From the NCBI GenBank assembly GCA_020445745.1, contig JAGRGB010000034.1:1-64000 (forward strand): 64,000 nt of DNA, read 5' to 3'. Origin of the DNA: Rhodocyclaceae bacterium. Its GTDB lineage: Bacteria > Pseudomonadota > Gammaproteobacteria > Burkholderiales > Rhodocyclaceae. Below, piece after piece: positions 1-64,000 of the stretch. The position numbers and the translations under genes are program-made. The notes below the pieces were generated by a model. The model was not told the DNA's origin. It made no database searches and saw only the letters and a list, made by a program, of their open reading frames with translations. Position 1 is the first letter of the stretch. Each line of letters begins with the position of its first letter.

Positions 1-1
1 A

Positions 2-841
2 GCCGGTGTCGCGGGTGGCCAGCGAGCGCATGAAGATGTTGTCGTGTTCGATCGCGTTCATGCGGATGCGGTCGCCCAGCAGCGCGCCACCGGTGCGCTT
101 GCGCGACGGGTCGATCGACACGATGGCGAGCTTCAGGCGGTCCTGCTGGTCAAGGCGGAAGCGGCGCACCAGTTCGTCGGTCAGCGAACTCTTGCCGGCG
201 CCGCCGGTGCCGGTGATGCCCAGCGTCGGCACCGTCAGCGCCTTCGCCGCATCGACGATCGCGGTGCGCACCTTGTCGTCGTAGGCGCCGTTCTCGAGCG
301 CCGTGATGACGCGCGCCAGCGCCCGCCGATCGCCGGACTGCAGGGCCTTCAGCGCGTCCTTGCCCTTCGGCGCGAGCGGCGTCAGGTCGACGTCGGACTT
401 CTCGACGACGTCGTTGATCATGCCCTGCAGACCCATCCGCGCGCCGTCGTCGGGGGAGTAGATGCGGGCCACGCCATACTGCTGCAGTTCCTCGATCTCG
501 GCCGGCACGATCACGCCGCCACCGCCGCCGAAGACCTTGATGTTCTCGCCGCCGTGGGCCTTCAGCAGGTCGATCATGTACTTGAAGAACTCCACGTGGC
601 CGCCCTGGTAGGAGGTGATCGCGATGCCCTGCACGTCCTCCTGCAGCGCCGCGTTGACGATCTCGCCCACCGAGCGGTTGTGGCCCAGGTGGATCACTTC
701 GCCACCCGATCCCTGCAGGATGCGGCGCATGATGTTGATCGATGCGTCGTGGCCATCGAACAGCGATGCCGCGGTCACGAAACGGACCTTGTGCTTCGGC
801 TTGTAGTTGACGGCCTTCTTGGCCACGCTCATGTCGGTCAT
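2..841 (-). CDS. icmF: Fused acyl-CoA mutase (isobutyryl-CoA mutase IcmF type), N-terminal part
   Basis: The first 280 codons are present; the rest lies beyond the left edge. The N-terminal half is a B12-binding domain with the base-off motif DGHD (about residues 29-32) and a downstream GGGGG turn. It is followed by a MeaI-type GTPase domain with P-loop [12 protein letters not shown] near residue 207. B12 domain, then GTPase, then mutase domain is the order of IcmF, which interconverts isobutyryl-CoA or related branched acyl-CoAs with linear isomers in the cytoplasm. A strong GGAGGGAGGG ribosome site precedes ATGACCGAC at 841; a second in-frame ATG is at 832. The gene diverges from an AraC-type regulator, which may control it. 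The mutase domain is not visible, so exact substrate is unknown. Confidence 0.88.
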
Positions 842-1011
842 CGCGCCCTCCCTCCGGTTTGTCGATCCCAGTGACCGTGCGATCTTAGAGCCCCGTCGCG
901 GACCGCACCATTGTCCCTGCAGCCGTAAATCGTGCAAAATCCGCCAATGTGTTCGAGCTGCTCCGACGAAGCACCCGCGGAGCGCGCCCGATCTCACCGG
1001 AATCGGCCACG

Positions 1012-2100
1012 ATGGCTTCGGACAGGCAAAAATATGGCGGCAAAACAGCGACGGTGGCGAGCGGCTTCGTCACCGGCATGCTGGCCGGCGTGCACCGCAA
1101 GGGGGTCGATGCCGGCGCCCTGCTGAACGAGTTCGGCATCGATCTGGCAAACCCTGCCATCCGCATTCCCCTCGATCGCTATGCGCGGCTGTACAACCGG
1201 GTGATCGCGGCCTGTGGCGACGAGGCCTTCGGACTGATGCCCGAACCGATGCGGCCGGGCAGCTTCGAGTTCCTGTGCCGGGCGATGATCGGATCGCCGA
1301 CGCTGGGCGAGGCGCTGGAGCGCGGACGGCGATTCCTGGCGATCGTGCTGCCGGCGATGACGGTGGACATCGCCCGCGACCGCGACCTGGCCCGGCTGAT
1401 CCTGCACGAGCACGGCCGGCCGCTCGGCGCGCGCGACGAGCCGGGCCGGGTGTTCGCGTTCGAATGGCTGCTGCGCCTGCTCCATGGCCTGTCGTGCTGG
1501 CTGGTCGGCCGCGGGCTGTCGCTCGTGCGCGTGCGCTTTCCCTACCATCGGCCTGACCACGGCGACGACTACGCGCTGGTATATACCGAGCGCTCGGAAT
1601 TCGGCGGCGACGTGCTGGTGGCGGAATTGCGTGCCGACCTGTTCGACCTGCCGCTGCGCCGCGACGAGGCCGCGCTGGCGAGCTTCCTCGACGGCGCGCC
1701 GGGAAAGATCTCGATGCTCTACCGGCGCGACCGCGAGATGGTGCTGCGGGTTCGCGACCTGCTGCGCGATGCGCTGCCCGAGTCGCCGACGATCGACGAG
1801 GTGGCCGCCGGGCTGCACCTGTCGCCGCGCACCCTGCACCGCCGGCTGCGGGACGAAGGCACCAGCTTCCGCGCGATCAAGGACGCGCTCCGTCGCGACA
1901 TCGCGTTGTCTCGGCTGACCAAGACGCGGCGCCCGATCGCCGAGGTCGCCAGCGAACTCGGTTATGCGGACACTTCGGCCTTCTACCGCGCGTTCACCGG
2001 CTGGACCGGACAGTCGCCGCAACGCTTTCGCCGCCAGCTGCGCGGCATCGAGCCGGGTGGTGCAGGCCTCCGGCAGCGGCGCGGCGGGCCCTCGCGTTAG
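1012..2100 (+). CDS. AraC family transcriptional regulator with arabinose-binding-like N-terminal domain
   Basis: About 362 residues from ATG 1012; an in-frame GTG at 949 would add 21 residues of low-complexity sequence. The N-terminal two thirds resembles the arabinose_bd/AraC_N domain of OruR- and ArgR-like AraC regulators (segments such as [20 protein letters not shown]). The C-terminal 100 residues form the double helix-turn-helix, with [19 protein letters not shown] and the second helix around [17 protein letters not shown]. It diverges from the icmF-type gene with only 170 bp between starts, so local control of acyl-CoA mutase expression is the obvious inference. The inducer is unknown. 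The stop is 30 bp before the histidine kinase, so the two may be co-transcribed. Confidence 0.85.
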
Positions 2101-2130
2101 AATCGCCGACGACTGGCAGGAGCCGAGTGG

Positions 2131-4209
2131 ATGCCGACAGCCGACCATGCAGCGACCCAGGAGTCTGTCCCGAAGACCGGCGGCAGCGCGGCCGAGCGGC
2201 GCCGCTACGACCTGCTGCTGGCCGGTCTCGACCTGCTCGACCAGGGCCTCGCGGTGTTCGATTCGGTGCCGCAGCTGGTCGCCTGGAACAAGGCCTTCCT
2301 GCGCCTGCTGGATTTTCCCGAGACGATGGTCCGGGTCGGTACGCCGTTCGAGGACTTCGTGCGCTACAACGCCGAACGCGGCGAATACGGCGAGGGCGAG
2401 TACGAATCGCAGGTGGCGGCGCGGATGGCCGCGGTGCGTGCGTTCCAGCCCCACTACACCGAGCGCGTGCGGCCCAACGGCGAGGTGCTGGCGATCCGCG
2501 GCGTACCTATCCCGAACCTCGGCTTCGTCTCGCTATGGACCGACATCACCGAGCAGCGCCGCTACGAGGCGCTGATCCAGAAGCAGAACACCGAGCTTGA
2601 GCTGCGGGTAAAGGCCCGCACCCGGGAACTCGAGGAGGCCAACAGCCGCCTCGCCGGGGCGAACGCCGAGATCGACCAGATCGCCGGTGCACTGCGGCGC
2701 AGCGAATCCCGCCTGCGCCTGATCATGGATTCGATCCCGGCGCTGATCGCCTATGTCGATGCCGACCAGCGCTACCAGTTCGCCAATCGCGGCTACGCCG
2801 AGTGGTTCGGCCTTGCCGCCGGCGACATCGTCGGGCGCACCATCGAGGAGGTCTTCGGCGCGGAGATCTACCGCGAGATTCGCGACAACCTCGAGCGCGC
2901 CTACGCCGGCGAGGCGGTCACCTACGAATATGCCCGCGACACCGCCGACGGGCGCAGCGTGCATGCGCGCAGCGTCGTGGTGCCGGAGATCGGCGGCGAC
3001 GGCCGGGTGCTCGGCGCCTTCGTGCTGTCGATCGACATCACCGAGCAGAAGGCCAGCCAGGCCGCCCTGATCCAGGCCCAGAAGATGGAGGCCGTGGGCC
3101 AGCTCACCGGCGGCCTGGCCCACGATTTCAACAATCTGCTGACGATCATCATCGGCAACCTGAGGGGCTTGCAGGAACAACTGCCCGCCCATCCCGAACG
3201 CGCCGGCGAATACGTCGCCCCGGCGCTCGACGCGGCCCGCCGCGGCGCCGAGCTGATCAAGCGCCTGCTGACCTTCTCGCGGCACCAGGCGCTGGAGCCG
3301 TGCGCGGTCGAGATCGGCGCGCTGGTGCAGAACATGATGCAGCTGCTGGCACGCTCGCTGACCGAATCGATCGAGATCCAGAGCCGCCTGCCGACCGCCC
3401 GCCTGTACGCGATGGTGGACCCCCACCAGCTCGAGAACGCCCTGCTCAATCTCGCGATCAACGCACGCGACGCGATGCCCGGCGGTGGCACGCTGGCGAT
3501 CACCGTCGTCGAACGTCACATCGACGCGAGCCTGTCGCGGGTCACCGAAATCCCGGTCGGCGACTACGTCCAGATCGACGTCAGCGACACCGGCCGCGGC
3601 ATCGACCCGGCATTGCTGCCGCGGGTGTTCGAGCCCTTCGTCACGACCAAGGCGTTCGGTGCCGGCAGCGGCCTCGGGCTGTCGATGGTGTATGGCTTCG
3701 TGCGCCAGTCGGGCGGCAACATCCGCATTCTCAGCACTCCGGGCAGCGGCACCAACGTGCGCTTCGTGCTGCCCAAGGCCGAGCCACCGGCGCCGGCGGT
3801 GACACCGGCGCCACGCCCGCGCAGCGGCACCGCCGGCGGTGGCGGCCTGGTGCTGCTGGTCGAGGACGAGGCCGAGATCCGGCGCATCCTGCGTCTGCAG
3901 CTCGGCGAGCTGGGCTATCCGGTGATCGAGGCCACCAATGGCGTCGACGCCCGCCAGATGATCGAGGACGTCGCCGAGATCCGCCTGATGATCTCGGACG
4001 TGGTGATGCCGGGCGGCGTCGGCGGCCGAGAACTGCTCGCCTTCGCCCGTGATCGCCGGCCGGACCTGCCGGTGCTGCTGATCACCGGATTCGCCGGCGA
4101 TGCCGCGAGCTTTCCCGACGCCCCGGTGCTGCGCAAGCCGTTCGACCGCAGTGGGCTGGCCGCAGCCCTCGACGCCCTCGCAACCCCGGACCACGAGAGC
4201 CCGCCATGA
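2131..4209 (+). CDS. PAS-containing hybrid histidine kinase with C-terminal receiver domain
   Basis: 692 residues without obvious membrane segments, so probably a cytoplasmic sensor. Domain order: a PAS_7-type fold near residues 30-150 (LDLLDQGLAVFDSVPQLVAW), a coiled coil near 155-190, a second PAS near 195-310, HisKA with the phospho-acceptor His in GGLAHDFNNLLT, HATPase with NLAINARDAMPGGG (N box) and DTGRGID (G1), and a receiver domain from about residue 575 with DVVMPG. This is the architecture of hybrid kinases that phosphorylate themselves internally as well as a partner. AGGAG lies 9 bp before the ATG. The last four bases overlap the start of the response regulator gene (ATGA), so the two are translationally coupled partners. 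The signal sensed is unknown. Confidence 0.9.
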   Translation: MPTADHAATQESVPKTGGSAAERRRYDLLLAGLDLLDQGLAVFDSVPQLVAWNKAFLRLLDFPETMVRVGTPFEDFVRYNAERGEYGEGEYESQVAARMAAVRAFQPHYTERVRPNGEVLAIRGVPIPNLGFVSLWTDITEQRRYEALIQKQNTELELRVKARTRELEEANSRLAGANAEIDQIAGALRRSESRLRLIMDSIPALIAYVDADQRYQFANRGYAEWFGLAAGDIVGRTIEEVFGAEIYREIRDNLERAYAGEAVTYEYARDTADGRSVHARSVVVPEIGGDGRVLGAFVLSIDITEQKASQAALIQAQKMEAVGQLTGGLAHDFNNLLTIIIGNLRGLQEQLPAHPERAGEYVAPALDAARRGAELIKRLLTFSRHQALEPCAVEIGALVQNMMQLLARSLTESIEIQSRLPTARLYAMVDPHQLENALLNLAINARDAMPGGGTLAITVVERHIDASLSRVTEIPVGDYVQIDVSDTGRGIDPALLPRVFEPFVTTKAFGAGSGLGLSMVYGFVRQSGGNIRILSTPGSGTNVRFVLPKAEPPAPAVTPAPRPRSGTAGGGGLVLLVEDEAEIRRILRLQLGELGYPVIEATNGVDARQMIEDVAEIRLMISDVVMPGGVGGRELLAFARDRRPDLPVLLITGFAGDAASFPDAPVLRKPFDRSGLAAALDALATPDHESPP

Positions 4210-4934
4210 AAGCCACCGACGCCGCCAACAACGCGATGATCCACGTGCTCGAAGACGAGCCCGAGATCGGCCGCCTGATCTGCAACACCCTCGAGGAATA
4301 CGGCTTTCGCAGCGAGCTGTCGGGCAGCGGCCGACAGTTCCTGCTGCGCGCGCGGCAGACCAATCCGGAGCTTTGCATCATCGACCTGGGACTGCCGGAC
4401 ATGGACGGCATGCAGGTGGTGCGCGAGCTGCAGGAACGCCAGCTGTGCGCGGTATTGATCCTGACCGGCCGCAACGACGTCACCGACCGGGTGCTCGGAC
4501 TCGAACTCGGCGCCGACGACTATCTGGTCAAGCCGTTCGAGCCGCGCGAGCTGGTGGCCCGGGTACGTTCGATCCTGCGGCGCTATCTGCGCAACCCGCA
4601 TCGCGACGACGACGGCGGCGAACCGCGGATGGCCGGCTTTGCCGGCTGGCGATTCGACAGCCAGCGTCTGCTGCTGACCGCCCCCGACGGACGCGAAGTG
4701 CATCTGTCGGCCGCCGAAGCCGGACTGCTGCAGACCATGCTGCGCCGGCCCAACAAGATCCTCAACCGCGAACAACTGCTCGGCGAGCGCGACGTGGACC
4801 CGTTCGACCGCTCGATCGACGTGCGCATCTCGCGGCTGCGCCGCAAGCTCGAGGAGGATCCCCAGGATCCGCGCATCATCAAGACCGTGTATGGCGCCGG
4901 CTACATGCTGACCGCCTCGGTGGACTGGTCGTAG
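4206..4934 (+). CDS. OmpR-family response regulator
   Basis: 242 residues: an N-terminal receiver domain with the acidic pair LEDEPE, phospho-acceptor Asp in IIDLGLPDMDG, conserved Thr in LILTGRND and Lys in DYLVKPF. A C-terminal winged-helix DNA-binding domain follows, with HLSAAEAGLLQTML and the recognition region RSIDVRISRLRRKL ending in VYGAGYML. It is a DNA-binding transcription factor. The start overlaps the upstream hybrid kinase by 4 bp, indicating that this is its cognate regulator. No target promoter can be assigned from the window; the neighbouring VOC gene 140 bp downstream is a possible one. Confidence 0.92.
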   Translation: MKATDAANNAMIHVLEDEPEIGRLICNTLEEYGFRSELSGSGRQFLLRARQTNPELCIIDLGLPDMDGMQVVRELQERQLCAVLILTGRNDVTDRVLGLELGADDYLVKPFEPRELVARVRSILRRYLRNPHRDDDGGEPRMAGFAGWRFDSQRLLLTAPDGREVHLSAAEAGLLQTMLRRPNKILNREQLLGERDVDPFDRSIDVRISRLRRKLEEDPQDPRIIKTVYGAGYMLTASVDWS

Positions 4935-5075
4935 CGCGACCGGCCGTTCGGCTCGCGGCACGCCGGGAGCGGTGCCCGCGGACACCCGGACCGTCGGTCG
5001 CGAAGCGCCGCCACGGCCTCGACGCCACGTCGCGCCCTCTCTATAATTATTAATTCTTAATCCATGGAGACTTTC

Positions 5076-5552
<477 letters not shown>

Positions 5553-5571
5553 GCCGACCACGGAAAAGAAG

Positions 5572-5592
5572 CGGGCGGCCACCGGCCGCCCG
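5572..5592. terminator. GC-rich hairpin after the VOC gene
   Basis: A perfect 9-bp stem (CGGGCGGCC / GGCCGCCCG) closes a 3-base loop, 20 bp after the VOC stop codon. There is no T-run on the plus strand, so it is a terminator-like hairpin rather than a textbook intrinsic terminator. Confidence 0.5.
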
Positions 5593-5693
5593 ACCACACA
5601 GAGAGGGCGGCGCAAAGTGCATCCCGCCTGTCCAGGGGTCTCGCTGACCGCGTTCAGGCACTTCGCGCCGAACCCGTATCATGCCGCGCCAAA

Positions 5694-5710
5694 CTTAAGC
5701 CATCCTTAAG
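5694..5710. repeat. Paired CTTAAG boxes upstream of the TpsB gene
   Basis: Two identical palindromic hexamers CTTAAG at 5694-5699 and 5705-5710 start 11 bp apart, about one helical turn. They stand about 100 bp upstream of the two-partner-secretion transporter gene in otherwise GC-rich DNA. The spacing is what a dimeric regulator site would show; no known regulator is assigned. Confidence 0.35.
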
Positions 5711-5808
5711 CAGAACGCTCGCCCGGCGGTACGGTACGCGATTCGCCGCGCCGATTGGCCCGCCGGCGGCGCACCATGTATCATGACCACGGAATATTTC
5801 CCAATGCC

Positions 5809-7524
5809 ATGGACATGCCCTGTCTGCCGTCACGATTCGCGCTGGCCTTCAGTGCCGGCCTGCTGCCGGTGCTCGCGCCGGCCCAGCTCGCTCCCCTGCC
5901 GCTCCCCGAAACGCCCGATCCGTCGCTCGATCATCAACGCCACCGCGAGCGCAGCGATTCGCTGAGGCGCACCCTGGAGCAGCCGACGGACGTGCACCGC
6001 CCGGCGCAGGCGGCCGACGACGGCACGCTCCTGCCCTCCGGCGAGCAGCCATGCTTCACGATCCGGCGGATCGATCTGGCGGGCGACGCCGCCCATTTCC
6101 CGGGGCTGGCGACCGCCCTGGCGGGCGCAGACGGCAGGGATTCCCCGGCCGGCCGCTGCCTCGGCCAGAAGGGCGTCGCGCTGCTGGCCAGGCGGCTGCA
6201 GAATGCGTTGCTGTCACGGGGCTACATCACCAGCCGGGTTGCAGTGCCGGCCCAGGACCTGGCTGCCGGCACCCTGCAGATCGAGATTCGGGCCGGCCGG
6301 GTAGACCGCCTGCGCTTCGCCGACGACGACGGCCCGCGCACGTCGCTGGCCGGCGCGATGCCGATCGCTGCCGGCCAGATCCTCGATCTGCGCGACGTCG
6401 AACAGGGCCTCGAAAATCTCAAGCGCATCCCGAGCGCGGATGCCGACATCGAGATCCGCCCGGCCAGCACCCCCGCCGCCAGCGATCTCGTGGTGCACTA
6501 CGTCGCGACTTCGCCCTGGCACGTCACGCTGCTCGCCGACGACGGCGGCCGCAAGGCCACCGGCCGCTACCAGGGGGGCATCACGGTAGCCTACGACAAT
6601 CCGCTAGGCGCCAACGATCTGGCCTACCTCGCGCTCAGCCACGACCTGATGGCCGACGGCGCGCGACGCGGCACGTGGGGGGTGCTCGGCCACTATTCGG
6701 TCCCCCTCGGCTACTGGAACCTGGCCCTGACCGCCGGCCGCAACCGAGATCGCCAGACCGTGCAGGGTGCCACCACGCGCTACATCTACGGCGGGTTCAG
6801 CGGCAGCGCAGAACTCGAACTGACCCGCATCGTCCATCGCGACGCCAGAGCCAAGACCTGGCTCGGCGCCGGCGCCTGGCGCCGCACCTCGCGAAACTAC
6901 ATCGACGACACCGAGGTGGCGGTCCAGCGCCGCGAGACCGCCGGATGGCGGGCCACGGCCGGCCACCGCCGCTTCGCCGGCGCCGCGATCATCGACGCGC
7001 GCATCGCCTACCGCCATGGCACCGGTGCGTTCGGCGCCATTCCGGCACCGGAAGAGCCATTCGGCGACGGGACTTCGCGGATCCGCAAGACCACCGCCGA
7101 TCTGCAGGTGGACGTCCCGCTCACTGCGGGCGGCCGGCGCCTCGACTACGCCGGCGCCCTGCGCGTGCAATGGAACCATTCGCTGCTGAATCCGCAGGAA
7201 CTGTTCGTCATCGGCGGGCGCTACAGCGTGCGTGGCTTCGACGGCGAGAACGTGCTGGCCGGCGAGCGCGGCTGGGTGCTGCGCAACGAGTTGTCGCTGC
7301 CGATCGCCGGCGCCAGCGGCTTCGCCGCCGTCGATCATGGCCGCGTGGCCGGGCGCAGCGCCGACCGCCTCGCCGGCCGGCGGCTGACCGGCGCGGTGCT
7401 CGGCGTGCGCGGCGCGATGCACGGCGCGCACTACGAGTTGTTCGTCGGTGCGCCGCTGGACAAGCCTTCGCGCTTCGAGGCACCCGCCAGGACCGCCGGC
7501 TTTCGCGTCGCCTACACCCTTTGA
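5809..7524 (+). CDS. ShlB/FhaC/HecB family outer-membrane transporter (TpsB of two-partner secretion)
   Basis: About 571 residues. An N-terminal signal peptide (cleavage near LAPAQ) is followed by a proline-rich linker, a POTRA_2-type region (CFTIRRIDLAGDA; RLQNALLSRGYITSRV) and a C-terminal beta-barrel of about 350 residues. The barrel contains the hallmark VRGF motif of loop 6 (GGRYSVRGFDGEN) and ends in an aromatic/hydrophobic strand. TpsB proteins export one large beta-helical TpsA exoprotein through the outer membrane. None is encoded within the window on either side, so this copy is an orphan or its partner lies elsewhere. Starts at 5755 (TTG) and 5776 (ATG) are also open; 5809 was chosen because the signal peptide begins there. 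Confidence 0.85.
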   Translation: MDMPCLPSRFALAFSAGLLPVLAPAQLAPLPLPETPDPSLDHQRHRERSDSLRRTLEQPTDVHRPAQAADDGTLLPSGEQPCFTIRRIDLAGDAAHFPGLATALAGADGRDSPAGRCLGQKGVALLARRLQNALLSRGYITSRVAVPAQDLAAGTLQIEIRAGRVDRLRFADDDGPRTSLAGAMPIAAGQILDLRDVEQGLENLKRIPSADADIEIRPASTPAASDLVVHYVATSPWHVTLLADDGGRKATGRYQGGITVAYDNPLGANDLAYLALSHDLMADGARRGTWGVLGHYSVPLGYWNLALTAGRNRDRQTVQGATTRYIYGGFSGSAELELTRIVHRDARAKTWLGAGAWRRTSRNYIDDTEVAVQRRETAGWRATAGHRRFAGAAIIDARIAYRHGTGAFGAIPAPEEPFGDGTSRIRKTTADLQVDVPLTAGGRRLDYAGALRVQWNHSLLNPQELFVIGGRYSVRGFDGENVLAGERGWVLRNELSLPIAGASGFAAVDHGRVAGRSADRLAGRRLTGAVLGVRGAMHGAHYELFVGAPLDKPSRFEAPARTAGFRVAYTL

Positions 7525-7687
7525 GCCGGCGGCCGGCACCGCCCCACCGGCCCTGAGAGGGCCGCTCCGGCCGCGATGTATAATCCGCCGGAGTTGCTGC
7601 CTTCGCGCCGGCGGCCGAGCTGATCGGCGCGCCGGGCCTGTCACCGCGAAGCGTCGCGGCTGATCCGTGGCGGCCCGCCCTTGCCGA

Positions 7688-8374
7688 ATGAAACGCATTG
7701 CCATCCTCCAGTCGAACTACCTCCCGTGGAAGGGATATTTCGACCTCATCGCTGCGGTCGACGAATTCGTACTCCTCGACGACGTCCAGTTCACGAAGAA
7801 CGACTGGCGCAACCGGAACCTGATCAAGACGCCGCAAGGGGTACAGTGGCTGTCGGTACCGGTCGGCCAGGACATCCACCGGCGCATCCGCGACGTCGAA
7901 CTGAAGTCCCATTGGCAGGAACGGCACTGGAAGACGCTCGAGTGCAATTACCGGCGGGCCGACCATTTCGCCGAGATCGCGGCCTGGCTGGAACCCCTGT
8001 ACCGGGCGCGGACCCATCGCGACCTGTCGTCATTGAACCGCTGCTTCATCGAAGCGATCTGTCGCTACCTGGGCATCACCACGCGCATCCACGACTCCGC
8101 CGAATACCCGCTCTGCGAGGGGCGGAGCCAGCGGCTCGTCGAGCTGTGCACCCGGCTCGGCGCCGGCGAGTACGTCACCGGGCCGGCAGCGCGAGCCTAC
8201 CTGGACACCGCCGCATTTGCCGGCCGCGACATCCGTGTCCGCTGGTTCGACTACGACGGGTATCCTCCCTATCGGCAGTTGTGGGGCGAATTCGTGCACC
8301 AGGTCAGCATCGTCGATCTGCTGTTCAACTGCGGGCCGGAATCGGTCCGCTACATGAGGTACGTGGCTCGATGA
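7688..8374 (+). CDS. WbqC-like family protein
   Basis: 228 residues, beginning with the family signature MKRIAILQSNYLPWKGYFDL and including DDVQFTKNDWRNRN and the terminal segment SIVDLLFNCGPE. WbqC-like proteins occur in O-antigen and other surface polysaccharide clusters; their biochemical role is not settled, and amino-sugar acyl transfer has been proposed. The stop overlaps the start of the glycosyltransferase (ATGA), so it is the first gene of a coupled glycan operon. The start ATG is at 7688; an upstream TTG at 7667 is less likely. Confidence 0.88.
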   Translation: MKRIAILQSNYLPWKGYFDLIAAVDEFVLLDDVQFTKNDWRNRNLIKTPQGVQWLSVPVGQDIHRRIRDVELKSHWQERHWKTLECNYRRADHFAEIAAWLEPLYRARTHRDLSSLNRCFIEAICRYLGITTRIHDSAEYPLCEGRSQRLVELCTRLGAGEYVTGPAARAYLDTAAFAGRDIRVRWFDYDGYPPYRQLWGEFVHQVSIVDLLFNCGPESVRYMRYVAR

Positions 8375-9315
8375 AGCTCTCCATCGTCACGACGATGTAC
8401 CGCTCGGCGGCTTTTCTGGACACCTTCCACGAGCGCATCGGCGCCGCCGCGCAACACACCGTCGGCGACGACTACGAGATCGTGCTGGTCAATGACGGTT
8501 CCCCCGACAACTCCGGCGAAATCGCCCGGGCGATGGCGGCACGCGATCGCCACGTCTGCGTCGTCGATCTGTCGCGCAATTTCGGTCACCATGCGGCGAT
8601 CGTCGCCGGCCTCGCCCATACCCGGGGCGAACTGGTGTTCCTGCTCGACTGCGACCTGGAAGAACAGCCGGAATGGTTGTCGACGTTCGTCGCCGAGCGC
8701 GAACGCGCCGACGCCGACGTGGTGTTCGGGGTGCAGCGGCAGCGGGTCGGCTCGCCGCTCGCCAATGCCGCCGGCCGGATCTTCTGGTCGGCCCTGAGCG
8801 CGATGTCGCTGGTGCGGATTCCGCACAATCCGATGACCTGCCGCCTGATGACCCGCCAGTACGTCGATTCGCTGCTCGAAGTGGGCGACCGCGTCCTCTA
8901 CCTGGCGGGGGTGTTCGCCTGGGCCGGGTTCCGGCAGACCTCCCTGCCATTGGTCAAGACCCCCCGTGCCGCGCAGTCGCGCTCGACCTACAGCCTGTCG
9001 CGCAAGCTGGTCCAGGCAGCCGATTCGTTCGCCTCCTTCAGCGTCGCGCCACTGTCTGCGATCTTCCTGACCGGCCTGTCGATCTGGAGCGGCTCGCTGG
9101 CCTACGGGGCATGGCTGCTGGTTCGCAAGCTGATGAATCCGGAGATGATCCTGTCGGGCTTCACGTCGATCATGCTGTCGCTGTGGTTTCTCGGCGGCAC
9201 CATCATCCTGTTCCTGGGCGTCCTCGGGCTGTACCTCGCCAAGGTGTTCCAGGAGGTCAAGCGCAGGCCGCTGTACATCGTCAGGTCGGTTCACCGGGGC
9301 GGCGACCGTGCCTGA
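8371..9315 (+). CDS. Family 2 glycosyltransferase with two C-terminal membrane segments
   Basis: 314 residues. The GT-A domain opens with MKLSIVTTMYRSAAFLD and carries the nucleotide-sugar motifs VNDGSPDNS and LDCDLEEQPEW (DxD-like). Two hydrophobic helices follow (about residues 230-260 and 265-295), the arrangement of the DPM1/ArnC/GtrB group. These enzymes transfer a sugar from a nucleotide donor to a polyprenyl phosphate carrier at the inner membrane. It overlaps the WbqC-like gene upstream by 4 bp and the methyltransferase downstream by 8 bp. Together with the ArnE-like small membrane protein nearby it may form a lipid-linked sugar synthesis and flipping pair. Confidence 0.9.
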   Translation: MKLSIVTTMYRSAAFLDTFHERIGAAAQHTVGDDYEIVLVNDGSPDNSGEIARAMAARDRHVCVVDLSRNFGHHAAIVAGLAHTRGELVFLLDCDLEEQPEWLSTFVAERERADADVVFGVQRQRVGSPLANAAGRIFWSALSAMSLVRIPHNPMTCRLMTRQYVDSLLEVGDRVLYLAGVFAWAGFRQTSLPLVKTPRAAQSRSTYSLSRKLVQAADSFASFSVAPLSAIFLTGLSIWSGSLAYGAWLLVRKLMNPEMILSGFTSIMLSLWFLGGTIILFLGVLGLYLAKVFQEVKRRPLYIVRSVHRGGDRA

Positions 9316-10081
9316 ACGCGATCTCGACGATTTCCTGGACGCCTACGGCGACGGCTTCGCCCATGCGTTCGACAACCGCATCATCCAGGCCTGGTACCCG
9401 GAACGGATCATCCGCGCCTGCGACGCGGATTCGCGTTCCCTCGAGCTGGGCGTCGGACACGGCCGCAGCACCGCCCGCTTGGCACGGCATTTCCGCGAAC
9501 ACGTCGTGGTCGAGGGCTCGCCGGCGATCATCCGTCAGTTCGCGCGCGACCATCCGCACAGCGGCGCGATCGTCGAGCAGGCGCTGTTCGAGCGCTACCG
9601 GCCCGATGCGCCGTTCGACGTGATCGTGTGCGGGTTCGTGCTCGAGCACGTGGACGATCCGGTGGCGCTGCTGCGCCGCTGCCGCGACTGGCTGACGGCT
9701 CGCGGACGCTGCTTCGTCGCGGTTCCGAACGGCGAATCACTGCATCGTCGGGTCGGTCATGCGGCGGGACTGCTGGCCGACCCGCTCGCCCTCGGTCCGG
9801 GCGATCATGCCCTGGGCCACCGTCGTCAGTATTCGGTCGCGCGGCTCGACCGGGAACTGGCCGCCGCCGGCTTTCGGGTGGTACGGCGCGAAGGCGTCTT
9901 CATGAAGGCGCTGACGACCGCCCAGCTGCGTTCGCTGGAACTCGACGAAGCCGTGCTGCGCGCACTGTGCGAGGTCGCGGTGGACTATCCGGAGCTGAGC
10001 TGCGCGCTGCTGTTCGAGGCGATTCCGGAGCGCGGAGCTCGCGAAGGGCCTGGCGTGGAACCCGACGGGGGGCGCCGGTGA
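9308..10081 (+). CDS. Class I SAM-dependent methyltransferase
   Basis: 257 residues from a GTG start inside the end of the glycosyltransferase gene. Motif I is SLELGVGHGRSTARLARHF, the acidic residue after strand beta-2 is in VVEGSPAI, and motif IV/post-I is FDVIVCGFVLEHVDDPVALL. This is a Methyltransf_11/23-type fold of the kind found in sugar and lipid-head-group pathways. Its place in a coupled glycan operon points to methylation of a sugar or its precursor, but no acceptor can be named. It is followed by 79 bp without a convincing gene before the ATP-grasp gene. Confidence 0.85.
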   Translation: MPERDLDDFLDAYGDGFAHAFDNRIIQAWYPERIIRACDADSRSLELGVGHGRSTARLARHFREHVVVEGSPAIIRQFARDHPHSGAIVEQALFERYRPDAPFDVIVCGFVLEHVDDPVALLRRCRDWLTARGRCFVAVPNGESLHRRVGHAAGLLADPLALGPGDHALGHRRQYSVARLDRELAAAGFRVVRREGVFMKALTTAQLRSLELDEAVLRALCEVAVDYPELSCALLFEAIPERGAREGPGVEPDGGRR

Positions 10082-10160
10082 GCGACGCCGCCGCTGCGCG
10101 CGGAGGGCGCCCTCCTGCCCTGCCGGCGAGGATGTGGTGTCGTGAACGGAGTGGGCCCCG

Positions 10161-11135
10161 GTGAGCACCGTCGCGGTCACCGGCGTCGGCGCGATCATCG
10201 GTTACGGCCTGCTCCGCAGCTTCCGGGCCAGCGGCCGGCCCCTGCAGCTCGTCGGCTGCGACATCTATCCCGACGCGGTCGGCCAAGCCTGGTGCGATGT
10301 CTTCGAACAGGCGCCGCCGACGGCCAGCGACTCCTACCTGGACTGGCTCGAGGCGCTGCTGCGACGACATCGTGTCACGCTGCTGGTGCCCGGCATCGAG
10401 CAGGATGTCCAGCGCTTTGCAGCGGCGCGCCAACGCCTCGAAGCCTGTGGATGCCGCGTCGCTCTGAACGACGCCGCCCTGATCGAACTGGCCTCCGACA
10501 AGTGGGCAATGCACGAGGCGCTGGCAAGGATCGACGACGCGGTGCGGATTCCGTCGCGCCTCGACGGCAGCTTCGATCAGCTGTCGGCCGAATTCGGGCT
10601 GCCGTTCATCCTCAAGCCACGGCGCAGCTATGCCTCGAAGGGCCTGGTCCGGGTGAGCGGCCGGGAATCGTTCGAACCCCATCGACGTCTGCTCGGCGAG
10701 GCCCTGATGGCGCAGCCGATCGTCGGCAGCGACGAAGAGGAATACACGGTCGGCGTGTTCGGCGATGGCGCGGGCGGCATCGCCGCTTCGATCACGCTGC
10801 GACGGCGCCTTGCCGCCGACGGCTCGACCGCCAAGGCCTGGGTGCGGCAGGAGCCGTCGCTGGCGCCCACGGTGGCGCGGCTGTGCGCCTCGTTCCGACC
10901 ACTGGGGCCGACCAACCTGCAGTTCCGGCGCGCCGGACGACACTGGAAACTGCTCGAGATCAATCCCCGCGTGTCGTCGTCGAGCTCGATCCGCACGGCT
11001 TTCGGCTATAACGAGGCAGCCATGCTGCTGGACTACTATCTGGAGGGCCGGCTGCCGGCCCAGCCGCTCGTCGGGAGCGGCTTCGCGGCGCGCTACATCG
11101 AGGACTTCGTCGTTCATGATCGGGATCATTTCTGA
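10161..11135 (+). CDS. ATP-grasp domain protein (carbamoyl-phosphate synthase-like ligase)
   Basis: 324 residues from a GTG start. An N-terminal Rossmann-like pre-ATP-grasp part (TVAVTGVGAIIGYGLLRSF) is followed by ATP-binding segments: FILKPRRSYASKGLVRV (Lys-containing strand and flexible loop), EEEYTVGVFGDG, and the metal-binding LLEINPRVSSSSSIR with the catalytic Glu and Asn. ATP-grasp enzymes couple ATP hydrolysis to carboxylate-amine or related ligation through an acyl-phosphate. In this glycan cluster the likely job is amide or peptide-like decoration of a sugar or lipid, which is inference. It overlaps the metallophosphoesterase gene by 20 bp. Confidence 0.85.
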   Translation: MSTVAVTGVGAIIGYGLLRSFRASGRPLQLVGCDIYPDAVGQAWCDVFEQAPPTASDSYLDWLEALLRRHRVTLLVPGIEQDVQRFAAARQRLEACGCRVALNDAALIELASDKWAMHEALARIDDAVRIPSRLDGSFDQLSAEFGLPFILKPRRSYASKGLVRVSGRESFEPHRRLLGEALMAQPIVGSDEEEYTVGVFGDGAGGIAASITLRRRLAADGSTAKAWVRQEPSLAPTVARLCASFRPLGPTNLQFRRAGRHWKLLEINPRVSSSSSIRTAFGYNEAAMLLDYYLEGRLPAQPLVGSGFAARYIEDFVVHDRDHF

Positions 11136-11793
11136 CGTGCACGCCAACCTGGCCGCCCTCGAGGCGGTGCTGGCCCGGCTCGACGCGATGGGCGCCGCGC
11201 GCATCGTCTGCCTCGGCGATGTCGGCGGTTACCATAGCCAGGTGAACGAGTGCTGCGAACTGATCCGCCAGCGTTGCCTCCTGTGCCTGCAGGGCAACCA
11301 CGACGCCTACCTGGCGACCGGCGCGGCCTGCCCGCGTTCGCGCAGCGCCAACCGCTGCCTGGATTACCAGCGCGGCATCCTCGACGAGGATCATCGCCGC
11401 TGGCTGGCCTCGCTGCTGCCCGCCGCGCGGATCGGCGACCTCGATCTCGTCCACGGCGGATGGCACGACCGCCTGGACGAATACGTCGAGCCCACCGAGG
11501 CCTATTTCGCGGCGCTCGACGGCTCGCGGTTCGCGTCCGGCCACACCCACGTGCCGTGCCTGTGGCGCAGCGCCGGCAAGGTCTATTGCAACCCCGGCTC
11601 GGTCGGGCAACCACGAGACGGCGACCCGCGTGCGGCGTTCGCGGTGTTCGACGGCGGCGAATTTTCGCTGCACCGCGTGGCCTACGACGTCGCGGCGACG
11701 CAGGCCGCCATGCACGCGGCCGGCTTCGAGCCGTACTTCTATCAAAACCTGTCTGCGGGCACCCGCATCGGCGGCAAGGTCGATGCGCGATGA
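11116..11793 (+). CDS. Calcineurin-like metallophosphoesterase (YfcE/MJ0936 type)
   Basis: 225 residues with the full set of dinuclear-metal ligands in order: ISDVHANLAALE (D-x-H), CLGDVGGYH (GD), LQGNHDAYL (GNHD), VHGGWH and the C-terminal SGHTHVPC. The family hydrolyses phosphodiesters or phosphomonoesters and typically acts in the cytoplasm. The start lies within the end of the ATP-grasp gene, so the two are translationally coupled. Such tight coupling suggests that it processes a phosphorylated intermediate of the same pathway rather than acting as a general phosphodiesterase. Confidence 0.88.
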   Translation: MIGIISDVHANLAALEAVLARLDAMGAARIVCLGDVGGYHSQVNECCELIRQRCLLCLQGNHDAYLATGAACPRSRSANRCLDYQRGILDEDHRRWLASLLPAARIGDLDLVHGGWHDRLDEYVEPTEAYFAALDGSRFASGHTHVPCLWRSAGKVYCNPGSVGQPRDGDPRAAFAVFDGGEFSLHRVAYDVAATQAAMHAAGFEPYFYQNLSAGTRIGGKVDAR

Positions 11794-11863
11794 CGGCCCC
11801 GGGCCGCGACGATCGCGCCGGTCGCGTGCCGCAGACCCGGATTCGCCATGGAGTCGATTCGCG

Positions 11864-12238
11864 ATGCCACGCCTGGGCGACTACACCTACATCGCTGCGA
11901 CGATCGCATTCACCGTCTATGGCCAGTTGATCCTGAAGTGGCGGGTCGGGCACTTCGGCGAACTGCCCCAGGACGGCGTCGCCAAGATCGGCCACCTGTT
12001 TCGCCTGTTGCTCGATCCGGCGATCCTGTCGGGCGTCGCCGCGGCATTCGCCGCCTCGCTGTGCTGGATGGCGGCGATGACGCGCTTCCAGCTCAGCGAG
12101 GCCTATCCGTTCATGGCGCTGAACTTCGTCATCGTGATCCTGCTCAGCGCCTGGCTGCTGGCCGAGCCGGTGTCGCTGCAACGCGCCTTCGGGGTCGCGT
12201 TGATCGTGCTGGGCACGGTCGTCGCGGCGCGTGGCTAG
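11864..12238 (+). CDS. Small EamA/SMR-like membrane protein (ArnE/ArnF-like)
   Basis: About 124 residues with four predicted membrane helices: YIAATIAFTVYGQLILKW, a second around ILSGVAAAFAASLCWMAAM, YPFMALNFVIVILLSAWLL and FGVALIVLGTVVAARG. This is half of an EamA transporter, like ArnE/ArnF, which move undecaprenyl-phosphate-linked aminoarabinose across the inner membrane. Next to a GT2 of the ArnC/GtrB kind it could flip a lipid-linked sugar. An alternative upstream ATG at 11783 overlaps the phosphoesterase gene; 11864 fits the family N-terminus better. After it, 270 bp are gene-free up to the aminotransferase. Confidence 0.72.
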   Translation: MPRLGDYTYIAATIAFTVYGQLILKWRVGHFGELPQDGVAKIGHLFRLLLDPAILSGVAAAFAASLCWMAAMTRFQLSEAYPFMALNFVIVILLSAWLLAEPVSLQRAFGVALIVLGTVVAARG

Positions 12239-12511
12239 CCCGCATGTTCCATCGCATCGAGGGATGATGACCGATCGCAGCGCGAGCCGACCAGCGAATC
12301 GCCCCGCCCCGCCGGGCGCGGGCCCCGACGACGCGCGCGCCGCGGGCGCGAGGATGCCGTGTGTCCGCCACCGCCCGCGCCAGCCCGGCGCCGCGATCCG
12401 CATTTCGATGCGGGTCCTCAGGATCCGTCCCGATCACGGCATGGGGCGAAAATGGGCGCCGTTCTGGCGAATCATCCAGGCCGCCCGCAGCGCGGCCCAG
12501 CGGAGCGAATC

Positions 12512-13657
12512 ATGACACGTGACGGACGGATACCGTTCAACTGGCCGTACATGACGGGCAAGGAGCTCTACTACATCGCCCAGTCGCATTTCAACGGACG
12601 CCTTGCCGGCGACGGGCCATTCACGCAGCGCTGCCACGCCTGGCTCGAGTCGCGCAGCGGATGTCATCAGGCGCTGCTGACCCACTCGTGCACCGCCGCG
12701 CTGGAGATGGCAGCCCTGTTGCTCGACATCGCGCCCGGCGACGAGGTCGTGATGCCGTCCTATACCTTCGTATCGACCGCCAACGCCTTCGTGCTGCGCG
12801 GCGCGGTACCGGTCTTCGTGGACATCCGCAGCGACACCCTGAACCTCGACGAGGGGCTGCTCGAAGCGGCGATCACCGAGCGCACCCGGGCGATCGTCGC
12901 GGTCCACTATGCCGGCGTCGCGTGCGAGATGGATGCCATCACGGCGATTGCGGCACGCCATCGGATCAAGGTCGTCGAGGACGCCGCGCAGGGCGTCCTG
13001 GCCAGCTACAAGGGTCGAGCCCTGGGCAGCATCGGTGACCTGGGCACCTACAGCTTCCACGAGACCAAGAACCTGATCGCCGGCGAAGGCGGAGCGCTGC
13101 TGGTGAACGATCCGCGACTGGCTGCGCGCGCGGAGGTCATCCGCGAAAAGGGGACGGACCGCAGCCGCTACTTCCGCGGCGAGGTCGACCGCTACACCTG
13201 GCAGGATCTCGGATCGTCGTTCCTGCCCGGCGAGCTGATCGCGGCCTTTCTGTGGGCCCAGTTCGAGGACGCCGAGCACATCACGGCGGCGCGCCACCAG
13301 GGCTGGTCCCGTTACCACGAACTGCTGGCGCCGCTGGCCTCGGCCGGAGCCCTCCGCCGCCCGGTGGTGCCCGAGGCCTGCGGCCACAACGCCCACATGT
13401 ACTACGTGGTGCTTCCCGATGGCACCGACCGCGACGCGGTGCTGGAAGCCTGCCGCAGCCAGGGCGTATTTCCGGTCTTCCACTACGTGCCCCTGCATGA
13501 TTCCCCGGCGGGGCGTCGCTTCGGCCGCAGCAGCGGGGCGCTGCCGGTCACCGAGTCCCTCGCCGGCCGGGTCGTGCGCCTGCCGCTGTGGGTAGGCATC
13601 GGCGAGGACGAACAGAACCGGGTCGTGCGGGCCCTGGCGGGTGCGCTCGGCGGCTGA
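12512..13657 (+). CDS. wecE: DegT/DnrJ/EryC1-family sugar aminotransferase (dTDP-4-amino-4,6-dideoxygalactose transaminase, WecE/RffA type)
   Basis: 381 residues. It begins IPFNWPYMTGKELYYIAQ, typical of WecE, and carries the PLP-binding landmarks VMPSYTFVSTANAFVLRGA, VEDAAQGVLA and the Schiff-base lysine in TYSFHETKNL, followed by GEGGALLVND. WecE transfers an amino group from glutamate to dTDP-4-keto-6-deoxyglucose, making the precursor of 4-acetamido-4,6-dideoxygalactose for surface polysaccharides. GGAG at 12502-12505 lies 6 bp before the ATG. It is convergent with the large membrane protein gene only 13 bp away, so it closes the plus-strand glycan operon. Confidence 0.88.
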   Translation: MTRDGRIPFNWPYMTGKELYYIAQSHFNGRLAGDGPFTQRCHAWLESRSGCHQALLTHSCTAALEMAALLLDIAPGDEVVMPSYTFVSTANAFVLRGAVPVFVDIRSDTLNLDEGLLEAAITERTRAIVAVHYAGVACEMDAITAIAARHRIKVVEDAAQGVLASYKGRALGSIGDLGTYSFHETKNLIAGEGGALLVNDPRLAARAEVIREKGTDRSRYFRGEVDRYTWQDLGSSFLPGELIAAFLWAQFEDAEHITAARHQGWSRYHELLAPLASAGALRRPVVPEACGHNAHMYYVVLPDGTDRDAVLEACRSQGVFPVFHYVPLHDSPAGRRFGRSSGALPVTESLAGRVVRLPLWVGIGEDEQNRVVRALAGALGG

Positions 13658-13670
13658 AGCGCCATCCCGG

Positions 13671-15596
13671 TCAACCGTTCTGCGCCGGTCGCCGCCACAG
13701 TACGAAGCCCGGCCCGAGGCGCAGCGGTCGCCATTGCAGCGCGGCGAGCACGCCGTGCACCGCACGCCGGCCCTCGTGCACGATCACCGCGTCGAGACGT
13801 TCGAGCAGGCGCCGCGGATCACCACGGCCGGTCTGCACGAACAGCGTCCAGTCGGCGTACGCCTGCAGGTCGGCGGGCTCGCCGATCGTCACCGGCAACA
13901 GCGACCGTCTCGCCAGAAAAGGCCTCAGGTCCAGGGCGTCGAGGAAGGGGTCGACGGCGATCCGGGTATCCGGGGTGGTCAGCGCGCGGGCCCGTTCCAG
14001 CAACGCGATCGACGTCGTCGGATAGGTCCGCACGATCATCAGCGGATAGGCCGTCGCGATGGCGATGCCGTGGGCGATCTGGGCGGCGGCCAGCGCCAGC
14101 CCGGCCACCAGCGCGAGGCGCGGCCACGGCCGGCGAATCTCGGCGATCGACGGGACCTCGCGCGCGACCAGCGGCAGCACGATCAGCGTGCACGCCGCGA
14201 TGCCCCACCAGATGTTGGGCTGCAGGACCCGGAAGCCGACGAACTGCTGCTCGCGGAACAGCACCGCGAACAGCACGCTGCCCGCCAGCGCGAGGGATGC
14301 CAGAGCGAGCGGACCGACCGGGCGCCATCGCCGTCCCGCCGTCCCCAGCAACGCCACGGCGACGATCGGCGCAGCCAGCGCACGCCCGGCATACTCGGCC
14401 ACGGCGCTGATCTGCCGGGCATCGGGCTCGAGCAGCCAGCGCCCACCCGGCGGCAGGGAATGGCCGAGGGCGGGCAGCGCATAGACGGCCAGTCCCAGCG
14501 CCATTGCCAGCACGATCGCCAGCCAGGCGGCCGGCGGCTCGCGGCGCAGCGCGGCCCAGACCAGCAGGGCGGGCCCGAACAGGATCACCAGCGATGGCTT
14601 GAACCAGGCGCTGGCGGCGATCAGCGCCGTTGCGCTCGTCAACAGGGCGAGATGCCGCCTGCTGCCGCTGCCCGGGTCGTCCAGCCGGTCGACCAGCGTC
14701 ACGGCAGCCATCACCACCGCGACCGACAGGGCCTGCGTCAGGTTCCAGAAGCTGCGCCCGGCCACCCACCACTGGGTGCCGAGCAGCCTGCTGTCGGCGG
14801 GTGGTGACAACAGCCAGGCGGGATCGAAGGCGGCGAGCGGCCCCCACACGGTCACCGCGAGGCAGCCCAGGATCGTGGCCGCTCGACCCGCCTGGCGACG
14901 CTCGAACAATTCTGCCGCGGACCACACGGTGAGCACCGCCGCGACGACCCAGAGGATGGTCGCGGCGCGCACGGTACCGAGGCCGTAGCTGTCGGCGACC
15001 CCCGCCATCGCCACGGCATGGGCCGAATGGCTGAGGGCATTGACCGGCGAGCCGGCGTTGGCCCACGGATTGAGCAGCGGCAGGCCGCTGTCGCGCACGA
15101 ACTCGGCGAGCAGCGCATGGACCGACAGGTCGAACTGGAGATCCGAGAACAGCCGGTGGCTGTCGGCCGCGTCACTCGGCAGATCGGCCGGCAGATGCAG
15201 CCACAGGCCGAGCGCGACGGCAGCAGCGGTGACTGCGAAAAAGAGACCGGCGCGCGACGGAATCAGCCTTGGGCCGCGCCATTTCACGAGTACGGCGAGT
15301 CCCGACGCCGACAGCGCGATCACGACCGGCAGCTTGGCCGGGGAGGACGCGGCGAGGTAGTCCAGCATCGTCCACGCAAGGGTCACCGTGACCAGTCCGG
15401 TGGCGAGCGACGCGCCGTGAAGACCGAAGGGCTCGACCGAGCGATCAGCGGCCGCGCGACGGCCGACCAGCAACATCGGCAACCACAGGCCGGCGAGCCA
15501 CAGCACGACGATCGCGACGACGGAGAACGCGAGCAGCTCGACGACCGTCGCGCCGGCGCCCGCAAGATGTTCGAGATAGCTCGGGTAGCTGTGCAT
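13671..15596 (-). CDS. Large polytopic membrane protein of unknown function
   Basis: 641 residues with at least ten hydrophobic helices spread along the chain (for example VVELLAFSVVAIVVLWLAGLW near the N-terminus and LALVAGLALAAAQIAHGIAI in the C-terminal half) and a soluble C-terminal tail of about 120 residues. The layout recalls GT-C-fold or O-antigen polymerase-like membrane proteins, but I see no diagnostic motif, so no function is assigned. A segment rich in loop aromatics follows helix 5 (SPVNALSHSAHAVAM). It is convergent with the WecE-like gene and may belong functionally to the same glycan cluster, as its polymerase or a membrane glycosyltransferase. Confidence 0.7.
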   Translation of the reverse strand: MHSYPSYLEHLAGAGATVVELLAFSVVAIVVLWLAGLWLPMLLVGRRAAADRSVEPFGLHGASLATGLVTVTLAWTMLDYLAASSPAKLPVVIALSASGLAVLVKWRGPRLIPSRAGLFFAVTAAAVALGLWLHLPADLPSDAADSHRLFSDLQFDLSVHALLAEFVRDSGLPLLNPWANAGSPVNALSHSAHAVAMAGVADSYGLGTVRAATILWVVAAVLTVWSAAELFERRQAGRAATILGCLAVTVWGPLAAFDPAWLLSPPADSRLLGTQWWVAGRSFWNLTQALSVAVVMAAVTLVDRLDDPGSGSRRHLALLTSATALIAASAWFKPSLVILFGPALLVWAALRREPPAAWLAIVLAMALGLAVYALPALGHSLPPGGRWLLEPDARQISAVAEYAGRALAAPIVAVALLGTAGRRWRPVGPLALASLALAGSVLFAVLFREQQFVGFRVLQPNIWWGIAACTLIVLPLVAREVPSIAEIRRPWPRLALVAGLALAAAQIAHGIAIATAYPLMIVRTYPTTSIALLERARALTTPDTRIAVDPFLDALDLRPFLARRSLLPVTIGEPADLQAYADWTLFVQTGRGDPRRLLERLDAVIVHEGRRAVHGVLAALQWRPLRLGPGFVLWRRPAQNG

Positions 15597-15684
15597 GGTG
15601 GGCCTGCAGGTCGGGCCCCCGGTCGATCACGCCTGACGTGCGGTGATCCGGGCGCTCCGTGGAACCTTCGCCGATGCGCGGTGC

Positions 15685-16500
15685 TTACGTCCCGTCGGTC
15701 GAACAGGCATTCTGGGCATCGATCGTCGCCTGCACCACGGCGTCCGGATCCGCGCCTTCGCCGCACACCGCACAGGCCTCGTCGCGGGGGATGCGCACCT
15801 GATGCCAATCCATCGACTGGGCATCGAACAACACCAGCTGGCCGTCGAGCGGACTGTCCTCGCCCAGCAGCAGGCGAATCGCCTCGGCAGCCTGCAGGGT
15901 TCCGATGACGCCGACCAGCGGCGCGAACACCCCCATCACGGCACAGCGCTCTCCGTCGTCGGCGCCGCTGGCCGGAAACAGGCAATGGTAGCAGGGGCCA
16001 CCGGACTTGCGCCGGTCGAACACCGCGACCTGGCCCGAGAAGCGGATGCCGGCACCGCTGACCAGCGGCCTGCCATGCCTGACACAGGCCGCATTGATGG
16101 CGTGGCGGGTGGCGAAGTTGTCGCTGCAGTCGACGACGACGTCGGCAGCCGCGACCAGGGTCGCGAGTTCCGCCGGGCCGACCCTGCGCTGCACCGGTTC
16201 CACGTGGCAGTCGGGGTTGATCTCGGCAATCGCACGGCGTGCAGACTCGGCCTTGTTGACGCCGATGGTGGCCTCGCGATGGATGATCTGGCGCTGCAGG
16301 TTGGTGAGGTCGACGGTGTCTCCATCGCAGATGGTCAGCCGGCCGACCCCGGCCGAAGCCATGTACAGTGCGGCCGGAGCCCCGAGTCCGCCGGCGCCGA
16401 TCATCAGCACGTGGCCGTCGAGCAGCCGCTGCTGTCCATCGATGTCGATCGGCGCCAGCATGATGTGGCGGCTGTAGCGGATCAGTTGTCGATCGTCCAT
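15685..16500 (-). CDS. moeB: MoeB/ThiF-family adenylyltransferase
   Basis: 271 residues. It opens with DRQLIRYSRHIMLAPIDIDGQ, as MoeB does. The ATP-binding loop is VLMIGAGGLGAPAALYMASAG, followed by CDGDTVDLTNLQRQIIH with the conserved Asp and Arg, and DCSDNFATRHAINAAC. The zinc-site cysteine pairs CYHC and CAVC are present. MoeB adenylates the C-terminal glycine of MoaD so that it can be thiocarboxylated for molybdopterin synthesis. Its start codon abuts the stop of the moeA-like gene upstream, so the two form a minus-strand operon divergent from the aldehyde oxidoreductase genes. A MoaD-like partner is encoded downstream of aorC. Confidence 0.92.
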   Translation of the reverse strand: MDDRQLIRYSRHIMLAPIDIDGQQRLLDGHVLMIGAGGLGAPAALYMASAGVGRLTICDGDTVDLTNLQRQIIHREATIGVNKAESARRAIAEINPDCHVEPVQRRVGPAELATLVAAADVVVDCSDNFATRHAINAACVRHGRPLVSGAGIRFSGQVAVFDRRKSGGPCYHCLFPASGADDGERCAVMGVFAPLVGVIGTLQAAEAIRLLLGEDSPLDGQLVLFDAQSMDWHQVRIPRDEACAVCGEGADPDAVVQATIDAQNACSTDGT

Positions 16501-17435
16501 CAGGCACGGTCTCCGAAATATTGCACCGATACACGCTGTCCGACGGACAGGCGAGTTTCTTCCGGGGCCATCACGATATAGCAGTTGGCCGCGCTCATCG
16601 AGCACAGGCGCCCACCCTCGCTCCGGCTCGGGCGCACCAGCCAGTTTCCGCCGCGCTCGAACAGGATGCCCTGGACGAACTCGCGGCGCCGGTGGTCCTT
16701 GGCCAGTGGTTCGGCCAGGGTCGCCGGCAGGCGGGGCCATTCGGGCGGCATCCGCTCTCCGCCCAGGCGGCGCAGCGCGTCGCCGACGAAGCACAGGAAC
16801 GCCGACAGCACGCCGGCGGGCCTGCCGGCGAGTGAAAATACCCACGATCGGCCGACGCGGCCAAAAGCCATCGGCCGCCCCGGGCGCATCGCCACCCGGC
16901 GGATCAGCAGTTCGCCGCCGGCGGCGATCGCGTCGCACACCAGATCCGCCTCGCCGGCCGACGCGCCGCCGGTGGTGATGATCGCGTCGCAATCGACGGC
17001 GGCCGTCAACAGCCGCCGGCACAGCAGCTCCGCCTGGTCGGCGACGACGCCGCAGTCGCGCAGTTCGACACCGCAGCCGGCCATCAGGCCCGCCAGCAGG
17101 TAGCCGTTGCTGGCGTGGATGTCGCCCGCCTCGAGCACGCTGCCCAGCGGGCGCAGTTCGTCGCCGGTGCAAATCACCGCGACCCGCGGCCGCCGATACA
17201 CGGCGATCCGATCGCGGCCTGCCGCTGCCAGCAGGCCGACGTCGGCGGCCGCGAGACGACGCCCGTCGGCCAGGCCGCCCTGGGTGCCGGCCAGGACCCG
17301 CCCTCGCGCGCAGCCCAGCGCGATGTACTCGGCTCCCGCCAGCGGCCCGATCTGCGCCAGCATCGTGTCGCGCACGGCGGCCGGATCGGACGCCGGATCA
17401 CGGCCCTCGCCGATACAGCCCGGTTCGGAATGCAT
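16500..17435 (-). CDS. Shortened MoeA-like molybdenum/tungsten insertase
   Basis: 311 residues from ATG 17435, versus about 400 for ordinary MoeA. The molybdopterin-binding domain is intact: VAVICTGDEL, IITTGGASAGEADLV, RPGRPMAFG and a C-terminal beta-barrel domain IV. After ARGRVLAG, however, the chain jumps directly to LAAADVGLLAAAG. About 95 residues are missing, comprising domain II and the normally invariant SAMDGYA segment. Reading frame is clean, so this is not a sequencing error. MoeA inserts Mo or W into the pterin cofactor. Sitting divergent from the aldehyde oxidoreductase genes, this form is probably dedicated to the tungsten enzyme. The upstream open frame to 17666 lacks coding character. 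Confidence 0.8.
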   Translation of the reverse strand: MHSEPGCIGEGRDPASDPAAVRDTMLAQIGPLAGAEYIALGCARGRVLAGTQGGLADGRRLAAADVGLLAAAGRDRIAVYRRPRVAVICTGDELRPLGSVLEAGDIHASNGYLLAGLMAGCGVELRDCGVVADQAELLCRRLLTAAVDCDAIITTGGASAGEADLVCDAIAAGGELLIRRVAMRPGRPMAFGRVGRSWVFSLAGRPAGVLSAFLCFVGDALRRLGGERMPPEWPRLPATLAEPLAKDHRRREFVQGILFERGGNWLVRPSRSEGGRLCSMSAANCYIVMAPEETRLSVGQRVSVQYFGDRA

Positions 17436-17475
17436 CTTCGCTTGCCTCGCTTTCCCTTGTGCGCACGATTGCCTA

Positions 17476-17491
17476 TACAAACGATATGCCA
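17476..17491 (-). promoter_or_regulatory. Sigma-54-like promoter for the moeA-like/moeB operon (weak match)
   Basis: On the minus strand the sequence reads TGGCAT-N5-TTGTA. The GG element matches; the -12 GC is GT instead. It lies about 41 bp before the ATG at 17435. It faces away from the aorA promoter and could share the same upstream activator sites. Confidence 0.4.
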
Positions 17492-17574
17492 CCGTCGACC
17501 GAGCGCCACACGGTCGGCCGGTGGCGACCAACGCGCAACGCGCTGCACGAGCACTGGCCGATGCGCGGCGCACA

Positions 17575-17591
17575 TGTTCCAGAATTGCGCA
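17575..17591. promoter_or_regulatory. Candidate activator site upstream of aorA (copy 1)
   Basis: TGTTCCAGAATTGCGCA matches the island consensus TGCTCCACATTGGAGCA at 12 of 17 positions by eye. It lies about 83 bp upstream of the aorA -24/-12 element. Confidence 0.45.
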
Positions 17592-17593
17592 TC

Positions 17594-17610
17594 TGCTCCA
17601 ATACGCAACG
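17594..17610. promoter_or_regulatory. Candidate activator site upstream of aorA (copy 2)
   Basis: The left half TGCTCCA is perfect; the right half is weak (10 of 17 overall). Its start is 19 bp from copy 1, and an isolated right half-site CGGAGCAA follows at 17659-17666. Confidence 0.4.
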
Positions 17611-17673
17611 CGCCAATACCGGGCCAGCCGACAATTGCGCGGAAGCGCCCGGCAGTTTCGGAGCAAACGGACG

Positions 17674-17689
17674 CGGCACGGGATTTGCG
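17674..17689 (+). promoter_or_regulatory. Sigma-54 (-24/-12) promoter of the aor operon
   Basis: CGGCAC-GGGAT-TTGCG has GG and GC elements 12 bp apart, as required for RpoN, with one mismatch in the consensus TGGCAC-N5-TTGCW besides the last base. It ends 59 bp before the aorA ATG, and candidate enhancer sites lie about 65-100 bp upstream. Confidence 0.65.
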
Positions 17690-17748
17690 CCTATTGGCCT
17701 CGTGGGACGAGACATCGCACCAAACCAGACAAACCGGAGGACCAGCCC

Positions 17749-18219
17749 ATGTTGAAATCGCTGCACCTCGACCCCCTGAAATGTACCGGCTGCCTGCAAT
17801 GCGAAATGGCCTGCTCGTACGAAAAGACCGGGGTCGTCAATCCCGCCAAGTCGCGGATCAAGATCTTCAACTTCGAGGCCGAAGGCCGCAAGGTGCCCTA
17901 CACCTGCACCCAGTGCGCGGAAGCCTGGTGCATGGCGGCATGCCCCGTCGAAGCCATCAAGCTCGACAAGGGTACCGGCGCGAAGGTGGTGCTGGAAGAC
18001 ACCTGTGTAGGCTGCAAGGTGTGCACGATCGCCTGTCCGTTCGGCACCGTTAACTACATGGCCGATGTCGGCAAGGTCCAGAAATGCGACCTGTGCGGCG
18101 GCGACCCGGCCTGCGCCAAGGCCTGCCCGACCGGCGCGATCACCTATATCGACGCCGACTGGACCGGACTCGACAAGATGCGCGCGTGGGCCGAGAAGGC
18201 CAACGCGGCAGCGCTGTAA
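17749..18219 (+). CDS. aorA: Aldehyde:ferredoxin oxidoreductase electron-transfer subunit (four [4Fe-4S])
   Basis: 156 residues containing sixteen cysteines in four ferredoxin-type sets: CTGCLQCEMAC, CTQCAEAWCMAACP, CVGCKVCTIACP and CDLCGGDPACAKACP, enough for four [4Fe-4S] clusters. It resembles the polyferredoxin subunit AorA of the tungsten aldehyde oxidoreductase of Aromatoleum, which wires the catalytic subunit to the flavin subunit. It is cytoplasmic, with no signal peptide. GGAGG at 17736-17740 precedes the ATG at 17749. The gene is 10 bp from aorB and lies behind a sigma-54-type promoter. Confidence 0.9.
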   Translation: MLKSLHLDPLKCTGCLQCEMACSYEKTGVVNPAKSRIKIFNFEAEGRKVPYTCTQCAEAWCMAACPVEAIKLDKGTGAKVVLEDTCVGCKVCTIACPFGTVNYMADVGKVQKCDLCGGDPACAKACPTGAITYIDADWTGLDKMRAWAEKANAAAL

Positions 18220-18229
18220 GGAGAAGACC

Positions 18230-20077
18230 ATGGCATGGAACAGAAAGGTCCTGCGCGTGAACCTCACGAACGGCACCTGCAACGCAGAACCCCTCAACAT
18301 GGAATGGGCCAACGACTACCTCGGTTCGCGCGGCCTCGGCACCAAGTATCTGTTCGAGGAGATCGATCCCAAGGTAGATCCGCTGTCGCCCGACAACAAG
18401 CTGATCATGGCGACCGGGCCGCTGACCGGCACGATGGCATCCACAGGCGGTCGCTACACGGTGATCACCAAGGGCCCGCTGACCGGAGCGATAGCCTGTT
18501 CCAATTCCGGTGGCTATTTCGGCGCCGAGCTGAAGTTCGCCGGATGGGACATGATCATCTTCGAGGGCAAGTCGGCGAAGCCCGTCTATCTCTACGTCGA
18601 GAACGACAAGGCGGAACTGCGTGACGCGTCCCACCTGTGGGGCAAGACCTGCTGGGAAACCGAGGACCTGATCAAGGAATCCCACCAGGATCCGCAGATC
18701 CGCATCGCCTCGATCGGCCGTTCGGGCGAAAACCAGGTGATGTTCGCCTGTATCGTCAACGACCTCCACCGCGCCGCCGGTCGATCCGGCGTCGGTGCGG
18801 TGATGGGCTCGAAGAACCTCAAGGCGGTCGCGCTGCGCGGCACCGTGGGCGTTTCCGGCATCAAGGATTTCGCGGCCTTCCTCAAGGCCAGCAACGACGC
18901 CAAGAAGGTGCTCAAGGAAAACGCCGTGACCGGCCAGGGCCTGCCCACCTACGGCACCCAGGTGCTGATGAACGTGATCAACGAGGTCGGCGCGCTGCCG
19001 ACCCGCAACCACCTCGACGTCCAGTTCGAGGATGCGTCGAAGATCTCGGCCGAAGCGATGCACGAAGTGCGCGAGAGCGACGGCAAGAAGCATCTCCTGA
19101 CCAATGCCGCCTGCTTCGGCTGCACGATCGCCTGCGGCCGCATCTCGAAGATCGACCAGAACCACTTCACCGTGGTGAACAGCCCGAAATACTGGGGCGC
19201 GTCCGGCGGACTGGAGTACGAGGCAGCCTGGGCGCTCGGCGCGGCGAACGGCGTCGGCGATCTCGAAGCCCTGCAGTACGCCAACATGCTGTGCAACGAG
19301 GACGGCTACGACCCGATCACCTTCGGAGCCACCGTCGGTGCGGTGATGGAACTCTACGAGATGGGCGTGCTGACCAAGGAGCAGATCGGCATCGAGGCGC
19401 CCTTCGGCTCGGCCAAGGCGCTGGCCTTTCTGGCGGAGCTGACCTCGCGCGGCGAGGGTTTCGGCAAGGAAGTCGGTCTCGGCTCGAAGCGCCTGTGCGA
19501 GAAGTACGGCCACCCCGAGCTGTCGATGAGCGTCAAGGGCCAGGAGTTCCCGGCCTACGACGGTCGAGGCATCCAGGGCATCGGGCTCAACTACGCCACA
19601 TCGAACCGGGGAGCCTGTCACGTGCGCGGCTACACCGTCGCCTCCGAGGTGCTCGGCATCCCGGTCAAGACCGAGCCGACCGCCACCGAGGGCAAGCCGG
19701 AACTGGTCAAGGCCTTCCAGGACGCCACGACGATCTTCGACTCCGCCGGCATCTGCCTGTTCACGTCGTTCGCGTGGACCCTGGCCGACGTCCAGCCGCA
19801 GCTGCAGGCCGCCTGCGAGGGCGACTGGTCGATGGAAAAGCTGAACCTGGTCGGCGAGCGGATCTGGAATCTTGAGCGCGAGTTCAACCTGGCCGCCGGC
19901 TTCACCCGCAAGGACGACGACCTGCCGCCCCGCCTCAAGAACGAGCCGTGCAAGACCGGTCCGGCCAAGGGCGTGGTCAGCCACGTCGAAGAGATGCTGC
20001 CGGAGTATTACAAGGTCCGCGGCTGGGACAGCGAAGGGGTTCCGACCGCACAGACGAGGACCCGCCTGGGTCTCTGA
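18230..20077 (+). CDS. aorB: Tungsten-dependent aldehyde oxidoreductase catalytic subunit
   Basis: 615 residues, the usual length of AOR. It begins MAWNRKVLRVNLTNGTCNAE and has the AOR_N signature (YLGSRGLGTKYLFEEIDP; TGPLTGTMASTGGRYTV), the [4Fe-4S] motif CFGCTIAC with the distal cysteine in SAGICLF, and the pterin-contacting segments around GKSAKP and GRGIQGIGLNYATSNRG. It oxidises aldehydes to carboxylic acids using a bis-pterin tungsten cofactor in the cytoplasm. Some relatives also reduce acids or use H2. It pairs with AorA 10 bp upstream. An intrinsic terminator structure follows the stop codon, before aorC. Confidence 0.93.
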   Translation: MAWNRKVLRVNLTNGTCNAEPLNMEWANDYLGSRGLGTKYLFEEIDPKVDPLSPDNKLIMATGPLTGTMASTGGRYTVITKGPLTGAIACSNSGGYFGAELKFAGWDMIIFEGKSAKPVYLYVENDKAELRDASHLWGKTCWETEDLIKESHQDPQIRIASIGRSGENQVMFACIVNDLHRAAGRSGVGAVMGSKNLKAVALRGTVGVSGIKDFAAFLKASNDAKKVLKENAVTGQGLPTYGTQVLMNVINEVGALPTRNHLDVQFEDASKISAEAMHEVRESDGKKHLLTNAACFGCTIACGRISKIDQNHFTVVNSPKYWGASGGLEYEAAWALGAANGVGDLEALQYANMLCNEDGYDPITFGATVGAVMELYEMGVLTKEQIGIEAPFGSAKALAFLAELTSRGEGFGKEVGLGSKRLCEKYGHPELSMSVKGQEFPAYDGRGIQGIGLNYATSNRGACHVRGYTVASEVLGIPVKTEPTATEGKPELVKAFQDATTIFDSAGICLFTSFAWTLADVQPQLQAACEGDWSMEKLNLVGERIWNLEREFNLAAGFTRKDDDLPPRLKNEPCKTGPAKGVVSHVEEMLPEYYKVRGWDSEGVPTAQTRTRLGL

Positions 20078-20105
20078 GCGGGCCGAGGCATTGCGTTGTG
20101 AGATG

Positions 20106-20141
20106 CGCCGGGGTCGCGGCCAGCCGCGCCCCGGCGTTTTT
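20106..20141 (+). terminator. Intrinsic terminator between aorB and aorC
   Basis: CGCCGGGG and CCCCGGCG pair outside, CGCGGC and GCCGCG pair inside with one bulged T and a CA loop, giving a 14-bp stem followed by TTTTT. It starts 29 bp after the aorB stop and 54 bp separate it from aorC, so readthrough must feed aorC unless it has its own promoter. Confidence 0.75.
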
Positions 20142-20194
20142 CCGGACAACTCAGCCACGGGCTCGCAGCGAGCCCATGACGCGAGGATGGAACG

Positions 20195-21535
20195 ATGAAA
20201 CATCTGATTCTGGGCAACGGCCCGACCGGCGTCGTCGCGGCCGAGACCCTGCGCGGCGTCACGTCGGCCGACGAGATCGTGATGGTCGGCAGCGAGCCGG
20301 AGCCACCGTATTCGCGAATGGCCATCCCCTACCTGCTCGAAGGCAACATCGACGAGCGGGGCACCTACCTGCGCAAGACCGACAGCCATTTCGGCGACCT
20401 GTCGATCCGCCAGAAACAAGGGCGGGCGCGCGCGCTCGATACCGCCCAGCGGCGGGTCACCTTCGAAGACGGCAGCGTCGAGACCTACGATCGCCTGCTG
20501 ATCGCGACCGGATCCCATCCGGTGCGGCCGCCGATCCCCGGCGTGGACCTGCCCCAGGTGCAGACCTGCTGGACGCTGGAGGATGCCCGGGCGATCGCCA
20601 GCCTGGCGTCGCCGGGATCGCGCGTGCTGCAGCTCGGCGCCGGCTTCATCGGCTGCATCATCATGGAAGCGCTGGCCAAGCGTGGCGTCGAGCTGACGGT
20701 GGTCGAGATGGGCGACCGGATGGTGCCGCGGATGATGACGCCGAAGGCCGGCGGCATGATCAAGCGCTGGGTCGAGGAACAGGGTATCCGTGTCGTCACC
20801 GGCGCCGGCGTGCAGCGCATCGACCCGGCCGGCGCCAACAGCGCCGGCGGCATCGGCGGCATGATCAAGTCGGTGGTGCAGAGCGTGACCGGCAACAAGC
20901 CGGCCGACTCCGCTGCGCTGACGGTGACGCTGTCCACCGGCGACAAGCTGGAGTGCGACCTGGTGATCGTCGCTGCCGGCGTCGCGCCGAACGTCGATTT
21001 CCTGGCGGGTACCGCGATCGAGGTCAACAAGGGCGTGGTCGTCAACCTGGCGATGGAAACCGGCGTCGATGGCGTCTATGCCGCCGGCGACGTCACCGAG
21101 GCGCCGGATCTGCTGACCGGCGAGAACATCGTCTCGGCGATCCAGCCCAACGCCGCCGACCAGGGCCGCATCGCCGCGCTGGGCATGGCCGGACGCAAGG
21201 TCGAACTGCCGGGTGTGCTGCCGATCAACGTGCTCGACACCCTGGGCCTGATTTCCGTGTCCTTCGGCCAGTGGTGGGGCGAGAAGCCCGAAGACGATGG
21301 CAGTGGCGTCGAGCTCGCCGACGAAGGGCTGTGGCGTTACCTCAGCCTGCAATTCAAGGGCGACGTGCTGATCGGCGCGACCGCGATCGGGCGCACCGAC
21401 CAGGTCGGCGTGCTGCGCGGCCTGATCCAGAACCGGACTTCGCTCGGCCGCTGGAAGAAGGTGCTGATGGACAACCCGACGCGCTTCGTGGATGCCTACA
21501 TCGCCACCAGCCAGCCGGTGTCGATCGCCAGTTGA
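20195..21535 (+). CDS. aorC: FAD/NAD(P)-dependent oxidoreductase subunit of aldehyde oxidoreductase
   Basis: 446 residues of the class I pyridine nucleotide-disulfide reductase fold. The FAD Rossmann motif is LILGNGPTGVVAAE, the NAD motif is VLQLGAGFIGCIIMEALAKRG, and the second FAD motif is VYAAGDVTEAPD. There is no redox-active CxxxxC pair, so it is an NADH-oxidoreductase (NirB/rubredoxin reductase-like) subunit. In the Aromatoleum enzyme the equivalent AorC passes electrons from AorA to NAD+. The start ATG 20195 follows GAGGATGG. It is separated from aorB by 117 bp holding a terminator hairpin. Confidence 0.9.
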   Translation: MKHLILGNGPTGVVAAETLRGVTSADEIVMVGSEPEPPYSRMAIPYLLEGNIDERGTYLRKTDSHFGDLSIRQKQGRARALDTAQRRVTFEDGSVETYDRLLIATGSHPVRPPIPGVDLPQVQTCWTLEDARAIASLASPGSRVLQLGAGFIGCIIMEALAKRGVELTVVEMGDRMVPRMMTPKAGGMIKRWVEEQGIRVVTGAGVQRIDPAGANSAGGIGGMIKSVVQSVTGNKPADSAALTVTLSTGDKLECDLVIVAAGVAPNVDFLAGTAIEVNKGVVVNLAMETGVDGVYAAGDVTEAPDLLTGENIVSAIQPNAADQGRIAALGMAGRKVELPGVLPINVLDTLGLISVSFGQWWGEKPEDDGSGVELADEGLWRYLSLQFKGDVLIGATAIGRTDQVGVLRGLIQNRTSLGRWKKVLMDNPTRFVDAYIATSQPVSIAS

Positions 21536-21629
21536 GCCGACAGTCCCGCCACCGCCCCGCCGCCGCGGGCGGTGGCGAACTCCAGACCGCGGCAGCGGTC
21601 CCACTGGCGCCCAACAGACGGATTAGCGC

Positions 21630-21881
21630 ATGAACATCACGCTCAAGCTGTTCGCGACCCTGACCGACTACCTGCCGGCTGGCACCAAGGGCAATGTCGC
21701 GCAAATGCAACTGGCCGACGGGGCCCGCCTCGGCGACCTGCTGGACGAACTGCGGCTGCCCGCGAAGCTGGTGCACCTGGTGCTGGTGAATGGTGCCTAC
21801 GTCGCACCGGAGGCGCGCACCGAGCATCGCCTCGGCGACGGCGACACGCTGGCCATCTGGCCACCGGTCGCAGGCGGCTGA
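21630..21881 (+). CDS. MoaD/ThiS-family sulfur carrier protein
   Basis: 83 residues of the beta-grasp ubiquitin-like fold, starting MNITLKLFATLTDYLP and ending in the diglycine tail PPVAGG that MoeB-like enzymes adenylate. The central LVNGAYVAPEARTEHRLGDGDTLAIWPP is typical of MoaD. It donates sulfur for the dithiolene of molybdopterin. A separate copy placed just after aorC, with a moeB gene in the divergent operon, suggests a cofactor-supply set dedicated to the tungsten enzyme. It lies 94 bp from aorC and 6 bp from the next small gene. Confidence 0.88.
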   Translation: MNITLKLFATLTDYLPAGTKGNVAQMQLADGARLGDLLDELRLPAKLVHLVLVNGAYVAPEARTEHRLGDGDTLAIWPPVAGG

Positions 21882-21887
21882 GCGACG

Positions 21888-22175
21888 GTGCCGGCCGTCG
21901 AATTCGAACGTGACGTCTCGGCCACGCTCGAAGAGCTCGCCGCGTGGATCGGCAAGGCCTATCCGGAAGCCGAGCGGCTCGACACCGGCCATTTTCGGAT
22001 CGAAGACGGTATTGCCGTGCTCGAACTCGTCGCCACCCCCGGCCCCGTCCGCCAGATCGCACTGCTGCGGCTGCCGACGCTGAAGCTCCACTACCGGTTT
22101 GCCAATGGCGACAGCAAGGCCCGCTCGGCCCTGCTCGGACGGCTCGACCTGTACATGCATCGCGGCGGGGGCTGA
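21888..22175 (+). CDS. Small conserved-looking protein of the aor operon, function unknown
   Basis: 95 residues from a GTG start 6 bp after the moaD-like stop. It is acidic in its first half (FERDVSATLEELAAWIGKAYPEAERLDTG) and has alternating hydrophobic residues that suggest a mixed alpha/beta domain, with LRLPTLKLHYRFANG in the middle and a glycine-rich tail HRGGG. I do not recognise a family. Tight spacing and the same strand make it the last gene of the aor operon, so a role in assembly or cofactor delivery is possible. GC-rich codon use matches its neighbours. Confidence 0.65.
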   Translation: MPAVEFERDVSATLEELAAWIGKAYPEAERLDTGHFRIEDGIAVLELVATPGPVRQIALLRLPTLKLHYRFANGDSKARSALLGRLDLYMHRGGG

Positions 22176-22468
22176 TCCGCCCCTGGCGCCGCGGCGCACA
22201 CCTCCCGCGCCTGGGCGGCACGCGCGGCGCTCCCTCGTGGCCGGCACGGTGCCCCCTGGCGCGCCGCCGCCGGCCCGTCCACCTTGGCCGCCCGCAGCCT
22301 CGCGACGGTGACCCGGGTCACAGATCCGGATATCCCCGTTGCGGCAGAGTGACGCCGAACCGGGCCCAGATCGGCCGGCAACGGCACCGTCACCCGACGG
22401 TGGGCGGTGCGGTCCGGCGGCGCCTCGACCACAATGGAATTGCCGTTCCCTTCAGAGAGGATTTCACG

Positions 22469-22879
22469 ATGAAGAAGAGCCTCCTATCAGCCCTGTTGAT
22501 GGCTGTCACGACGAGCTGCCTGGCCGAGGTCGTCACCCTCGACGCCGAAGATCTCGGCACGATGGTCGCGCGCGGCGTGCCGCTGGTGGATGTACGCACC
22601 GCCGGCGAGTGGCGCCAGACGGGCATCGTGCCGGGCAGCCGGACGCTGACCTATTTCGACGAACAGGGCAAATCCGATCCGCAGGCATGGATGCAGCGCT
22701 TCCAGGCCATTGCCGGCCCGGACGACGAGGTCATGATCATCTGTCGCAGCGGCAGCCGCAGCCGGGCGGTGGCCGAGTTCCTCGACAAGGAGCGCCACTA
22801 CAGCCGGGTCTACACGGTGGACGGTGGCGTCATCGGCTGGAAGGCGCTGGGCAATCCGACGGTGCCGCCCCAGCCCTGA
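22469..22879 (+). CDS. Exported rhodanese-like domain protein
   Basis: 136 residues with a signal peptide (MKKSLLSALLMAVTTSCLA) and a single rhodanese domain: VDVRTAGEWRQTG, the active-site loop CRSGSRSRAVAE with the catalytic cysteine, and the terminal GGVIGWKALGNP. Single-domain rhodaneses transfer sulfane sulfur or act as sulfur carriers; this one would act in the periplasm. Start ATG 22469 follows AGAGAGG. The 293 bp between it and the aor operon hold no recognisable gene, so it is probably a separate unit rather than part of the aor cofactor pathway. Confidence 0.88.
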   Translation: MKKSLLSALLMAVTTSCLAEVVTLDAEDLGTMVARGVPLVDVRTAGEWRQTGIVPGSRTLTYFDEQGKSDPQAWMQRFQAIAGPDDEVMIICRSGSRSRAVAEFLDKERHYSRVYTVDGGVIGWKALGNPTVPPQP

Positions 22880-23019
22880 GTTCGGCCGGCGGCGCAACTG
22901 CGGGCACGGCCGCCCCGGGCGGAGCGATATCGACCTGAGCAGACACACCGGGCCGCCGCAGCTTCGGTGCGCCGGAAGCCGGATAGAATATCGCTTCGAA
23001 TTTGCTTGCGGGGCGCCTG

Positions 23020-23280
23020 ATGCTGTTTTTTCCCGAGTTGATCCAGGAACTGGAAGTCTTGTCGCGATTCGATCCGGGCAATCACCAGCAGGGCATCAAG
23101 ATCCACGGCAGCGCCGACCGCGCGGTCGTCGAAGCGACCCGGCGGCTCTATCACAAGGGCCTGATCAGCCAGGCGGACGGCGGCTACCTGACCAGCCTCG
23201 GACTCGAGGTGGTCGAACACCTGCAGGCGACGCTGACCATCCTTTGCAGCGCCTGCCCGGCGCCCGCGGGGACAGACTGA
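23020..23280 (+). CDS. TIGR02647 family protein
   Basis: 86 residues from ATG 23020. The pattern FFPELIQELEVLSRFD, GIKIHGSADRAVVEATRRLYHKGLI and DGGYLTSLGLEVVEHLQ is characteristic of the TIGR02647 family of small proteobacterial proteins, which look like winged-helix or DNA-binding proteins but have no proven function. Family members usually end soon after the ALLTIL-like segment; this one adds a short cysteine-containing tail (CSACPAPAGTD). A TTG 18 bp upstream is an alternative start. It ends in a shared hairpin, convergent with the activator gene. Confidence 0.85.
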   Translation: MLFFPELIQELEVLSRFDPGNHQQGIKIHGSADRAVVEATRRLYHKGLISQADGGYLTSLGLEVVEHLQATLTILCSACPAPAGTD

Positions 23281-23287
23281 GACGGTC

Positions 23288-23308
23288 CCCGGGGCCCGAG
23301 GCCCCGGG
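23288..23308. terminator. Hairpin between convergent genes
   Basis: A perfect 9-bp stem CCCGGGGCC / GGCCCCGGG with a 3-base loop lies 8 bp after the TIGR02647 stop and 10 bp from the activator stop. It could stop transcription from both sides, though neither strand shows a T-run. Confidence 0.5.
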
Positions 23309-23317
23309 CGAGCGAGC

Positions 23318-25363
23318 TCACATGCGGCCGAGCTTGCGGTAGAGCGTGTTGCGGCTGATGCCCAGCCGCCGTGCGGCGGCCGAGACATTGCCCTGGCACT
23401 CCGCCAGGACTCTCTCGATCGCGCGCAGCTCGATGATCTCCAGCGATTCCGCCGCGGGCGCGGGCGGCGCTTCGAACGCCATCGGCCGCCGCGGCGCGGA
23501 GCCCTGCAGGGATCGCGGCGCATCGAAACGCTCGGGCGGGAGGTCGCTGTCGCATTCGATCGCGAACAATTCCTCGGGCAGGTGTGCCGACGTGATCTCG
23601 CGCTCGTCGGGATCGAGCAATGCCAGCGCCACCCGCAGCACGTTCTGCAATTGCCGGATGTTGCCGGGCCAGCCATAACGGGCGAAGAAGTCCTGGACTT
23701 CTTCGGACACCGCGACCAGCTGCCCGGGATCGGCTTCGATCTCGATGATCGAGTCGATCAGGCTGCGGATGTCCGAGCGCTCGCGAAGCGCCGGCAAGGT
23801 CACGGTGAGGCCGTTCACCCGATAGTAGAGATCCTGGCGGAAGGCTCCCGAACGTACTGCCTCGGGCAGGTTGCGATGGGTCGCGCAGACCAGTGAGATG
23901 TCCACCGGCACCGACTTGACGCCGCCCAGCGGCACGACGATCCGTTCCTGCAGGACCCGCAGCAGCCTTGCCTGCAGCGACAGCGGCATGTCGCCGATTT
24001 CGTCCAGGAACAGCGTGCCGCCGCTCGCCTGCTGGATCTTGCCGGCATAGCCTTCCTTGCGCGCGCCGGTGAAGGCGCCGCCGACATAGCCGAACAGCTC
24101 CGATTCGATCAGGTTCTCGGGAATCGCCGCGCAGTTCAGCGCAATGAAGGGCTTGTCCCGGCGCGGACCGCTGTGGTGGAAGGCCTTCGCGAACATTTCC
24201 TTGCCGACACCGGATTCACCGAGAATCAGCAGCGGGATGTCCTTGCCGACGACCTTGCTGGCACGCTGCACCGCCGCCCGCAGACGCTGGTCTCCGGTGT
24301 CGAGGCACGACAGGGTCGGCGTTTCGGGCGATTCGCAACTGCGCGTCCTGCGCTTGGCGCCGTCGGCGACGACCGGCGCTGGCGGCGCCGCTGCCGGCGT
24401 CGTTGACGCCACCGCGCGTGTCGTGGGCACCCGCATGCGGGCGAACACGCGCTCGCCATGACGCAATGCCAGCGAGCTCAGCGTGTGGGGGTCGCGCGCC
24501 GCGCGGTCGATGAAGCTGCCGAAATCGCCCTCGAACAGCATGGCGAAGTCGATCTGGCCGATCATCACCCGATTGATGCCGAGCGCCTCGACCGCGGGCC
24601 GGTTCGCCGCCAGCAGAGTGCCCTCGGGCCCGAACGCCAGCACGCCCTCCTGCAAGGTCCCGACATACTCCATGCGGGGATGGAAGAACACCAGATACTC
24701 CTGGGCGAACTCGGCCTCGAACAGTCGCTTCTCCATGATCTGCGAGGTCAGCCTGACCAAGCCGAGGGTGTGACGCTGGTGCGCGCGGAAGTCGCCGGAG
24801 ATGTCGAGCGCACCGAGCAGCCGCCCGCGGGCGTCGAAGATCGGCGAAGCGCTGCAGGTCAGAAAGCTGTTGCAGTCGAAGTAATGCTCACTGCCGACGA
24901 TCTCGACCGGCCGCTGCTCGACCAGCGCGGTTCCGACCGCGTTGGTGCCGCGCATGGTCTCGGCCCACGATGCCCCCGCGCGCAGCGCGACGCGATTGGC
25001 CCGATCCACGAATTCGGGATCACCGAGGCTCTCGAGCACCATGCCCGCGCTGTCGGAAAGGATCACCACGCTGCCGGTCGACCGGATCTGTTCGTAGAGG
25101 TGATAGAGGATGCCGCGCGAATGCGACAGCAGAAAGGCGTTGCGCTCGCGCGCCTCGCGCAGCGCCGCCTGGGCCGCGCAGCCGACGTCGCCGCCGCGCA
25201 CGTCGTGGTCGAGTCCGAGCTGACGGCAGCGCTGCCACGACTTGACTATGCCTGCCGGTGCGACCTCTGGCGAATCGACCTTGTCCCTGCCTTCGAAGAA
25301 CGCGCGCCGCGCATCGCGCACCTGCGCATCTCGGGCCTCCAGTGGCAATACGAGTCCACTCAT
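23318..25363 (-). CDS. Sigma-54-dependent Fis family activator (AcoR type), copy 1
   Basis: About 681 residues. Domain order: a GAF-type sensory region (about 70-220; MRGTNAVGTALVEQRPVEIVG is the AcoR signature), a PAS-like linker, an AAA+ domain with Walker A GESGVGKE, the sigma-54-contacting GAFTGA loop and Walker B GGTLFLDEIGD, and a C-terminal Fis helix-turn-helix NVSAAARRLGISRNTLYRKL. AcoR-like proteins switch on oxidation genes in response to alcohols, aldehydes or acetoin. It diverges from pedF, whose promoter region carries activator-like repeats. ATG 25363 was chosen over 25372 because GGAGG lies 10 bp upstream of it but only 1 bp from the first ATG. Confidence 0.92.
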   Translation of the reverse strand: MSGLVLPLEARDAQVRDARRAFFEGRDKVDSPEVAPAGIVKSWQRCRQLGLDHDVRGGDVGCAAQAALREARERNAFLLSHSRGILYHLYEQIRSTGSVVILSDSAGMVLESLGDPEFVDRANRVALRAGASWAETMRGTNAVGTALVEQRPVEIVGSEHYFDCNSFLTCSASPIFDARGRLLGALDISGDFRAHQRHTLGLVRLTSQIMEKRLFEAEFAQEYLVFFHPRMEYVGTLQEGVLAFGPEGTLLAANRPAVEALGINRVMIGQIDFAMLFEGDFGSFIDRAARDPHTLSSLALRHGERVFARMRVPTTRAVASTTPAAAPPAPVVADGAKRRTRSCESPETPTLSCLDTGDQRLRAAVQRASKVVGKDIPLLILGESGVGKEMFAKAFHHSGPRRDKPFIALNCAAIPENLIESELFGYVGGAFTGARKEGYAGKIQQASGGTLFLDEIGDMPLSLQARLLRVLQERIVVPLGGVKSVPVDISLVCATHRNLPEAVRSGAFRQDLYYRVNGLTVTLPALRERSDIRSLIDSIIEIEADPGQLVAVSEEVQDFFARYGWPGNIRQLQNVLRVALALLDPDEREITSAHLPEELFAIECDSDLPPERFDAPRSLQGSAPRRPMAFEAPPAPAAESLEIIELRAIERVLAECQGNVSAAARRLGISRNTLYRKLGRM

Positions 25364-25445
25364 GACTTCCATTCCTCCTCTCCCAATCGCGATCTTGATT
25401 ACTGTCGCTTTCGTTATTTACCTTTGGCCGGGTGACCCTAGCATC

Positions 25446-25462
25446 TGTTCCACATTGGAGCA
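25446..25462. promoter_or_regulatory. Activator site upstream of pedF (strong copy)
   Basis: TGTTCCACATTGGAGCA differs from the best copy in the window at one position. It is centred about 150 bp upstream of the pedF -24/-12 element and about 90 bp from the divergent activator gene. Confidence 0.65.
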
Positions 25463-25480
25463 ATCCTGCAGCGCAGCGAC

Positions 25481-25497
25481 TGCTCCACTTATAGGCA
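25481..25497. promoter_or_regulatory. Activator site upstream of pedF (weaker copy)
   Basis: TGCTCCACTTATAGGCA matches the consensus at 12 of 17 positions, with a perfect left half. It starts 35 bp after the strong copy. Confidence 0.45.
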
Positions 25498-25606
25498 AGG
25501 CCCGTGCCACCTGCCATGCGGTGCAGCAAATGCCTGCCGCAGCCCTGCCTCGCCAAACCCCGCATGCTGCGGCGGTTCGCGCCGCCCGGCGCGGTGCCCG
25601 CGGCCG

Positions 25607-25622
25607 TGGCATAGCCCTTGCA
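25607..25622 (+). promoter_or_regulatory. Sigma-54 promoter of pedF
   Basis: TGGCAT-AGCCC-TTGCA is a near-perfect -24/-12 element with correct GG to GC spacing. It ends 61 bp before the pedF ATG, with activator sites 110-160 bp upstream. Confidence 0.8.
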
Positions 25623-25683
25623 CCTGAGTGTCTGCACGCCACCAACAGGGCGACGACCGATCAACCAACGCAAGGAAACATTC

Positions 25684-26118
25684 ATGGCCACCACACAAAA
25701 GCCCCGCCTCGCGCTACGCCGCGCAATCGCCATCGCTGCCGTCGGAATCGCCGGCAACGCCTTTGCCCACGGCGACGTGACGCCGCAGGCAGTGGACGTC
25801 ACCAGCCTCAAGCCGCTCGGCGACGAATGGCTCGAGAGCAATCCCTATCGCGGCGACCAGGAAGCCATCCGCGTCGGCACCTCGGCCTTCAACCAGAACT
25901 GTGCTCGCTGCCATGGCATCGGCGCGGTATCCGGCGGCATCGCTCCGGACCTGCGCTACCTGCCGGTCGAAGACGAAGGCGACGAGATCTTCATCATGCG
26001 CATCCGCAATGGCGCTACCCGCAACGGACGCGTGTACATGCCCCCGTTCGAGGGTATCCTCCAGCAGGAAGCGATGTGGGCCATCCGGGCCTACCTGGAG
26101 ACGGTGCATGTGGAATAG
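25684..26118 (+). CDS. pedF: Cytochrome c-550 PedF
   Basis: 144 residues: a signal peptide ending near NAFA, then HGDVTPQAVDVTSLKPLG, one heme c site CARCH, SGGIAPDLRYLP and the methionine ligand region VYMPPFEGIL. This is the PedF type, the soluble periplasmic cytochrome that accepts electrons from PQQ-dependent alcohol dehydrogenases in Pseudomonas putida and relatives. It lies behind a sigma-54 promoter with upstream activator sites, and its stop overlaps the start of the next gene by 11 bp. It therefore probably carries electrons from the quinoprotein encoded near 48 kb. Confidence 0.93.
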   Translation: MATTQKPRLALRRAIAIAAVGIAGNAFAHGDVTPQAVDVTSLKPLGDEWLESNPYRGDQEAIRVGTSAFNQNCARCHGIGAVSGGIAPDLRYLPVEDEGDEIFIMRIRNGATRNGRVYMPPFEGILQQEAMWAIRAYLETVHVE

Positions 26119-26956
26119 GCGCGGCGCTCTGCGCGGTCTTGCGACACTGGCGCTGGCGATCGCCAGTGCCAGCGTCGCGGCGCTCGCCGAGCCGGTGGAG
26201 ACGATGACCCCCGGCCGGCTGCGGATAGCGGTATACGACGACTTCGCGCCCTACTCGGGCGACGGTTCGGGGATCGACGTCGCGCTCGGCCGGGAACTCG
26301 CGAAACGACTGGGCCTCGAGCCGGAAGTGGTCGAGTTCGCGGCCGACGAGGACATGAACGACGACCTGCGCAACATGGTCTGGAAGGGTCACTACCTCGG
26401 CACCCGCCCGGCCGACGTTATGCTGCATGTGCCGGTGGACCAGCGTCTCGCCGACCGCAACGAGCAGGTCAGGATCTTCGGCCCCTACCACCTCGAAAGC
26501 CTCGCGGTGATCCGTGATCCGAAGCGGGTGCCGCCGGTCGAGGGCTCCGCCGCACGCGCGCTCGAGGTGTTCACCCGCGAGCGCATCGGCGTCGAGACCG
26601 CCACCCTGGCCGACGATTTCCTGCTCCAGGTACTGAACGGCCGGTTGCGCGACAACGTCGTCCACTTTCGAAGCGTCGCCGAAGCGGTAAGCGCGATGGA
26701 GGCCGGCGAGGTAGCTGCCGTGATGGCGACACGGGCCGAGATCGAGGGTGCGGCGCGCCCGACCGACCCGCGTTTCGAGCTTACCACTCTGCGCATGCCC
26801 GAACTCAAGATCCAGGGCTGGCCGCTGGGCATGGCGGTCAAGGCGGAGTCCACCGCGCTCGCCGAGGCGCTCGGCAAGGCGATGGCGGAAATCGAGCGTG
26901 ACGGTACGCTGGCCCGGATCTTCAACGACCACGGCGTTACCCTGCGCAAGCCCTGA
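26108..26956 (+). CDS. Quinoprotein-associated periplasmic substrate-binding protein (PedB/MoxJ-like)
   Basis: 282 residues with a signal peptide and a type 3 periplasmic binding fold: LRIAVYDDFAPYSGDGSGIDVALGRELAKRLG, then ADVMLHVPVDQRLADRNEQV and the closing KAMAEIERDGTLARIFNDHGV. Relatives are annotated as quinoprotein dehydrogenase-associated solute-binding proteins, whose genes sit with PQQ enzymes and cytochromes. They are thought to help the dehydrogenase mature or couple rather than feed an ABC importer; no permease gene follows on this strand. ATG 26108 overlaps the end of pedF, so the two are translationally coupled. Confidence 0.88.
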   Translation: MWNRRGALRGLATLALAIASASVAALAEPVETMTPGRLRIAVYDDFAPYSGDGSGIDVALGRELAKRLGLEPEVVEFAADEDMNDDLRNMVWKGHYLGTRPADVMLHVPVDQRLADRNEQVRIFGPYHLESLAVIRDPKRVPPVEGSAARALEVFTRERIGVETATLADDFLLQVLNGRLRDNVVHFRSVAEAVSAMEAGEVAAVMATRAEIEGAARPTDPRFELTTLRMPELKIQGWPLGMAVKAESTALAEALGKAMAEIERDGTLARIFNDHGVTLRKP

Positions 26957-27005
26957 GGCGTCGTCGGCGCGCCGCGCCACGGCCGCCTGGCGCGCGCTGT
27001 TCCCC

Positions 27006-27029
27006 CGCGCCGGCTGTGAAGCCGGCGCG
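27006..27029 (+). terminator. Hairpin after the pedF operon
   Basis: A perfect 10-bp stem CGCGCCGGCT / AGCCGGCGCG with a GTGA loop begins 50 bp after the substrate-binding protein stop. No T-run follows. Confidence 0.55.
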
Positions 27030-27133
27030 CCAGTCGTTTACCCGCCCGCCACCGGGTAGGGCCTGATTCAGTGTCGGCTTCGCAGCGGAAACTGTGCAAC
27101 TTGCGCGCAAACAGGAGCAACAAAACTGAACAA

Positions 27134-27152
27134 TTGCTCCACATTGGAGCAA
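27134..27152. promoter_or_regulatory. Perfect inverted-repeat activator site in a gene-free gap
   Basis: TTGCTCCACATTGGAGCAA is a perfect 8+3+8 inverted repeat and the best copy of the island motif. It stands between two convergent genes (stops at 26956 and 27378) in a 421-bp gap with no convincing gene and no good sigma-54 promoter. A half-site AGGAGCAA lies at 27113-27120. Confidence 0.7.
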
Positions 27153-27361
27153 CCGTCCCATTGGCAAGCGTGACTTGGGGTGTGCTGCCCTGGGCCCGAC
27201 GCCAGTCCTTCGATGACCCCGCGCACACCAGTGGCGCGCCCAGCGAGTCCCGGAAGCAATCGCTTTCCGCGACGCCCATAGGGGCGCGCCAGCCCATGTG
27301 TCGGCTGGTATCCGAGGCGCAAAAACGTATCGGCAGCGCACAACGGTGGGCCGGGCGCAGC

Positions 27362-27387
27362 GGATCAGGCGCCCGGATCAGGCGCCC
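27362..27387. repeat. 13-bp tandem duplication at the permease stop codon
   Basis: GGATCAGGCGCCC is repeated twice head-to-tail. The second copy contains the stop codon of the ABC-2 permease gene, so the duplication placed a spare stop downstream. Confidence 0.8.
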
Positions 27388-28187
27388 TTGCCCGTCTTGC
27401 GCAACATGCCGCGCTGGGGATCGTAGCCGAACACCGCGATCGCGAAGAACAACAGCAAGCAGGCCACGACCACCAGCAACGAAGTCGTCTGCAACTGGCC
27501 GTACATCGCGTAGCGCACCAACTCGACGGCGTGGCTGAAGGGATTGAATCGGGCCGCCTGGTACAACCATTCGGCGCCCGACTCCTGCATCTTCCACAGC
27601 GGATACAGCGCAGGCGAGATGAAGAACATCGGAAAAATCACGAAATTCATCGTGCCGGCGAAATTCTCGAGCTGCTTGACATGCACCGACAGCACCAGGC
27701 CCAGGGCGCCGAGCATCATGCCGGCCAGCACCAGCGCCGGCATCACCGCCAGCATGCCGGCGAGGGGCAGATCGACGCCGATCAGCGAGGCGATCACCAG
27801 GAAGGCGATCGCCTGCAGCACCGACAGGACGGTGCCTGCCACCAGCTTCGACAGCAACAGGTACCAGCGCGGCACCGGCGCCGTCAGCAACAGCCGCATC
27901 ATCCCCATCTCGCGGTCGTAGACCATCGCCAGCGAAGACTGCATGCCGTTGAACAGCAGGATCATGCCGAGCAGGCCGGGAGCGATATAGACCTGGTACG
28001 GAATGTAGGTCTCGTAGGGCGGGATGATCGACACCCCGAAGACGTTCTGGAATCCGGCGGCGAACACCACCAGCCACAGCAGCGGCCGCACCAGGGCCGA
28101 GAAGAAGCGCCCGCCCTGGTGGACGAACTTCTCGACCTCGCGGCCCGCCACCGCGCCCAGGACCCGCAGGCCGTGGGCCGGCGTCAT
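27378..28187 (-). CDS. ABC-2 type permease of the PQQ-dependent alcohol dehydrogenase system (PedC-like)
   Basis: 269 residues with six hydrophobic helices and the ABC-2 pattern SLAMVYDREMGMMRLLLTAPVPRWYLL and FFISPALYPL. It is the inner-membrane part of the ABC system encoded with PQQ-dependent catabolism genes (TIGR03861/PedC group). Its ATPase is encoded three genes upstream in the same minus-strand operon. The transported molecule is not known; the beta-propeller and binding-protein partners suggest a periplasmic maturation or export role. It is the last gene of the operon. Confidence 0.88.
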   Translation of the reverse strand: MTPAHGLRVLGAVAGREVEKFVHQGGRFFSALVRPLLWLVVFAAGFQNVFGVSIIPPYETYIPYQVYIAPGLLGMILLFNGMQSSLAMVYDREMGMMRLLLTAPVPRWYLLLSKLVAGTVLSVLQAIAFLVIASLIGVDLPLAGMLAVMPALVLAGMMLGALGLVLSVHVKQLENFAGTMNFVIFPMFFISPALYPLWKMQESGAEWLYQAARFNPFSHAVELVRYAMYGQLQTTSLLVVVACLLLFFAIAVFGYDPQRGMLRKTGKGA

Positions 28188-28209
28188 CGGCGACTCCGCG
28201 TCAATTCGA

Positions 28210-29406
28210 TCAGAACTTGCATTGGCTTTCCCGTTGGTCGAATCCGAGAGTGTCGAGCGTATTGGTCTGGTGCATGAAGCCCTGGATCGGCGCCCGCTCG
28301 ATCACCGCGTTGTGGCTCGCCAGCAGCATCGGCTGACGCAGCTGGTGGTTCCAGCTGCGGAACGACAGGCGATGGCCCTTGAAGCCGTCGATCGTGATAT
28401 CGGGCCCGAGCAGGTAGTCGCGAATCGCGCCGAAGTCGGCTCCCCCGGTGCGCTGCATCGCCTCGACGACCGTCTTCGCGGCCATCCACGCGGCCCAGCC
28501 GGCCTCGCTCATCCGGTACTTGGCCTTGCGCTCGAATCGGGTATTGAGCTGCGGCGCGCCGTTGCGCTCCCACGACCAGTGCCAGCCGGTCGCCACCAGG
28601 CCTTCCGCGCCGACCACCGGCCGCGGCCGCACGGTCCGGTAAGGTACGCTGCGGGCAAATTCGCCGTCACTGTCGGCCACCAAGACGACGTCGTAATCGG
28701 CATTCGAGGTGAGCAATCCGACGTTGCCCTGGTCGCGCTCGCGGGGATCATTCGACAGGATGAAGTCGCGCTTCGCCTCGATCTCGATGCCGAAACGCTT
28801 CGCCGATCGCTCGAAGGCCTTCGCGATCAGCGCGTCCTCGGCCAGCGGGCCCTGCAGCACCAGCACCGACCGCCATTTCTTCGACACCAGATACTGCGCC
28901 AGGGCGTCGGCCTGCATCGCGTGACTGGGCGCCGTGTGCAGCAGGTTCGCCTGGCACAGTTGCTGGCGCAGCGCGTCGTCGTGGGCCGAGATGTTGAACA
29001 GCAGCAGGTCACGCCCCTTGACCGCTGCGGCGACCTCGGCCACCACGGGTCCCGGCGCGTCGATCAGGAAGTAGCGGACGCCCTCGCCGGCCAGGCGCTC
29101 GAGCGCCTCGATCAGGCCCTTGGCATCGGCTGCCCGCACCTGCTTCTCGCCCAGCTCGACGCCGACCGCCCTGGCACTGAATCGGGACTCGCTCAGCGCG
29201 ACGGCCAGACCGGGCTCCGGCTCGCCTTCGCCCTGGGCGAGATTGCGCGCATAGACGCGATCCTCGTGATAGCGGTCGTCGCGGGACAAGCCGAGGTAGC
29301 CGAAGTCGATCGTCGCCGCCAGCGAGGTGCCGGCCATCGCCGCGCCGATGGCGGCCGGCAGCAGTCTGCGCAATCCGATTCTCATGGTCCCCGCCGCCTC
29401 AGTCAT
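28210..29406 (-). CDS. Branched-chain-type ABC substrate-binding protein of the PQQ-dependent system
   Basis: 398 residues from ATG 29406, which overlaps the upstream stop by 8 bp; an internal ATG at 29385 starts the signal peptide proper (MRIGLRRLLPAAIGAAMAGTSLAA). The mature chain is a type 1 periplasmic binding fold: IDFGYLGLSRDDRY, AAVKGRDLLLFNISAHDDALR, NLLHTAPSHAMQADALAQYLV and GFKGHRLSFRSWNHQLRQPMLLASHNAV. This matches the PQQ_ABC_bind group (TIGR03863), found with quinoprotein genes. The ligand is unknown. It lies between the beta-propeller and permease genes of one operon. Confidence 0.87.
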   Translation of the reverse strand: MTEAAGTMRIGLRRLLPAAIGAAMAGTSLAATIDFGYLGLSRDDRYHEDRVYARNLAQGEGEPEPGLAVALSESRFSARAVGVELGEKQVRAADAKGLIEALERLAGEGVRYFLIDAPGPVVAEVAAAVKGRDLLLFNISAHDDALRQQLCQANLLHTAPSHAMQADALAQYLVSKKWRSVLVLQGPLAEDALIAKAFERSAKRFGIEIEAKRDFILSNDPRERDQGNVGLLTSNADYDVVLVADSDGEFARSVPYRTVRPRPVVGAEGLVATGWHWSWERNGAPQLNTRFERKAKYRMSEAGWAAWMAAKTVVEAMQRTGGADFGAIRDYLLGPDITIDGFKGHRLSFRSWNHQLRQPMLLASHNAVIERAPIQGFMHQTNTLDTLGFDQRESQCKF

Positions 29407-30373
29407 CGACGGCCACGCCGTAGGGCACGCGGCCGACCGGCACGGACTTCAGGACCCGGCGCTTGACGGTGTCGACGATGGACAGGTCGTCCGACATGCC
29501 ATTGACGACGTACAGGGTCTTCTCGTCGCGGGACAGCGTGGCACCCCACGCCCTGCGGCCGACCAGGATGTAGTCCTCGATCTCGCGCTTCGCGACGTCC
29601 ACGACGGCGACGTGATTGGCCCGCCCGAGGGTCACGTAGGCAGTCTTGCCGTCACGGCTCATGACGATGCCCACCGGGGTCACGTCCTCGTCGCGGAACC
29701 CCTTGGGCTTGAACGGAATCGTGCCCTTGATCCGATCCGTCCTGCCGTCGAGGATCGTGACCTCGCCGGCCAGTTCGCTGGTGACCCAGACTTCGCCGCC
29801 GTCCGGCGTGATCGCGAAGCGCCGCGGACGGTTGCCGACCGTGACGTTGCTGCGGATCTCGTTGGTCGCAGCATCGATCACATGCACCATGCTGGCGACC
29901 TCGGAAGTCGCATAGACGGTCTTGCCGTCCGGGCTGACCTTGACGCCCTCGGGCTCCTCGCCAACCTCGATCTCGGCGACCTGCTCGCCGCTGGCGACGT
30001 CGATCACCGACACCGCCGCATCCTCTTCCATCGAGATGTAGAAATGCTTGCCATCGACGCCGACGTCGAAGGCTTCCGGGTCGTCGCCGACATCGACGCT
30101 GCTGCCCACCTCGAGCTTGGCGACGTCGATCAGATCGATTCGCCCCGAGTCGCTGGCCACGACGTACAGGGTCCGGCGATCGGGGGAGAACTGCATGTGC
30201 CGCGGACGCTCTCCGGTCGCGATGACCTTGACCACCGCCAGGCTCTTGCCGTCCAGCACCGTCACCGCGTGGTCCTTCTCGCTGCTGACGAAGATGAGGC
30301 CGCTGTCCCTGGCGGCCGCGCTCCCGCAGCAGATCGTCAGCAGGGCCGCGGCCGCGAACCTCGATACGTTCAT
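29399..30373 (-). CDS. PQQ-dependent catabolism-associated beta-propeller (YVTN repeat) protein
   Basis: 324 residues: a signal peptide ending near CCGSAAA, then about seven YVTN-type blades, each with a GxxPxxxxxSPDGKTVY-like core (for example ATGERPRHMQFSPDRRTLYV and EVGEEPEGVKVSPDGKTVY). The pattern is that of TIGR03866, a periplasmic beta-propeller found only near PQQ-dependent dehydrogenase operons. It has no CxxCH heme site. The function is unknown; a scaffold or chaperone role is plausible. GGAG lies 7 bp before the ATG at 30373, and the end overlaps the next gene by 8 bp. Confidence 0.9.
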   Translation of the reverse strand: MNVSRFAAAALLTICCGSAAARDSGLIFVSSEKDHAVTVLDGKSLAVVKVIATGERPRHMQFSPDRRTLYVVASDSGRIDLIDVAKLEVGSSVDVGDDPEAFDVGVDGKHFYISMEEDAAVSVIDVASGEQVAEIEVGEEPEGVKVSPDGKTVYATSEVASMVHVIDAATNEIRSNVTVGNRPRRFAITPDGGEVWVTSELAGEVTILDGRTDRIKGTIPFKPKGFRDEDVTPVGIVMSRDGKTAYVTLGRANHVAVVDVAKREIEDYILVGRRAWGATLSRDEKTLYVVNGMSDDLSIVDTVKRRVLKSVPVGRVPYGVAVDD

Positions 30374-30384
30374 TCCCGTCTCCT

Positions 30385-31161
30385 TCATCGATTGCCATCC
30401 GAGTTGTCCGATGCGCCGCGACCACCGCCTTCGGTCAGCTCGGCGAACGCCCGCGCGAGGCTGTCCGTACCGGCACTGGCGACCAGTTCGGCGGGGGTGC
30501 CTTCCGCCCGCACGCGGCCGCGGTGCAACACCACGACGCGATCGGCGCCCTCGGCCTCGTCCACCAGGTGCGACGCCCACAGCACGCCGACCCCCCGCGC
30601 CGCGCACAGGCCATGGACCTGGTCCAGCAGGGCCGCCCGCGAACCCGGGTCGAGGCCGACGGTGGCTTCGTCCATCAACAGCACCCGCGGCTCATGGACC
30701 ATCGCCCTCGCCAGCTCGACCTTGCGGCGATTGCCGCCCGAGAGGTCGCGCACGCGGTCCCGTCGACGGTCGGCGAGGCCCTGTGCCGCCAGCTCCGCGG
30801 CGACGCGGCGGCGCGCGTCGGCGCCGCCGAGGCCATGCAGCCGGGCATGGAACATCAGGTTGCGCTCGACCGAGAGGTCGAGGTCGAGGGTCGCCTGCTG
30901 GAACACGATGCCGATCCGCGCCAGCGCCATCACCGGTGCCCGGCGGATGTCGTGGCCACAGATCGTGATGTCACCGCCGTCGGCGACGAACAGGCCCGAC
31001 AGCAGCTGAAACAGGGTGCTCTTGCCGGCGCCGTTGGGCCCGAGCAGGGCCACGAACTCGCCCTCCGATATCGCCAGCGACACGCCGTCGAGCGCCTTGC
31101 GGCTGCCATACGACTTGGCAGCGTCCACCACCGTCAGCAGGGCGTCATGGGTGTCAGTCAT
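30385..31161 (-). CDS. ABC transporter ATP-binding protein of the PQQ-dependent system
   Basis: 258 residues with a complete nucleotide-binding domain: Walker A GPNGAGKST, Q-loop FQQATLD, signature LSGGNRRKVELARAM, Walker B RVLLMDEATVGLDPGSR and switch His in WASHLVDEAE. It belongs to the TIGR03864 group that pairs with the PedC-like ABC-2 permease of the same operon. Its ATG shares one base with the stop of the broken ATPase gene upstream. In the longer open frame to 31842 the two ATPases appear fused, but this is an artefact of the frameshift described for the upstream gene. Confidence 0.9.
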   Translation of the reverse strand: MTDTHDALLTVVDAAKSYGSRKALDGVSLAISEGEFVALLGPNGAGKSTLFQLLSGLFVADGGDITICGHDIRRAPVMALARIGIVFQQATLDLDLSVERNLMFHARLHGLGGADARRRVAAELAAQGLADRRRDRVRDLSGGNRRKVELARAMVHEPRVLLMDEATVGLDPGSRAALLDQVHGLCAARGVGVLWASHLVDEAEGADRVVVLHRGRVRAEGTPAELVASAGTDSLARAFAELTEGGGRGASDNSDGNR

Positions 31162-31842
31162 CAGGCTGCATCCTGGGCGGCTCCGTCGAGCCCGGCCAGC
31201 AGGCCGGGGTGGCACGACAGCAGTTCTTCGTAGAGTTTGCCGATCTCGGCCGACTGCGGATCCCGTGGGCGCGGCAGTTCGACCCGGTGTTCGAGAACGA
31301 TCCGCCCGGGCGATGCCGACAGGAAACACACCCGGTCGGCCAACGAAAGGGCTTCGCGCAAGTCGTGGGTAACGAACAATACCGTCGCCCGGCGCCGCTG
31401 CCAAAGCGTGATCAGCATCGAACGCACGGGCCAGCGCGACACGGCGCTGCATGCCACCCGACAACGCGCCGGGGAACGCATCCACGACCTCGCCCAGTTC
31501 CATCGCCTGCAGCAGCCGCTGCGCGCGCTGCATCGCGTCCGCCTGCCCGCTGCACACCAGGCAGACGTTCTGCAACACCGTCAGCCACGGCATCAAACGG
31601 GGCTCCTGGAACATGAAACCGATGTCCTCGCCGCGCACGCCGCCTTCGACAGCCATGCTGGCGTCCGCCTTCCCATCGAGTCTGCCGATGATGTTGAGCA
31701 GCGTGCTCTTGCCACAGCCGGAAGGCCCCACCAGACACACGAACTCGCCTTCGCCCGCCGACAGGCGGAGATCCCGCAGGGCCAGATGGCGCCGACCGCC
31801 GCGATCGGCGTAGCGTTTTTCGCGCACATGCACCGTCAACAT
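31161..31842 (-). pseudogene. NitT/TauT-type ABC ATPase with internal deletion and frameshift
   Basis: The first 140 codons encode a normal SsuB/TauB-like ATPase: Walker A GPSGCGKST, Q-loop MFQEPRLMPWLTV and signature LSGGMQRRVALARAF. At about 31419 the frame breaks. Homologous sequence resumes in another frame with MLITLWQRRRATVLFVTHDLREALSLADRV and ends at a TGA at 31161-31163. By comparison with the family about 26 codons are missing, including Walker B and the catalytic Glu (LLLLDEP) and the D-loop. Without these the protein could not hydrolyse ATP. This is either a true decay of the transporter or an assembly error at one spot. Flanking permease and binding-protein genes are intact. Confidence 0.85.
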
Positions 31843-31843
31843 G

Positions 31844-32665
31844 TCACTGCCTCCAGCGATTCAGACGCCGCTCCATGGGCCGCATCGCCAGCGCCTCGAC
31901 GAGCAGCACGACGGCGGCGAAGACCAGCGTGTAGGCGAGGATGCCGGCGATGTCGAAGAACTGGAAGAAGACATTGAGCTGGAATCCGATGCCCTCGCTG
32001 CGCCCCAGCAGCTCGACCACCAGCACGATCTTCCAGATCAGCGACAGGCCGGCCCGCGCCGCGGCGAACAGGTAGGGGTGGAGTTGCGGCAGGTATACCC
32101 GGAGAAACTTGCGGCTGGCCGGCAGTCGATAGGCGTGCGCCACTGCCATCAGCCGCGGGTCGATGGCGCGCGCGCCCTCGCGCACGGTGACCACCACGGT
32201 CGGTATCTTGTTCAGCGCGACGGCGAGGATCGCCGCCCAGTCGTTGAGCCCGAACCAGATGTAGCACAGGATGATCGTCACCAGCGCCGGGATGTTCAGC
32301 CCGAGCACCAGCCAGCCGTCGAGAAAGCGGTCGAGGACCACCCACCGCCCCATCGCGATACCGATCGCGGCACCGATCAGCATTGCCGCCGCGAAGCTCA
32401 CGGCGACCCGGTACAGCGTGACGCCCAGATGATGCGGCAACGCCATCGAGGCGATCTCCGATCCGATGCGTGCGAACACCACCGCCGGCATCGGTACGGT
32501 CGGATCCTCCGCTAGCGTCGCGGCGAGCTGCCACAGCAGCAGGAAAAGCAGCAGCGATGCCAGTCGCAGCAGCGCATCCCGGCCCGGCCGCCACGGCACC
32601 CCGCCCTTGCCTGGAGAGCCCAGCACGCCAGCGGTCGCGGTCGAGGCCTCGGCCGGCCGATTCAC
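31844..32665 (-). CDS. NitT/TauT-family ABC transporter permease
   Basis: 273 residues with about six membrane helices and the binding-protein-dependent permease EAA-type loop (ARAIDPRLMAVAHAYRLPASRKFLRVYLPQLHPYL). The sequence MPAVVFARIGSEIASM...LGVTLYRVAVSFAAAMLIG is typical of SsuC/TauC/NrtB. It would import a small solute bound by the neighbouring periplasmic protein. Its stop is one base from the start of the ATPase gene, and its start overlaps the binding-protein gene by 4 bp. Because the dedicated ATPase is broken, the permease may be non-functional unless it borrows another ATPase. Confidence 0.88.
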   Translation of the reverse strand: MNRPAEASTATAGVLGSPGKGGVPWRPGRDALLRLASLLLFLLLWQLAATLAEDPTVPMPAVVFARIGSEIASMALPHHLGVTLYRVAVSFAAAMLIGAAIGIAMGRWVVLDRFLDGWLVLGLNIPALVTIILCYIWFGLNDWAAILAVALNKIPTVVVTVREGARAIDPRLMAVAHAYRLPASRKFLRVYLPQLHPYLFAAARAGLSLIWKIVLVVELLGRSEGIGFQLNVFFQFFDIAGILAYTLVFAAVVLLVEALAMRPMERRLNRWRQ

Positions 32666-33645
32666 CGTCCGCTGCCCTGCCAGAACACCCCGTCACCGAG
32701 TTCCGCCGCATTGCCCACCAGGGGCGCACCGCCTTCGCGCGCCAGTACCAGGAAAGCCTGTCGCGCGGCGGCCTCGGCCTGGGCCACCGCGGCAGTCGGA
32801 ATACCGGCACGGAATCCGTCGCGCAGCGCGCGGAAGGTGGCCTCGTCCTCGGCCTTCATCAGCGGCCGCAGACGTTCCCATTCGGCATCCGACTCGGCGA
32901 GGATCCTCTTGGCCTCGGCCGAGGCCTTCAGAAAACCGTCGATCGCCGCAGGTTCGGCCCGCGCCCATGCCTCCTTGAACACCCAGCCGACCATCGGCAA
33001 CTCGCGATCGAGTTCGAGACCGGCCAGCACCTCGTCGATCGAGACCAGCCGCCGCATGCCTGCCGCCTCGAGCCTCGCCGCGTAGTGCCAGAAATTGAGC
33101 ACCGCGGGCAGTTGCCCTTGCAGCATCAACTGATTGAGCAGCGGCGGCGCAGCGAAATTCGGCTCGACCAGGTCGCGGGCGTCACGGCCGGTCTGCCGGC
33201 GGCTGTAGGCGCGCAGCAGCAGCCAGCTCTTGTCGAGGGCACCACCGGCCACCCCCAGGCGCTTTCCTGCCAGGTCCGCCAGGCTGGCGATGCCGGCATC
33301 GGGACGCACCATCAAGCTGCCTTCGGCGCGCGAATACGGATAGAACGTGTAGTCGCGCCCTTCGCCACGCTGCCGGGCGACCCACAGCCAGTCGCTGACG
33401 ATGACATCTACCGCGCCCCCCTGGACCGCCACCGCGGCGGCATCCTTGAGGGCAAGCGGCACCACCTCGAGGTGGATTCCGTGCACCGCATCGAGGCCGT
33501 GGTGCCGGATCACGTCCAGCTCCCAGTTCACGGTGCCGTACTGCAGGACGCCCAATCGGATATCGGCGGGCTCCGCAGCGAGCAGCGGAAGCGGAGTCAG
33601 GCAGCTCAGCAGGACGGCGAGCCCTGCGATCAGTCGGCGCATCAT
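32662..33645 (-). CDS. NitT/TauT-type ABC substrate-binding protein
   Basis: 327 residues with a signal peptide (MMRRLIAGLAVLLSCLTPLPLLAA) and a type 2 periplasmic binding fold. Segments such as LGVLQYGTVNWELDVIRHHGLDAVHGIHLEVVPL, AAAVAVQGGAVDVIVSDWLWVARQR and GIASLADLAGKRLGVAGG are those of SsuA/NrtA-like proteins. The ligand is not predictable. It is the first gene of the long minus-strand operon and stands 78 bp behind a perfect sigma-54 promoter, so it is expressed with the PQQ-associated genes. GGAG lies 8 bp before the ATG at 33645. Confidence 0.88.
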   Translation of the reverse strand: MMRRLIAGLAVLLSCLTPLPLLAAEPADIRLGVLQYGTVNWELDVIRHHGLDAVHGIHLEVVPLALKDAAAVAVQGGAVDVIVSDWLWVARQRGEGRDYTFYPYSRAEGSLMVRPDAGIASLADLAGKRLGVAGGALDKSWLLLRAYSRRQTGRDARDLVEPNFAAPPLLNQLMLQGQLPAVLNFWHYAARLEAAGMRRLVSIDEVLAGLELDRELPMVGWVFKEAWARAEPAAIDGFLKASAEAKRILAESDAEWERLRPLMKAEDEATFRALRDGFRAGIPTAAVAQAEAAARQAFLVLAREGGAPLVGNAAELGDGVFWQGSGR

Positions 33646-33722
33646 TCGAGTCTCCTTCCGTGGCCGGCTTTTGGAGTCAGCTTGCCGGTCTGATGCGGAT
33701 AGAACCGCGTTGTTCCCTCGGG

Positions 33723-33738
33723 TGCAAGCGCTGTGCCA
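33723..33738 (-). promoter_or_regulatory. Sigma-54 promoter of the ABC/beta-propeller operon
   Basis: On the minus strand TGGCAC-AGCGC-TTGCA is a perfect match to the -24/-12 consensus. It lies 78 bp before the substrate-binding protein ATG and is the strongest such element in the window. Confidence 0.85.
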
Positions 33739-34038
33739 GCAGCGATCGCCGGAACGCCGGCAAAAAAAAACGGCGGTCCGCCATGCGGCCCGCCTGCAAG
33801 TAGCGCCATAGAGGGAGAAACGATGGGTGACGCGGACCGAACCCGCGGCGATGTCAGGCGCTCGACGAGGAAGGGGGCGGGAGAGGGAGTGCCGCCCGAT
33901 CCGTGTCACCCACGGCCTGTGTGACGCATTACTCATGCCTGAACCTGCCTTTGGACCGCAATTGCCCTGGCAGCAACGGATTCGGCCGGACCGGCGGGAT
34001 CCTCAGGAAGGGTCACACATGCGCCGAAACTGGACAGG

Positions 34039-34055
34039 TGCTCCACCTCGGAACG
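34039..34055. promoter_or_regulatory. Candidate activator site of the ABC operon
   Basis: TGCTCCACCTCGGAACG matches the island consensus at 13 of 17 positions. It is about 300 bp upstream of the sigma-54 promoter, just after the stop of the GGDEF gene. Confidence 0.45.
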
Positions 34056-34077
34056 CCGGTCGGCGTGCCGGCGTGGT

Positions 34078-35361
34078 TCAGACGCCACTGCGTGCGACGC
34101 GGTTGCCACCGGCTCGGCGGGCACGGTTCACGGCCTGGTCGGCGCGCCCCAGCAGCGTCGAGGCGCCGACCTGGCCGGCGCGCCCGAGGGCGTCCCCGGC
34201 GACCCCGATGCTGACCGTGACGCTGGCGTTGCGACGGCCGATCGCGACCGGGGTGTCGGCGATCTGCAGCCGCAGGCGTTCGGCGATCTCGGCGGCCTGG
34301 CTGACGTCGGTGGCAGGCATCAGCACCGCGAACTCGCCGGTGCTGGTGCGCGCCGGGAAATCGGTCGAGCGACTGACATGGCGCACCCGATCCGCCACCG
34401 ACAGCACCAGCGCGTTCAATAGATGCTCGCCATACTGCTCGGCGAGTTGATCGAATCCGTCGATCTCGACGATCGCCAGCGACGACGGGGTCTCCAGCAC
34501 CATTGCCCGTTCGGTCTCGATGGCAAGCTGGCGCTGCAGACTGCCGCGGCTCCACAGCCGGGTCAGCGGATCGACCGCCAGCTCGGGCGCCGCCGGGGCA
34601 GACTCGGCGGGTGCCTGCCGCTCCGGCGCCGGCGGCGGCTCCATCGGCACGGGGGTCGGCGCCTGCGGCAGCGCCGGTACACCGGCTTCTCTCGCCCTTG
34701 CGGCCAGCGACGGCAATCGCGAGCCGCGTACCAGCAGCGTGACCAGCAACAGCGTCAGGATGCCGGCCATCGCGGTCGCCAACGCCACGAAACGGTTCAG
34801 ATCGTGGCGGCGGCGCAGAGCACCGTCCCGCGCCTCGTCGAGTTCGAGGCGGACGTGGGCGAGCAGGGATTCGGCATCTTCGGTCAGTTGGTCGACCTCG
34901 CGGTCGAAGCGCTCCATCGCCACCGCGCCGTCGGTCAGCCGGGTCTCGACCGGCCAGGCGAGCAGCACCGTGCCCATCTGCCGCGCCTCCGCCCAGCGCC
35001 TCACCATCTCGGACAGGCGCTGGCCTTCGGTGGGGTGATCGAAATCGGTGTTGCGCACCAGTACGCCGAACAGGCTCTCGATCTGTCCGGCGATCAACTC
35101 GAAACGGATGCGCTCGTCCTCGCCGCCGTGGATCAGGAAATCGTTGGGCGGCATGGCGCTGCGGGCCAACAACAGTTGAAGGCGCGAGACATCCTCGAAT
35201 CGGGTCTGGATGTCCTGCGCGATGACCTCGATGTCCCGCTGCAGCGGCCGATAGACCCACAGGTTGGCGAACGCCAGCACTGCGACGAACGGCACCACCG
35301 CACCGATCATGGCGAGGAGGAGGCGAACTCGGCTGGGAAGGCCGTGAAGCAATCCGGTCAT
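34078..35361 (-). CDS. Membrane-anchored degenerate GGDEF domain protein
   Basis: 427 residues: a membrane helix near residues 12-35, a periplasmic helical sensor region of about 155 residues, a second helix near LATAMAGILTLLLVTLLV, a proline-rich linker and a GGDEF-fold domain. At the active site RYGGDEF is replaced by RTSTGEF, so diguanylate cyclase activity is unlikely. The preceding RSTD matches the RxxD inhibitory site that binds c-di-GMP in this family. The protein may therefore be a c-di-GMP receptor or an inactive relative. It diverges from the second sigma-54 activator gene. Confidence 0.82.
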   Translation of the reverse strand: MTGLLHGLPSRVRLLLAMIGAVVPFVAVLAFANLWVYRPLQRDIEVIAQDIQTRFEDVSRLQLLLARSAMPPNDFLIHGGEDERIRFELIAGQIESLFGVLVRNTDFDHPTEGQRLSEMVRRWAEARQMGTVLLAWPVETRLTDGAVAMERFDREVDQLTEDAESLLAHVRLELDEARDGALRRRHDLNRFVALATAMAGILTLLLVTLLVRGSRLPSLAARAREAGVPALPQAPTPVPMEPPPAPERQAPAESAPAAPELAVDPLTRLWSRGSLQRQLAIETERAMVLETPSSLAIVEIDGFDQLAEQYGEHLLNALVLSVADRVRHVSRSTDFPARTSTGEFAVLMPATDVSQAAEIAERLRLQIADTPVAIGRRNASVTVSIGVAGDALGRAGQVGASTLLGRADQAVNRARRAGGNRVARSGV

Positions 35362-35674
35362 CGATCGGTCGATAGCTTGGAAGCCCTTTTTCGGAAGCGA
35401 TCACGAGCACTCAGCCTAGAGAATATCCTGCCCCGGCCATCGACGCGATCAAAGTGCGTCGATCGAGCGACTGCGATGCCGCGACGACGATGGCGACTGC
35501 TCCACGCTGTGCAATTCTGGAGCAGATTGTTGCAATCCGCGCGGGCACGGGTAATCCGCGGCCTATGCGCCGACTGCCACCGCCGGCAACGGCAATCCGT
35601 CACCGGCAAACGGGATCCGGCGGTTGCCGCGTCGACTCCAGCGCAACGGCATGTTTCGTGCAACAGGCCGCCGC
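35362..35674. other. Divergent intergenic region with activator-like half-sites
   Basis: 313 bp between the GGDEF gene and the second activator gene. It contains activator-like half-sites near 35500 but no convincing -24/-12 element and no gene. Confidence 0.55.
35498..35525. promoter_or_regulatory. Split activator site upstream of the second AcoR-type gene
   Basis: A perfect left half TGCTCCA (35498-35504) and a perfect right half TGGAGCA (35518-35524) are present but 20 bp apart start-to-start, instead of 10 bp as in the compact site. This would suit autoregulation of the activator gene. Confidence 0.4.
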
Positions 35675-37519
<1,845 letters not shown>

Positions 37520-37543
37520 GCGCCCGCCGCGCCGGGACGCGCG

Positions 37544-39016
37544 CTACAGCGTCTTCAGGTATTCCACCAAGGCGCCCTTGTCCGCCGCGGACAGCGCGGT
37601 ACCGTATTCGTGGCCACGATTGCTGCCGCCTCGCAGGCGGGTGTCGTGCAGCGTGCCGACGCGCTCGGCCTCGGCCCCGTCGGTGACGAAGCCGACCTTT
37701 TTCGGATCGTAGACGTTGTAGCCGCGGCGGAACGTGACCGGGCGCGACGCGACCGGTTCGAGCAGGTCGCGCAGCGTCGGCACCGAGCCGTTGTGCAGAT
37801 AGGGCGCCTTGATCCAGATGCCGTCCAGGAACGCGGCGACGTAGCCGCGCAGGGGCTCCTCGACCAGGCCCTTGCGGCGAATGCCCATCGCCTCGACGAC
37901 TTCGTTGGCCTCGCGGGCGGCCCGTTCGTTCCAGGTGTCGATGCGGTCACGGCTGGTGCCGACCTCCTCGACCGGCACCACGGTGCCGGTACGGGCGCTT
38001 TCGTGGCAGCCGGCGCACTCGGCCACGAACAGGCCGCGGCCCCGTTCGGCCAGCGGGCGGTCGATGGCGAACGGATACGGCGGCGCCTGGCGCGCCGTGA
38101 AGTACTCGAGCATCCAGTCGATATGGCCCAGAAATTCGTCCTTGTCCTTCGGCGCCGCCCCCAGCAGCCCGAGAGCCGAATCGATCAGCACCGAATAGGC
38201 GTCGTGGCTGTCGCCGGCGAAGTTCATGCGCATGCCGCGCTCGGGCTCGTACTTGCCGAGGTTCCACAGCGACGGCATGTCGGTCGGGCCGAAGCTGTCG
38301 TCCATCGGCCATTCGATCATGAAGTACTTGGTCAGGTTCATCGCGTCGTCCCGGCCCCGGCCCCAGTCCGGGAAGCCCGGGTGGTAAAGCCAGGCAAACT
38401 GGGATTCGCGCTCGAGCAGGCGCTTCCTGGTGATCGGGATCAGCACGTAACGGTAGATCAGGCGCTGGCTGACGGACAGATCGGTGACCAGGTTGATCTC
38501 TCGCATCAGGTTGTCCGGGTTGAAGCGCGGATCCTTCGCGCAGTCGATCAGGAAGCGGAAGAAGGCCGCCAGGTTGAGGGTATGGTTGGGCGCCAGCGGC
38601 ACGAACACCGGATTCGAGTCCTCGGCCACCCGGTAGCTGCCGGTGTGGCACACCGCGCAGGTGTTGGCGACCCGGGGAAAGCCGATGGTCTTCTTGGTGA
38701 AGCCGATCGGCAGTTCCATGCCCTCTTCCCAGGCCACGCCGAGGGCCGCGAGGCCACCGGGCCCCGGCAGCTTTTCCGGGAACATGCGCGGCAGCACGTA
38801 GAAGATCCAGTACGGGATGCCGGCGTCGTGCTCGGCGCCGATCGAGCCATACTTGAAGCGCATCTCCGGATTGTCGGTGATCCAGGCCGGCTGCGGCTCC
38901 TCGTGGAAGAACTGATACCAGCCCCAGACGCCGGCGGCGGCGGCCACCATCAGCAGCACGCAGATTGCGGTGATCCAGCGTCGGCAACGGCGTGAGCGGC
39001 AATCGGTCAGGCTCAT
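37544..39016 (-). CDS. Diheme c-type cytochrome, RoxA-like (paralogue A)
   Basis: 490 residues with an N-terminal membrane/signal helix (ITAICVLLMVAAAAGVWGWY) and two heme c sites, CAVCH and CAGCH. Hallmark segments are FKYGSIGAEHDAGIPYWIFYVLPRMFPE near the start and GIWIKAPYLHNGSVPTLRDLLEP plus YDPKKVGFV near the end. This terminal pattern is shared with RoxA/RoxB-type diheme oxygenases and bacterial diheme peroxidases. The chain is shorter than RoxA (about 650-680 residues). It is the last gene of a five-gene minus-strand run and is about half identical in layout to paralogue B, 12 bp upstream. Substrate and redox partner are unknown. Confidence 0.8.
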   Translation of the reverse strand: MSLTDCRSRRCRRWITAICVLLMVAAAAGVWGWYQFFHEEPQPAWITDNPEMRFKYGSIGAEHDAGIPYWIFYVLPRMFPEKLPGPGGLAALGVAWEEGMELPIGFTKKTIGFPRVANTCAVCHTGSYRVAEDSNPVFVPLAPNHTLNLAAFFRFLIDCAKDPRFNPDNLMREINLVTDLSVSQRLIYRYVLIPITRKRLLERESQFAWLYHPGFPDWGRGRDDAMNLTKYFMIEWPMDDSFGPTDMPSLWNLGKYEPERGMRMNFAGDSHDAYSVLIDSALGLLGAAPKDKDEFLGHIDWMLEYFTARQAPPYPFAIDRPLAERGRGLFVAECAGCHESARTGTVVPVEEVGTSRDRIDTWNERAAREANEVVEAMGIRRKGLVEEPLRGYVAAFLDGIWIKAPYLHNGSVPTLRDLLEPVASRPVTFRRGYNVYDPKKVGFVTDGAEAERVGTLHDTRLRGGSNRGHEYGTALSAADKGALVEYLKTL

Positions 39017-39028
39017 CGGTGACTCCGT

Positions 39029-40546
39029 TCAGAAGGTCTTCAGGTACTCGACCAGGGCGTCCTTGTCGGCTCCCGGCAGTTCGGTCCCATAGGCAGCCCC
39101 TTCGTGCCCCTCGTTGCCGTTGCCGGGCAGCGACGTGTCGAACAGGAAGAAGCGCCGGTCGCCGTCGGCGGCCCGGTCGGCGACGAAGCCGACCCGCCGC
39201 GGGTCGTAGACGTCGTTGCCACGATAGAACGAGCGTGGACGCCTGGCGGCGGGTTCCAGCAGATCCCTCAGCGTCGGCACCGAACCGTTGTGCAGATACG
39301 GCGCCCGCAGCCAGATGCCGTCGAGGGGCATGTTGGCGTAGCCGAAGGTCTTCCGGAAATGGCGGAAGCGATGGGGATAGCCGGCATACAGCGTGGCCTG
39401 GTTGACCGCCAGCTCGTAGGTGTACGAATCGAGGCGCGCCCGATCGGTGGCGACCTCGCCGATCGGCGTCACGTGACCAACGCGCGGTCCGCTGAAGTCG
39501 CGGCCGTCGCGGCCGTGGCACTGGGCGCAGTAGCGTTCGTAGAGCGCGAACCCACGCTGGGCCAGCTCTGCGTCGATGGCGTAGGGCCAGGCCGGTGGCT
39601 GAAGATTCAGCAGCCAGTCCTCGACGCGGGCGATCGCACCGAGTTCGATGGTCGGCGGCGTCGTGCCGGTGCCGAAGGCCGCACTCTTGTTGCGCTCCTC
39701 GGTGTGGGTGTTGTTGCCGTCCCAGTGCAGTTCCATGCGCTTGCCGTCATCGCGCAGCATGCGTGGTCCCTGCAGCCAGATGGAAGGGAAGTCCGAGGCA
39801 CCGAGCAGCTCCTTTGGCGGCAGCTGGTGCATCGGGAAGTTGAACAGGACCTTGGCCGAATTGAAGGTGTCGACCCGGCCCGGCCCCCATTGCGGCTGGT
39901 CGAACACGAACGCGAAGCGCTCCTTCAGCATCAGCAGCCGCTCCCGCATCAGACCGATCGCCACCGGATAGACCAGGTTGCGGTCGAGCCACGACAGGCC
40001 GCCGTTCAACGCCTCGATCTGCGGCACGATGAACTCCGTGCGGAACTTGGCGCTGGACGCGCAGTTGAAGAAGAAGCTTTCGAAGGCACGGATGTCGAAT
40101 CGGTGGGCCGGCATCCCCAGCACCAGTCGCGGTGCCGCGCCGGGCGCGTCGCGCACGGTGCTGGCATGGCACACCGCGCAGTTCAGGAACACCCGGTCGA
40201 TGCCGAGATGAAAGCGTTTCGACACACCGACCGGCAGATCCTTGCCGGGCTCGTAGATCATCCCCAGCGAGGCGTAGCCGTCGCCCGGCAGATGCTCCGG
40301 GCAGATCTTGGGCAATGCCTGCCAGATCCAGTACGGGAATCCCGATTCCCGCTCGCCGCCGGTGGAACCGTACTTGAAGTGCTCGGCGATGCCACGATAG
40401 GCGACCGGTTCGTCGGCGCCGAAGCGGCCCACCCCGTAGACCACGGCCAGCGTCGCCACCACCCACGGCGCCCACAGCACGGCGCGCCGCAACTGGCGGA
40501 ACCAGCGAGGCCCGGAGGCCTGGATGTCGTCGTCGGGTGCTTGCAT
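39029..40546 (-). CDS. Diheme c-type cytochrome, RoxA-like (paralogue B)
   Basis: 505 residues with one N-terminal membrane helix (WAPWVVATLAVVYGVGRFG) and two heme sites, CAVCH and CAQCH. The landmarks FKYGSTGGERESGFPYWIWQALPKICPEHLPG, GIWLRAPYLHNGSVPTLRDLLEP and YDPRRVGFVAD parallel paralogue A, so the pair arose by duplication. The predicted location is the periplasm, anchored at the inner membrane. It lies 12 bp from paralogue A and 15 bp from the 649-residue diheme protein upstream, so they form one transcript. Known relatives cleave polyisoprene or reduce peroxides, but neither activity can be assumed here. Confidence 0.8.
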   Translation of the reverse strand: MQAPDDDIQASGPRWFRQLRRAVLWAPWVVATLAVVYGVGRFGADEPVAYRGIAEHFKYGSTGGERESGFPYWIWQALPKICPEHLPGDGYASLGMIYEPGKDLPVGVSKRFHLGIDRVFLNCAVCHASTVRDAPGAAPRLVLGMPAHRFDIRAFESFFFNCASSAKFRTEFIVPQIEALNGGLSWLDRNLVYPVAIGLMRERLLMLKERFAFVFDQPQWGPGRVDTFNSAKVLFNFPMHQLPPKELLGASDFPSIWLQGPRMLRDDGKRMELHWDGNNTHTEERNKSAAFGTGTTPPTIELGAIARVEDWLLNLQPPAWPYAIDAELAQRGFALYERYCAQCHGRDGRDFSGPRVGHVTPIGEVATDRARLDSYTYELAVNQATLYAGYPHRFRHFRKTFGYANMPLDGIWLRAPYLHNGSVPTLRDLLEPAARRPRSFYRGNDVYDPRRVGFVADRAADGDRRFFLFDTSLPGNGNEGHEGAAYGTELPGADKDALVEYLKTF

Positions 40547-40561
40547 CGGATCCCTCCAGGA

Positions 40562-42511
40562 TCAGTAGGTCGCGCAGTTCGGCAGGTCGGCATAGGCCAT
40601 CGCGGCCATGTCGTCGGGGTCGAGGCCGGCGGCCCGCAAGCTTCGCTCGAGGTAGCCCCGCATCGCCGCCAGCGCCTCCGATCGTGCGAATCCCGTGGCC
40701 TGGGCACTGGACGGCGGCGGCATCGGTGTCTTGCTGCGCGCGTCGCTGGGCAACTGCCACATCTGCAGTCGCCGCAGGATGCGCGGCGCGCAGGACGCCA
40801 GGCGCTCGCGCACACGATCGGCAGTGCCGTTCAGGAAACCCGGAGGAAATGCGTCCGCGGCATCGTGGCAAGCGGCACAGTAGCGGTAGAAAGGCTGCAG
40901 CGCCGCGTCTGCAGTCGCGCCGGCCGTCGGCGCCGGTACGGGATCGATGGCCGGCAGCGCGATCGCCGGCTCCGGCGCCGGCAGGCCGAAGTGCGCCAGC
41001 AGCGGCGCCAGCAGGCGCTCGCGCTGCACAGGACCGTCGTCGAAGAGGTTGGCGCCGTCGACGCCGGAAAGCGCCTCCAGCCTGGTGATCGCGGCGTCGA
41101 TCGGCGCAAACTCGTCCACCCACAGCGCTAGCAGACCGCCGTCGATCGGCTCCAGGCGGCGCAGCGCAGCGCCACCGGCGCCACGCACCGTGGCGCCGGT
41201 GCTGCGGTAGCCACCGCCGTCGGCGACGAACTCGCTGCGGTAGCGCGCCAGCCCACCGCCCAGCACCAGGCGGTCGATCCGCAGGCGACCGTCGGACAGG
41301 CGGCCGGACAGCATGAGGCCGTCGGCGCCGCCACATTGGACATCGCGCCGCGAACCCCGCTCCCGCCAGCGGCACGCCAGGTTCTGCCCGCGGGTCGCGG
41401 CCGCGGGATCAGCGGCGACCGCGACGGCCAGCGCGTCGATGTCGCGCGGCGACAGAAACTCGGCCAGCGCGTCGACCACCCGCGCAAGCGTGCCCGCTTC
41501 GTCGAGCCGCCAGTGGGCCAGCGGATCCCGCAGCGCCAACGGGTCGAAGCGCGCGGCGACATCCGCGGCGCGGCGCAGCGCGTCCGGGTCGAGCCGGTCG
41601 AGGGCCTCCGGCGGCAACGCGGCGAACGGCAGCCGGTTCGGTATGTCCGGGTTCGGAATCTCGATGCCGTCCGGCCAATGTCGTTGCCAGCCGGTCCGCA
41701 GCGGCGCCAGTGCCGCGTCGTGCAGTTCGCCGTCCGCGGCCGGCACGCCGGAGAAGCGGGCGCGCACCGCCAGCCCCCACAGCCTTGCGCGGCAGGCCGC
41801 GCCGGCCCTGCCCGCGCCGCAGCCCTGCTGCCAGACGCGTTGGGCGACCGACAGCAGATTGGCGCGGTCGGTGGCGTCGTCGATCGCATTCGCCAGGTCC
41901 ACACCGCGATGCCAGTCGAGGCCGTAGTAGTCGCGACCGGTCGCCGCCAGCAGACCGGCGATGCGTGGGCTGGCACTGGTTTCGTCCCAGGTCTGACGGG
42001 CGAACAGCGGCGCGGCGTTCTGGTGACAGGCCAGGCAGACGCTGCGGTTTGCGGCGCGGATGCGAGGGCTGCCACCCGCACGATAGTCATCCACCAGTTC
42101 GAACTCGAAGCGCCCGAGACCCGGGTTGTAGCTGATCACCTCGAGCACGGCGGCCTTCTCGTGATAGCCGAGATAGAGGCGATCGCGCAGCAGCGGTGCC
42201 GCCGTATCCCGCGGCTCGCCGGTCACCGCGATGACGACTCGCGGATAGCGGAAATAGTCGGCGTCACCTGCGGCATGGCGCTGCAGCGAGCGGCCGAGGG
42301 GCACGAGCACCGCCGGCCGACCGGCGAACGGCGCACCGGACGCCAGTTGGGCGTCGATCAGCGCCAGCAGCCGGGGCAGCGGGAACGGCACCTGCTGGTC
42401 GCCGCCGAGCAGCGCGCGGAACACCGACGGCGGTGTGGCCGCAGCGCCGACGCCGGCGGCCAGCACCAGTGCCAGCGTCAGCAGGCAACGCATGGTCGTG
42501 ACGGCCCCCAT
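40562..42511 (-). CDS. Large exported protein with two c-type heme sites, function unknown
   Basis: 649 residues with a signal peptide (MRCLLTLALVLAAGVGAAA) and two widely separated heme motifs, CLACH near residue 160 and CAACH in the last 120 residues. The intervening region, about 370 residues, is not recognisable; part of it (LSGRLSDGRLRIDRLVLGGGLARYRSEFV) looks beta-rich. The second heme domain has CAACHDAADAFPPGFLNG and a C-terminal MPPPSS that could supply a methionine ligand. It may be a periplasmic electron-transfer partner of the two RoxA-like paralogues. ATG 42511 follows GGGAGA; ATG 42493 is also possible. Confidence 0.75.
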   Translation of the reverse strand: MGAVTTMRCLLTLALVLAAGVGAAATPPSVFRALLGGDQQVPFPLPRLLALIDAQLASGAPFAGRPAVLVPLGRSLQRHAAGDADYFRYPRVVIAVTGEPRDTAAPLLRDRLYLGYHEKAAVLEVISYNPGLGRFEFELVDDYRAGGSPRIRAANRSVCLACHQNAAPLFARQTWDETSASPRIAGLLAATGRDYYGLDWHRGVDLANAIDDATDRANLLSVAQRVWQQGCGAGRAGAACRARLWGLAVRARFSGVPAADGELHDAALAPLRTGWQRHWPDGIEIPNPDIPNRLPFAALPPEALDRLDPDALRRAADVAARFDPLALRDPLAHWRLDEAGTLARVVDALAEFLSPRDIDALAVAVAADPAAATRGQNLACRWRERGSRRDVQCGGADGLMLSGRLSDGRLRIDRLVLGGGLARYRSEFVADGGGYRSTGATVRGAGGAALRRLEPIDGGLLALWVDEFAPIDAAITRLEALSGVDGANLFDDGPVQRERLLAPLLAHFGLPAPEPAIALPAIDPVPAPTAGATADAALQPFYRYCAACHDAADAFPPGFLNGTADRVRERLASCAPRILRRLQMWQLPSDARSKTPMPPPSSAQATGFARSEALAAMRGYLERSLRAAGLDPDDMAAMAYADLPNCATY

Positions 42512-42537
42512 CGGCGGCTCTCCCGATGCTCGGTTGC

Positions 42538-43446
42538 CTACTGTGCCGCGACGTCCAGCCGATGGACCTGGGTGCCACTCCAGCAGTCCTCGGCGACCTG
42601 GCCGGTACGCCGGAATTCGGCCTCCCCGGCCTTGGCGGCCTGGTCGTTCCACAGCACGAAATTGACGACGAAGGCGCGATCGAGGTAAGCCCTCCCGAGG
42701 TAGAAGCCGGGCCTGACCATGCGGATCTCGTCGCGGATCGCGAAGCCGTCGCGCCCCGCCATCATGTCCGGCATGCGGCGGTAGCCGGGCAACTCGTCGG
42801 TGAACGCGTAGTCGATGATGATCGACTCCCGGCGGCCGTCGAGCAGGCTCTGGCCGCAGTACAGGCGTGCCGGAAACAACAGCCACTGGTCATGGCCGCC
42901 GACCTCGATCTTCGTCAGCGGATTGGTGCTGCCGCCGTCGTCGACGAGTCCGACACGCTTCAGGGGCTTCAGATCCTCGATGCGGTTGCGCAGCAGGCGC
43001 TGGTCCCGATAGAAGACCTTGCCCTTCCACAGGATCTCGCCGATCGCGTCGAGCTTGCGGCCGGCGACATTGACCAGCAGGCCCTTGAGGCCGCCGCCGA
43101 CCACCTCCGAGAGCCGCAGCTTGCCGCTGATGCCGCGCGGGAAGAAGAGATCGCCCTCGTAGGGTCCGTCCGGAATCGGCCCGGCCGACAGCCGCGCGTA
43201 GATCTGGTCCACCTGCTCCTGCTCGAGCAGCGACAGGAGTTCCGGCGTGATCCGGTAGAGGTCGTCCACCGACAGCGGATGGTCGTGCTCGAGGGCGGCA
43301 AAGTCCGGCTTGGCCGAATAGGCCTCGCCGTAGGGCGCGAACGGGAAGTCGATCTCGAACTCCTGTTTCTTGCGCTTCTCTTCCTGGCCACAGCCGGCGG
43401 TCAGCGCACAGGCAACCAGGGCAATCGCGAATCGCTTGAAATGCAT
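42538..43446 (-). CDS. Putative lipoprotein in the diheme cytochrome cluster
   Basis: 302 residues. The N-terminus is a lipoprotein signal with lipobox LTAGC, followed by a charged linker QEEKRKKQEFEID. There is no CxxCH. The body includes IDFPFAPYGEAYSAKPDFAALEHDHPLSVDDLYRITPELLSLL and EDLKPLKRVGLVDDGGSTNPL. I do not recognise a family. Outer- or inner-membrane anchoring next to four exported cytochromes suggests a docking or assembly role. ATG 43446 is chosen because GGAG sits 7 bp upstream; the gene starts 14 bp after the stop of the 860-residue cytochrome. Confidence 0.72.
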   Translation of the reverse strand: MHFKRFAIALVACALTAGCGQEEKRKKQEFEIDFPFAPYGEAYSAKPDFAALEHDHPLSVDDLYRITPELLSLLEQEQVDQIYARLSAGPIPDGPYEGDLFFPRGISGKLRLSEVVGGGLKGLLVNVAGRKLDAIGEILWKGKVFYRDQRLLRNRIEDLKPLKRVGLVDDGGSTNPLTKIEVGGHDQWLLFPARLYCGQSLLDGRRESIIIDYAFTDELPGYRRMPDMMAGRDGFAIRDEIRMVRPGFYLGRAYLDRAFVVNFVLWNDQAAKAGEAEFRRTGQVAEDCWSGTQVHRLDVAAQ

Positions 43447-43460
43447 GGCGTTTCTCCGGT

Positions 43461-46043
43461 TCACAGGGTTGCCAGGAAGGCGGTCAGGGCCTTCTTGTCG
43501 GCGTCGGACAGCGTCTCACCGAAGCGGTGGCCGGCGTTCTCGATCTCGGCGAAGCAGCTGCTGTACACCTGCTTGACCAGATGCGGCCGCTTCTTCAGCG
43601 CCTCGACCAGACCGTTGGGAGACTTACGCACCTCCTTGACGATCTCCTTCAGTTCGGCGAGCACCTGCTTGCCTTCGCGCGGGCCGAGACGTCGCTCGAG
43701 GCGGGCTTCGACCGCATCCGGCGCGAGCTTGGCCTGGACCAGATCGACGACGAACTCCTTGTGGCGGAAGTTGCCGATGGTGCCCGCGGTGACGCCACGA
43801 CCGTCTATCTCGGCCGGGATCGTCAGTTGGAAGCCGAGCAGCTTTTCCTTGTCGGTACCGTCCCACAGCCGCGGGCCGATCCGCAGCGTGACATCTTCGT
43901 TGAGCAGCGTGACCTTCGGGATCCGCCGGTCAGGATTGAGCAACGCTTCCATCGAACGCTTGTAGAGATCGAAGCGGCCGGCGACGCTCGGGTCGTACGC
44001 CAGGCAGCCGGGCTGTTCGTCCGGCGGCAGCAACCGGATGTTGCTGCCATCGACGTAGCGCGGCCGCATCGCGTAGAAGTCGTTGGCGCGGTTTTCCGGC
44101 TTGCCGCAGATCTCCGGTCCGATCGCGTTGTTGTGCATGAACGGCGCGTGGGCCCACAGGTTCAGCAGCGAGATGTTGCGGTAGTAGCCGCGCCCACCGT
44201 CCGCCGGTTCGGCGATGTTCGGGTCCGGCGGCTGGGCACGCAGGGTTTCCGAGCCGTACTGCTGCCAGATGTGGCCCGTCACGTGGTTCGAGTGCAGCGC
44301 CCGGCAGCGGAACGTGCCGACTTCCGAGACCGGCGTCGGACGGTCGTTGCCGAGCCAGTCGGCGCGCAGGCCGCTTTCCTCGTCGATGCGCTGGAAGTCC
44401 AGCCCGGCGGTCTGGCCGTCGGCGGCCCCCGGCTGACTCGAATGACAGCGCGCACAGTTGGCGGCGAAGACCTCCGCGCCGCGGGCGACCGCGCCGTCGC
44501 CGAATTCGTTCTCGAGATCCTCGATGAAATCGGCCTCGGTGTACTCGGCACGGGGATTGAAGGACTTGATCGCCCGCTCTCGCGCAACCCGCAACTCCGC
44601 GCTGTGCGCCTCGGCCGACACGAAGAAGTCGAAGATGTTCTGCAGCCGGTCCTCGATCGCCCTGAAATTCGGGCAGTCGCGCCGGCACTGGCCGATGTCG
44701 AACGCCGTCTGGCCGTAGCCGCGCTGCTGGGGATCGACCACCCGCAGGTCGGTCAGGTGATTGACCCAGCACTGCTCCGAGCACGAACCGATATTGAAAT
44801 AGACGCGCTGGATCGCCTCGATGGCGCCGATCGAATCCTCGCCGCCCTTCAGGATGTGGTGCACGGTCTCGTCGTGCAGCCCTTTCGACCAGCACTTGCC
44901 GACGCGTCCGGGCTCGCACCAGCAGGCGTCGGCCGGCTGACCGTCGCAACTGCGTGCCTTGCGCCATTTCAGCACCGACTCGCCGTCGAACACCGGGCGC
45001 CGCGCGATATTGATCAGCGCGTTGATCGTGCCGGGATTGTTCACCTGGTCGTTGGGAATCGCCGAGGTGTCCGTGGTCCCGGGCCGGGCGTGGGCGAACA
45101 TCTGCCATTCGAGGGTGTTGCTCGGCATCCCCGAAACCATGACCTCGGAGATCCGGGTGTATTGGTTGCCGATCAGGCCGACGATGTTCTCCCAGCGCGG
45201 TCGAGCCGGATCATCGGGGGGGTTGAGCGGGTCGAAGGCGATGTGGCAGGAACCGCAGGACGTGCCGATCAGGAAGGGCGGCTCGATTGAACCGTCCCAC
45301 AGGTGGCTCTTGGCTGCCTCCTCGTCGCCGCCGGCGGCGGCGATCCTCCGGCCGTAGCCTTCCCAGCTTCCGGCGCTGCCATTGACCGCGATCCAGCGCT
45401 CGCGATCGAAGCGCGGGTTCGGGAACTTGCGAATGCCGAGGGCGCCGGTGGACGTGCCGAACTTGAGGTCGCACGGCGACTGGCGCTGGTCCTGCGGACC
45501 GTGCACATCGAGCTTGGCGAGCGGTGCGTCGCGAAAGTCGCATGCCGGATCCCGGTAGCCGGTCTTGCCGACATGGGCGAGCAGTTGCTCGTCACCGGGA
45601 CACCAGTCGAAGCCGTAGGTCTCGTCCTTGTCCCTGGCCGGGCAGCCGGCCGAACCGGGCGTACAGCAGCTCGGATCGTTGATCGCTCCCCAGGCCGCGA
45701 AGCGGTCGCCTCGCTGGTCCGAGCGCAGCACGCGGAACCAGTCGATCATGACGCCGATGCGCTGCTGGAAGACGTAGGTGTGGAAGCGGTCGTTGCCCGC
45801 CGTGGCCTTGAACCAGATCAAGCGCCCGGCGCACTCCGAATCGTTCAGGCCCTCGCGCGCGCAGGCCTCGTAGTAGGGAATGTCCTGCTCGTGCGTGACC
45901 GCGCGACCGGCGACCTGGGCCGGCCCCTGGTCGCGCACCCATTCGGGCGCCGCCTCGGAAGTCGACTGGGCGAGGGCCGGCACACCAGCCCAGGCCACCG
46001 CGAGGAACGCCAGGGCATGGATCAACTGCATTACGCCTTTCAT
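43461..46043 (-). CDS. Very large diheme c-type cytochrome (860 residues)
   Basis: A signal peptide (MQLIHALAFLAVAWAGVPALA) precedes a long periplasmic chain with two heme c sites: CGSCH, followed by IAFDPLNPPDDPARPRWENI, and CARCH, followed by SSQPGAADGQTAGLDF. The region between them is rich in cysteines outside heme motifs (CWCEPGRVGKCW, CSEQCW, CRRDC), which suggests disulfides. A downstream stretch LWAHAPFMHNNAIGPEICG resembles the APYLHNGS segment of the RoxA-like proteins. It is the first gene of the five-gene run and has GGGAGG a few bases before its ATG. The enzymatic role is unknown. Confidence 0.78.
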   Translation of the reverse strand: MKGVMQLIHALAFLAVAWAGVPALAQSTSEAAPEWVRDQGPAQVAGRAVTHEQDIPYYEACAREGLNDSECAGRLIWFKATAGNDRFHTYVFQQRIGVMIDWFRVLRSDQRGDRFAAWGAINDPSCCTPGSAGCPARDKDETYGFDWCPGDEQLLAHVGKTGYRDPACDFRDAPLAKLDVHGPQDQRQSPCDLKFGTSTGALGIRKFPNPRFDRERWIAVNGSAGSWEGYGRRIAAAGGDEEAAKSHLWDGSIEPPFLIGTSCGSCHIAFDPLNPPDDPARPRWENIVGLIGNQYTRISEVMVSGMPSNTLEWQMFAHARPGTTDTSAIPNDQVNNPGTINALINIARRPVFDGESVLKWRKARSCDGQPADACWCEPGRVGKCWSKGLHDETVHHILKGGEDSIGAIEAIQRVYFNIGSCSEQCWVNHLTDLRVVDPQQRGYGQTAFDIGQCRRDCPNFRAIEDRLQNIFDFFVSAEAHSAELRVARERAIKSFNPRAEYTEADFIEDLENEFGDGAVARGAEVFAANCARCHSSQPGAADGQTAGLDFQRIDEESGLRADWLGNDRPTPVSEVGTFRCRALHSNHVTGHIWQQYGSETLRAQPPDPNIAEPADGGRGYYRNISLLNLWAHAPFMHNNAIGPEICGKPENRANDFYAMRPRYVDGSNIRLLPPDEQPGCLAYDPSVAGRFDLYKRSMEALLNPDRRIPKVTLLNEDVTLRIGPRLWDGTDKEKLLGFQLTIPAEIDGRGVTAGTIGNFRHKEFVVDLVQAKLAPDAVEARLERRLGPREGKQVLAELKEIVKEVRKSPNGLVEALKKRPHLVKQVYSSCFAEIENAGHRFGETLSDADKKALTAFLATL

Positions 46044-46578
46044 GAAACCTCCCGCTTGGGGTAATGGTCCTTCCCCCGGCGAAGTCCATGCCGCCAATCA
46101 GCCGATCCTGCCGGGGGGCCTTCGGTCACGCGGCGAGGGCCGTGCGACGCGCGCCTGACTCACGTTTGCTGCGACGCGCCGATCAGCCGTCGTCACGTCG
46201 TGCAACACATTTTATTCTCGGTAAGTACATTGATAGCATGGTCGAATGGCATTTCAATCGGTACGAGCTCCCGACCGTGCGATATGCCATGAAAGGACAT
46301 CGGCGCCCGTCGTGACGAGCGGCGCGGAGGATGCCTCCGCGACGGGTCGACGGGCACGCTGACGCGAGCCGACCACGGGATTGCGAAAGCGGCGCAAGGT
46401 GCGGGCAGGGCGCCTGGCAGGCGGCGCCACCGGGCCTGCTCCGATTCGGCACACCGCCGGGACGCGGCCCGGGCGTGACATCTCCCGCGGCCCGAAGGAT
46501 TCGCTGCCGTGCCGTCGCCGCACTCGGCGAAAAAAAAGCGCTGCCGTAGCAGCGCCCGCGGCCCCGCGAGGGCCGGGT
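46044..46578. other. 535-bp gap with an AT-rich promoter-like patch
   Basis: No gene is supported here. The stretch near 46200-46260 is markedly AT-rich for this genome. On the minus strand it contains TTGAAA and, about 16 bp further, TATCAA, a weak sigma-70-like arrangement that could drive the diheme cytochrome operon. No -24/-12 element was found. The right end holds the terminator of the small cytochrome gene. Confidence 0.45.
46530..46555 (-). terminator. Intrinsic terminator of the small cytochrome c gene
   Basis: On the minus strand a perfect 7-bp stem GCGCTGC / GCAGCGC with a 4-base loop is followed by eight T residues, 24 bp after the stop codon. Confidence 0.9.
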
Positions 46579-46962
46579 TCAGTCGCCGAGCGACAGGATC
46601 CAGCTCACCAGCAGACGGGCATCGGTCTCCTTGATCGCCGATGCATTGGGCGGCATCGACAGGCCGCTGACCTTTCCCTTCCAGTGGCTGTTGTAGGGGC
46701 TCGAGCCCTCCAGCACGACACGGGTCAGGAAATCCTGGGCGCCAGGCTTGCCGTGATACTGGCGCGCCACGTCCTGCCACGCCGGTCCGATCGGATCCAT
46801 GCCCTTCGGCCCGGGCTTGCCCGACTCGATCGAATGACAGGTCATGCAGCCACTGGTGGCAGCCAGCTTGCGCATTGCCTCGTCGTTTTCATTGGCCGCG
46901 ACGGCGGCGCCCGCGAGCGCCACGCCGACCGTTGCGAGCAGGGTTGTCACTGCAACTCTCAT
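46579..46962 (-). CDS. Small periplasmic cytochrome c (class I, monoheme)
   Basis: 127 residues with a signal peptide (cleavage near AAVAA) and one heme site CMTCH in AATSGCMTCHSIESGKPGPKGMDPIGPAWQDVA; the distal methionine is in GLSMPPNASAI. It is a c551/c5-like electron carrier. It lies downstream of the quinoprotein alcohol dehydrogenase gene on the same strand but is separated by 419 bp with a terminator and its own sigma-54 promoter. It is a candidate electron acceptor for the quinoprotein, in parallel with PedF, or a link to the terminal oxidase. Confidence 0.88.
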   Translation of the reverse strand: MRVAVTTLLATVGVALAGAAVAANENDEAMRKLAATSGCMTCHSIESGKPGPKGMDPIGPAWQDVARQYHGKPGAQDFLTRVVLEGSSPYNSHWKGKVSGLSMPPNASAIKETDARLLVSWILSLGD

Positions 46963-47201
46963 TTGAATCCTCCTGACGGATTGTCATTGAAAACCGCGCC
47001 GATGCGTCCGGGGCCGACAGCGCAACCGGCTTCGACAGCCGGCCCCGCGACGCACGAGAAGCAAACCTCGGCCTGCCATCGCGGCACGCCGATCGTGAAT
47101 TCGGACGGGATGGGTGTTGGGCAAGCGCTCCGGGCTCGCCGCTGCGCAGGCCTCGCAAACGTTTCACAGATTGCGCCATCGAGGACAGATTGCTCAGATC
47201 C

Positions 47202-47217
47202 CGCAACACTCATGCCA
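47202..47217 (-). promoter_or_regulatory. Sigma-54 promoter of the small cytochrome c gene
   Basis: On the minus strand TGGCAT-GAGTG-TTGCG shows correct GG/GC spacing and is the same in both conserved blocks as the quinoprotein promoter. It lies 240 bp before the start codon. Confidence 0.65.
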
Positions 47218-47307
47218 ATTACGTTGGGGCGGCCACCCGCCCTGCGCGGCCGCAAGGACCGCCGACATCCCGACGCAACGGCAGCATGGCTTCGTCGCCG
47301 CCACCAC

Positions 47308-47346
47308 CGAAAAGCAGCGGCACGGCAGCCGAAACTGCCGTGCCGC
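47308..47346 (-). terminator. Intrinsic terminator of the quinoprotein dehydrogenase gene
   Basis: A perfect 12-bp stem GCGGCACGGCAG / CTGCCGTGCCGC with a 6-base loop lies 36 bp after the stop codon. On the minus strand it is followed by TGCTTTTCGG. Confidence 0.75.
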
Positions 47347-47381
47347 GATCCCCGGGGCAGGTACCGGGGCTTCGTCATCGC

Positions 47382-49169
47382 TCAGGACTTGTGCAGCTTG
47401 AACACCCAGATCGAGCCACCCTGCTCGAGGTAGTTCACGCGCTTGGCGACGTCGCCACCCCACAGCGGCACGGCGCCGCCCCAGCCAGCCGCCACGGCGA
47501 TGAACTGCTCGCCGTCCTGCTCCCAGGTGATCGGCGGCGCGACGATGCCGGTGCCGACCTGGAAGCTCCACAATTCCTTGCCGGTCTTGGCATCCAGCGC
47601 CTTCAGGTAGCCCTCCGGCGTGCCATAGAAGGTCAGCCCGCCGGCGGTGGTCAAGACGCCGCCCCACAGCGGAGCATAGTTCTTGTTTTCCCAGACGATC
47701 TCGCCCTTGACCGGATCGATCGCGCGCAGCGCGCCGATGTAGTCCTCGTGCGTGGCCTTGATCGTGAAGCCCGCGCCGAGATACGCCGCGCCCTTCTTGT
47801 AGGCGATCGGCTCGTTCCAGATGTCCATGCCCCACTCGTTGGCCGGCACGTAGAACAGGCCGGTGCCCGGGTTGTAGGCCATCTGCATCTGGTTCTTGCC
47901 ACCCAGGAAGGAGGGTGCGGAGAACACGACCTCGCCCTTCTTGCCGTCGCCGGCCTTGGCCGGGTTGCCCGGACGGTTGGCATCGACATACACCGGGCGG
48001 CCGGTCGCCAGATCGATCTTCTCGGCCCAGGTGATCTGCTTGACGAACGGGAAGGCGTTCAGCAGCTTGCCGTTGGTCCTGTCATTGACGAAGAAGAAGC
48101 CGTTGCGGTCGGCCTTGCCGCCGGCCTTGATCACCTTGCCGGACTTCGGATCCTTGTAGTCGAACGAAACGAATTCGTTGACACCGTCGAAGTCCCAACC
48201 GTCGTGGGGGGTGTTCTGGTAGTGCCAGACGATCTTGCCGGTGTCGGGGTTGATCGCCACGGTGGAGGACGAGAACAGGTTGTCGCCGGGGCGGTTCCAG
48301 CTGTTCCAGGGTGCCGGGTTGCCGGTGCCGACGAAGATCAGGTTGGTCTCCGGATCGTAGGTGGCGCCGTTCCAGGTCGCCGCACCGCCGGTCTGCCACA
48401 GGTCGCCCGGCCAGGTAGCGTTCGTGGTGCCCGAGATGCCGTTCTCGACCTTGTTGCCCTGGTCGTCGAATTTGTAGCCCATGTGGCCTTCGACGGTCGG
48501 GCGGATCCACTTCAGCTTGCCGGTCTTCGCGTCGCGCGCCTCGAGGCGGCCGATGACGCCGAATTCACCACCGGAGACGCCGCTGATGACCATGCCGTTG
48601 ACGATGATCGGCGCGGCCGACATCGAGTAGCCGGCATGGTAGTCGTCGACCTTCTCGCGCCAGACGCGCTTGCCGGTCTCGACGTCGAAGGCCAGCAGCT
48701 GGGCGTCCAGCGTGCCGAAGATCACCAGGTTGTCGTACAGCGCCGCACCGCGGTTGATCACGTCGCAGCAGGGCATGATGCCGTCGGGCAGGCGGTGCTC
48801 GTACTTCCACAGCTTCTTGCCGGTCATGGCATCGAACGCGAACAGACGGCTGTACGAGGCGGTCACGAACAGGCGGCCGTCGTGCACCAGCGGCTGGGAC
48901 TCCTGTCCGCGCTGCTTCTCGCCGCCGAAGGACATCGTCCAGGCCGGCACCAGGTTGCCGACGGTCGACGTGTTGATCTTGTCCAGGGTGCTGTAGCGCT
49001 GGCCCTGGGTGCCGAGGCCGAAGGACACCACGTCGCCGGTGGTCGTCGCGTCGTTCACGATGTCCGCATCGGTGACGCCGGCGGTGGCCGAACCCCAGGC
49101 CAGGACCGAGGCTGCAATGACACTCAGGGTCAGTCCACGAGCCGGACGAGTCTTGCTCCAGTCTTTCAT
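47382..49169 (-). CDS. PQQ-dependent alcohol dehydrogenase with lanthanide-type metal site (PedH/ExaF-like)
   Basis: 595 residues: a signal peptide (about 1-30), then an eight-bladed PQQ beta-propeller. Active-site features are the vicinal disulfide Cys134-Cys135 (MPCCD), the metal ligands Glu202 (GGEFG) and Asn284 (GTGNPAPWN), and the catalytic Asp326 in WDFDGVNE. Two residues on is Asp328. In the family an Asp here marks lanthanide enzymes (XoxF, ExaF, PedH); calcium enzymes have Ala or Ser. It oxidises primary alcohols to aldehydes in the periplasm and passes electrons to cytochrome c. It is preceded by a sigma-54 promoter with activator sites and diverges from tonB. Confidence 0.93.
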
Positions 49170-49245
49170 CGAAATACCTCCTCATTTTTTTCGGTGCGTC
49201 CCCGAACGCCCGGGACCGGATCTGAGCGGGGTACGAATCCCGTTG

Positions 49246-49261
49246 CGCAAGGGACATGCCA
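49246..49261 (-). promoter_or_regulatory. Sigma-54 promoter of the quinoprotein dehydrogenase gene
   Basis: On the minus strand TGGCAT-GTCCC-TTGCG matches the -24/-12 consensus with correct spacing. It lies 77 bp upstream of the start codon, with activator-like sites about 170-220 bp further upstream. Confidence 0.75.
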
Positions 49262-49430
49262 CTTGCCGGGCCGCGGATTTTTCCGGCTCGCACTCGCGAA
49301 AATCGCCACACCGGCGTGATCCGATTCGAGCCGGATCAGGCGCAGCCAAACGGTTGGCGGTCCATACGCTGTCGTCTGTCGGCAGCCGCCCGGGGGAGTC
49401 GCCGGGGCGATCCGCGACACCGTCGCGGGC

Positions 49431-49447
49431 TGCTCCGAAAATTGCCA
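49431..49447. promoter_or_regulatory. Candidate activator half-site upstream of the quinoprotein gene
   Basis: TGCTCC is followed by a poorly matching right half (9 of 17 positions). It is listed because it is 19 bp from the better copy, the same spacing as the paired sites before aorA. Confidence 0.35.
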
Positions 49448-49448
49448 G

Positions 49449-49467
49449 TTGCTCCGAATTGAAACAA
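49449..49467. promoter_or_regulatory. Activator site upstream of the quinoprotein gene
   Basis: TTGCTCCGAATTGAAACAA keeps both ends of the inverted repeat and matches the core consensus at 13 of 17 positions. It is about 190 bp upstream of the sigma-54 promoter and also just before tonB. Confidence 0.5.
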
Positions 49468-49485
49468 GACACTACCCGGCACACG

Positions 49486-50400
49486 ATGTCACACCCGCGC
49501 ACCGGCAAGAATCGGGACCGTGGTGAATACGCGTACCATCACTGGCATCGCGCTTGCGAAGGTCTTGAACTCTGCCAGCGCCGAGCCGTCTCGATTCCTG
49601 CCTTGAGCACCCTCGCCACCGCTGCCCCGCTGCCCAGTTCGTGGGATCCATCGACCACCGGTTGGCGTGCGTTGTCGGCGCTGCTGGCATCGCTGCTGAT
49701 ACATGGTGCGCTGCTCCTCGCCCTGCCCGACCGGCACGGCCCGGCACGACCGCACGATCACCCGCTGATGGCCTTCATCGTCGCGTCGCCGGCGCCCGCC
49801 CCGCCGCCGGACTTTCCGGTGCCGCCACCGGTCGTCGAGGTACCGCCACCGGTGTTCTCGCCGGCGCCGCCGGAGCCGCTCGTCCAGCCGCCGCCGGAGA
49901 CGGTCCCAACGCCCACGCCCACGCCCAAGCCCACGCCCAAGCTGAAGCCGCAGACCAAGCCGAATCCGCGGCCAGCGCCGGCGCCGACTCCAGAGCACGT
50001 CGTCGGGCTCCCGGCGCCGATTCCCGGGCCGCAGCCGCAATCCGCTCCGCCACCGGTGCCGGTCGTCGCGGCCCCGCCGCCCCCTCCGCCGCCACCGGAC
50101 CCGCGACTGCTCGAGCGCTACGGCGACGAACTGTCGCGGCGCTTCGCCCGCTCCCAGACCTACCCCCGGCTCGCGCAGCTACGCGGCTGGCAAGGCGAGG
50201 TACTCCTGCAACTCACGGTCGCCGCCACCGGCGACCTGCTGTCGGTGCGGATCCTTCGCTCGAGCGGACACGAGGTCCTCGACCGGCACGCCATCGCCCT
50301 GGTCGAGGGCAGCGGCACCCTGCCGAGGCCACCGGCGGGCTTCGACAAGGACGACCTCCGGATCACGGTGCCGGTGCGTTATCGTCTGGGCTCGGGCTAG
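49486..50400 (+). CDS. tonB: TonB family protein
   Basis: 304 residues from ATG 49486; an internal TTG at 49603 would give a more typical 265-residue TonB, so the start is uncertain. There is one membrane helix (WRALSALLASLLIHGALLLALP), a long periplasmic Pro-rich spacer with PTPTPTPKPTPKLKPQTKP, and a C-terminal TonB domain (SQTYPRLAQLRGWQGEVLLQLTVAATGDLLSVRILRSSGHEVLDRHAI). TonB energises outer-membrane receptors. Being divergent from a lanthanide-type quinoprotein gene, it may power uptake of the metal or its chelator. No exbB, exbD or receptor gene is adjacent. Confidence 0.85.
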   Translation: MSHPRTGKNRDRGEYAYHHWHRACEGLELCQRRAVSIPALSTLATAAPLPSSWDPSTTGWRALSALLASLLIHGALLLALPDRHGPARPHDHPLMAFIVASPAPAPPPDFPVPPPVVEVPPPVFSPAPPEPLVQPPPETVPTPTPTPKPTPKLKPQTKPNPRPAPAPTPEHVVGLPAPIPGPQPQSAPPPVPVVAAPPPPPPPPDPRLLERYGDELSRRFARSQTYPRLAQLRGWQGEVLLQLTVAATGDLLSVRILRSSGHEVLDRHAIALVEGSGTLPRPPAGFDKDDLRITVPVRYRLGSG

Positions 50401-50872
50401 GCACGACTCCTGCTCTCGGAACCACGATGACGAAAACCGACCTGAGACATCCGACCCCGTCCCGACTCGCCGCCGCCGTCGCGCTCGGCACATCCCGGCC
50501 AGCGGGCCGCGGCCGACCGCAACGGCCACGACTGGCCTGTCCCGTGATCACCACCGCCGGTGCTGCGGGCAGACCGCCCGCGACGATGAGCCTGCCGAGA
50601 CGCGCGGTGTCGATGTCGGCAGGCAGGCCGAACTCGTGAGCGAGCGTTGCGGTCGAACCCGCACGACCGGCTCGCCGGTGACCGATACCATGTCCTTCGG
50701 CACGCCCGTCCGTGCCGTCGCATTCCTGCGCGACCGGCGCGCCGGGGCGAGCGCCGGCGATCGATCGGGCGAATGCCTGGCCGACCCGGGCCCGCGGGCC
50801 GGCGAGTTGCTCGTCGCAACCGGGATGCCGCGCATCGCCTTAGCCGGCGTCTGCCATTGCTGGGGAGGCTAG
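50401..50872. other. 472-bp stretch without a convincing gene
   Basis: A short frame opens at 50427 with ATG after GGAA and reads MTKTDLRHPTPSRLAAAVAL, then CPVITTAGAAGRP, before a stop at 50636-50638. This resembles the signal peptide and first plug strand of a TonB-dependent receptor, but no receptor follows. A second frame (GTG 50638 to 50872) has GC-rich third positions but no recognisable domain. I treat the region as possible debris of a lost gene. Confidence 0.35.
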
Positions 50873-52270
50873 ATGTTCCGCAAGGTGGTCCATCGACTCC
50901 ACGACCGCATCGGCCTGCTGGTGACCGGCGCGGCAGCGCTGATCCTGCTGCTCGCCGGATCGTGGTGGGGGGTCACCACCCGTAACGCGATCCAGGAGGA
51001 GATCACCGCGGCGACCCGCGTCGCCGAACAGTGGATGAGGGTGCTGGCGGACGAGGCCAGGGCACGTGGCGACACCGCGATGCTCACCGAGCAGCTCGCC
51101 GCGGTCGGCCGCGTGCGCGCCAATTCGCTGGAGGTCCGCGATTCGGAAGGACAGCTGCGTTATCGCTCGCCGGGTTCCACCTACAAGCTCGGTCGCGATG
51201 CGCCGGGGTGGTTCGCTGCGTTGCTGATGCCCGGCTTCGAGGCGACCGTCCTCGATGTGGACGGGCTGCGCCTGACACTGATTCCGGATGCCTCCCGCGC
51301 AACCCCCGACGCGTGGGACGATCTGGTACAGATCGCCGGCTGGGCCCTGGCCCTGCTGGTCGTGCTCGGGCTGGCGGTGCGTCATGCCATCAACCGCACG
51401 CTGCGTCCGCTGGTGGCGCTCGAAACCGCGCTCGAAAGGACCGCCGACGGCCGCTTCGACGTGCGCCTGCCATACCACGGCGTCGCCGAGCTGGACCGGC
51501 TCGCCGAGCGCTACAACCGGATGGTCGACGAACTCGAAACGAGCCTCGCCCGCAATGCCCGGCTGGAACAGGATCAGGCGTTCAACCAGGCCCTGCAGCG
51601 CCGCCTCGAAGAAGAGCGCCGGCAGATCGCCCGCGAACTGCACGATGAAATCGGTCAGAGCGTGACCGCCGTTCGCGCGATGGCAGGTGCCATCCAGCAG
51701 CGCAGCGAGACGCACCCCGGCATCCACGGCAGCGCCCAGGCGATTCTCGCGATGACCGGCCAGATGCAGGACGGCGTGCGCCACATCCTCGCCCGCCTGC
51801 GGCGCCCCGAACCGCTCCCCCGCGGCCGCCTGGCCGCGGCACTGGTGGAATACTGCGACCACTGGTCGGAGCTCTACCCGGACATCGTTCTGGAGCAGGA
51901 CATCAGCGCCGAATCGGTGGCCCTCGACGAAGATTTCTGCCTTGCCGTGCTGCGCGTACTGCAGGAGAGCCTGACCAATGTCGCCCGCCACGCCAACGCC
52001 AGCCATGTCGCGGTACGTGCCAGTTGCAGCGACACCCACCTGAGTCTGAGCATCTGTGACGACGGCCAGGGCTTTGCCGCCCAGGCCGGCGCCGATCGCT
52101 ACGGCCTGACCGGGATGCGCGAGCGGGTCGAGGCATTGAACGGCCACCTCGGACTCGAACGCGGCACCGACGGCGGCGCGCTGGTCACCGCGCTGCTGCC
52201 GCTGCCGAGGGCCGCTGCGCTTCCACCGCGCAGCCCTGCCCCGCATCAGAATCACGGAGACGAGAGATGA
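50873..52270 (+). CDS. NarX/UhpB-type membrane sensor histidine kinase
   Basis: 465 residues: membrane helix (about 12-32), a periplasmic domain of about 125 residues, a second helix (IAGWALALLVVLGLAV), a HAMP region (RTLRPLVALETALERTADGRFDVRLP) and a HisKA_3 dimerisation helix with phospho-acceptor His in ERRQIARELHDEIGQSVTAVRAM. The HATPase has VLQESLTNVARHANAS and DDGQGF, ending GLTGMRERVEALNG. It senses something in the periplasm and phosphorylates the NarL-type regulator encoded 4 bp-overlapping downstream. Such pairs (ExaD/ExaE-like) control PQQ alcohol oxidation in pseudomonads; that role is inferred from location. Confidence 0.9.
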   Translation: MFRKVVHRLHDRIGLLVTGAAALILLLAGSWWGVTTRNAIQEEITAATRVAEQWMRVLADEARARGDTAMLTEQLAAVGRVRANSLEVRDSEGQLRYRSPGSTYKLGRDAPGWFAALLMPGFEATVLDVDGLRLTLIPDASRATPDAWDDLVQIAGWALALLVVLGLAVRHAINRTLRPLVALETALERTADGRFDVRLPYHGVAELDRLAERYNRMVDELETSLARNARLEQDQAFNQALQRRLEEERRQIARELHDEIGQSVTAVRAMAGAIQQRSETHPGIHGSAQAILAMTGQMQDGVRHILARLRRPEPLPRGRLAAALVEYCDHWSELYPDIVLEQDISAESVALDEDFCLAVLRVLQESLTNVARHANASHVAVRASCSDTHLSLSICDDGQGFAAQAGADRYGLTGMRERVEALNGHLGLERGTDGGALVTALLPLPRAAALPPRSPAPHQNHGDER

Positions 52271-52917
52271 GCAGCCAACCGCTGACCGGACTGCGGGTGA
52301 TGCTGGCGGACGACCACGCGGTGGTACGCGCCGGCTTCCGCATGCTGATCGAGGGTGCCGGTGCGACCATCGTCGCCGAGGCGTCGAGCGGCGAGGAGAC
52401 CATGCGGGTCTACGACCAGCACCGCCCCGACGTGCTGATCATGGACGTCAGCATGCCGGGCATCGGCGGACTCGGCGCCCTCGAACGCATACGCGCCCAC
52501 GACGATCGGGCGCGGGTGCTGATGCTCTCGGCCCACGACGATCTGCAGATTCCGTCGCGCGCCCTCCGGCTCGGGGCAACCGGCTACCTGTCCAAGCGGG
52601 CCGACCCCGGCGATCTGGTGCAGGCGGTGGCCCGCGTCGCCCGTGGCGAACGATTCCTCGACCCGGATCTGGCACCCCGGCTCGCGCTGGCCCGTTTCGG
52701 CGAGGCCTGCGATCCGGCCGAAGCCCTCACCGAAAAGGAGTTTGCCGTCTTCCTGCAGCTCGCCCGCGGCCAGTCGGTCAATCAGGTGGCCGAGAGCCAG
52801 CACCTGTCGCCGAGCACCGTCGGCACCCACCTGTACAACATCAAGCGCAAGCTCAATGCGTCGAACTCCGCCGAACTCGCCCTGATCGCCGTCCGTGCAG
52901 GACTGATCGAGGCATGA
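52267..52917 (+). CDS. NarL/LuxR-family response regulator
   Basis: 216 residues: receiver domain with MLADDHAVVRAGFRML, phospho-acceptor Asp in LIMDVSMPG, and Lys in GYLSKRAD. The C-terminal LuxR helix-turn-helix is LTEKEFAVFLQLARGQSVNQVAESQHLSPSTVGTHLYNIKRKL. The start overlaps the kinase gene and the end overlaps the NosR-like gene, each by 4 bp, so all three are one coupled operon. It is the DNA-binding output of the kinase upstream, probably acting on alcohol oxidation genes of the island. Confidence 0.92.
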   Translation: MSSQPLTGLRVMLADDHAVVRAGFRMLIEGAGATIVAEASSGEETMRVYDQHRPDVLIMDVSMPGIGGLGALERIRAHDDRARVLMLSAHDDLQIPSRALRLGATGYLSKRADPGDLVQAVARVARGERFLDPDLAPRLALARFGEACDPAEALTEKEFAVFLQLARGQSVNQVAESQHLSPSTVGTHLYNIKRKLNASNSAELALIAVRAGLIEA

Positions 52918-55022
52918 TCCGCTGCCTGATGGCCGTGCTGGCGGCGTGCTGGCTGGCGCTCGCTCCGATGCCGGCCGTCGCCGGCGATCTCGGCCGTGAC
53001 GCGCTGGCGGCCTACTTTCCGCCGCCGTTGAAGGTCGGCGAGCGTCTCCACGATCTGCCGGCGTGGCCGATCAGCAGCGAATTGCGCCCCGACGACGGCC
53101 CCCTCGGCTATGTCTTCGAATCGATCGACCTGGCACCGATCCCCGGCTTCGAGGGCACCCCGATCAATCTTCTGATCGCCGTCGACAGCGAGGGCAGCTT
53201 CCTTGACGTAGCCCTGTTGAGACAACACGAGCCGGTCTTCCTCGGCGGCCTCGGCGAGGAACCGCTGAAGGCATTCCTGAAGCAGTATCCGGGCCTCAGC
53301 CTGTCCTCGCCGATCTCGGTCGGCTCCAGGTATGGCGGCGACGCCACCCGCGACGACCGCCGGGTGGTGCTCGACGGGGTCACCAAGGCTACCGCCTCGA
53401 TCCGCATCATCAACCAGACCGTGCTCACCAGCGCCCTTGCCGTTGCCCGCGCCAGGCTGGGTTTCGCCGGCGAAGCCCGCAGCGGACCACCGGCCACCGT
53501 GCGCGAGGCCGTCTACCAGAAGCTCGGCTTCGAGGAACTGTTGTCGAGCGGCGCCATCGCCCACCTCAGGCTCAGCAATGCCGACGTGGACGCCCTGTAT
53601 GCGGATTCCCCGGTGGCCGGCGACGCCGCGGACGCACCGAACGATCCGGACGGTACCTCCCTGGAGCTGTGGGTCGCGTACCTCAATGTCCCGAGCATCG
53701 GTCGCGCGCTGCTTGGCGACGACGGTTTCGCCCGCCTGAAGGATCGCCTCGATCCCGGCCAGCATGCATACTGGGTCGCCACCGCCGGCCGCGAGGCCCT
53801 CGTCGACGATGATTTCGTGCGCGGCACCAACCCCCACAAGATGACCCTCAGCCAGGGCAACACGCCCTTCGAAGCGCGCGACCTGGACATGGACATTCCG
53901 CCGCCTCCAGGCCTGCCTGAATTCAACAGCCAGCTCAACCTCGCCCTGCCGCCGATCTCGGGACTCGATCCCGGCGGCGAGATCAGGATCGATTTCACGC
54001 TGCTGCGCAAGAAGGGTTTCATCCTGCCGGAACTGGTCTTTCGCCATGCCGTGCTCGCCTATCGTCCGCCGGAGCACTGGTTCGAGCGCCCACCGCCGCC
54101 GCCGCCCGAATGGCTGCAGGCCTGGATCGCGCGCCGCACCGAACTGTTCACCATCGGCGCCGCGCTGCTGCTGCTGTTCACGGTGCTCGCCCGCCCGCGC
54201 TGGATCGTCGAGGACGCGCGCCGTCTGCGGTGGTTCCGCTGGGGCTTTCTGGCCTTCACGCTGGTCTACATCGGATGGATTGCGCAGGGCCAGCTGTCGA
54301 TCGTCCAGGTCACCGGCGCGATCAAGTCGCTCGACGCCGGCGCCGGCCTCGGCAGCTTCCTGTACGACCCGGTGTCGCTGTTGTTGATGGCGGCCACGCT
54401 GGTGACCTTCCTGGTCTGGGGGCGCGGCACCTTCTGCGGCTGGCTGTGCCCGTTCGGGGCGCTGCAGGAATTCTCGGCGATCTTGATGAAGATGATCGGC
54501 GTCAGGTCCCGCCGCCTGCCGGTGCGAATGTCCGTCGTGCTGTCGCGCGGCCGCTACCTGATCCTGGCGGCGCTGGTCGGCAGCGCGGCGGCCGCACCCG
54601 GGATCGCCGAGCGGCTGGTCGAGATCGAGCCGTTCAAGACGGCGATCACCGTGGTCTTCGATCGCAGCTGGCCATTCGTCACCTATGCCCTGCTGCTGCT
54701 CGCCCTGTCCGGTGTCTACTACAAGTTCTTCTGCCGTTACCTGTGCCCGCTGGGAGCGGTCATGGTGATCGGTGGCCGGCTGCGCGTGCTGGCCTGGTTG
54801 CCGCGCCGTGACGAATGCGGCCGCCCCTGCCAGCGCTGCCGCCATGACTGCGCCTACGACGCGATCGTCCGCGACGGCTCGATCGACTATGACGAATGCT
54901 TCCAGTGCCTGGACTGTGTCGGCATCTATCACGACGCCGAGCGCTGCGCGCCGGTGATGCTGTATCGGCGCAAGGGGCGCCAGTTGCGCCCCACCGCCAC
55001 GCCCGTGGCCGATCCTGCCTGA
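52914..55022 (+). CDS. NosR/NirI-like FMN- and 4Fe-4S-containing membrane protein
   Basis: 702 residues. A signal peptide is followed by a periplasmic FMN-binding-type domain in which GVTKATASIRIINQTV corresponds to the covalent-flavin segment. About five membrane helices follow, with two polyferredoxin-like cytoplasmic motifs (CGWLCPFGALQEF and CRYLCPLGAVMVIG), and a C-terminal ferredoxin region (CGRPCQRCRHDCAYDAI; CFQCLDCVGIYH). This is the full NosR architecture, a membrane electron-transfer protein. No nosZ or nir gene is nearby. Overlap with the response regulator gene ties it to the two-component system, so it may feed electrons to or sense the quinol/PQQ pathway. Confidence 0.88.
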   Translation: MIRCLMAVLAACWLALAPMPAVAGDLGRDALAAYFPPPLKVGERLHDLPAWPISSELRPDDGPLGYVFESIDLAPIPGFEGTPINLLIAVDSEGSFLDVALLRQHEPVFLGGLGEEPLKAFLKQYPGLSLSSPISVGSRYGGDATRDDRRVVLDGVTKATASIRIINQTVLTSALAVARARLGFAGEARSGPPATVREAVYQKLGFEELLSSGAIAHLRLSNADVDALYADSPVAGDAADAPNDPDGTSLELWVAYLNVPSIGRALLGDDGFARLKDRLDPGQHAYWVATAGREALVDDDFVRGTNPHKMTLSQGNTPFEARDLDMDIPPPPGLPEFNSQLNLALPPISGLDPGGEIRIDFTLLRKKGFILPELVFRHAVLAYRPPEHWFERPPPPPPEWLQAWIARRTELFTIGAALLLLFTVLARPRWIVEDARRLRWFRWGFLAFTLVYIGWIAQGQLSIVQVTGAIKSLDAGAGLGSFLYDPVSLLLMAATLVTFLVWGRGTFCGWLCPFGALQEFSAILMKMIGVRSRRLPVRMSVVLSRGRYLILAALVGSAAAAPGIAERLVEIEPFKTAITVVFDRSWPFVTYALLLLALSGVYYKFFCRYLCPLGAVMVIGGRLRVLAWLPRRDECGRPCQRCRHDCAYDAIVRDGSIDYDECFQCLDCVGIYHDAERCAPVMLYRRKGRQLRPTATPVADPA

Positions 55023-55124
55023 CCGCGATCGTGCGCTACCCTCCCCGCGCCGGCAGGCGGGGGAGGAAGCGGCGCAGCGCGACGAATTTCGCTATGCTGC
55101 AATGCCGGGGTCCGGATTATCACG

Positions 55125-56582
55125 ATGCCACCGCCGTCCCAAACGAATTGTCATTCATGCCAGCAGCCGATCAGACCCGGCTCGAAATTCTGTCCGTTGT
55201 GCGGTGCTGCACAGGAGTCGACGATACCCTGCCCCGCCTGCCATGCGCCGGTCGTCGAAGGGAGGGCGTTCTGTCCCCAGTGTGGCGCCACGCTGGCCGG
55301 CGAGTCGGGTGAAGCGGAGGGGAGCACCGACGGCGACGACCTGACGCGCCTGTTCATTCCCGGCGACGGCGACGAGGTGATCGATCAATCAGATGCGGAC
55401 TTCCCGGATGCGCGGGATCGTCGGCCCGACGATCTGCTCGACGGCTGGGAGGAGCCGGTTACCGAGATGTTTCTCGAGAGCAACTGGCAGCCGGAAGGCG
55501 GACTGAGCGATCTGGCGAGGCAGATCGACGCGGACACCAATCCGACGCTGCCAGCCGGGGAAGCCGCCGCCCCACCCGACCCGGCCCCGCCGCCATCACC
55601 ATCGCCAACGTCGCCGGCACGCGATGACCAGCCATTCCCGGATTCGGTCCCGATCCAGCCGACCTCCGACAAGGACCTGGAAAGGACGGTGATCATGCGC
55701 TCGGGCTTCGGCTTGCCGCCCGAGGCGCCGGCGGGCGAGGCACCGCTGCCCGAATCGGATGACCAATCCACCGGTTCCGCCGAATGGGGTGCCGAAACGG
55801 TCCGCTACAGTGCGGAAGCCCTGCAGCAAGAGCGGGACGCGTTGGCGCCGGCGCCCGCCTCCCCCGGGCCACCGCGGCGCCTGGCGATGCTTGCAGTGAT
55901 CGTCGTCGTCGCGCTCGCAGGCCTGCTCTATTGGTGGTACGCCGGCGATGACGGAACACCGCCGAGCGCGGCACCCGATGCGACCGCGACAGGCGGCGAC
56001 ACGACGCCCGCGATCGCCCAGCCCGAGCCGCCCGCGGCACCGGCGGCTGCGCCCGCCGACGAGCCGGTGCAGCCGCCGGCGCTGCAGGCCGACACGCCGG
56101 CGATCCCCGCCGACGTGACCGCGCCCGGCGGGATCGTGGCGCCACAGATCGCCGACGGCGATCCATTGCCACCCGCAGACGCCACCGATCTCGGTGAACC
56201 GGCGGGCGACGACGGATCGGAAACCGCCGACGACATCGCGGCACCGATTGCCGAGCCAGAGCCGGCGCCGGCTGCGGCTCCGGAACCGGCTCCCGCTCCC
56301 AAGCCCAGGCCGCGCCCGAAGCCGCGCCCGAAACCGATCGCGAAGCCGGCACCCGTGCCTACTCCGCCGCCGCCACCGCCGACGGAGCCGCTGCCCGCCA
56401 CCGAGCCAGTGCCGCCACCACCTGCGCTACCCGCCTGGCAGCGCCAGTTGCGCGAGGAACTGGCGGTCTGCGACCGCAAGTCGTTCTTCACCAAGGCCAT
56501 CTGTCGCGAGAAGGTGCGGTGGCAATATTGCGCGCCGGATCGCTGGGATACGGTGCCCGAATGCGAGGTGAGCGGCCAGTGA
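55125..56582 (+). CDS. Double zinc-ribbon membrane protein with Pro/Ala-rich spacer
   Basis: 485 residues. Two N-terminal zinc ribbons (CHSCQQPIRPGSKFCPLCG and CPACHAPVVEGRAFCPQCG) are followed by an acidic low-complexity region, one membrane helix (LAMLAVIVVVALAGLLYWWY), a long Ala/Pro/Lys periplasmic spacer and a small conserved C-terminal domain with three cysteines (ELAVCDRKSFFTKAICREKVRWQYC). The function is unknown. The layout, cytoplasmic metal-binding head and periplasmic tail, suggests a scaffold spanning the membrane. It overlaps the next gene (GTG in the stop), so both are translated together. Confidence 0.75.
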   Translation: MPPPSQTNCHSCQQPIRPGSKFCPLCGAAQESTIPCPACHAPVVEGRAFCPQCGATLAGESGEAEGSTDGDDLTRLFIPGDGDEVIDQSDADFPDARDRRPDDLLDGWEEPVTEMFLESNWQPEGGLSDLARQIDADTNPTLPAGEAAAPPDPAPPPSPSPTSPARDDQPFPDSVPIQPTSDKDLERTVIMRSGFGLPPEAPAGEAPLPESDDQSTGSAEWGAETVRYSAEALQQERDALAPAPASPGPPRRLAMLAVIVVVALAGLLYWWYAGDDGTPPSAAPDATATGGDTTPAIAQPEPPAAPAAAPADEPVQPPALQADTPAIPADVTAPGGIVAPQIADGDPLPPADATDLGEPAGDDGSETADDIAAPIAEPEPAPAAAPEPAPAPKPRPRPKPRPKPIAKPAPVPTPPPPPPTEPLPATEPVPPPPALPAWQRQLREELAVCDRKSFFTKAICREKVRWQYCAPDRWDTVPECEVSGQ

Positions 56583-57937
56583 GTTCCGCCCCGCCGGCGG
56601 GCCCGGAGGCGCACAGGATGGGCGCGACGGAACGTGGCCGTCAGCTGCTGGAGATCTCCGCCGGCGTGCTCGGCGGCGCCCTCGACGGCTTGCGCAGGCC
56701 GGTCGTGCCAGGTCTGCTGTTCGCCGGCCTGCTGGTTTTCGGAGTCGCCGTGGTTGCCGCCGATGCGCTGGCCATGATGGCCGAGTCGACGGTCGTCGCC
56801 GCGCTGTCGGGCCTACTGATCGCGCTGCTGGCGATGTCGGTGGCGAATGCGGCCGGGGTCGCGATGATGGACCGGGTCGGCGACCATCCGCGGCGATCGC
56901 TGCCGGCACTGCTGTTCGCCGGCGCTCGCGCGCTGGCCATGCTGATCGTCGTCGCGCTGATCACGACGGCGACCCTGCTGGCGTTCGCGTTGGCGGCGGC
57001 CGCGCTGTTGCGGGCATGCTGGTTGCCGATCGTCGGTCCCGTGCTCCTGGTCGTCTTGCTCCCGGCGCTGATCAGCGGCGCCGCGGTGCTGGTGGCGGGC
57101 GCGTTCGCAACGCTGCTGCTCGCCGCGCCGGCATTCTGGTCAGGCCAGTCGCTGCGCGCGGCGCTGACCGTAACGCTGGCGGGACTGCGGCGCAGGCCGA
57201 TCGAGATCCTGCTGGCGGTGCTGCTGCTGTTCTCGCTGGCCGCGTTGCTGAGCTTCGGCGTCGGAGTCTTCTACGCCGTCGGCAGCGCCATCGTCGCCGC
57301 TCTCGCGAGCGCCGTCGCCGGTGTCGAGATGGCCGCCACGCTGAGCGCCGATGATCTGTTCACAGCGATCGCTGCCGGTGAGGGGCAAGCGCTCGCGGCG
57401 GCCGCCGGCATGGGCATCCTGCTGCTGCTCGGCCTGACGGTGCCACTGGCGGCCCAGATCGGCGGCCTCTGTCACATCCATCGGATGCTCGGCGCGGCCC
57501 GACCCATGGCGGCGCGGCCTTCCGGCGCCGAGTCGCCGCATGTCCAACCGTCGCAGGCCGCGCCGACGGATGAAGGCCTGTCATCGACGCTGAAGACGGT
57601 GGCGCAGCCCCCGCAAGGCCGGCAGGCCGTGCCCGTCGTCGACGAGCGGCCGATACAGATCACGACCGAACCGTGCGAATCGGACCCGGTCGGACGACCG
57701 GCGGGCGAGGAAGCAGTGGCACGGCAGTCGCCGGTCGCCGATCCCGCAGCCCCACCGCCGGAATCTGATGCCGAGTTCATGGCTGCGGACGCCGGCCTCG
57801 AGGTAACCATGATCGTCATGCCCGGGCGCTGCCCCGCCTGTCACTCGGCGATCGAGAGCACCGACCAGTTCTGCGGCGAATGCGGGCACCGCCTGACGCA
57901 CGCGCAGCCGGATGCGACGGAAAGGAAAGACGGATGA
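56579..57937 (+). CDS. Polytopic membrane protein with C-terminal zinc ribbon
   Basis: 452 residues from GTG 56579 (ATG 56618 is an alternative). Six or seven hydrophobic helices occupy residues 25-300, for example VVPGLLFAGLLVFGVAVVAADALAMM and VGPVLLVVLLPALISGAAVLVAGAF. A hydrophilic region follows, ending in a zinc ribbon CPACHSAIESTDQFCGECG. The ribbon echoes those of the preceding gene, so the pair probably works together. I do not recognise a transporter family. The last 4 bp overlap the start of the ADP-ribosylglycohydrolase-like gene. Confidence 0.72.
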   Translation: MSSAPPAGPEAHRMGATERGRQLLEISAGVLGGALDGLRRPVVPGLLFAGLLVFGVAVVAADALAMMAESTVVAALSGLLIALLAMSVANAAGVAMMDRVGDHPRRSLPALLFAGARALAMLIVVALITTATLLAFALAAAALLRACWLPIVGPVLLVVLLPALISGAAVLVAGAFATLLLAAPAFWSGQSLRAALTVTLAGLRRRPIEILLAVLLLFSLAALLSFGVGVFYAVGSAIVAALASAVAGVEMAATLSADDLFTAIAAGEGQALAAAAGMGILLLLGLTVPLAAQIGGLCHIHRMLGAARPMAARPSGAESPHVQPSQAAPTDEGLSSTLKTVAQPPQGRQAVPVVDERPIQITTEPCESDPVGRPAGEEAVARQSPVADPAAPPPESDAEFMAADAGLEVTMIVMPGRCPACHSAIESTDQFCGECGHRLTHAQPDATERKDG

Positions 57938-59007
57938 CCAAACCGGACCTGGCAGACCGGGCCCGCGGTGCGTTGATGGGCGCCTTCATCGGCGACGCCC
58001 TGGCGCTCGGCCCCCACTGGTATTACGATCTCGACGAGTTGCGCCGCCGCTACGGCGAGTGGATCGACACATACACCGCGCCGCGCGACGATCACTACCA
58101 CGCCGGCCTTGCCGCCGGTGACGCCACCCAGGCCGGCTTGCTGCTGGATCTGACCGCGCGCTCGCTGGCCGACTGCGGCGATTACGACGAAGCCGACTTC
58201 TGCCGCCGCCTCGACAGCGAATTGTTTCCTTCGCTGGATGATTCGCCGATGGGCGGCCCGGGCGGCTATACCAACCAGTCGATCCGGGAATGCTGGCGCA
58301 AGCGGGTCGCCCAGGGCCTGCCGTGGGGCGAGTGTGGCGGCTCGGCCGACACCACCGAGGCCATCGAGCGCGCCATCGCGCTGGCTATCCGCTATGCCAG
58401 GGATCCGGCGCGGCTGGCGGCATCGACCGCCAGCAACACGATGCTGACCCAGACCGACGAGAGCATCGTGGCGATGAGCGTCGCGTTCTGCTCGGTCCTC
58501 GGACTGCTGGTCGCCGGCGCACCGCTGGACGCGCAGACCTCGCGGCGGCTGATGGCCCTGTGCAAGGACGGGCGCCTGCCCTTCCATACGGTGACTTCCG
58601 GCGTCGACCTGGAGGTGCCGGGCAGCGCGCCCGAGGCGTCCCGGGCCGGCCGCTTTTCATCGCCGGACGCGCTGCTGACACCGTCCTGCGTCGCCCGTGC
58701 CGCCACCGATCCGTCGATCCGCATCGAGCCGGCGTGGAAGGTATCGCTGGTGTACGGCATGCAGTGCGCGATCTATCACCAACTGCCGGCCGTCTACTAT
58801 CTGGCAGCGCGCTTTCGCGACGATTTCGAATCTGCGGTTTTGCATGCGGTGAACGGCGGCGGCCAGAATCTCTCGCGGGCGATGATGACCGGCGCACTGG
58901 TCGGCGCCCAGGTCGGCCTCGGCGCGATTCCGGCCCGCTTCGTCGACGGCCTCAGCGACGCCCGCCAACGGCTCGAGCTCGCCGAACGGCTGGCGGCCCA
59001 GGTGTGA
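57934..59007 (+). CDS. ADP-ribosylglycohydrolase (DraG/ARH-like) family protein
   Basis: 357 residues of the all-helical ARH fold: ARGALMGAFIGDALALGPHWYYD is the N-terminal GxxxGDALG metal/ADP-ribose motif, with GDATQAGLLLDLTARSL, GGPGGYTNQSI and a late VNGGGQNLSRAMMTGALVGAQVG providing the second metal site. Here Gln-Asn replaces the usual Asp-xD, so hydrolase activity should not be assumed. ARH enzymes remove ADP-ribose from Arg or Ser, or cleave related N-glycosides. It is translationally coupled to two zinc-ribbon membrane proteins, an unusual context. Confidence 0.8.
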   Translation: MTKPDLADRARGALMGAFIGDALALGPHWYYDLDELRRRYGEWIDTYTAPRDDHYHAGLAAGDATQAGLLLDLTARSLADCGDYDEADFCRRLDSELFPSLDDSPMGGPGGYTNQSIRECWRKRVAQGLPWGECGGSADTTEAIERAIALAIRYARDPARLAASTASNTMLTQTDESIVAMSVAFCSVLGLLVAGAPLDAQTSRRLMALCKDGRLPFHTVTSGVDLEVPGSAPEASRAGRFSSPDALLTPSCVARAATDPSIRIEPAWKVSLVYGMQCAIYHQLPAVYYLAARFRDDFESAVLHAVNGGGQNLSRAMMTGALVGAQVGLGAIPARFVDGLSDARQRLELAERLAAQV

Positions 59008-59097
59008 TCCCACACCGAAATTTCCCTGCCCTGCGCCGTAAGGATACGTCGCCCGCCACAGTCCAATGACTGGAAACCGTCCCAGGAGAAGTCCGTC

Positions 59098-59547
59098 ATG
59101 AAGTTCCGAAGCCCGCTGTTGGCCGTGCTGCTGACCGTTCCGGTGCTCGCCAGCGCCGCCGATGGCCTGATCGTCGTCGAGAGCGCCCATCCGGTGGCCA
59201 CCACGATGGATCGGTTCGAAAAGTCCGCTGTCGGCAAGGGCATGAAGGTCTTCGCCCGCATCGACCACGCCGCCGGCGCGAACTCGATCGGCAGGGACAT
59301 GCGGCCCACCGAGCTGCTGATCTTCGGCAATCCCAAGGGCGGCACGCCCTTCATGGCGTGCGCGCAGAGCGTCGGGATCGACCTGCCCCTGAAGGCGCTG
59401 GTGTGGGAGGACGGTGCCGGCAAGGTCTGGCTCGGCTACAACGATCCGGTCTGGATCGCCGCACGCCACGACGCCGGCGACTGCCCGGTGACGGGCAACA
59501 TCGCCGCGGCACTGAAAGCCTTCGCCGAAGCGGCTACGGCACCCTGA
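59098..59547 (+). CDS. Exported DUF302 domain protein
   Basis: 149 residues with a signal peptide (MKFRSPLLAVLLTVPVLASA) and a DUF302 domain: VVESAHPVATTMDRFEKSAVGKGMKVFARIDHAAGA, ELLIFGNPKGGTPFMACAQSVGIDLPLKALVWEDGAGKVWLGYNDP. This family is widespread, periplasmic here, and its function is unknown. It follows the ADP-ribosylglycohydrolase-like gene after 90 bp and is convergent with gltD. A shared hairpin separates them. Confidence 0.9.
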   Translation: MKFRSPLLAVLLTVPVLASAADGLIVVESAHPVATTMDRFEKSAVGKGMKVFARIDHAAGANSIGRDMRPTELLIFGNPKGGTPFMACAQSVGIDLPLKALVWEDGAGKVWLGYNDPVWIAARHDAGDCPVTGNIAAALKAFAEAATAP

Positions 59548-59579
59548 GGGCAAGGCCGGAGCGGGCACTGTCAACGCAA

Positions 59580-59606
59580 ACGGCGACGGACACAGCCCGT
59601 CGCCGT
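59580..59606. terminator. Hairpin between DUF302 gene and gltD
   Basis: A perfect 10-bp stem ACGGCGACGG / CCGTCGCCGT with a 7-base loop. Read on the minus strand it is followed by TTGCGTTG, so it serves gltD best. Confidence 0.6.
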
Positions 59607-59626
59607 GCTGCGGCATAGGATCGCGA

Positions 59627-61087
<1,461 letters not shown>

Positions 61088-61088
61088 G

Positions 61089-64000
<2,912 letters not shown>

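What the first reader, a model, noticed from the sequence alone, without database searches (positions are those of the whole stretch)
17476..49467. A sigma-54 regulon joining a tungsten aldehyde oxidoreductase to a lanthanide-type alcohol oxidation system
Matches to the RpoN element (GG and GC 12 bp apart) stand before aorA (17674), pedF (25607), the PQQ-associated ABC operon (33723, perfect), the small cytochrome c gene (47202) and the quinoprotein gene (49246); a weaker one precedes the moeA-like gene (17476). Copies of TGCTCCACATTGGAGCA-like inverted repeats lie upstream of aorA, pedF, the ABC operon and the quinoprotein gene. Two AcoR-type sigma-54 activators are encoded in the same 32 kb. 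This is what one alcohol-to-acid pathway using two rare metals would look like: periplasmic alcohol to aldehyde by the PQQ enzyme, cytoplasmic aldehyde to acid by the tungsten enzyme. I know of no described regulon linking these two enzymes.
Basis: partly seen in the sequence, partly recalled or inferred. Interest (0 to 1): 0.9.

Follow-up and report, generated by a model that had tools for sequence, protein, structure and literature searches.

The report
Shared switch for two rare-metal enzymes
A bacterium appears to use one gene switch to turn on both a rare-earth enzyme that makes aldehydes from alcohols and a tungsten enzyme that burns those aldehydes, and several related bacteria show similar wiring.

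Summary
The finding holds up and is stronger than stated. Five of the six sigma-54 sites named exist and are conserved in a close relative; the moeA one is not sigma-54-like (GT, not GC, at -12). The inverted repeat is one unit of a paired operator: two 17-bp dyads 19 bp apart. In the 4.88-Mb genome the exact pair pattern occurs twice: before aorA (tungsten enzyme) and before the lanthanide-type quinoprotein gene; with up to one mismatch, 4 of 6 hits lie in this window. Of 80 named tungsten-enzyme loci, 15 carry AcoR-type and pedF genes within 10 kb; sigma-54 sites precede aorA in 9 of 15 linked against 5 of 63 unlinked. Best explanation: an AcoR-type activator, probably sensing alcohol or aldehyde, co-induces periplasmic alcohol and cytoplasmic aldehyde oxidation. 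Binding, inducer and metal use are inferred. Tungsten AOR beside xoxF genes, both higher on methanol, is reported in Methyloversatilis; my ten searches found no description of the sigma-54 regulon. Unexplained: an operator just 3' of the ped operon in 12 of 25 loci.

The parts
17749..18219 (+). aorA, Fe-S subunit of tungsten aldehyde oxidoreductase
   Evidence: Fer4 domains
18230..20077 (+). aorB, tungsten-cofactor subunit
   Evidence: AFOR_N/AFOR_C; best solved structure 8c0z
20195..21535 (+). aorC, FAD/NAD(H) subunit
   Evidence: Pyr_redox_2
21630..21881 (+). MoaD/ThiS-like gene of the aor operon
   Evidence: ThiS
16500..17435 (-). moeA-like gene, divergent from aorA
   Evidence: MoCF_biosynth, MoeA_C
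17673..17689 (+). sigma-54 site of aorA
   Evidence: 11.5 bits, rank 16; kept in the relative
17575..17610 (.). operator pair (17575 and 17594, 19 bp apart) before aorA
   Evidence: one of two exact pair matches in the genome; first dyad nearly a full palindrome in the relative
23318..25372 (-). acoR1, GAF + sigma-54 activator + Fis-type HTH
   Evidence: Pfam; acoR1-like gene divergent from pedF in 23 sequences, this one included
   Evidence: 15.1 bits; kept in the relative
25446..25497 (.). dyads 25446 and 25481 (35 bp apart) between acoR1 and pedF
   Evidence: both dyads identical in the relative
25606..25622 (+). sigma-54 site of pedF
   Evidence: 16.3 bits, conserved
25684..26118 (+). pedF-like cytochrome c
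   Evidence: Cytochrome_CBB3
26108..26956 (+). periplasmic solute-binding protein after pedF
27116..27151 (.). operator pair 3' of the pedF operon, between convergent genes, no sigma-54 promoter seen
27378..33642 (-). PQQ-associated ABC operon: SsuA-like, SsuC-like, ATPases, beta-propeller, PQQ_ABC_bind, PedC permease
   Evidence: TIGR03861, TIGR03863, TIGR03864, TIGR03866 over their cut-offs
33723..33739 (-). sigma-54 site of the ABC operon
   Evidence: 17.5 bits, kept in the relative
34020..34055 (.). weak operator pair about 280 bp before the ABC sigma-54 site
   Evidence: positions and partly letters kept in the relative
35508..35524 (.). dyad before acoR2
   Evidence: 17.4 bits, identical in the relative
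35646..35662 (+). weak GG-N10-GC element before acoR2
   Evidence: 9.7 bits, 16 of 17 bases identical in the relative
35675..37519 (+). acoR2, second AcoR-type activator (start uncertain)
   Evidence: Pfam; 42% identical to AcoR1
46579..46962 (-). small cytochrome c
   Evidence: Cytochrom_C
47202..47218 (-). sigma-54 site of the small cytochrome gene (no operator found for it)
   Evidence: 17.5 bits, rank 1, conserved
47382..49169 (-). PedH/ExaF-type quinoprotein alcohol dehydrogenase, WDFD motif
   Evidence: TIGR03075; 6zcv/6zcw best; motif
49246..49262 (-). sigma-54 site of the quinoprotein gene
   Evidence: 13.3 bits, conserved
49431..49466 (.). operator pair between the quinoprotein and tonB-like genes
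   Evidence: one of two exact pair matches in the genome, conserved
   Evidence: 12.6 bits here, 17.5 in the relative
49561..50400 (+). tonB-like gene (open frame; exact start not known)
   Evidence: TonB_C

Best explanation
This is one sigma-54 regulon driven by an AcoR-type enhancer-binding protein. AcoR1 (perhaps with AcoR2) most likely senses an alcohol or aldehyde through its GAF region, binds 17-bp dyads (TG-N2-CCA-N3-TGG-N2-CA type, often in pairs whose starts are 19 bp apart) and activates sigma-54 polymerase at aorA, pedF, the PQQ-associated ABC operon, the quinoprotein gene, a tonB-like gene and acoR1 itself. The result is simultaneous supply of a periplasmic lanthanide-type PQQ alcohol dehydrogenase with its cytochrome and transport parts, and of a cytoplasmic NAD-linked tungsten aldehyde oxidoreductase that removes the aldehyde. 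Shown by sequence: genes, domains, lanthanide ligands, promoter and operator sites, conservation, recurrence. Inferred: who binds the operator, the inducer, actual metal use, and flux through both enzymes.
For: Exact pair pattern: 2 places in 4.88 Mb, before aorA and before the quinoprotein gene; up to 1 mismatch: 6 places, 4 here. Footprint against the relative G344 keeps the sigma-54 sites of aorA, pedF, acoR1, ABC, cytochrome and quinoprotein genes and most operators. Across the sequences examined: sigma-54 p<=0.02 before pedF in 23 of 25, quinoprotein gene 8 of 11, aorA 16 of 81; operator p<=0.02 before the quinoprotein gene in 10 of 11, aorA 21 of 81; controls aorC 1 of 77 and 1 of 77, pedSBP 0 of 14 and 0 of 14. 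AcoR1-like and pedF genes within 10 kb of aorB in 15 of 80 named loci; among named loci sigma-54 before aorA in 9 of 15 linked against 5 of 63 unlinked, Fisher 4e-5; with one Aromatoleum kept of four, 6 of 12 against 5 of 63, 0.0014. The 19-bp pairing: 36 of 100 distinct sites have a partner at 19 bp, at most 9 at any other spacing of 9-100. rpoN present.
Against: No expression, binding or growth data for this organism. aorA's own sigma-54 site is only moderate (11.5 bits) and its first dyad is worn in the window compared with the relative. The ABC operators are weak; the small cytochrome gene has no operator of its own, and the 46437 dyad near it is not conserved. Linkage is a minority state (15 of 80), and 63 of 78 named loci tested have either no link or no aorA sigma-54 site to show for it: only 14 of 78 have the site at p<=0.02. 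Operators before aorA differ less between linked and unlinked loci (7 of 15 against 12 of 63, p = 0.04). Corrected for kinship, linkage and sigma-54 site are not significantly associated (8 independent pairs, median sign-test p 0.125). The same-genus genome G295 has no clear sigma-54 site before aorA.
Confidence: 0.8

Rival explanations
1. The ped-type module is the AcoR/sigma-54 regulon; aor merely sits beside it and its sites are chance or decayed remnants, with AOR controlled by something else (for example aromatic or phenylalanine metabolism).
For: Most AOR loci examined lack both the neighbours and a sigma-54 site; [quoted passage not shown] the window's aorA site scores only 11.5.
Against: aorA holds one of two exact operator pairs in the genome; the relative's aorA dyad is near perfect; G003 and several Aromatoleum- and Thauera-type loci have sigma-54 sites at aorA.
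Confidence: 0.13
2. A variant of the best explanation: the two activators split the regulon, AcoR1 running aor and pedF, AcoR2 the quinoprotein, cytochrome and ABC genes, with different inducers.
For: Two distinct activators (42% identical), each beside part of the genes; acoR2 has its own dyad.
Against: The operators before aorA and the quinoprotein gene are the same pair type; in the G003 and Aromatoleum stretches fetched no second activator was hit, yet dyads are there.
Confidence: 0.3
3. The dyads are sites of an unrelated regulator that overlaps sigma-54 genes by chance.
For: Operators at p<=0.02 also occur before aorA in 12 of 64 unlinked sequences, mostly without sigma-54 sites; no binding data.
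Against: The dyads lie next to AcoR genes and upstream of sigma-54 sites in many of the genomes examined; Fis-type activators are expected to need such enhancers (recalled).
Confidence: 0.08

Closest known systems
BmoR-PBMO of Thauera butanivorans (PMC8899819 and PMC8784404, passages read)
   Same: Alcohol-sensing sigma-54 activator with an enhancer 193 bp upstream of the -24/-12 boxes and an inverted repeat; a Thauera, a genus in which linked loci were also found here
   Different: Controls an alkane monooxygenase; no tungsten or lanthanide enzyme in the passages seen
Pseudomonas ped cluster (PMC12997753, searched for terms: one sigma-54 mention, for CbrB; no AcoR, RpoN or tungsten)
   Same: PedH-type enzyme, PedF cytochrome, PedC permease and PQQ-associated ABC parts (families, names partly recalled)
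   Different: Local regulator named there is AgmR; here AcoR-type and sigma-54
AorABC of Aromatoleum aromaticum (PMC6365974, passages read)
   Same: Three-subunit tungsten enzyme with MoaD-like genes aorD/aorE; AorB matches 8c0z best
   Different: The words promoter, regulator and quinoprotein do not occur in that text
AOR beside xoxF3G3J3 in Methyloversatilis universalis FAM5 (PMC5023235, passages read)
   Same: Tungsten AOR (590040) and XoxJ3/G3/F3 (590042/043/046) have neighbouring locus numbers and are higher on methanol than on methylamine
   Different: Fold changes 1.8-3.1 with q from 0.05 to 0.62 (AOR 2.6, q 0.17); read as formaldehyde oxidation; no sigma term in the text
Ralstonia solanacearum rpoN1/AcoR-ExaC (PMC4676750, passages read)
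   Same: rpoN1 needed for growth on ethanol; an AcoR homologue is predicted to drive an aldehyde dehydrogenase
   Different: Aldehyde dehydrogenase ExaC instead of the tungsten enzyme
Methanol-dehydrogenase clusters drawn with a GAF sigma-54 regulator (PMC11845868, part of a figure legend seen)
   Same: A GAF-type sigma-54 regulator in such gene clusters has been drawn before
   Different: No operator, regulon or tungsten enzyme in the passages seen

Membership tests
PedH/ExaF-type lanthanide quinoprotein alcohol dehydrogenase | Methanol/ethanol-type PQQ dehydrogenase family | tested here: met
   TIGR03075 765 bits, cut-off 480; best structures 6zcv/6zcw
PedH/ExaF-type lanthanide quinoprotein alcohol dehydrogenase | Metal ligands Glu199, Asn281, Asp323, Asp325 of PedH (list from PMC11845868) | tested here: met
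   Read by eye from the alignment to 6zcv; Asp pair = residues 326/328 here; WD[FY]D in the 12 distinct pedF-linked relatives examined
PedH/ExaF-type lanthanide quinoprotein alcohol dehydrogenase | Activity needs a lanthanide | not testable with these tools
   needs assay
Three-subunit tungsten AOR (AORAa type) | AFOR N and C domains plus ferredoxin-like and FAD subunits in one operon | tested here: met
   8c0z 1164 bits
Three-subunit tungsten AOR (AORAa type) | Tungsten in the active site | not testable with these tools
   needs metal analysis
AcoR-type sigma-54 activator | GAF, sigma-54 AAA+ and Fis-type HTH domains, GAFTGA loop | tested here: met
   Pfam; GAFTGA seen in both translations; meaning of the motif recalled
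AcoR-type sigma-54 activator | Binds the dyads and activates | not testable with these tools
   needs binding and expression tests
Sigma-54 promoter | GG-N10-GC with TGGCA..TTGC-like context before the gene | tested here: met
   aorA, pedF, acoR1, ABC, cytochrome, quinoprotein, tonB-like
Sigma-54 promoter (moeA site 17476) | GC at -12 | tested here: not met
   GT in window and relative

The most novel reading that the evidence does not exclude
A recurrent Burkholderiales-order regulon couples a tungsten and a lanthanide enzyme through a dedicated paired-operator code (dyads 19 bp apart), and in some lineages the ped operon is bracketed by such enhancers at both ends: the 3' operator, found in 12 of 25 loci (paired in 11) and mostly heading no sigma-54 promoter, acts on the pedF promoter from roughly 1.3-3 kb downstream or closes a DNA loop around the operon.
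Probability: 0.3. Interest if true: 0.8.

Novelty: new variant of a known kind. Interest (0 to 1): 0.72.

Why it matters
Regulation of lanthanide alcohol dehydrogenases is described mainly through two-component systems (PMC11845868, passages), and few tungsten oxidoreductases have a defined role (PMC13328260, start of abstract: five of 92 clades). A shared operator gives the three-subunit AOR a concrete, testable role in these bacteria: second step of alcohol oxidation, co-induced with the first. It also yields a sharp operator code for finding further members, and predicts growth on alcohols that responds to both lanthanum and tungsten.

Tried and rejected
The loose sigma-54 pattern (up to 3 mismatches) is no more frequent than chance and was dropped. 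The moeA site was rejected (GT at -12); a 17-base piece of its conserved block is found, among the 192 loci searched, only in the window's own genome and in the close relative. The idea that all acoR1-pedF spacers share TGYTCC failed: the letters drift, and mainly the dyad geometry and the TG..CA ends persist. Site 46437 is not conserved. Rfam found nothing at gathering level in 15000-56000. A look for the operators in stretches around two further AcoR genes of the genome gave no site over 12 bits on C70 and one variant dyad on C95. The kinship-corrected test of linkage against sigma-54 sites was not significant. The pair pattern with up to 2 mismatches is mostly noise (60 hits, reversed control 41). 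Limits of my statistics: the sigma-54 matrix was typed from the recalled consensus; the operator matrix was built by hand from 16 dyads (several with their reverse complements; 2 of 16 from this window) of acoR1-pedF spacers plus the relative's aorA site, so counts for acoR1 and pedF are partly circular, those for quinoprotein, aorA (but for the relative) and the 3' operators are not; shuffles were near-dinucleotide, 100 per sequence; gene starts in relatives were extended from tblastn ends; 'AcoR1-like' means 40% identity or more and may include paralogues. In one search the window, G003 and G049 were added to the named loci although they were not sampled blindly; one search leaves them out. 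L060_L061 (G049) counts as linked (18 of 83) but not, where its acoR1 lies beyond 10 kb; 81 of 83 sequences had the 300 bp before aorA that needs. The tonB-like gene was scanned in a wrong frame and correctly; the script query of that name (on) was in the wrong frame too, so its absence from relatives' rows means nothing.
Full report
What is there. The window belongs to a 4.88-Mb, 217-contig genome. The closest named relative found is a Rhodocyclaceae MAG, HKST-UBA162, with AorB 94% identical; its genome is handle G344. From 15.7 to 55 kb lie: moeB- and moeA-like genes; aorABC with a MoaD-like gene; acoR1; pedF and a solute-binding protein; an ABC operon of which four members pass the NCBI cut-offs of PQQ-alcohol-oxidation-associated families; a GGDEF gene; acoR2; a run of heme-protein-like genes; a small cytochrome c; a PedH-type quinoprotein; a tonB-like gene; and a histidine kinase, response regulator and NosR-like protein.

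Enzymes. AorB matches the solved Aromatoleum aromaticum enzyme 8c0z best and the gene order is that of a three-subunit enzyme. The quinoprotein matches 6zcv and 6zcw best. Read by eye on that alignment, the four metal ligands of PedH (Glu199, Asn281, Asp323, Asp325, as listed in PMC11845868) are all kept. The motif WD[FY]D is present in the 12 distinct close quinoproteins beside pedF in relatives; in two loci, L049 and L140, a second, more distant one has a serine in place of the second aspartate. Metal use itself was not tested.

Sigma-54 sites. In the window the six best-scoring sites on both strands are before the small cytochrome gene, the ABC operon, pedF, acoR1, at 50398, and before the quinoprotein gene. 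Five of these six lie within 300 bp of a start on the right strand, p = 6e-5. The 50398 site lies about 470 bp before the histidine kinase; it is identical in G344, and the GG-N10-GC of the other five is kept there. The tonB-like gene has a site that is far stronger in G344 (17.5 against 12.6 bits). Genome-wide the strong core occurs 44 times, 6 of them here.

Operators. A matrix made mainly from the acoR1-pedF spacers of other genomes finds, as its 12 best sites in the whole window, only sites between 17.5 and 49.5 kb: two before aorA, two between acoR1 and pedF, two 3' of the ped operon, two before the ABC operon, one before acoR2, one at 46437, two between the quinoprotein and tonB-like genes. 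Four of these places are pairs with starts exactly 19 bp apart: 17575/17594, 27116/27135, 34020/34039 and 49431/49450. The acoR1-pedF dyads are 35 bp apart, and the acoR2 and 46437 dyads have no 19-bp partner. Over 90 sequences, 36 of 100 distinct sites have a partner at 19 bp; the next commonest spacing, 10 bp, has 9, the rest at most 3. In the genome the exact pair pattern occurs twice, before aorA and before the quinoprotein gene; with up to 1 mismatch 6 times, 4 of them here; with up to 2 mismatches 60 times against 41 for the reversed control, so the looser level is mostly noise. In G344 the aorA dyad is nearly perfect where the window's is worn.

Recurrence. An acoR1-like gene and pedF are divergent neighbours in 23 of the 90 sequences examined, often with sigma-54 sites on both. 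Of 80 named AOR loci (the best 80 of at least 561), AcoR1-like and pedF genes lie within 10 kb of aorB in 15 (12 of the 47 full-length loci, 3 of the 33 shorter): four Aromatoleum species, Azoarcus, Thauera, Methyloversatilis, Hydrogenophaga and several MAGs. Gene orders differ: pedF< acoR> aorA> in Aromatoleum and Thauera types; acoR< pedF> aorA> in Methyloversatilis; acoR< pedF> SBP> propeller> aorABC> in G003; aor> acoR< pedF> here. In the four Aromatoleum loci part of the PQQ ABC operon is adjacent as well. On an AorB tree the linked state needs 11 changes, at least 8 on well-supported branches, so it was gained or lost repeatedly. In an order-wide sample of 250 genomes 24 have AOR at E<=1e-150 and 58 have an AcoR1 match at E<=1e-120; comparing the two tables, 12 have both, and in 3 of these (this genome, G003, G049) the genes lie within 30 kb.

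Promoters in relatives. With p from 100 shuffles: sigma-54 sites at p<=0.02 before pedF in 23 of 25, acoR1 16 of 27, quinoprotein gene 8 of 11, aorA 16 of 81; operators before the quinoprotein gene in 10 of 11 and aorA 21 of 81; controls aorC 1 of 77 for each, pedSBP 0 of 14 for each, moaD 0 of 8 for each. For aorA, 11 of 17 linked against 5 of 64 unlinked sequences have the sigma-54 site (Fisher 3e-6) and 9 of 17 against 12 of 64 the operator (p = 0.01). Named loci only, without the three that were not sampled blindly: 9 of 15 against 5 of 63 (4e-5) and 7 of 15 against 12 of 63 (0.04); keeping one of the four Aromatoleum, 6 of 12 against 5 of 63 for sigma-54 (0.0014). The tree-based independent pairs agree in direction but are too few (median p 0.125).

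How it most likely works. AcoR1 binds the dyads, senses an alcohol or aldehyde, and drives sigma-54 transcription of the first oxidation step, its electron acceptor and transport parts, and of the aldehyde oxidoreductase. The dyads near acoR1 lie downstream of and over its own promoter element, which would fit autoregulation. BmoR of Thauera butanivorans, an alcohol-sensing sigma-54 activator with an enhancer 193 bp upstream (PMC8899819, passages), shows that such sensing exists. R. solanacearum needs rpoN1 for ethanol, with an AcoR homologue predicted to drive the aldehyde dehydrogenase ExaC (PMC4676750, passages); the present case looks like that logic with a tungsten enzyme in ExaC's place.

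An open oddity. In 12 of 25 loci an operator (13.9 to 26.3 bits) lies 34 to 618 bp beyond the last listed gene of the pedF operon, with no sigma-54-like site over 10.5 bits in the 1.5 kb looked at (1.2 kb in L123; L058_L059 left out because its site belongs to aorA). In 11 of the 12 it is a 19-bp pair, in L120 a single dyad. In this window, its relative and four Aromatoleum loci it lies between convergent genes. In L047 a 10.1-bit GG/GC element follows about 100 bp on, so that pair may serve a next gene; in the others I see no promoter. A downstream enhancer, a loop anchor or a relic are all possible. The other 13 of 25 loci show no such operator at 13.5 bits or more, or, in G003, one that belongs to aorA.

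Literature. Ten full-text searches were run in an open-licence library. Their listings showed no paper on an AcoR/sigma-54 regulon of a tungsten AOR and a PQQ enzyme, but most subscription papers are not held and only listed papers were seen. The nearest is M. universalis, where AOR and xoxF3G3J3 are neighbours and higher on methanol (PMC5023235, passages; AOR 2.6-fold, q 0.17; XoxJ3 3.1-fold, q 0.05). No sigma term occurs in that text.

Verdict. It is a new variant built from known parts.

Noticed in passing
27116-27151; L097:19933-19968; L113:5699-5734 and others: Operator 3' of the ped operon in 12 of 25 loci (paired in 11), mostly with no sigma-54 promoter nearby.
   Followed up: partly
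17466-17491: 26-bp block before moeA identical in the close relative, not sigma-54-like; perhaps a site of another regulator.
   Followed up: partly
46209-46292: Strongly conserved stretch a little over 100 bp upstream of the heme-protein-like operon (43461-46097), function unknown.
   Followed up: no
37544-46097: Run of cytochrome-peroxidase-like and unassigned genes between acoR2 and the small cytochrome gene; two have no NCBIfam match at 1e-5 and no Pfam match at 1e-4.
   Followed up: no
50398-50414: Sigma-54-like element overlapping the stop codon of the tonB-like gene, identical in the relative, about 470 bp before a histidine kinase/response regulator/NosR-like group.
   Followed up: partly
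G000:C95, L066:8038: A third AcoR, 55% identical to AcoR1, with a variant dyad (19.7 bits) and a weak sigma-54 site upstream.
   Followed up: no
G000:C70, L064:9994: A second quinoprotein with the WDFD motif, with an AcoR gene 7 kb away and strong sigma-54 sites, but no dyad over 8 bits in that 20-kb stretch.
   Followed up: no
30385-31842: Two ABC ATPase domains in one open frame; Aromatoleum loci show two separate hits there.
   Followed up: no
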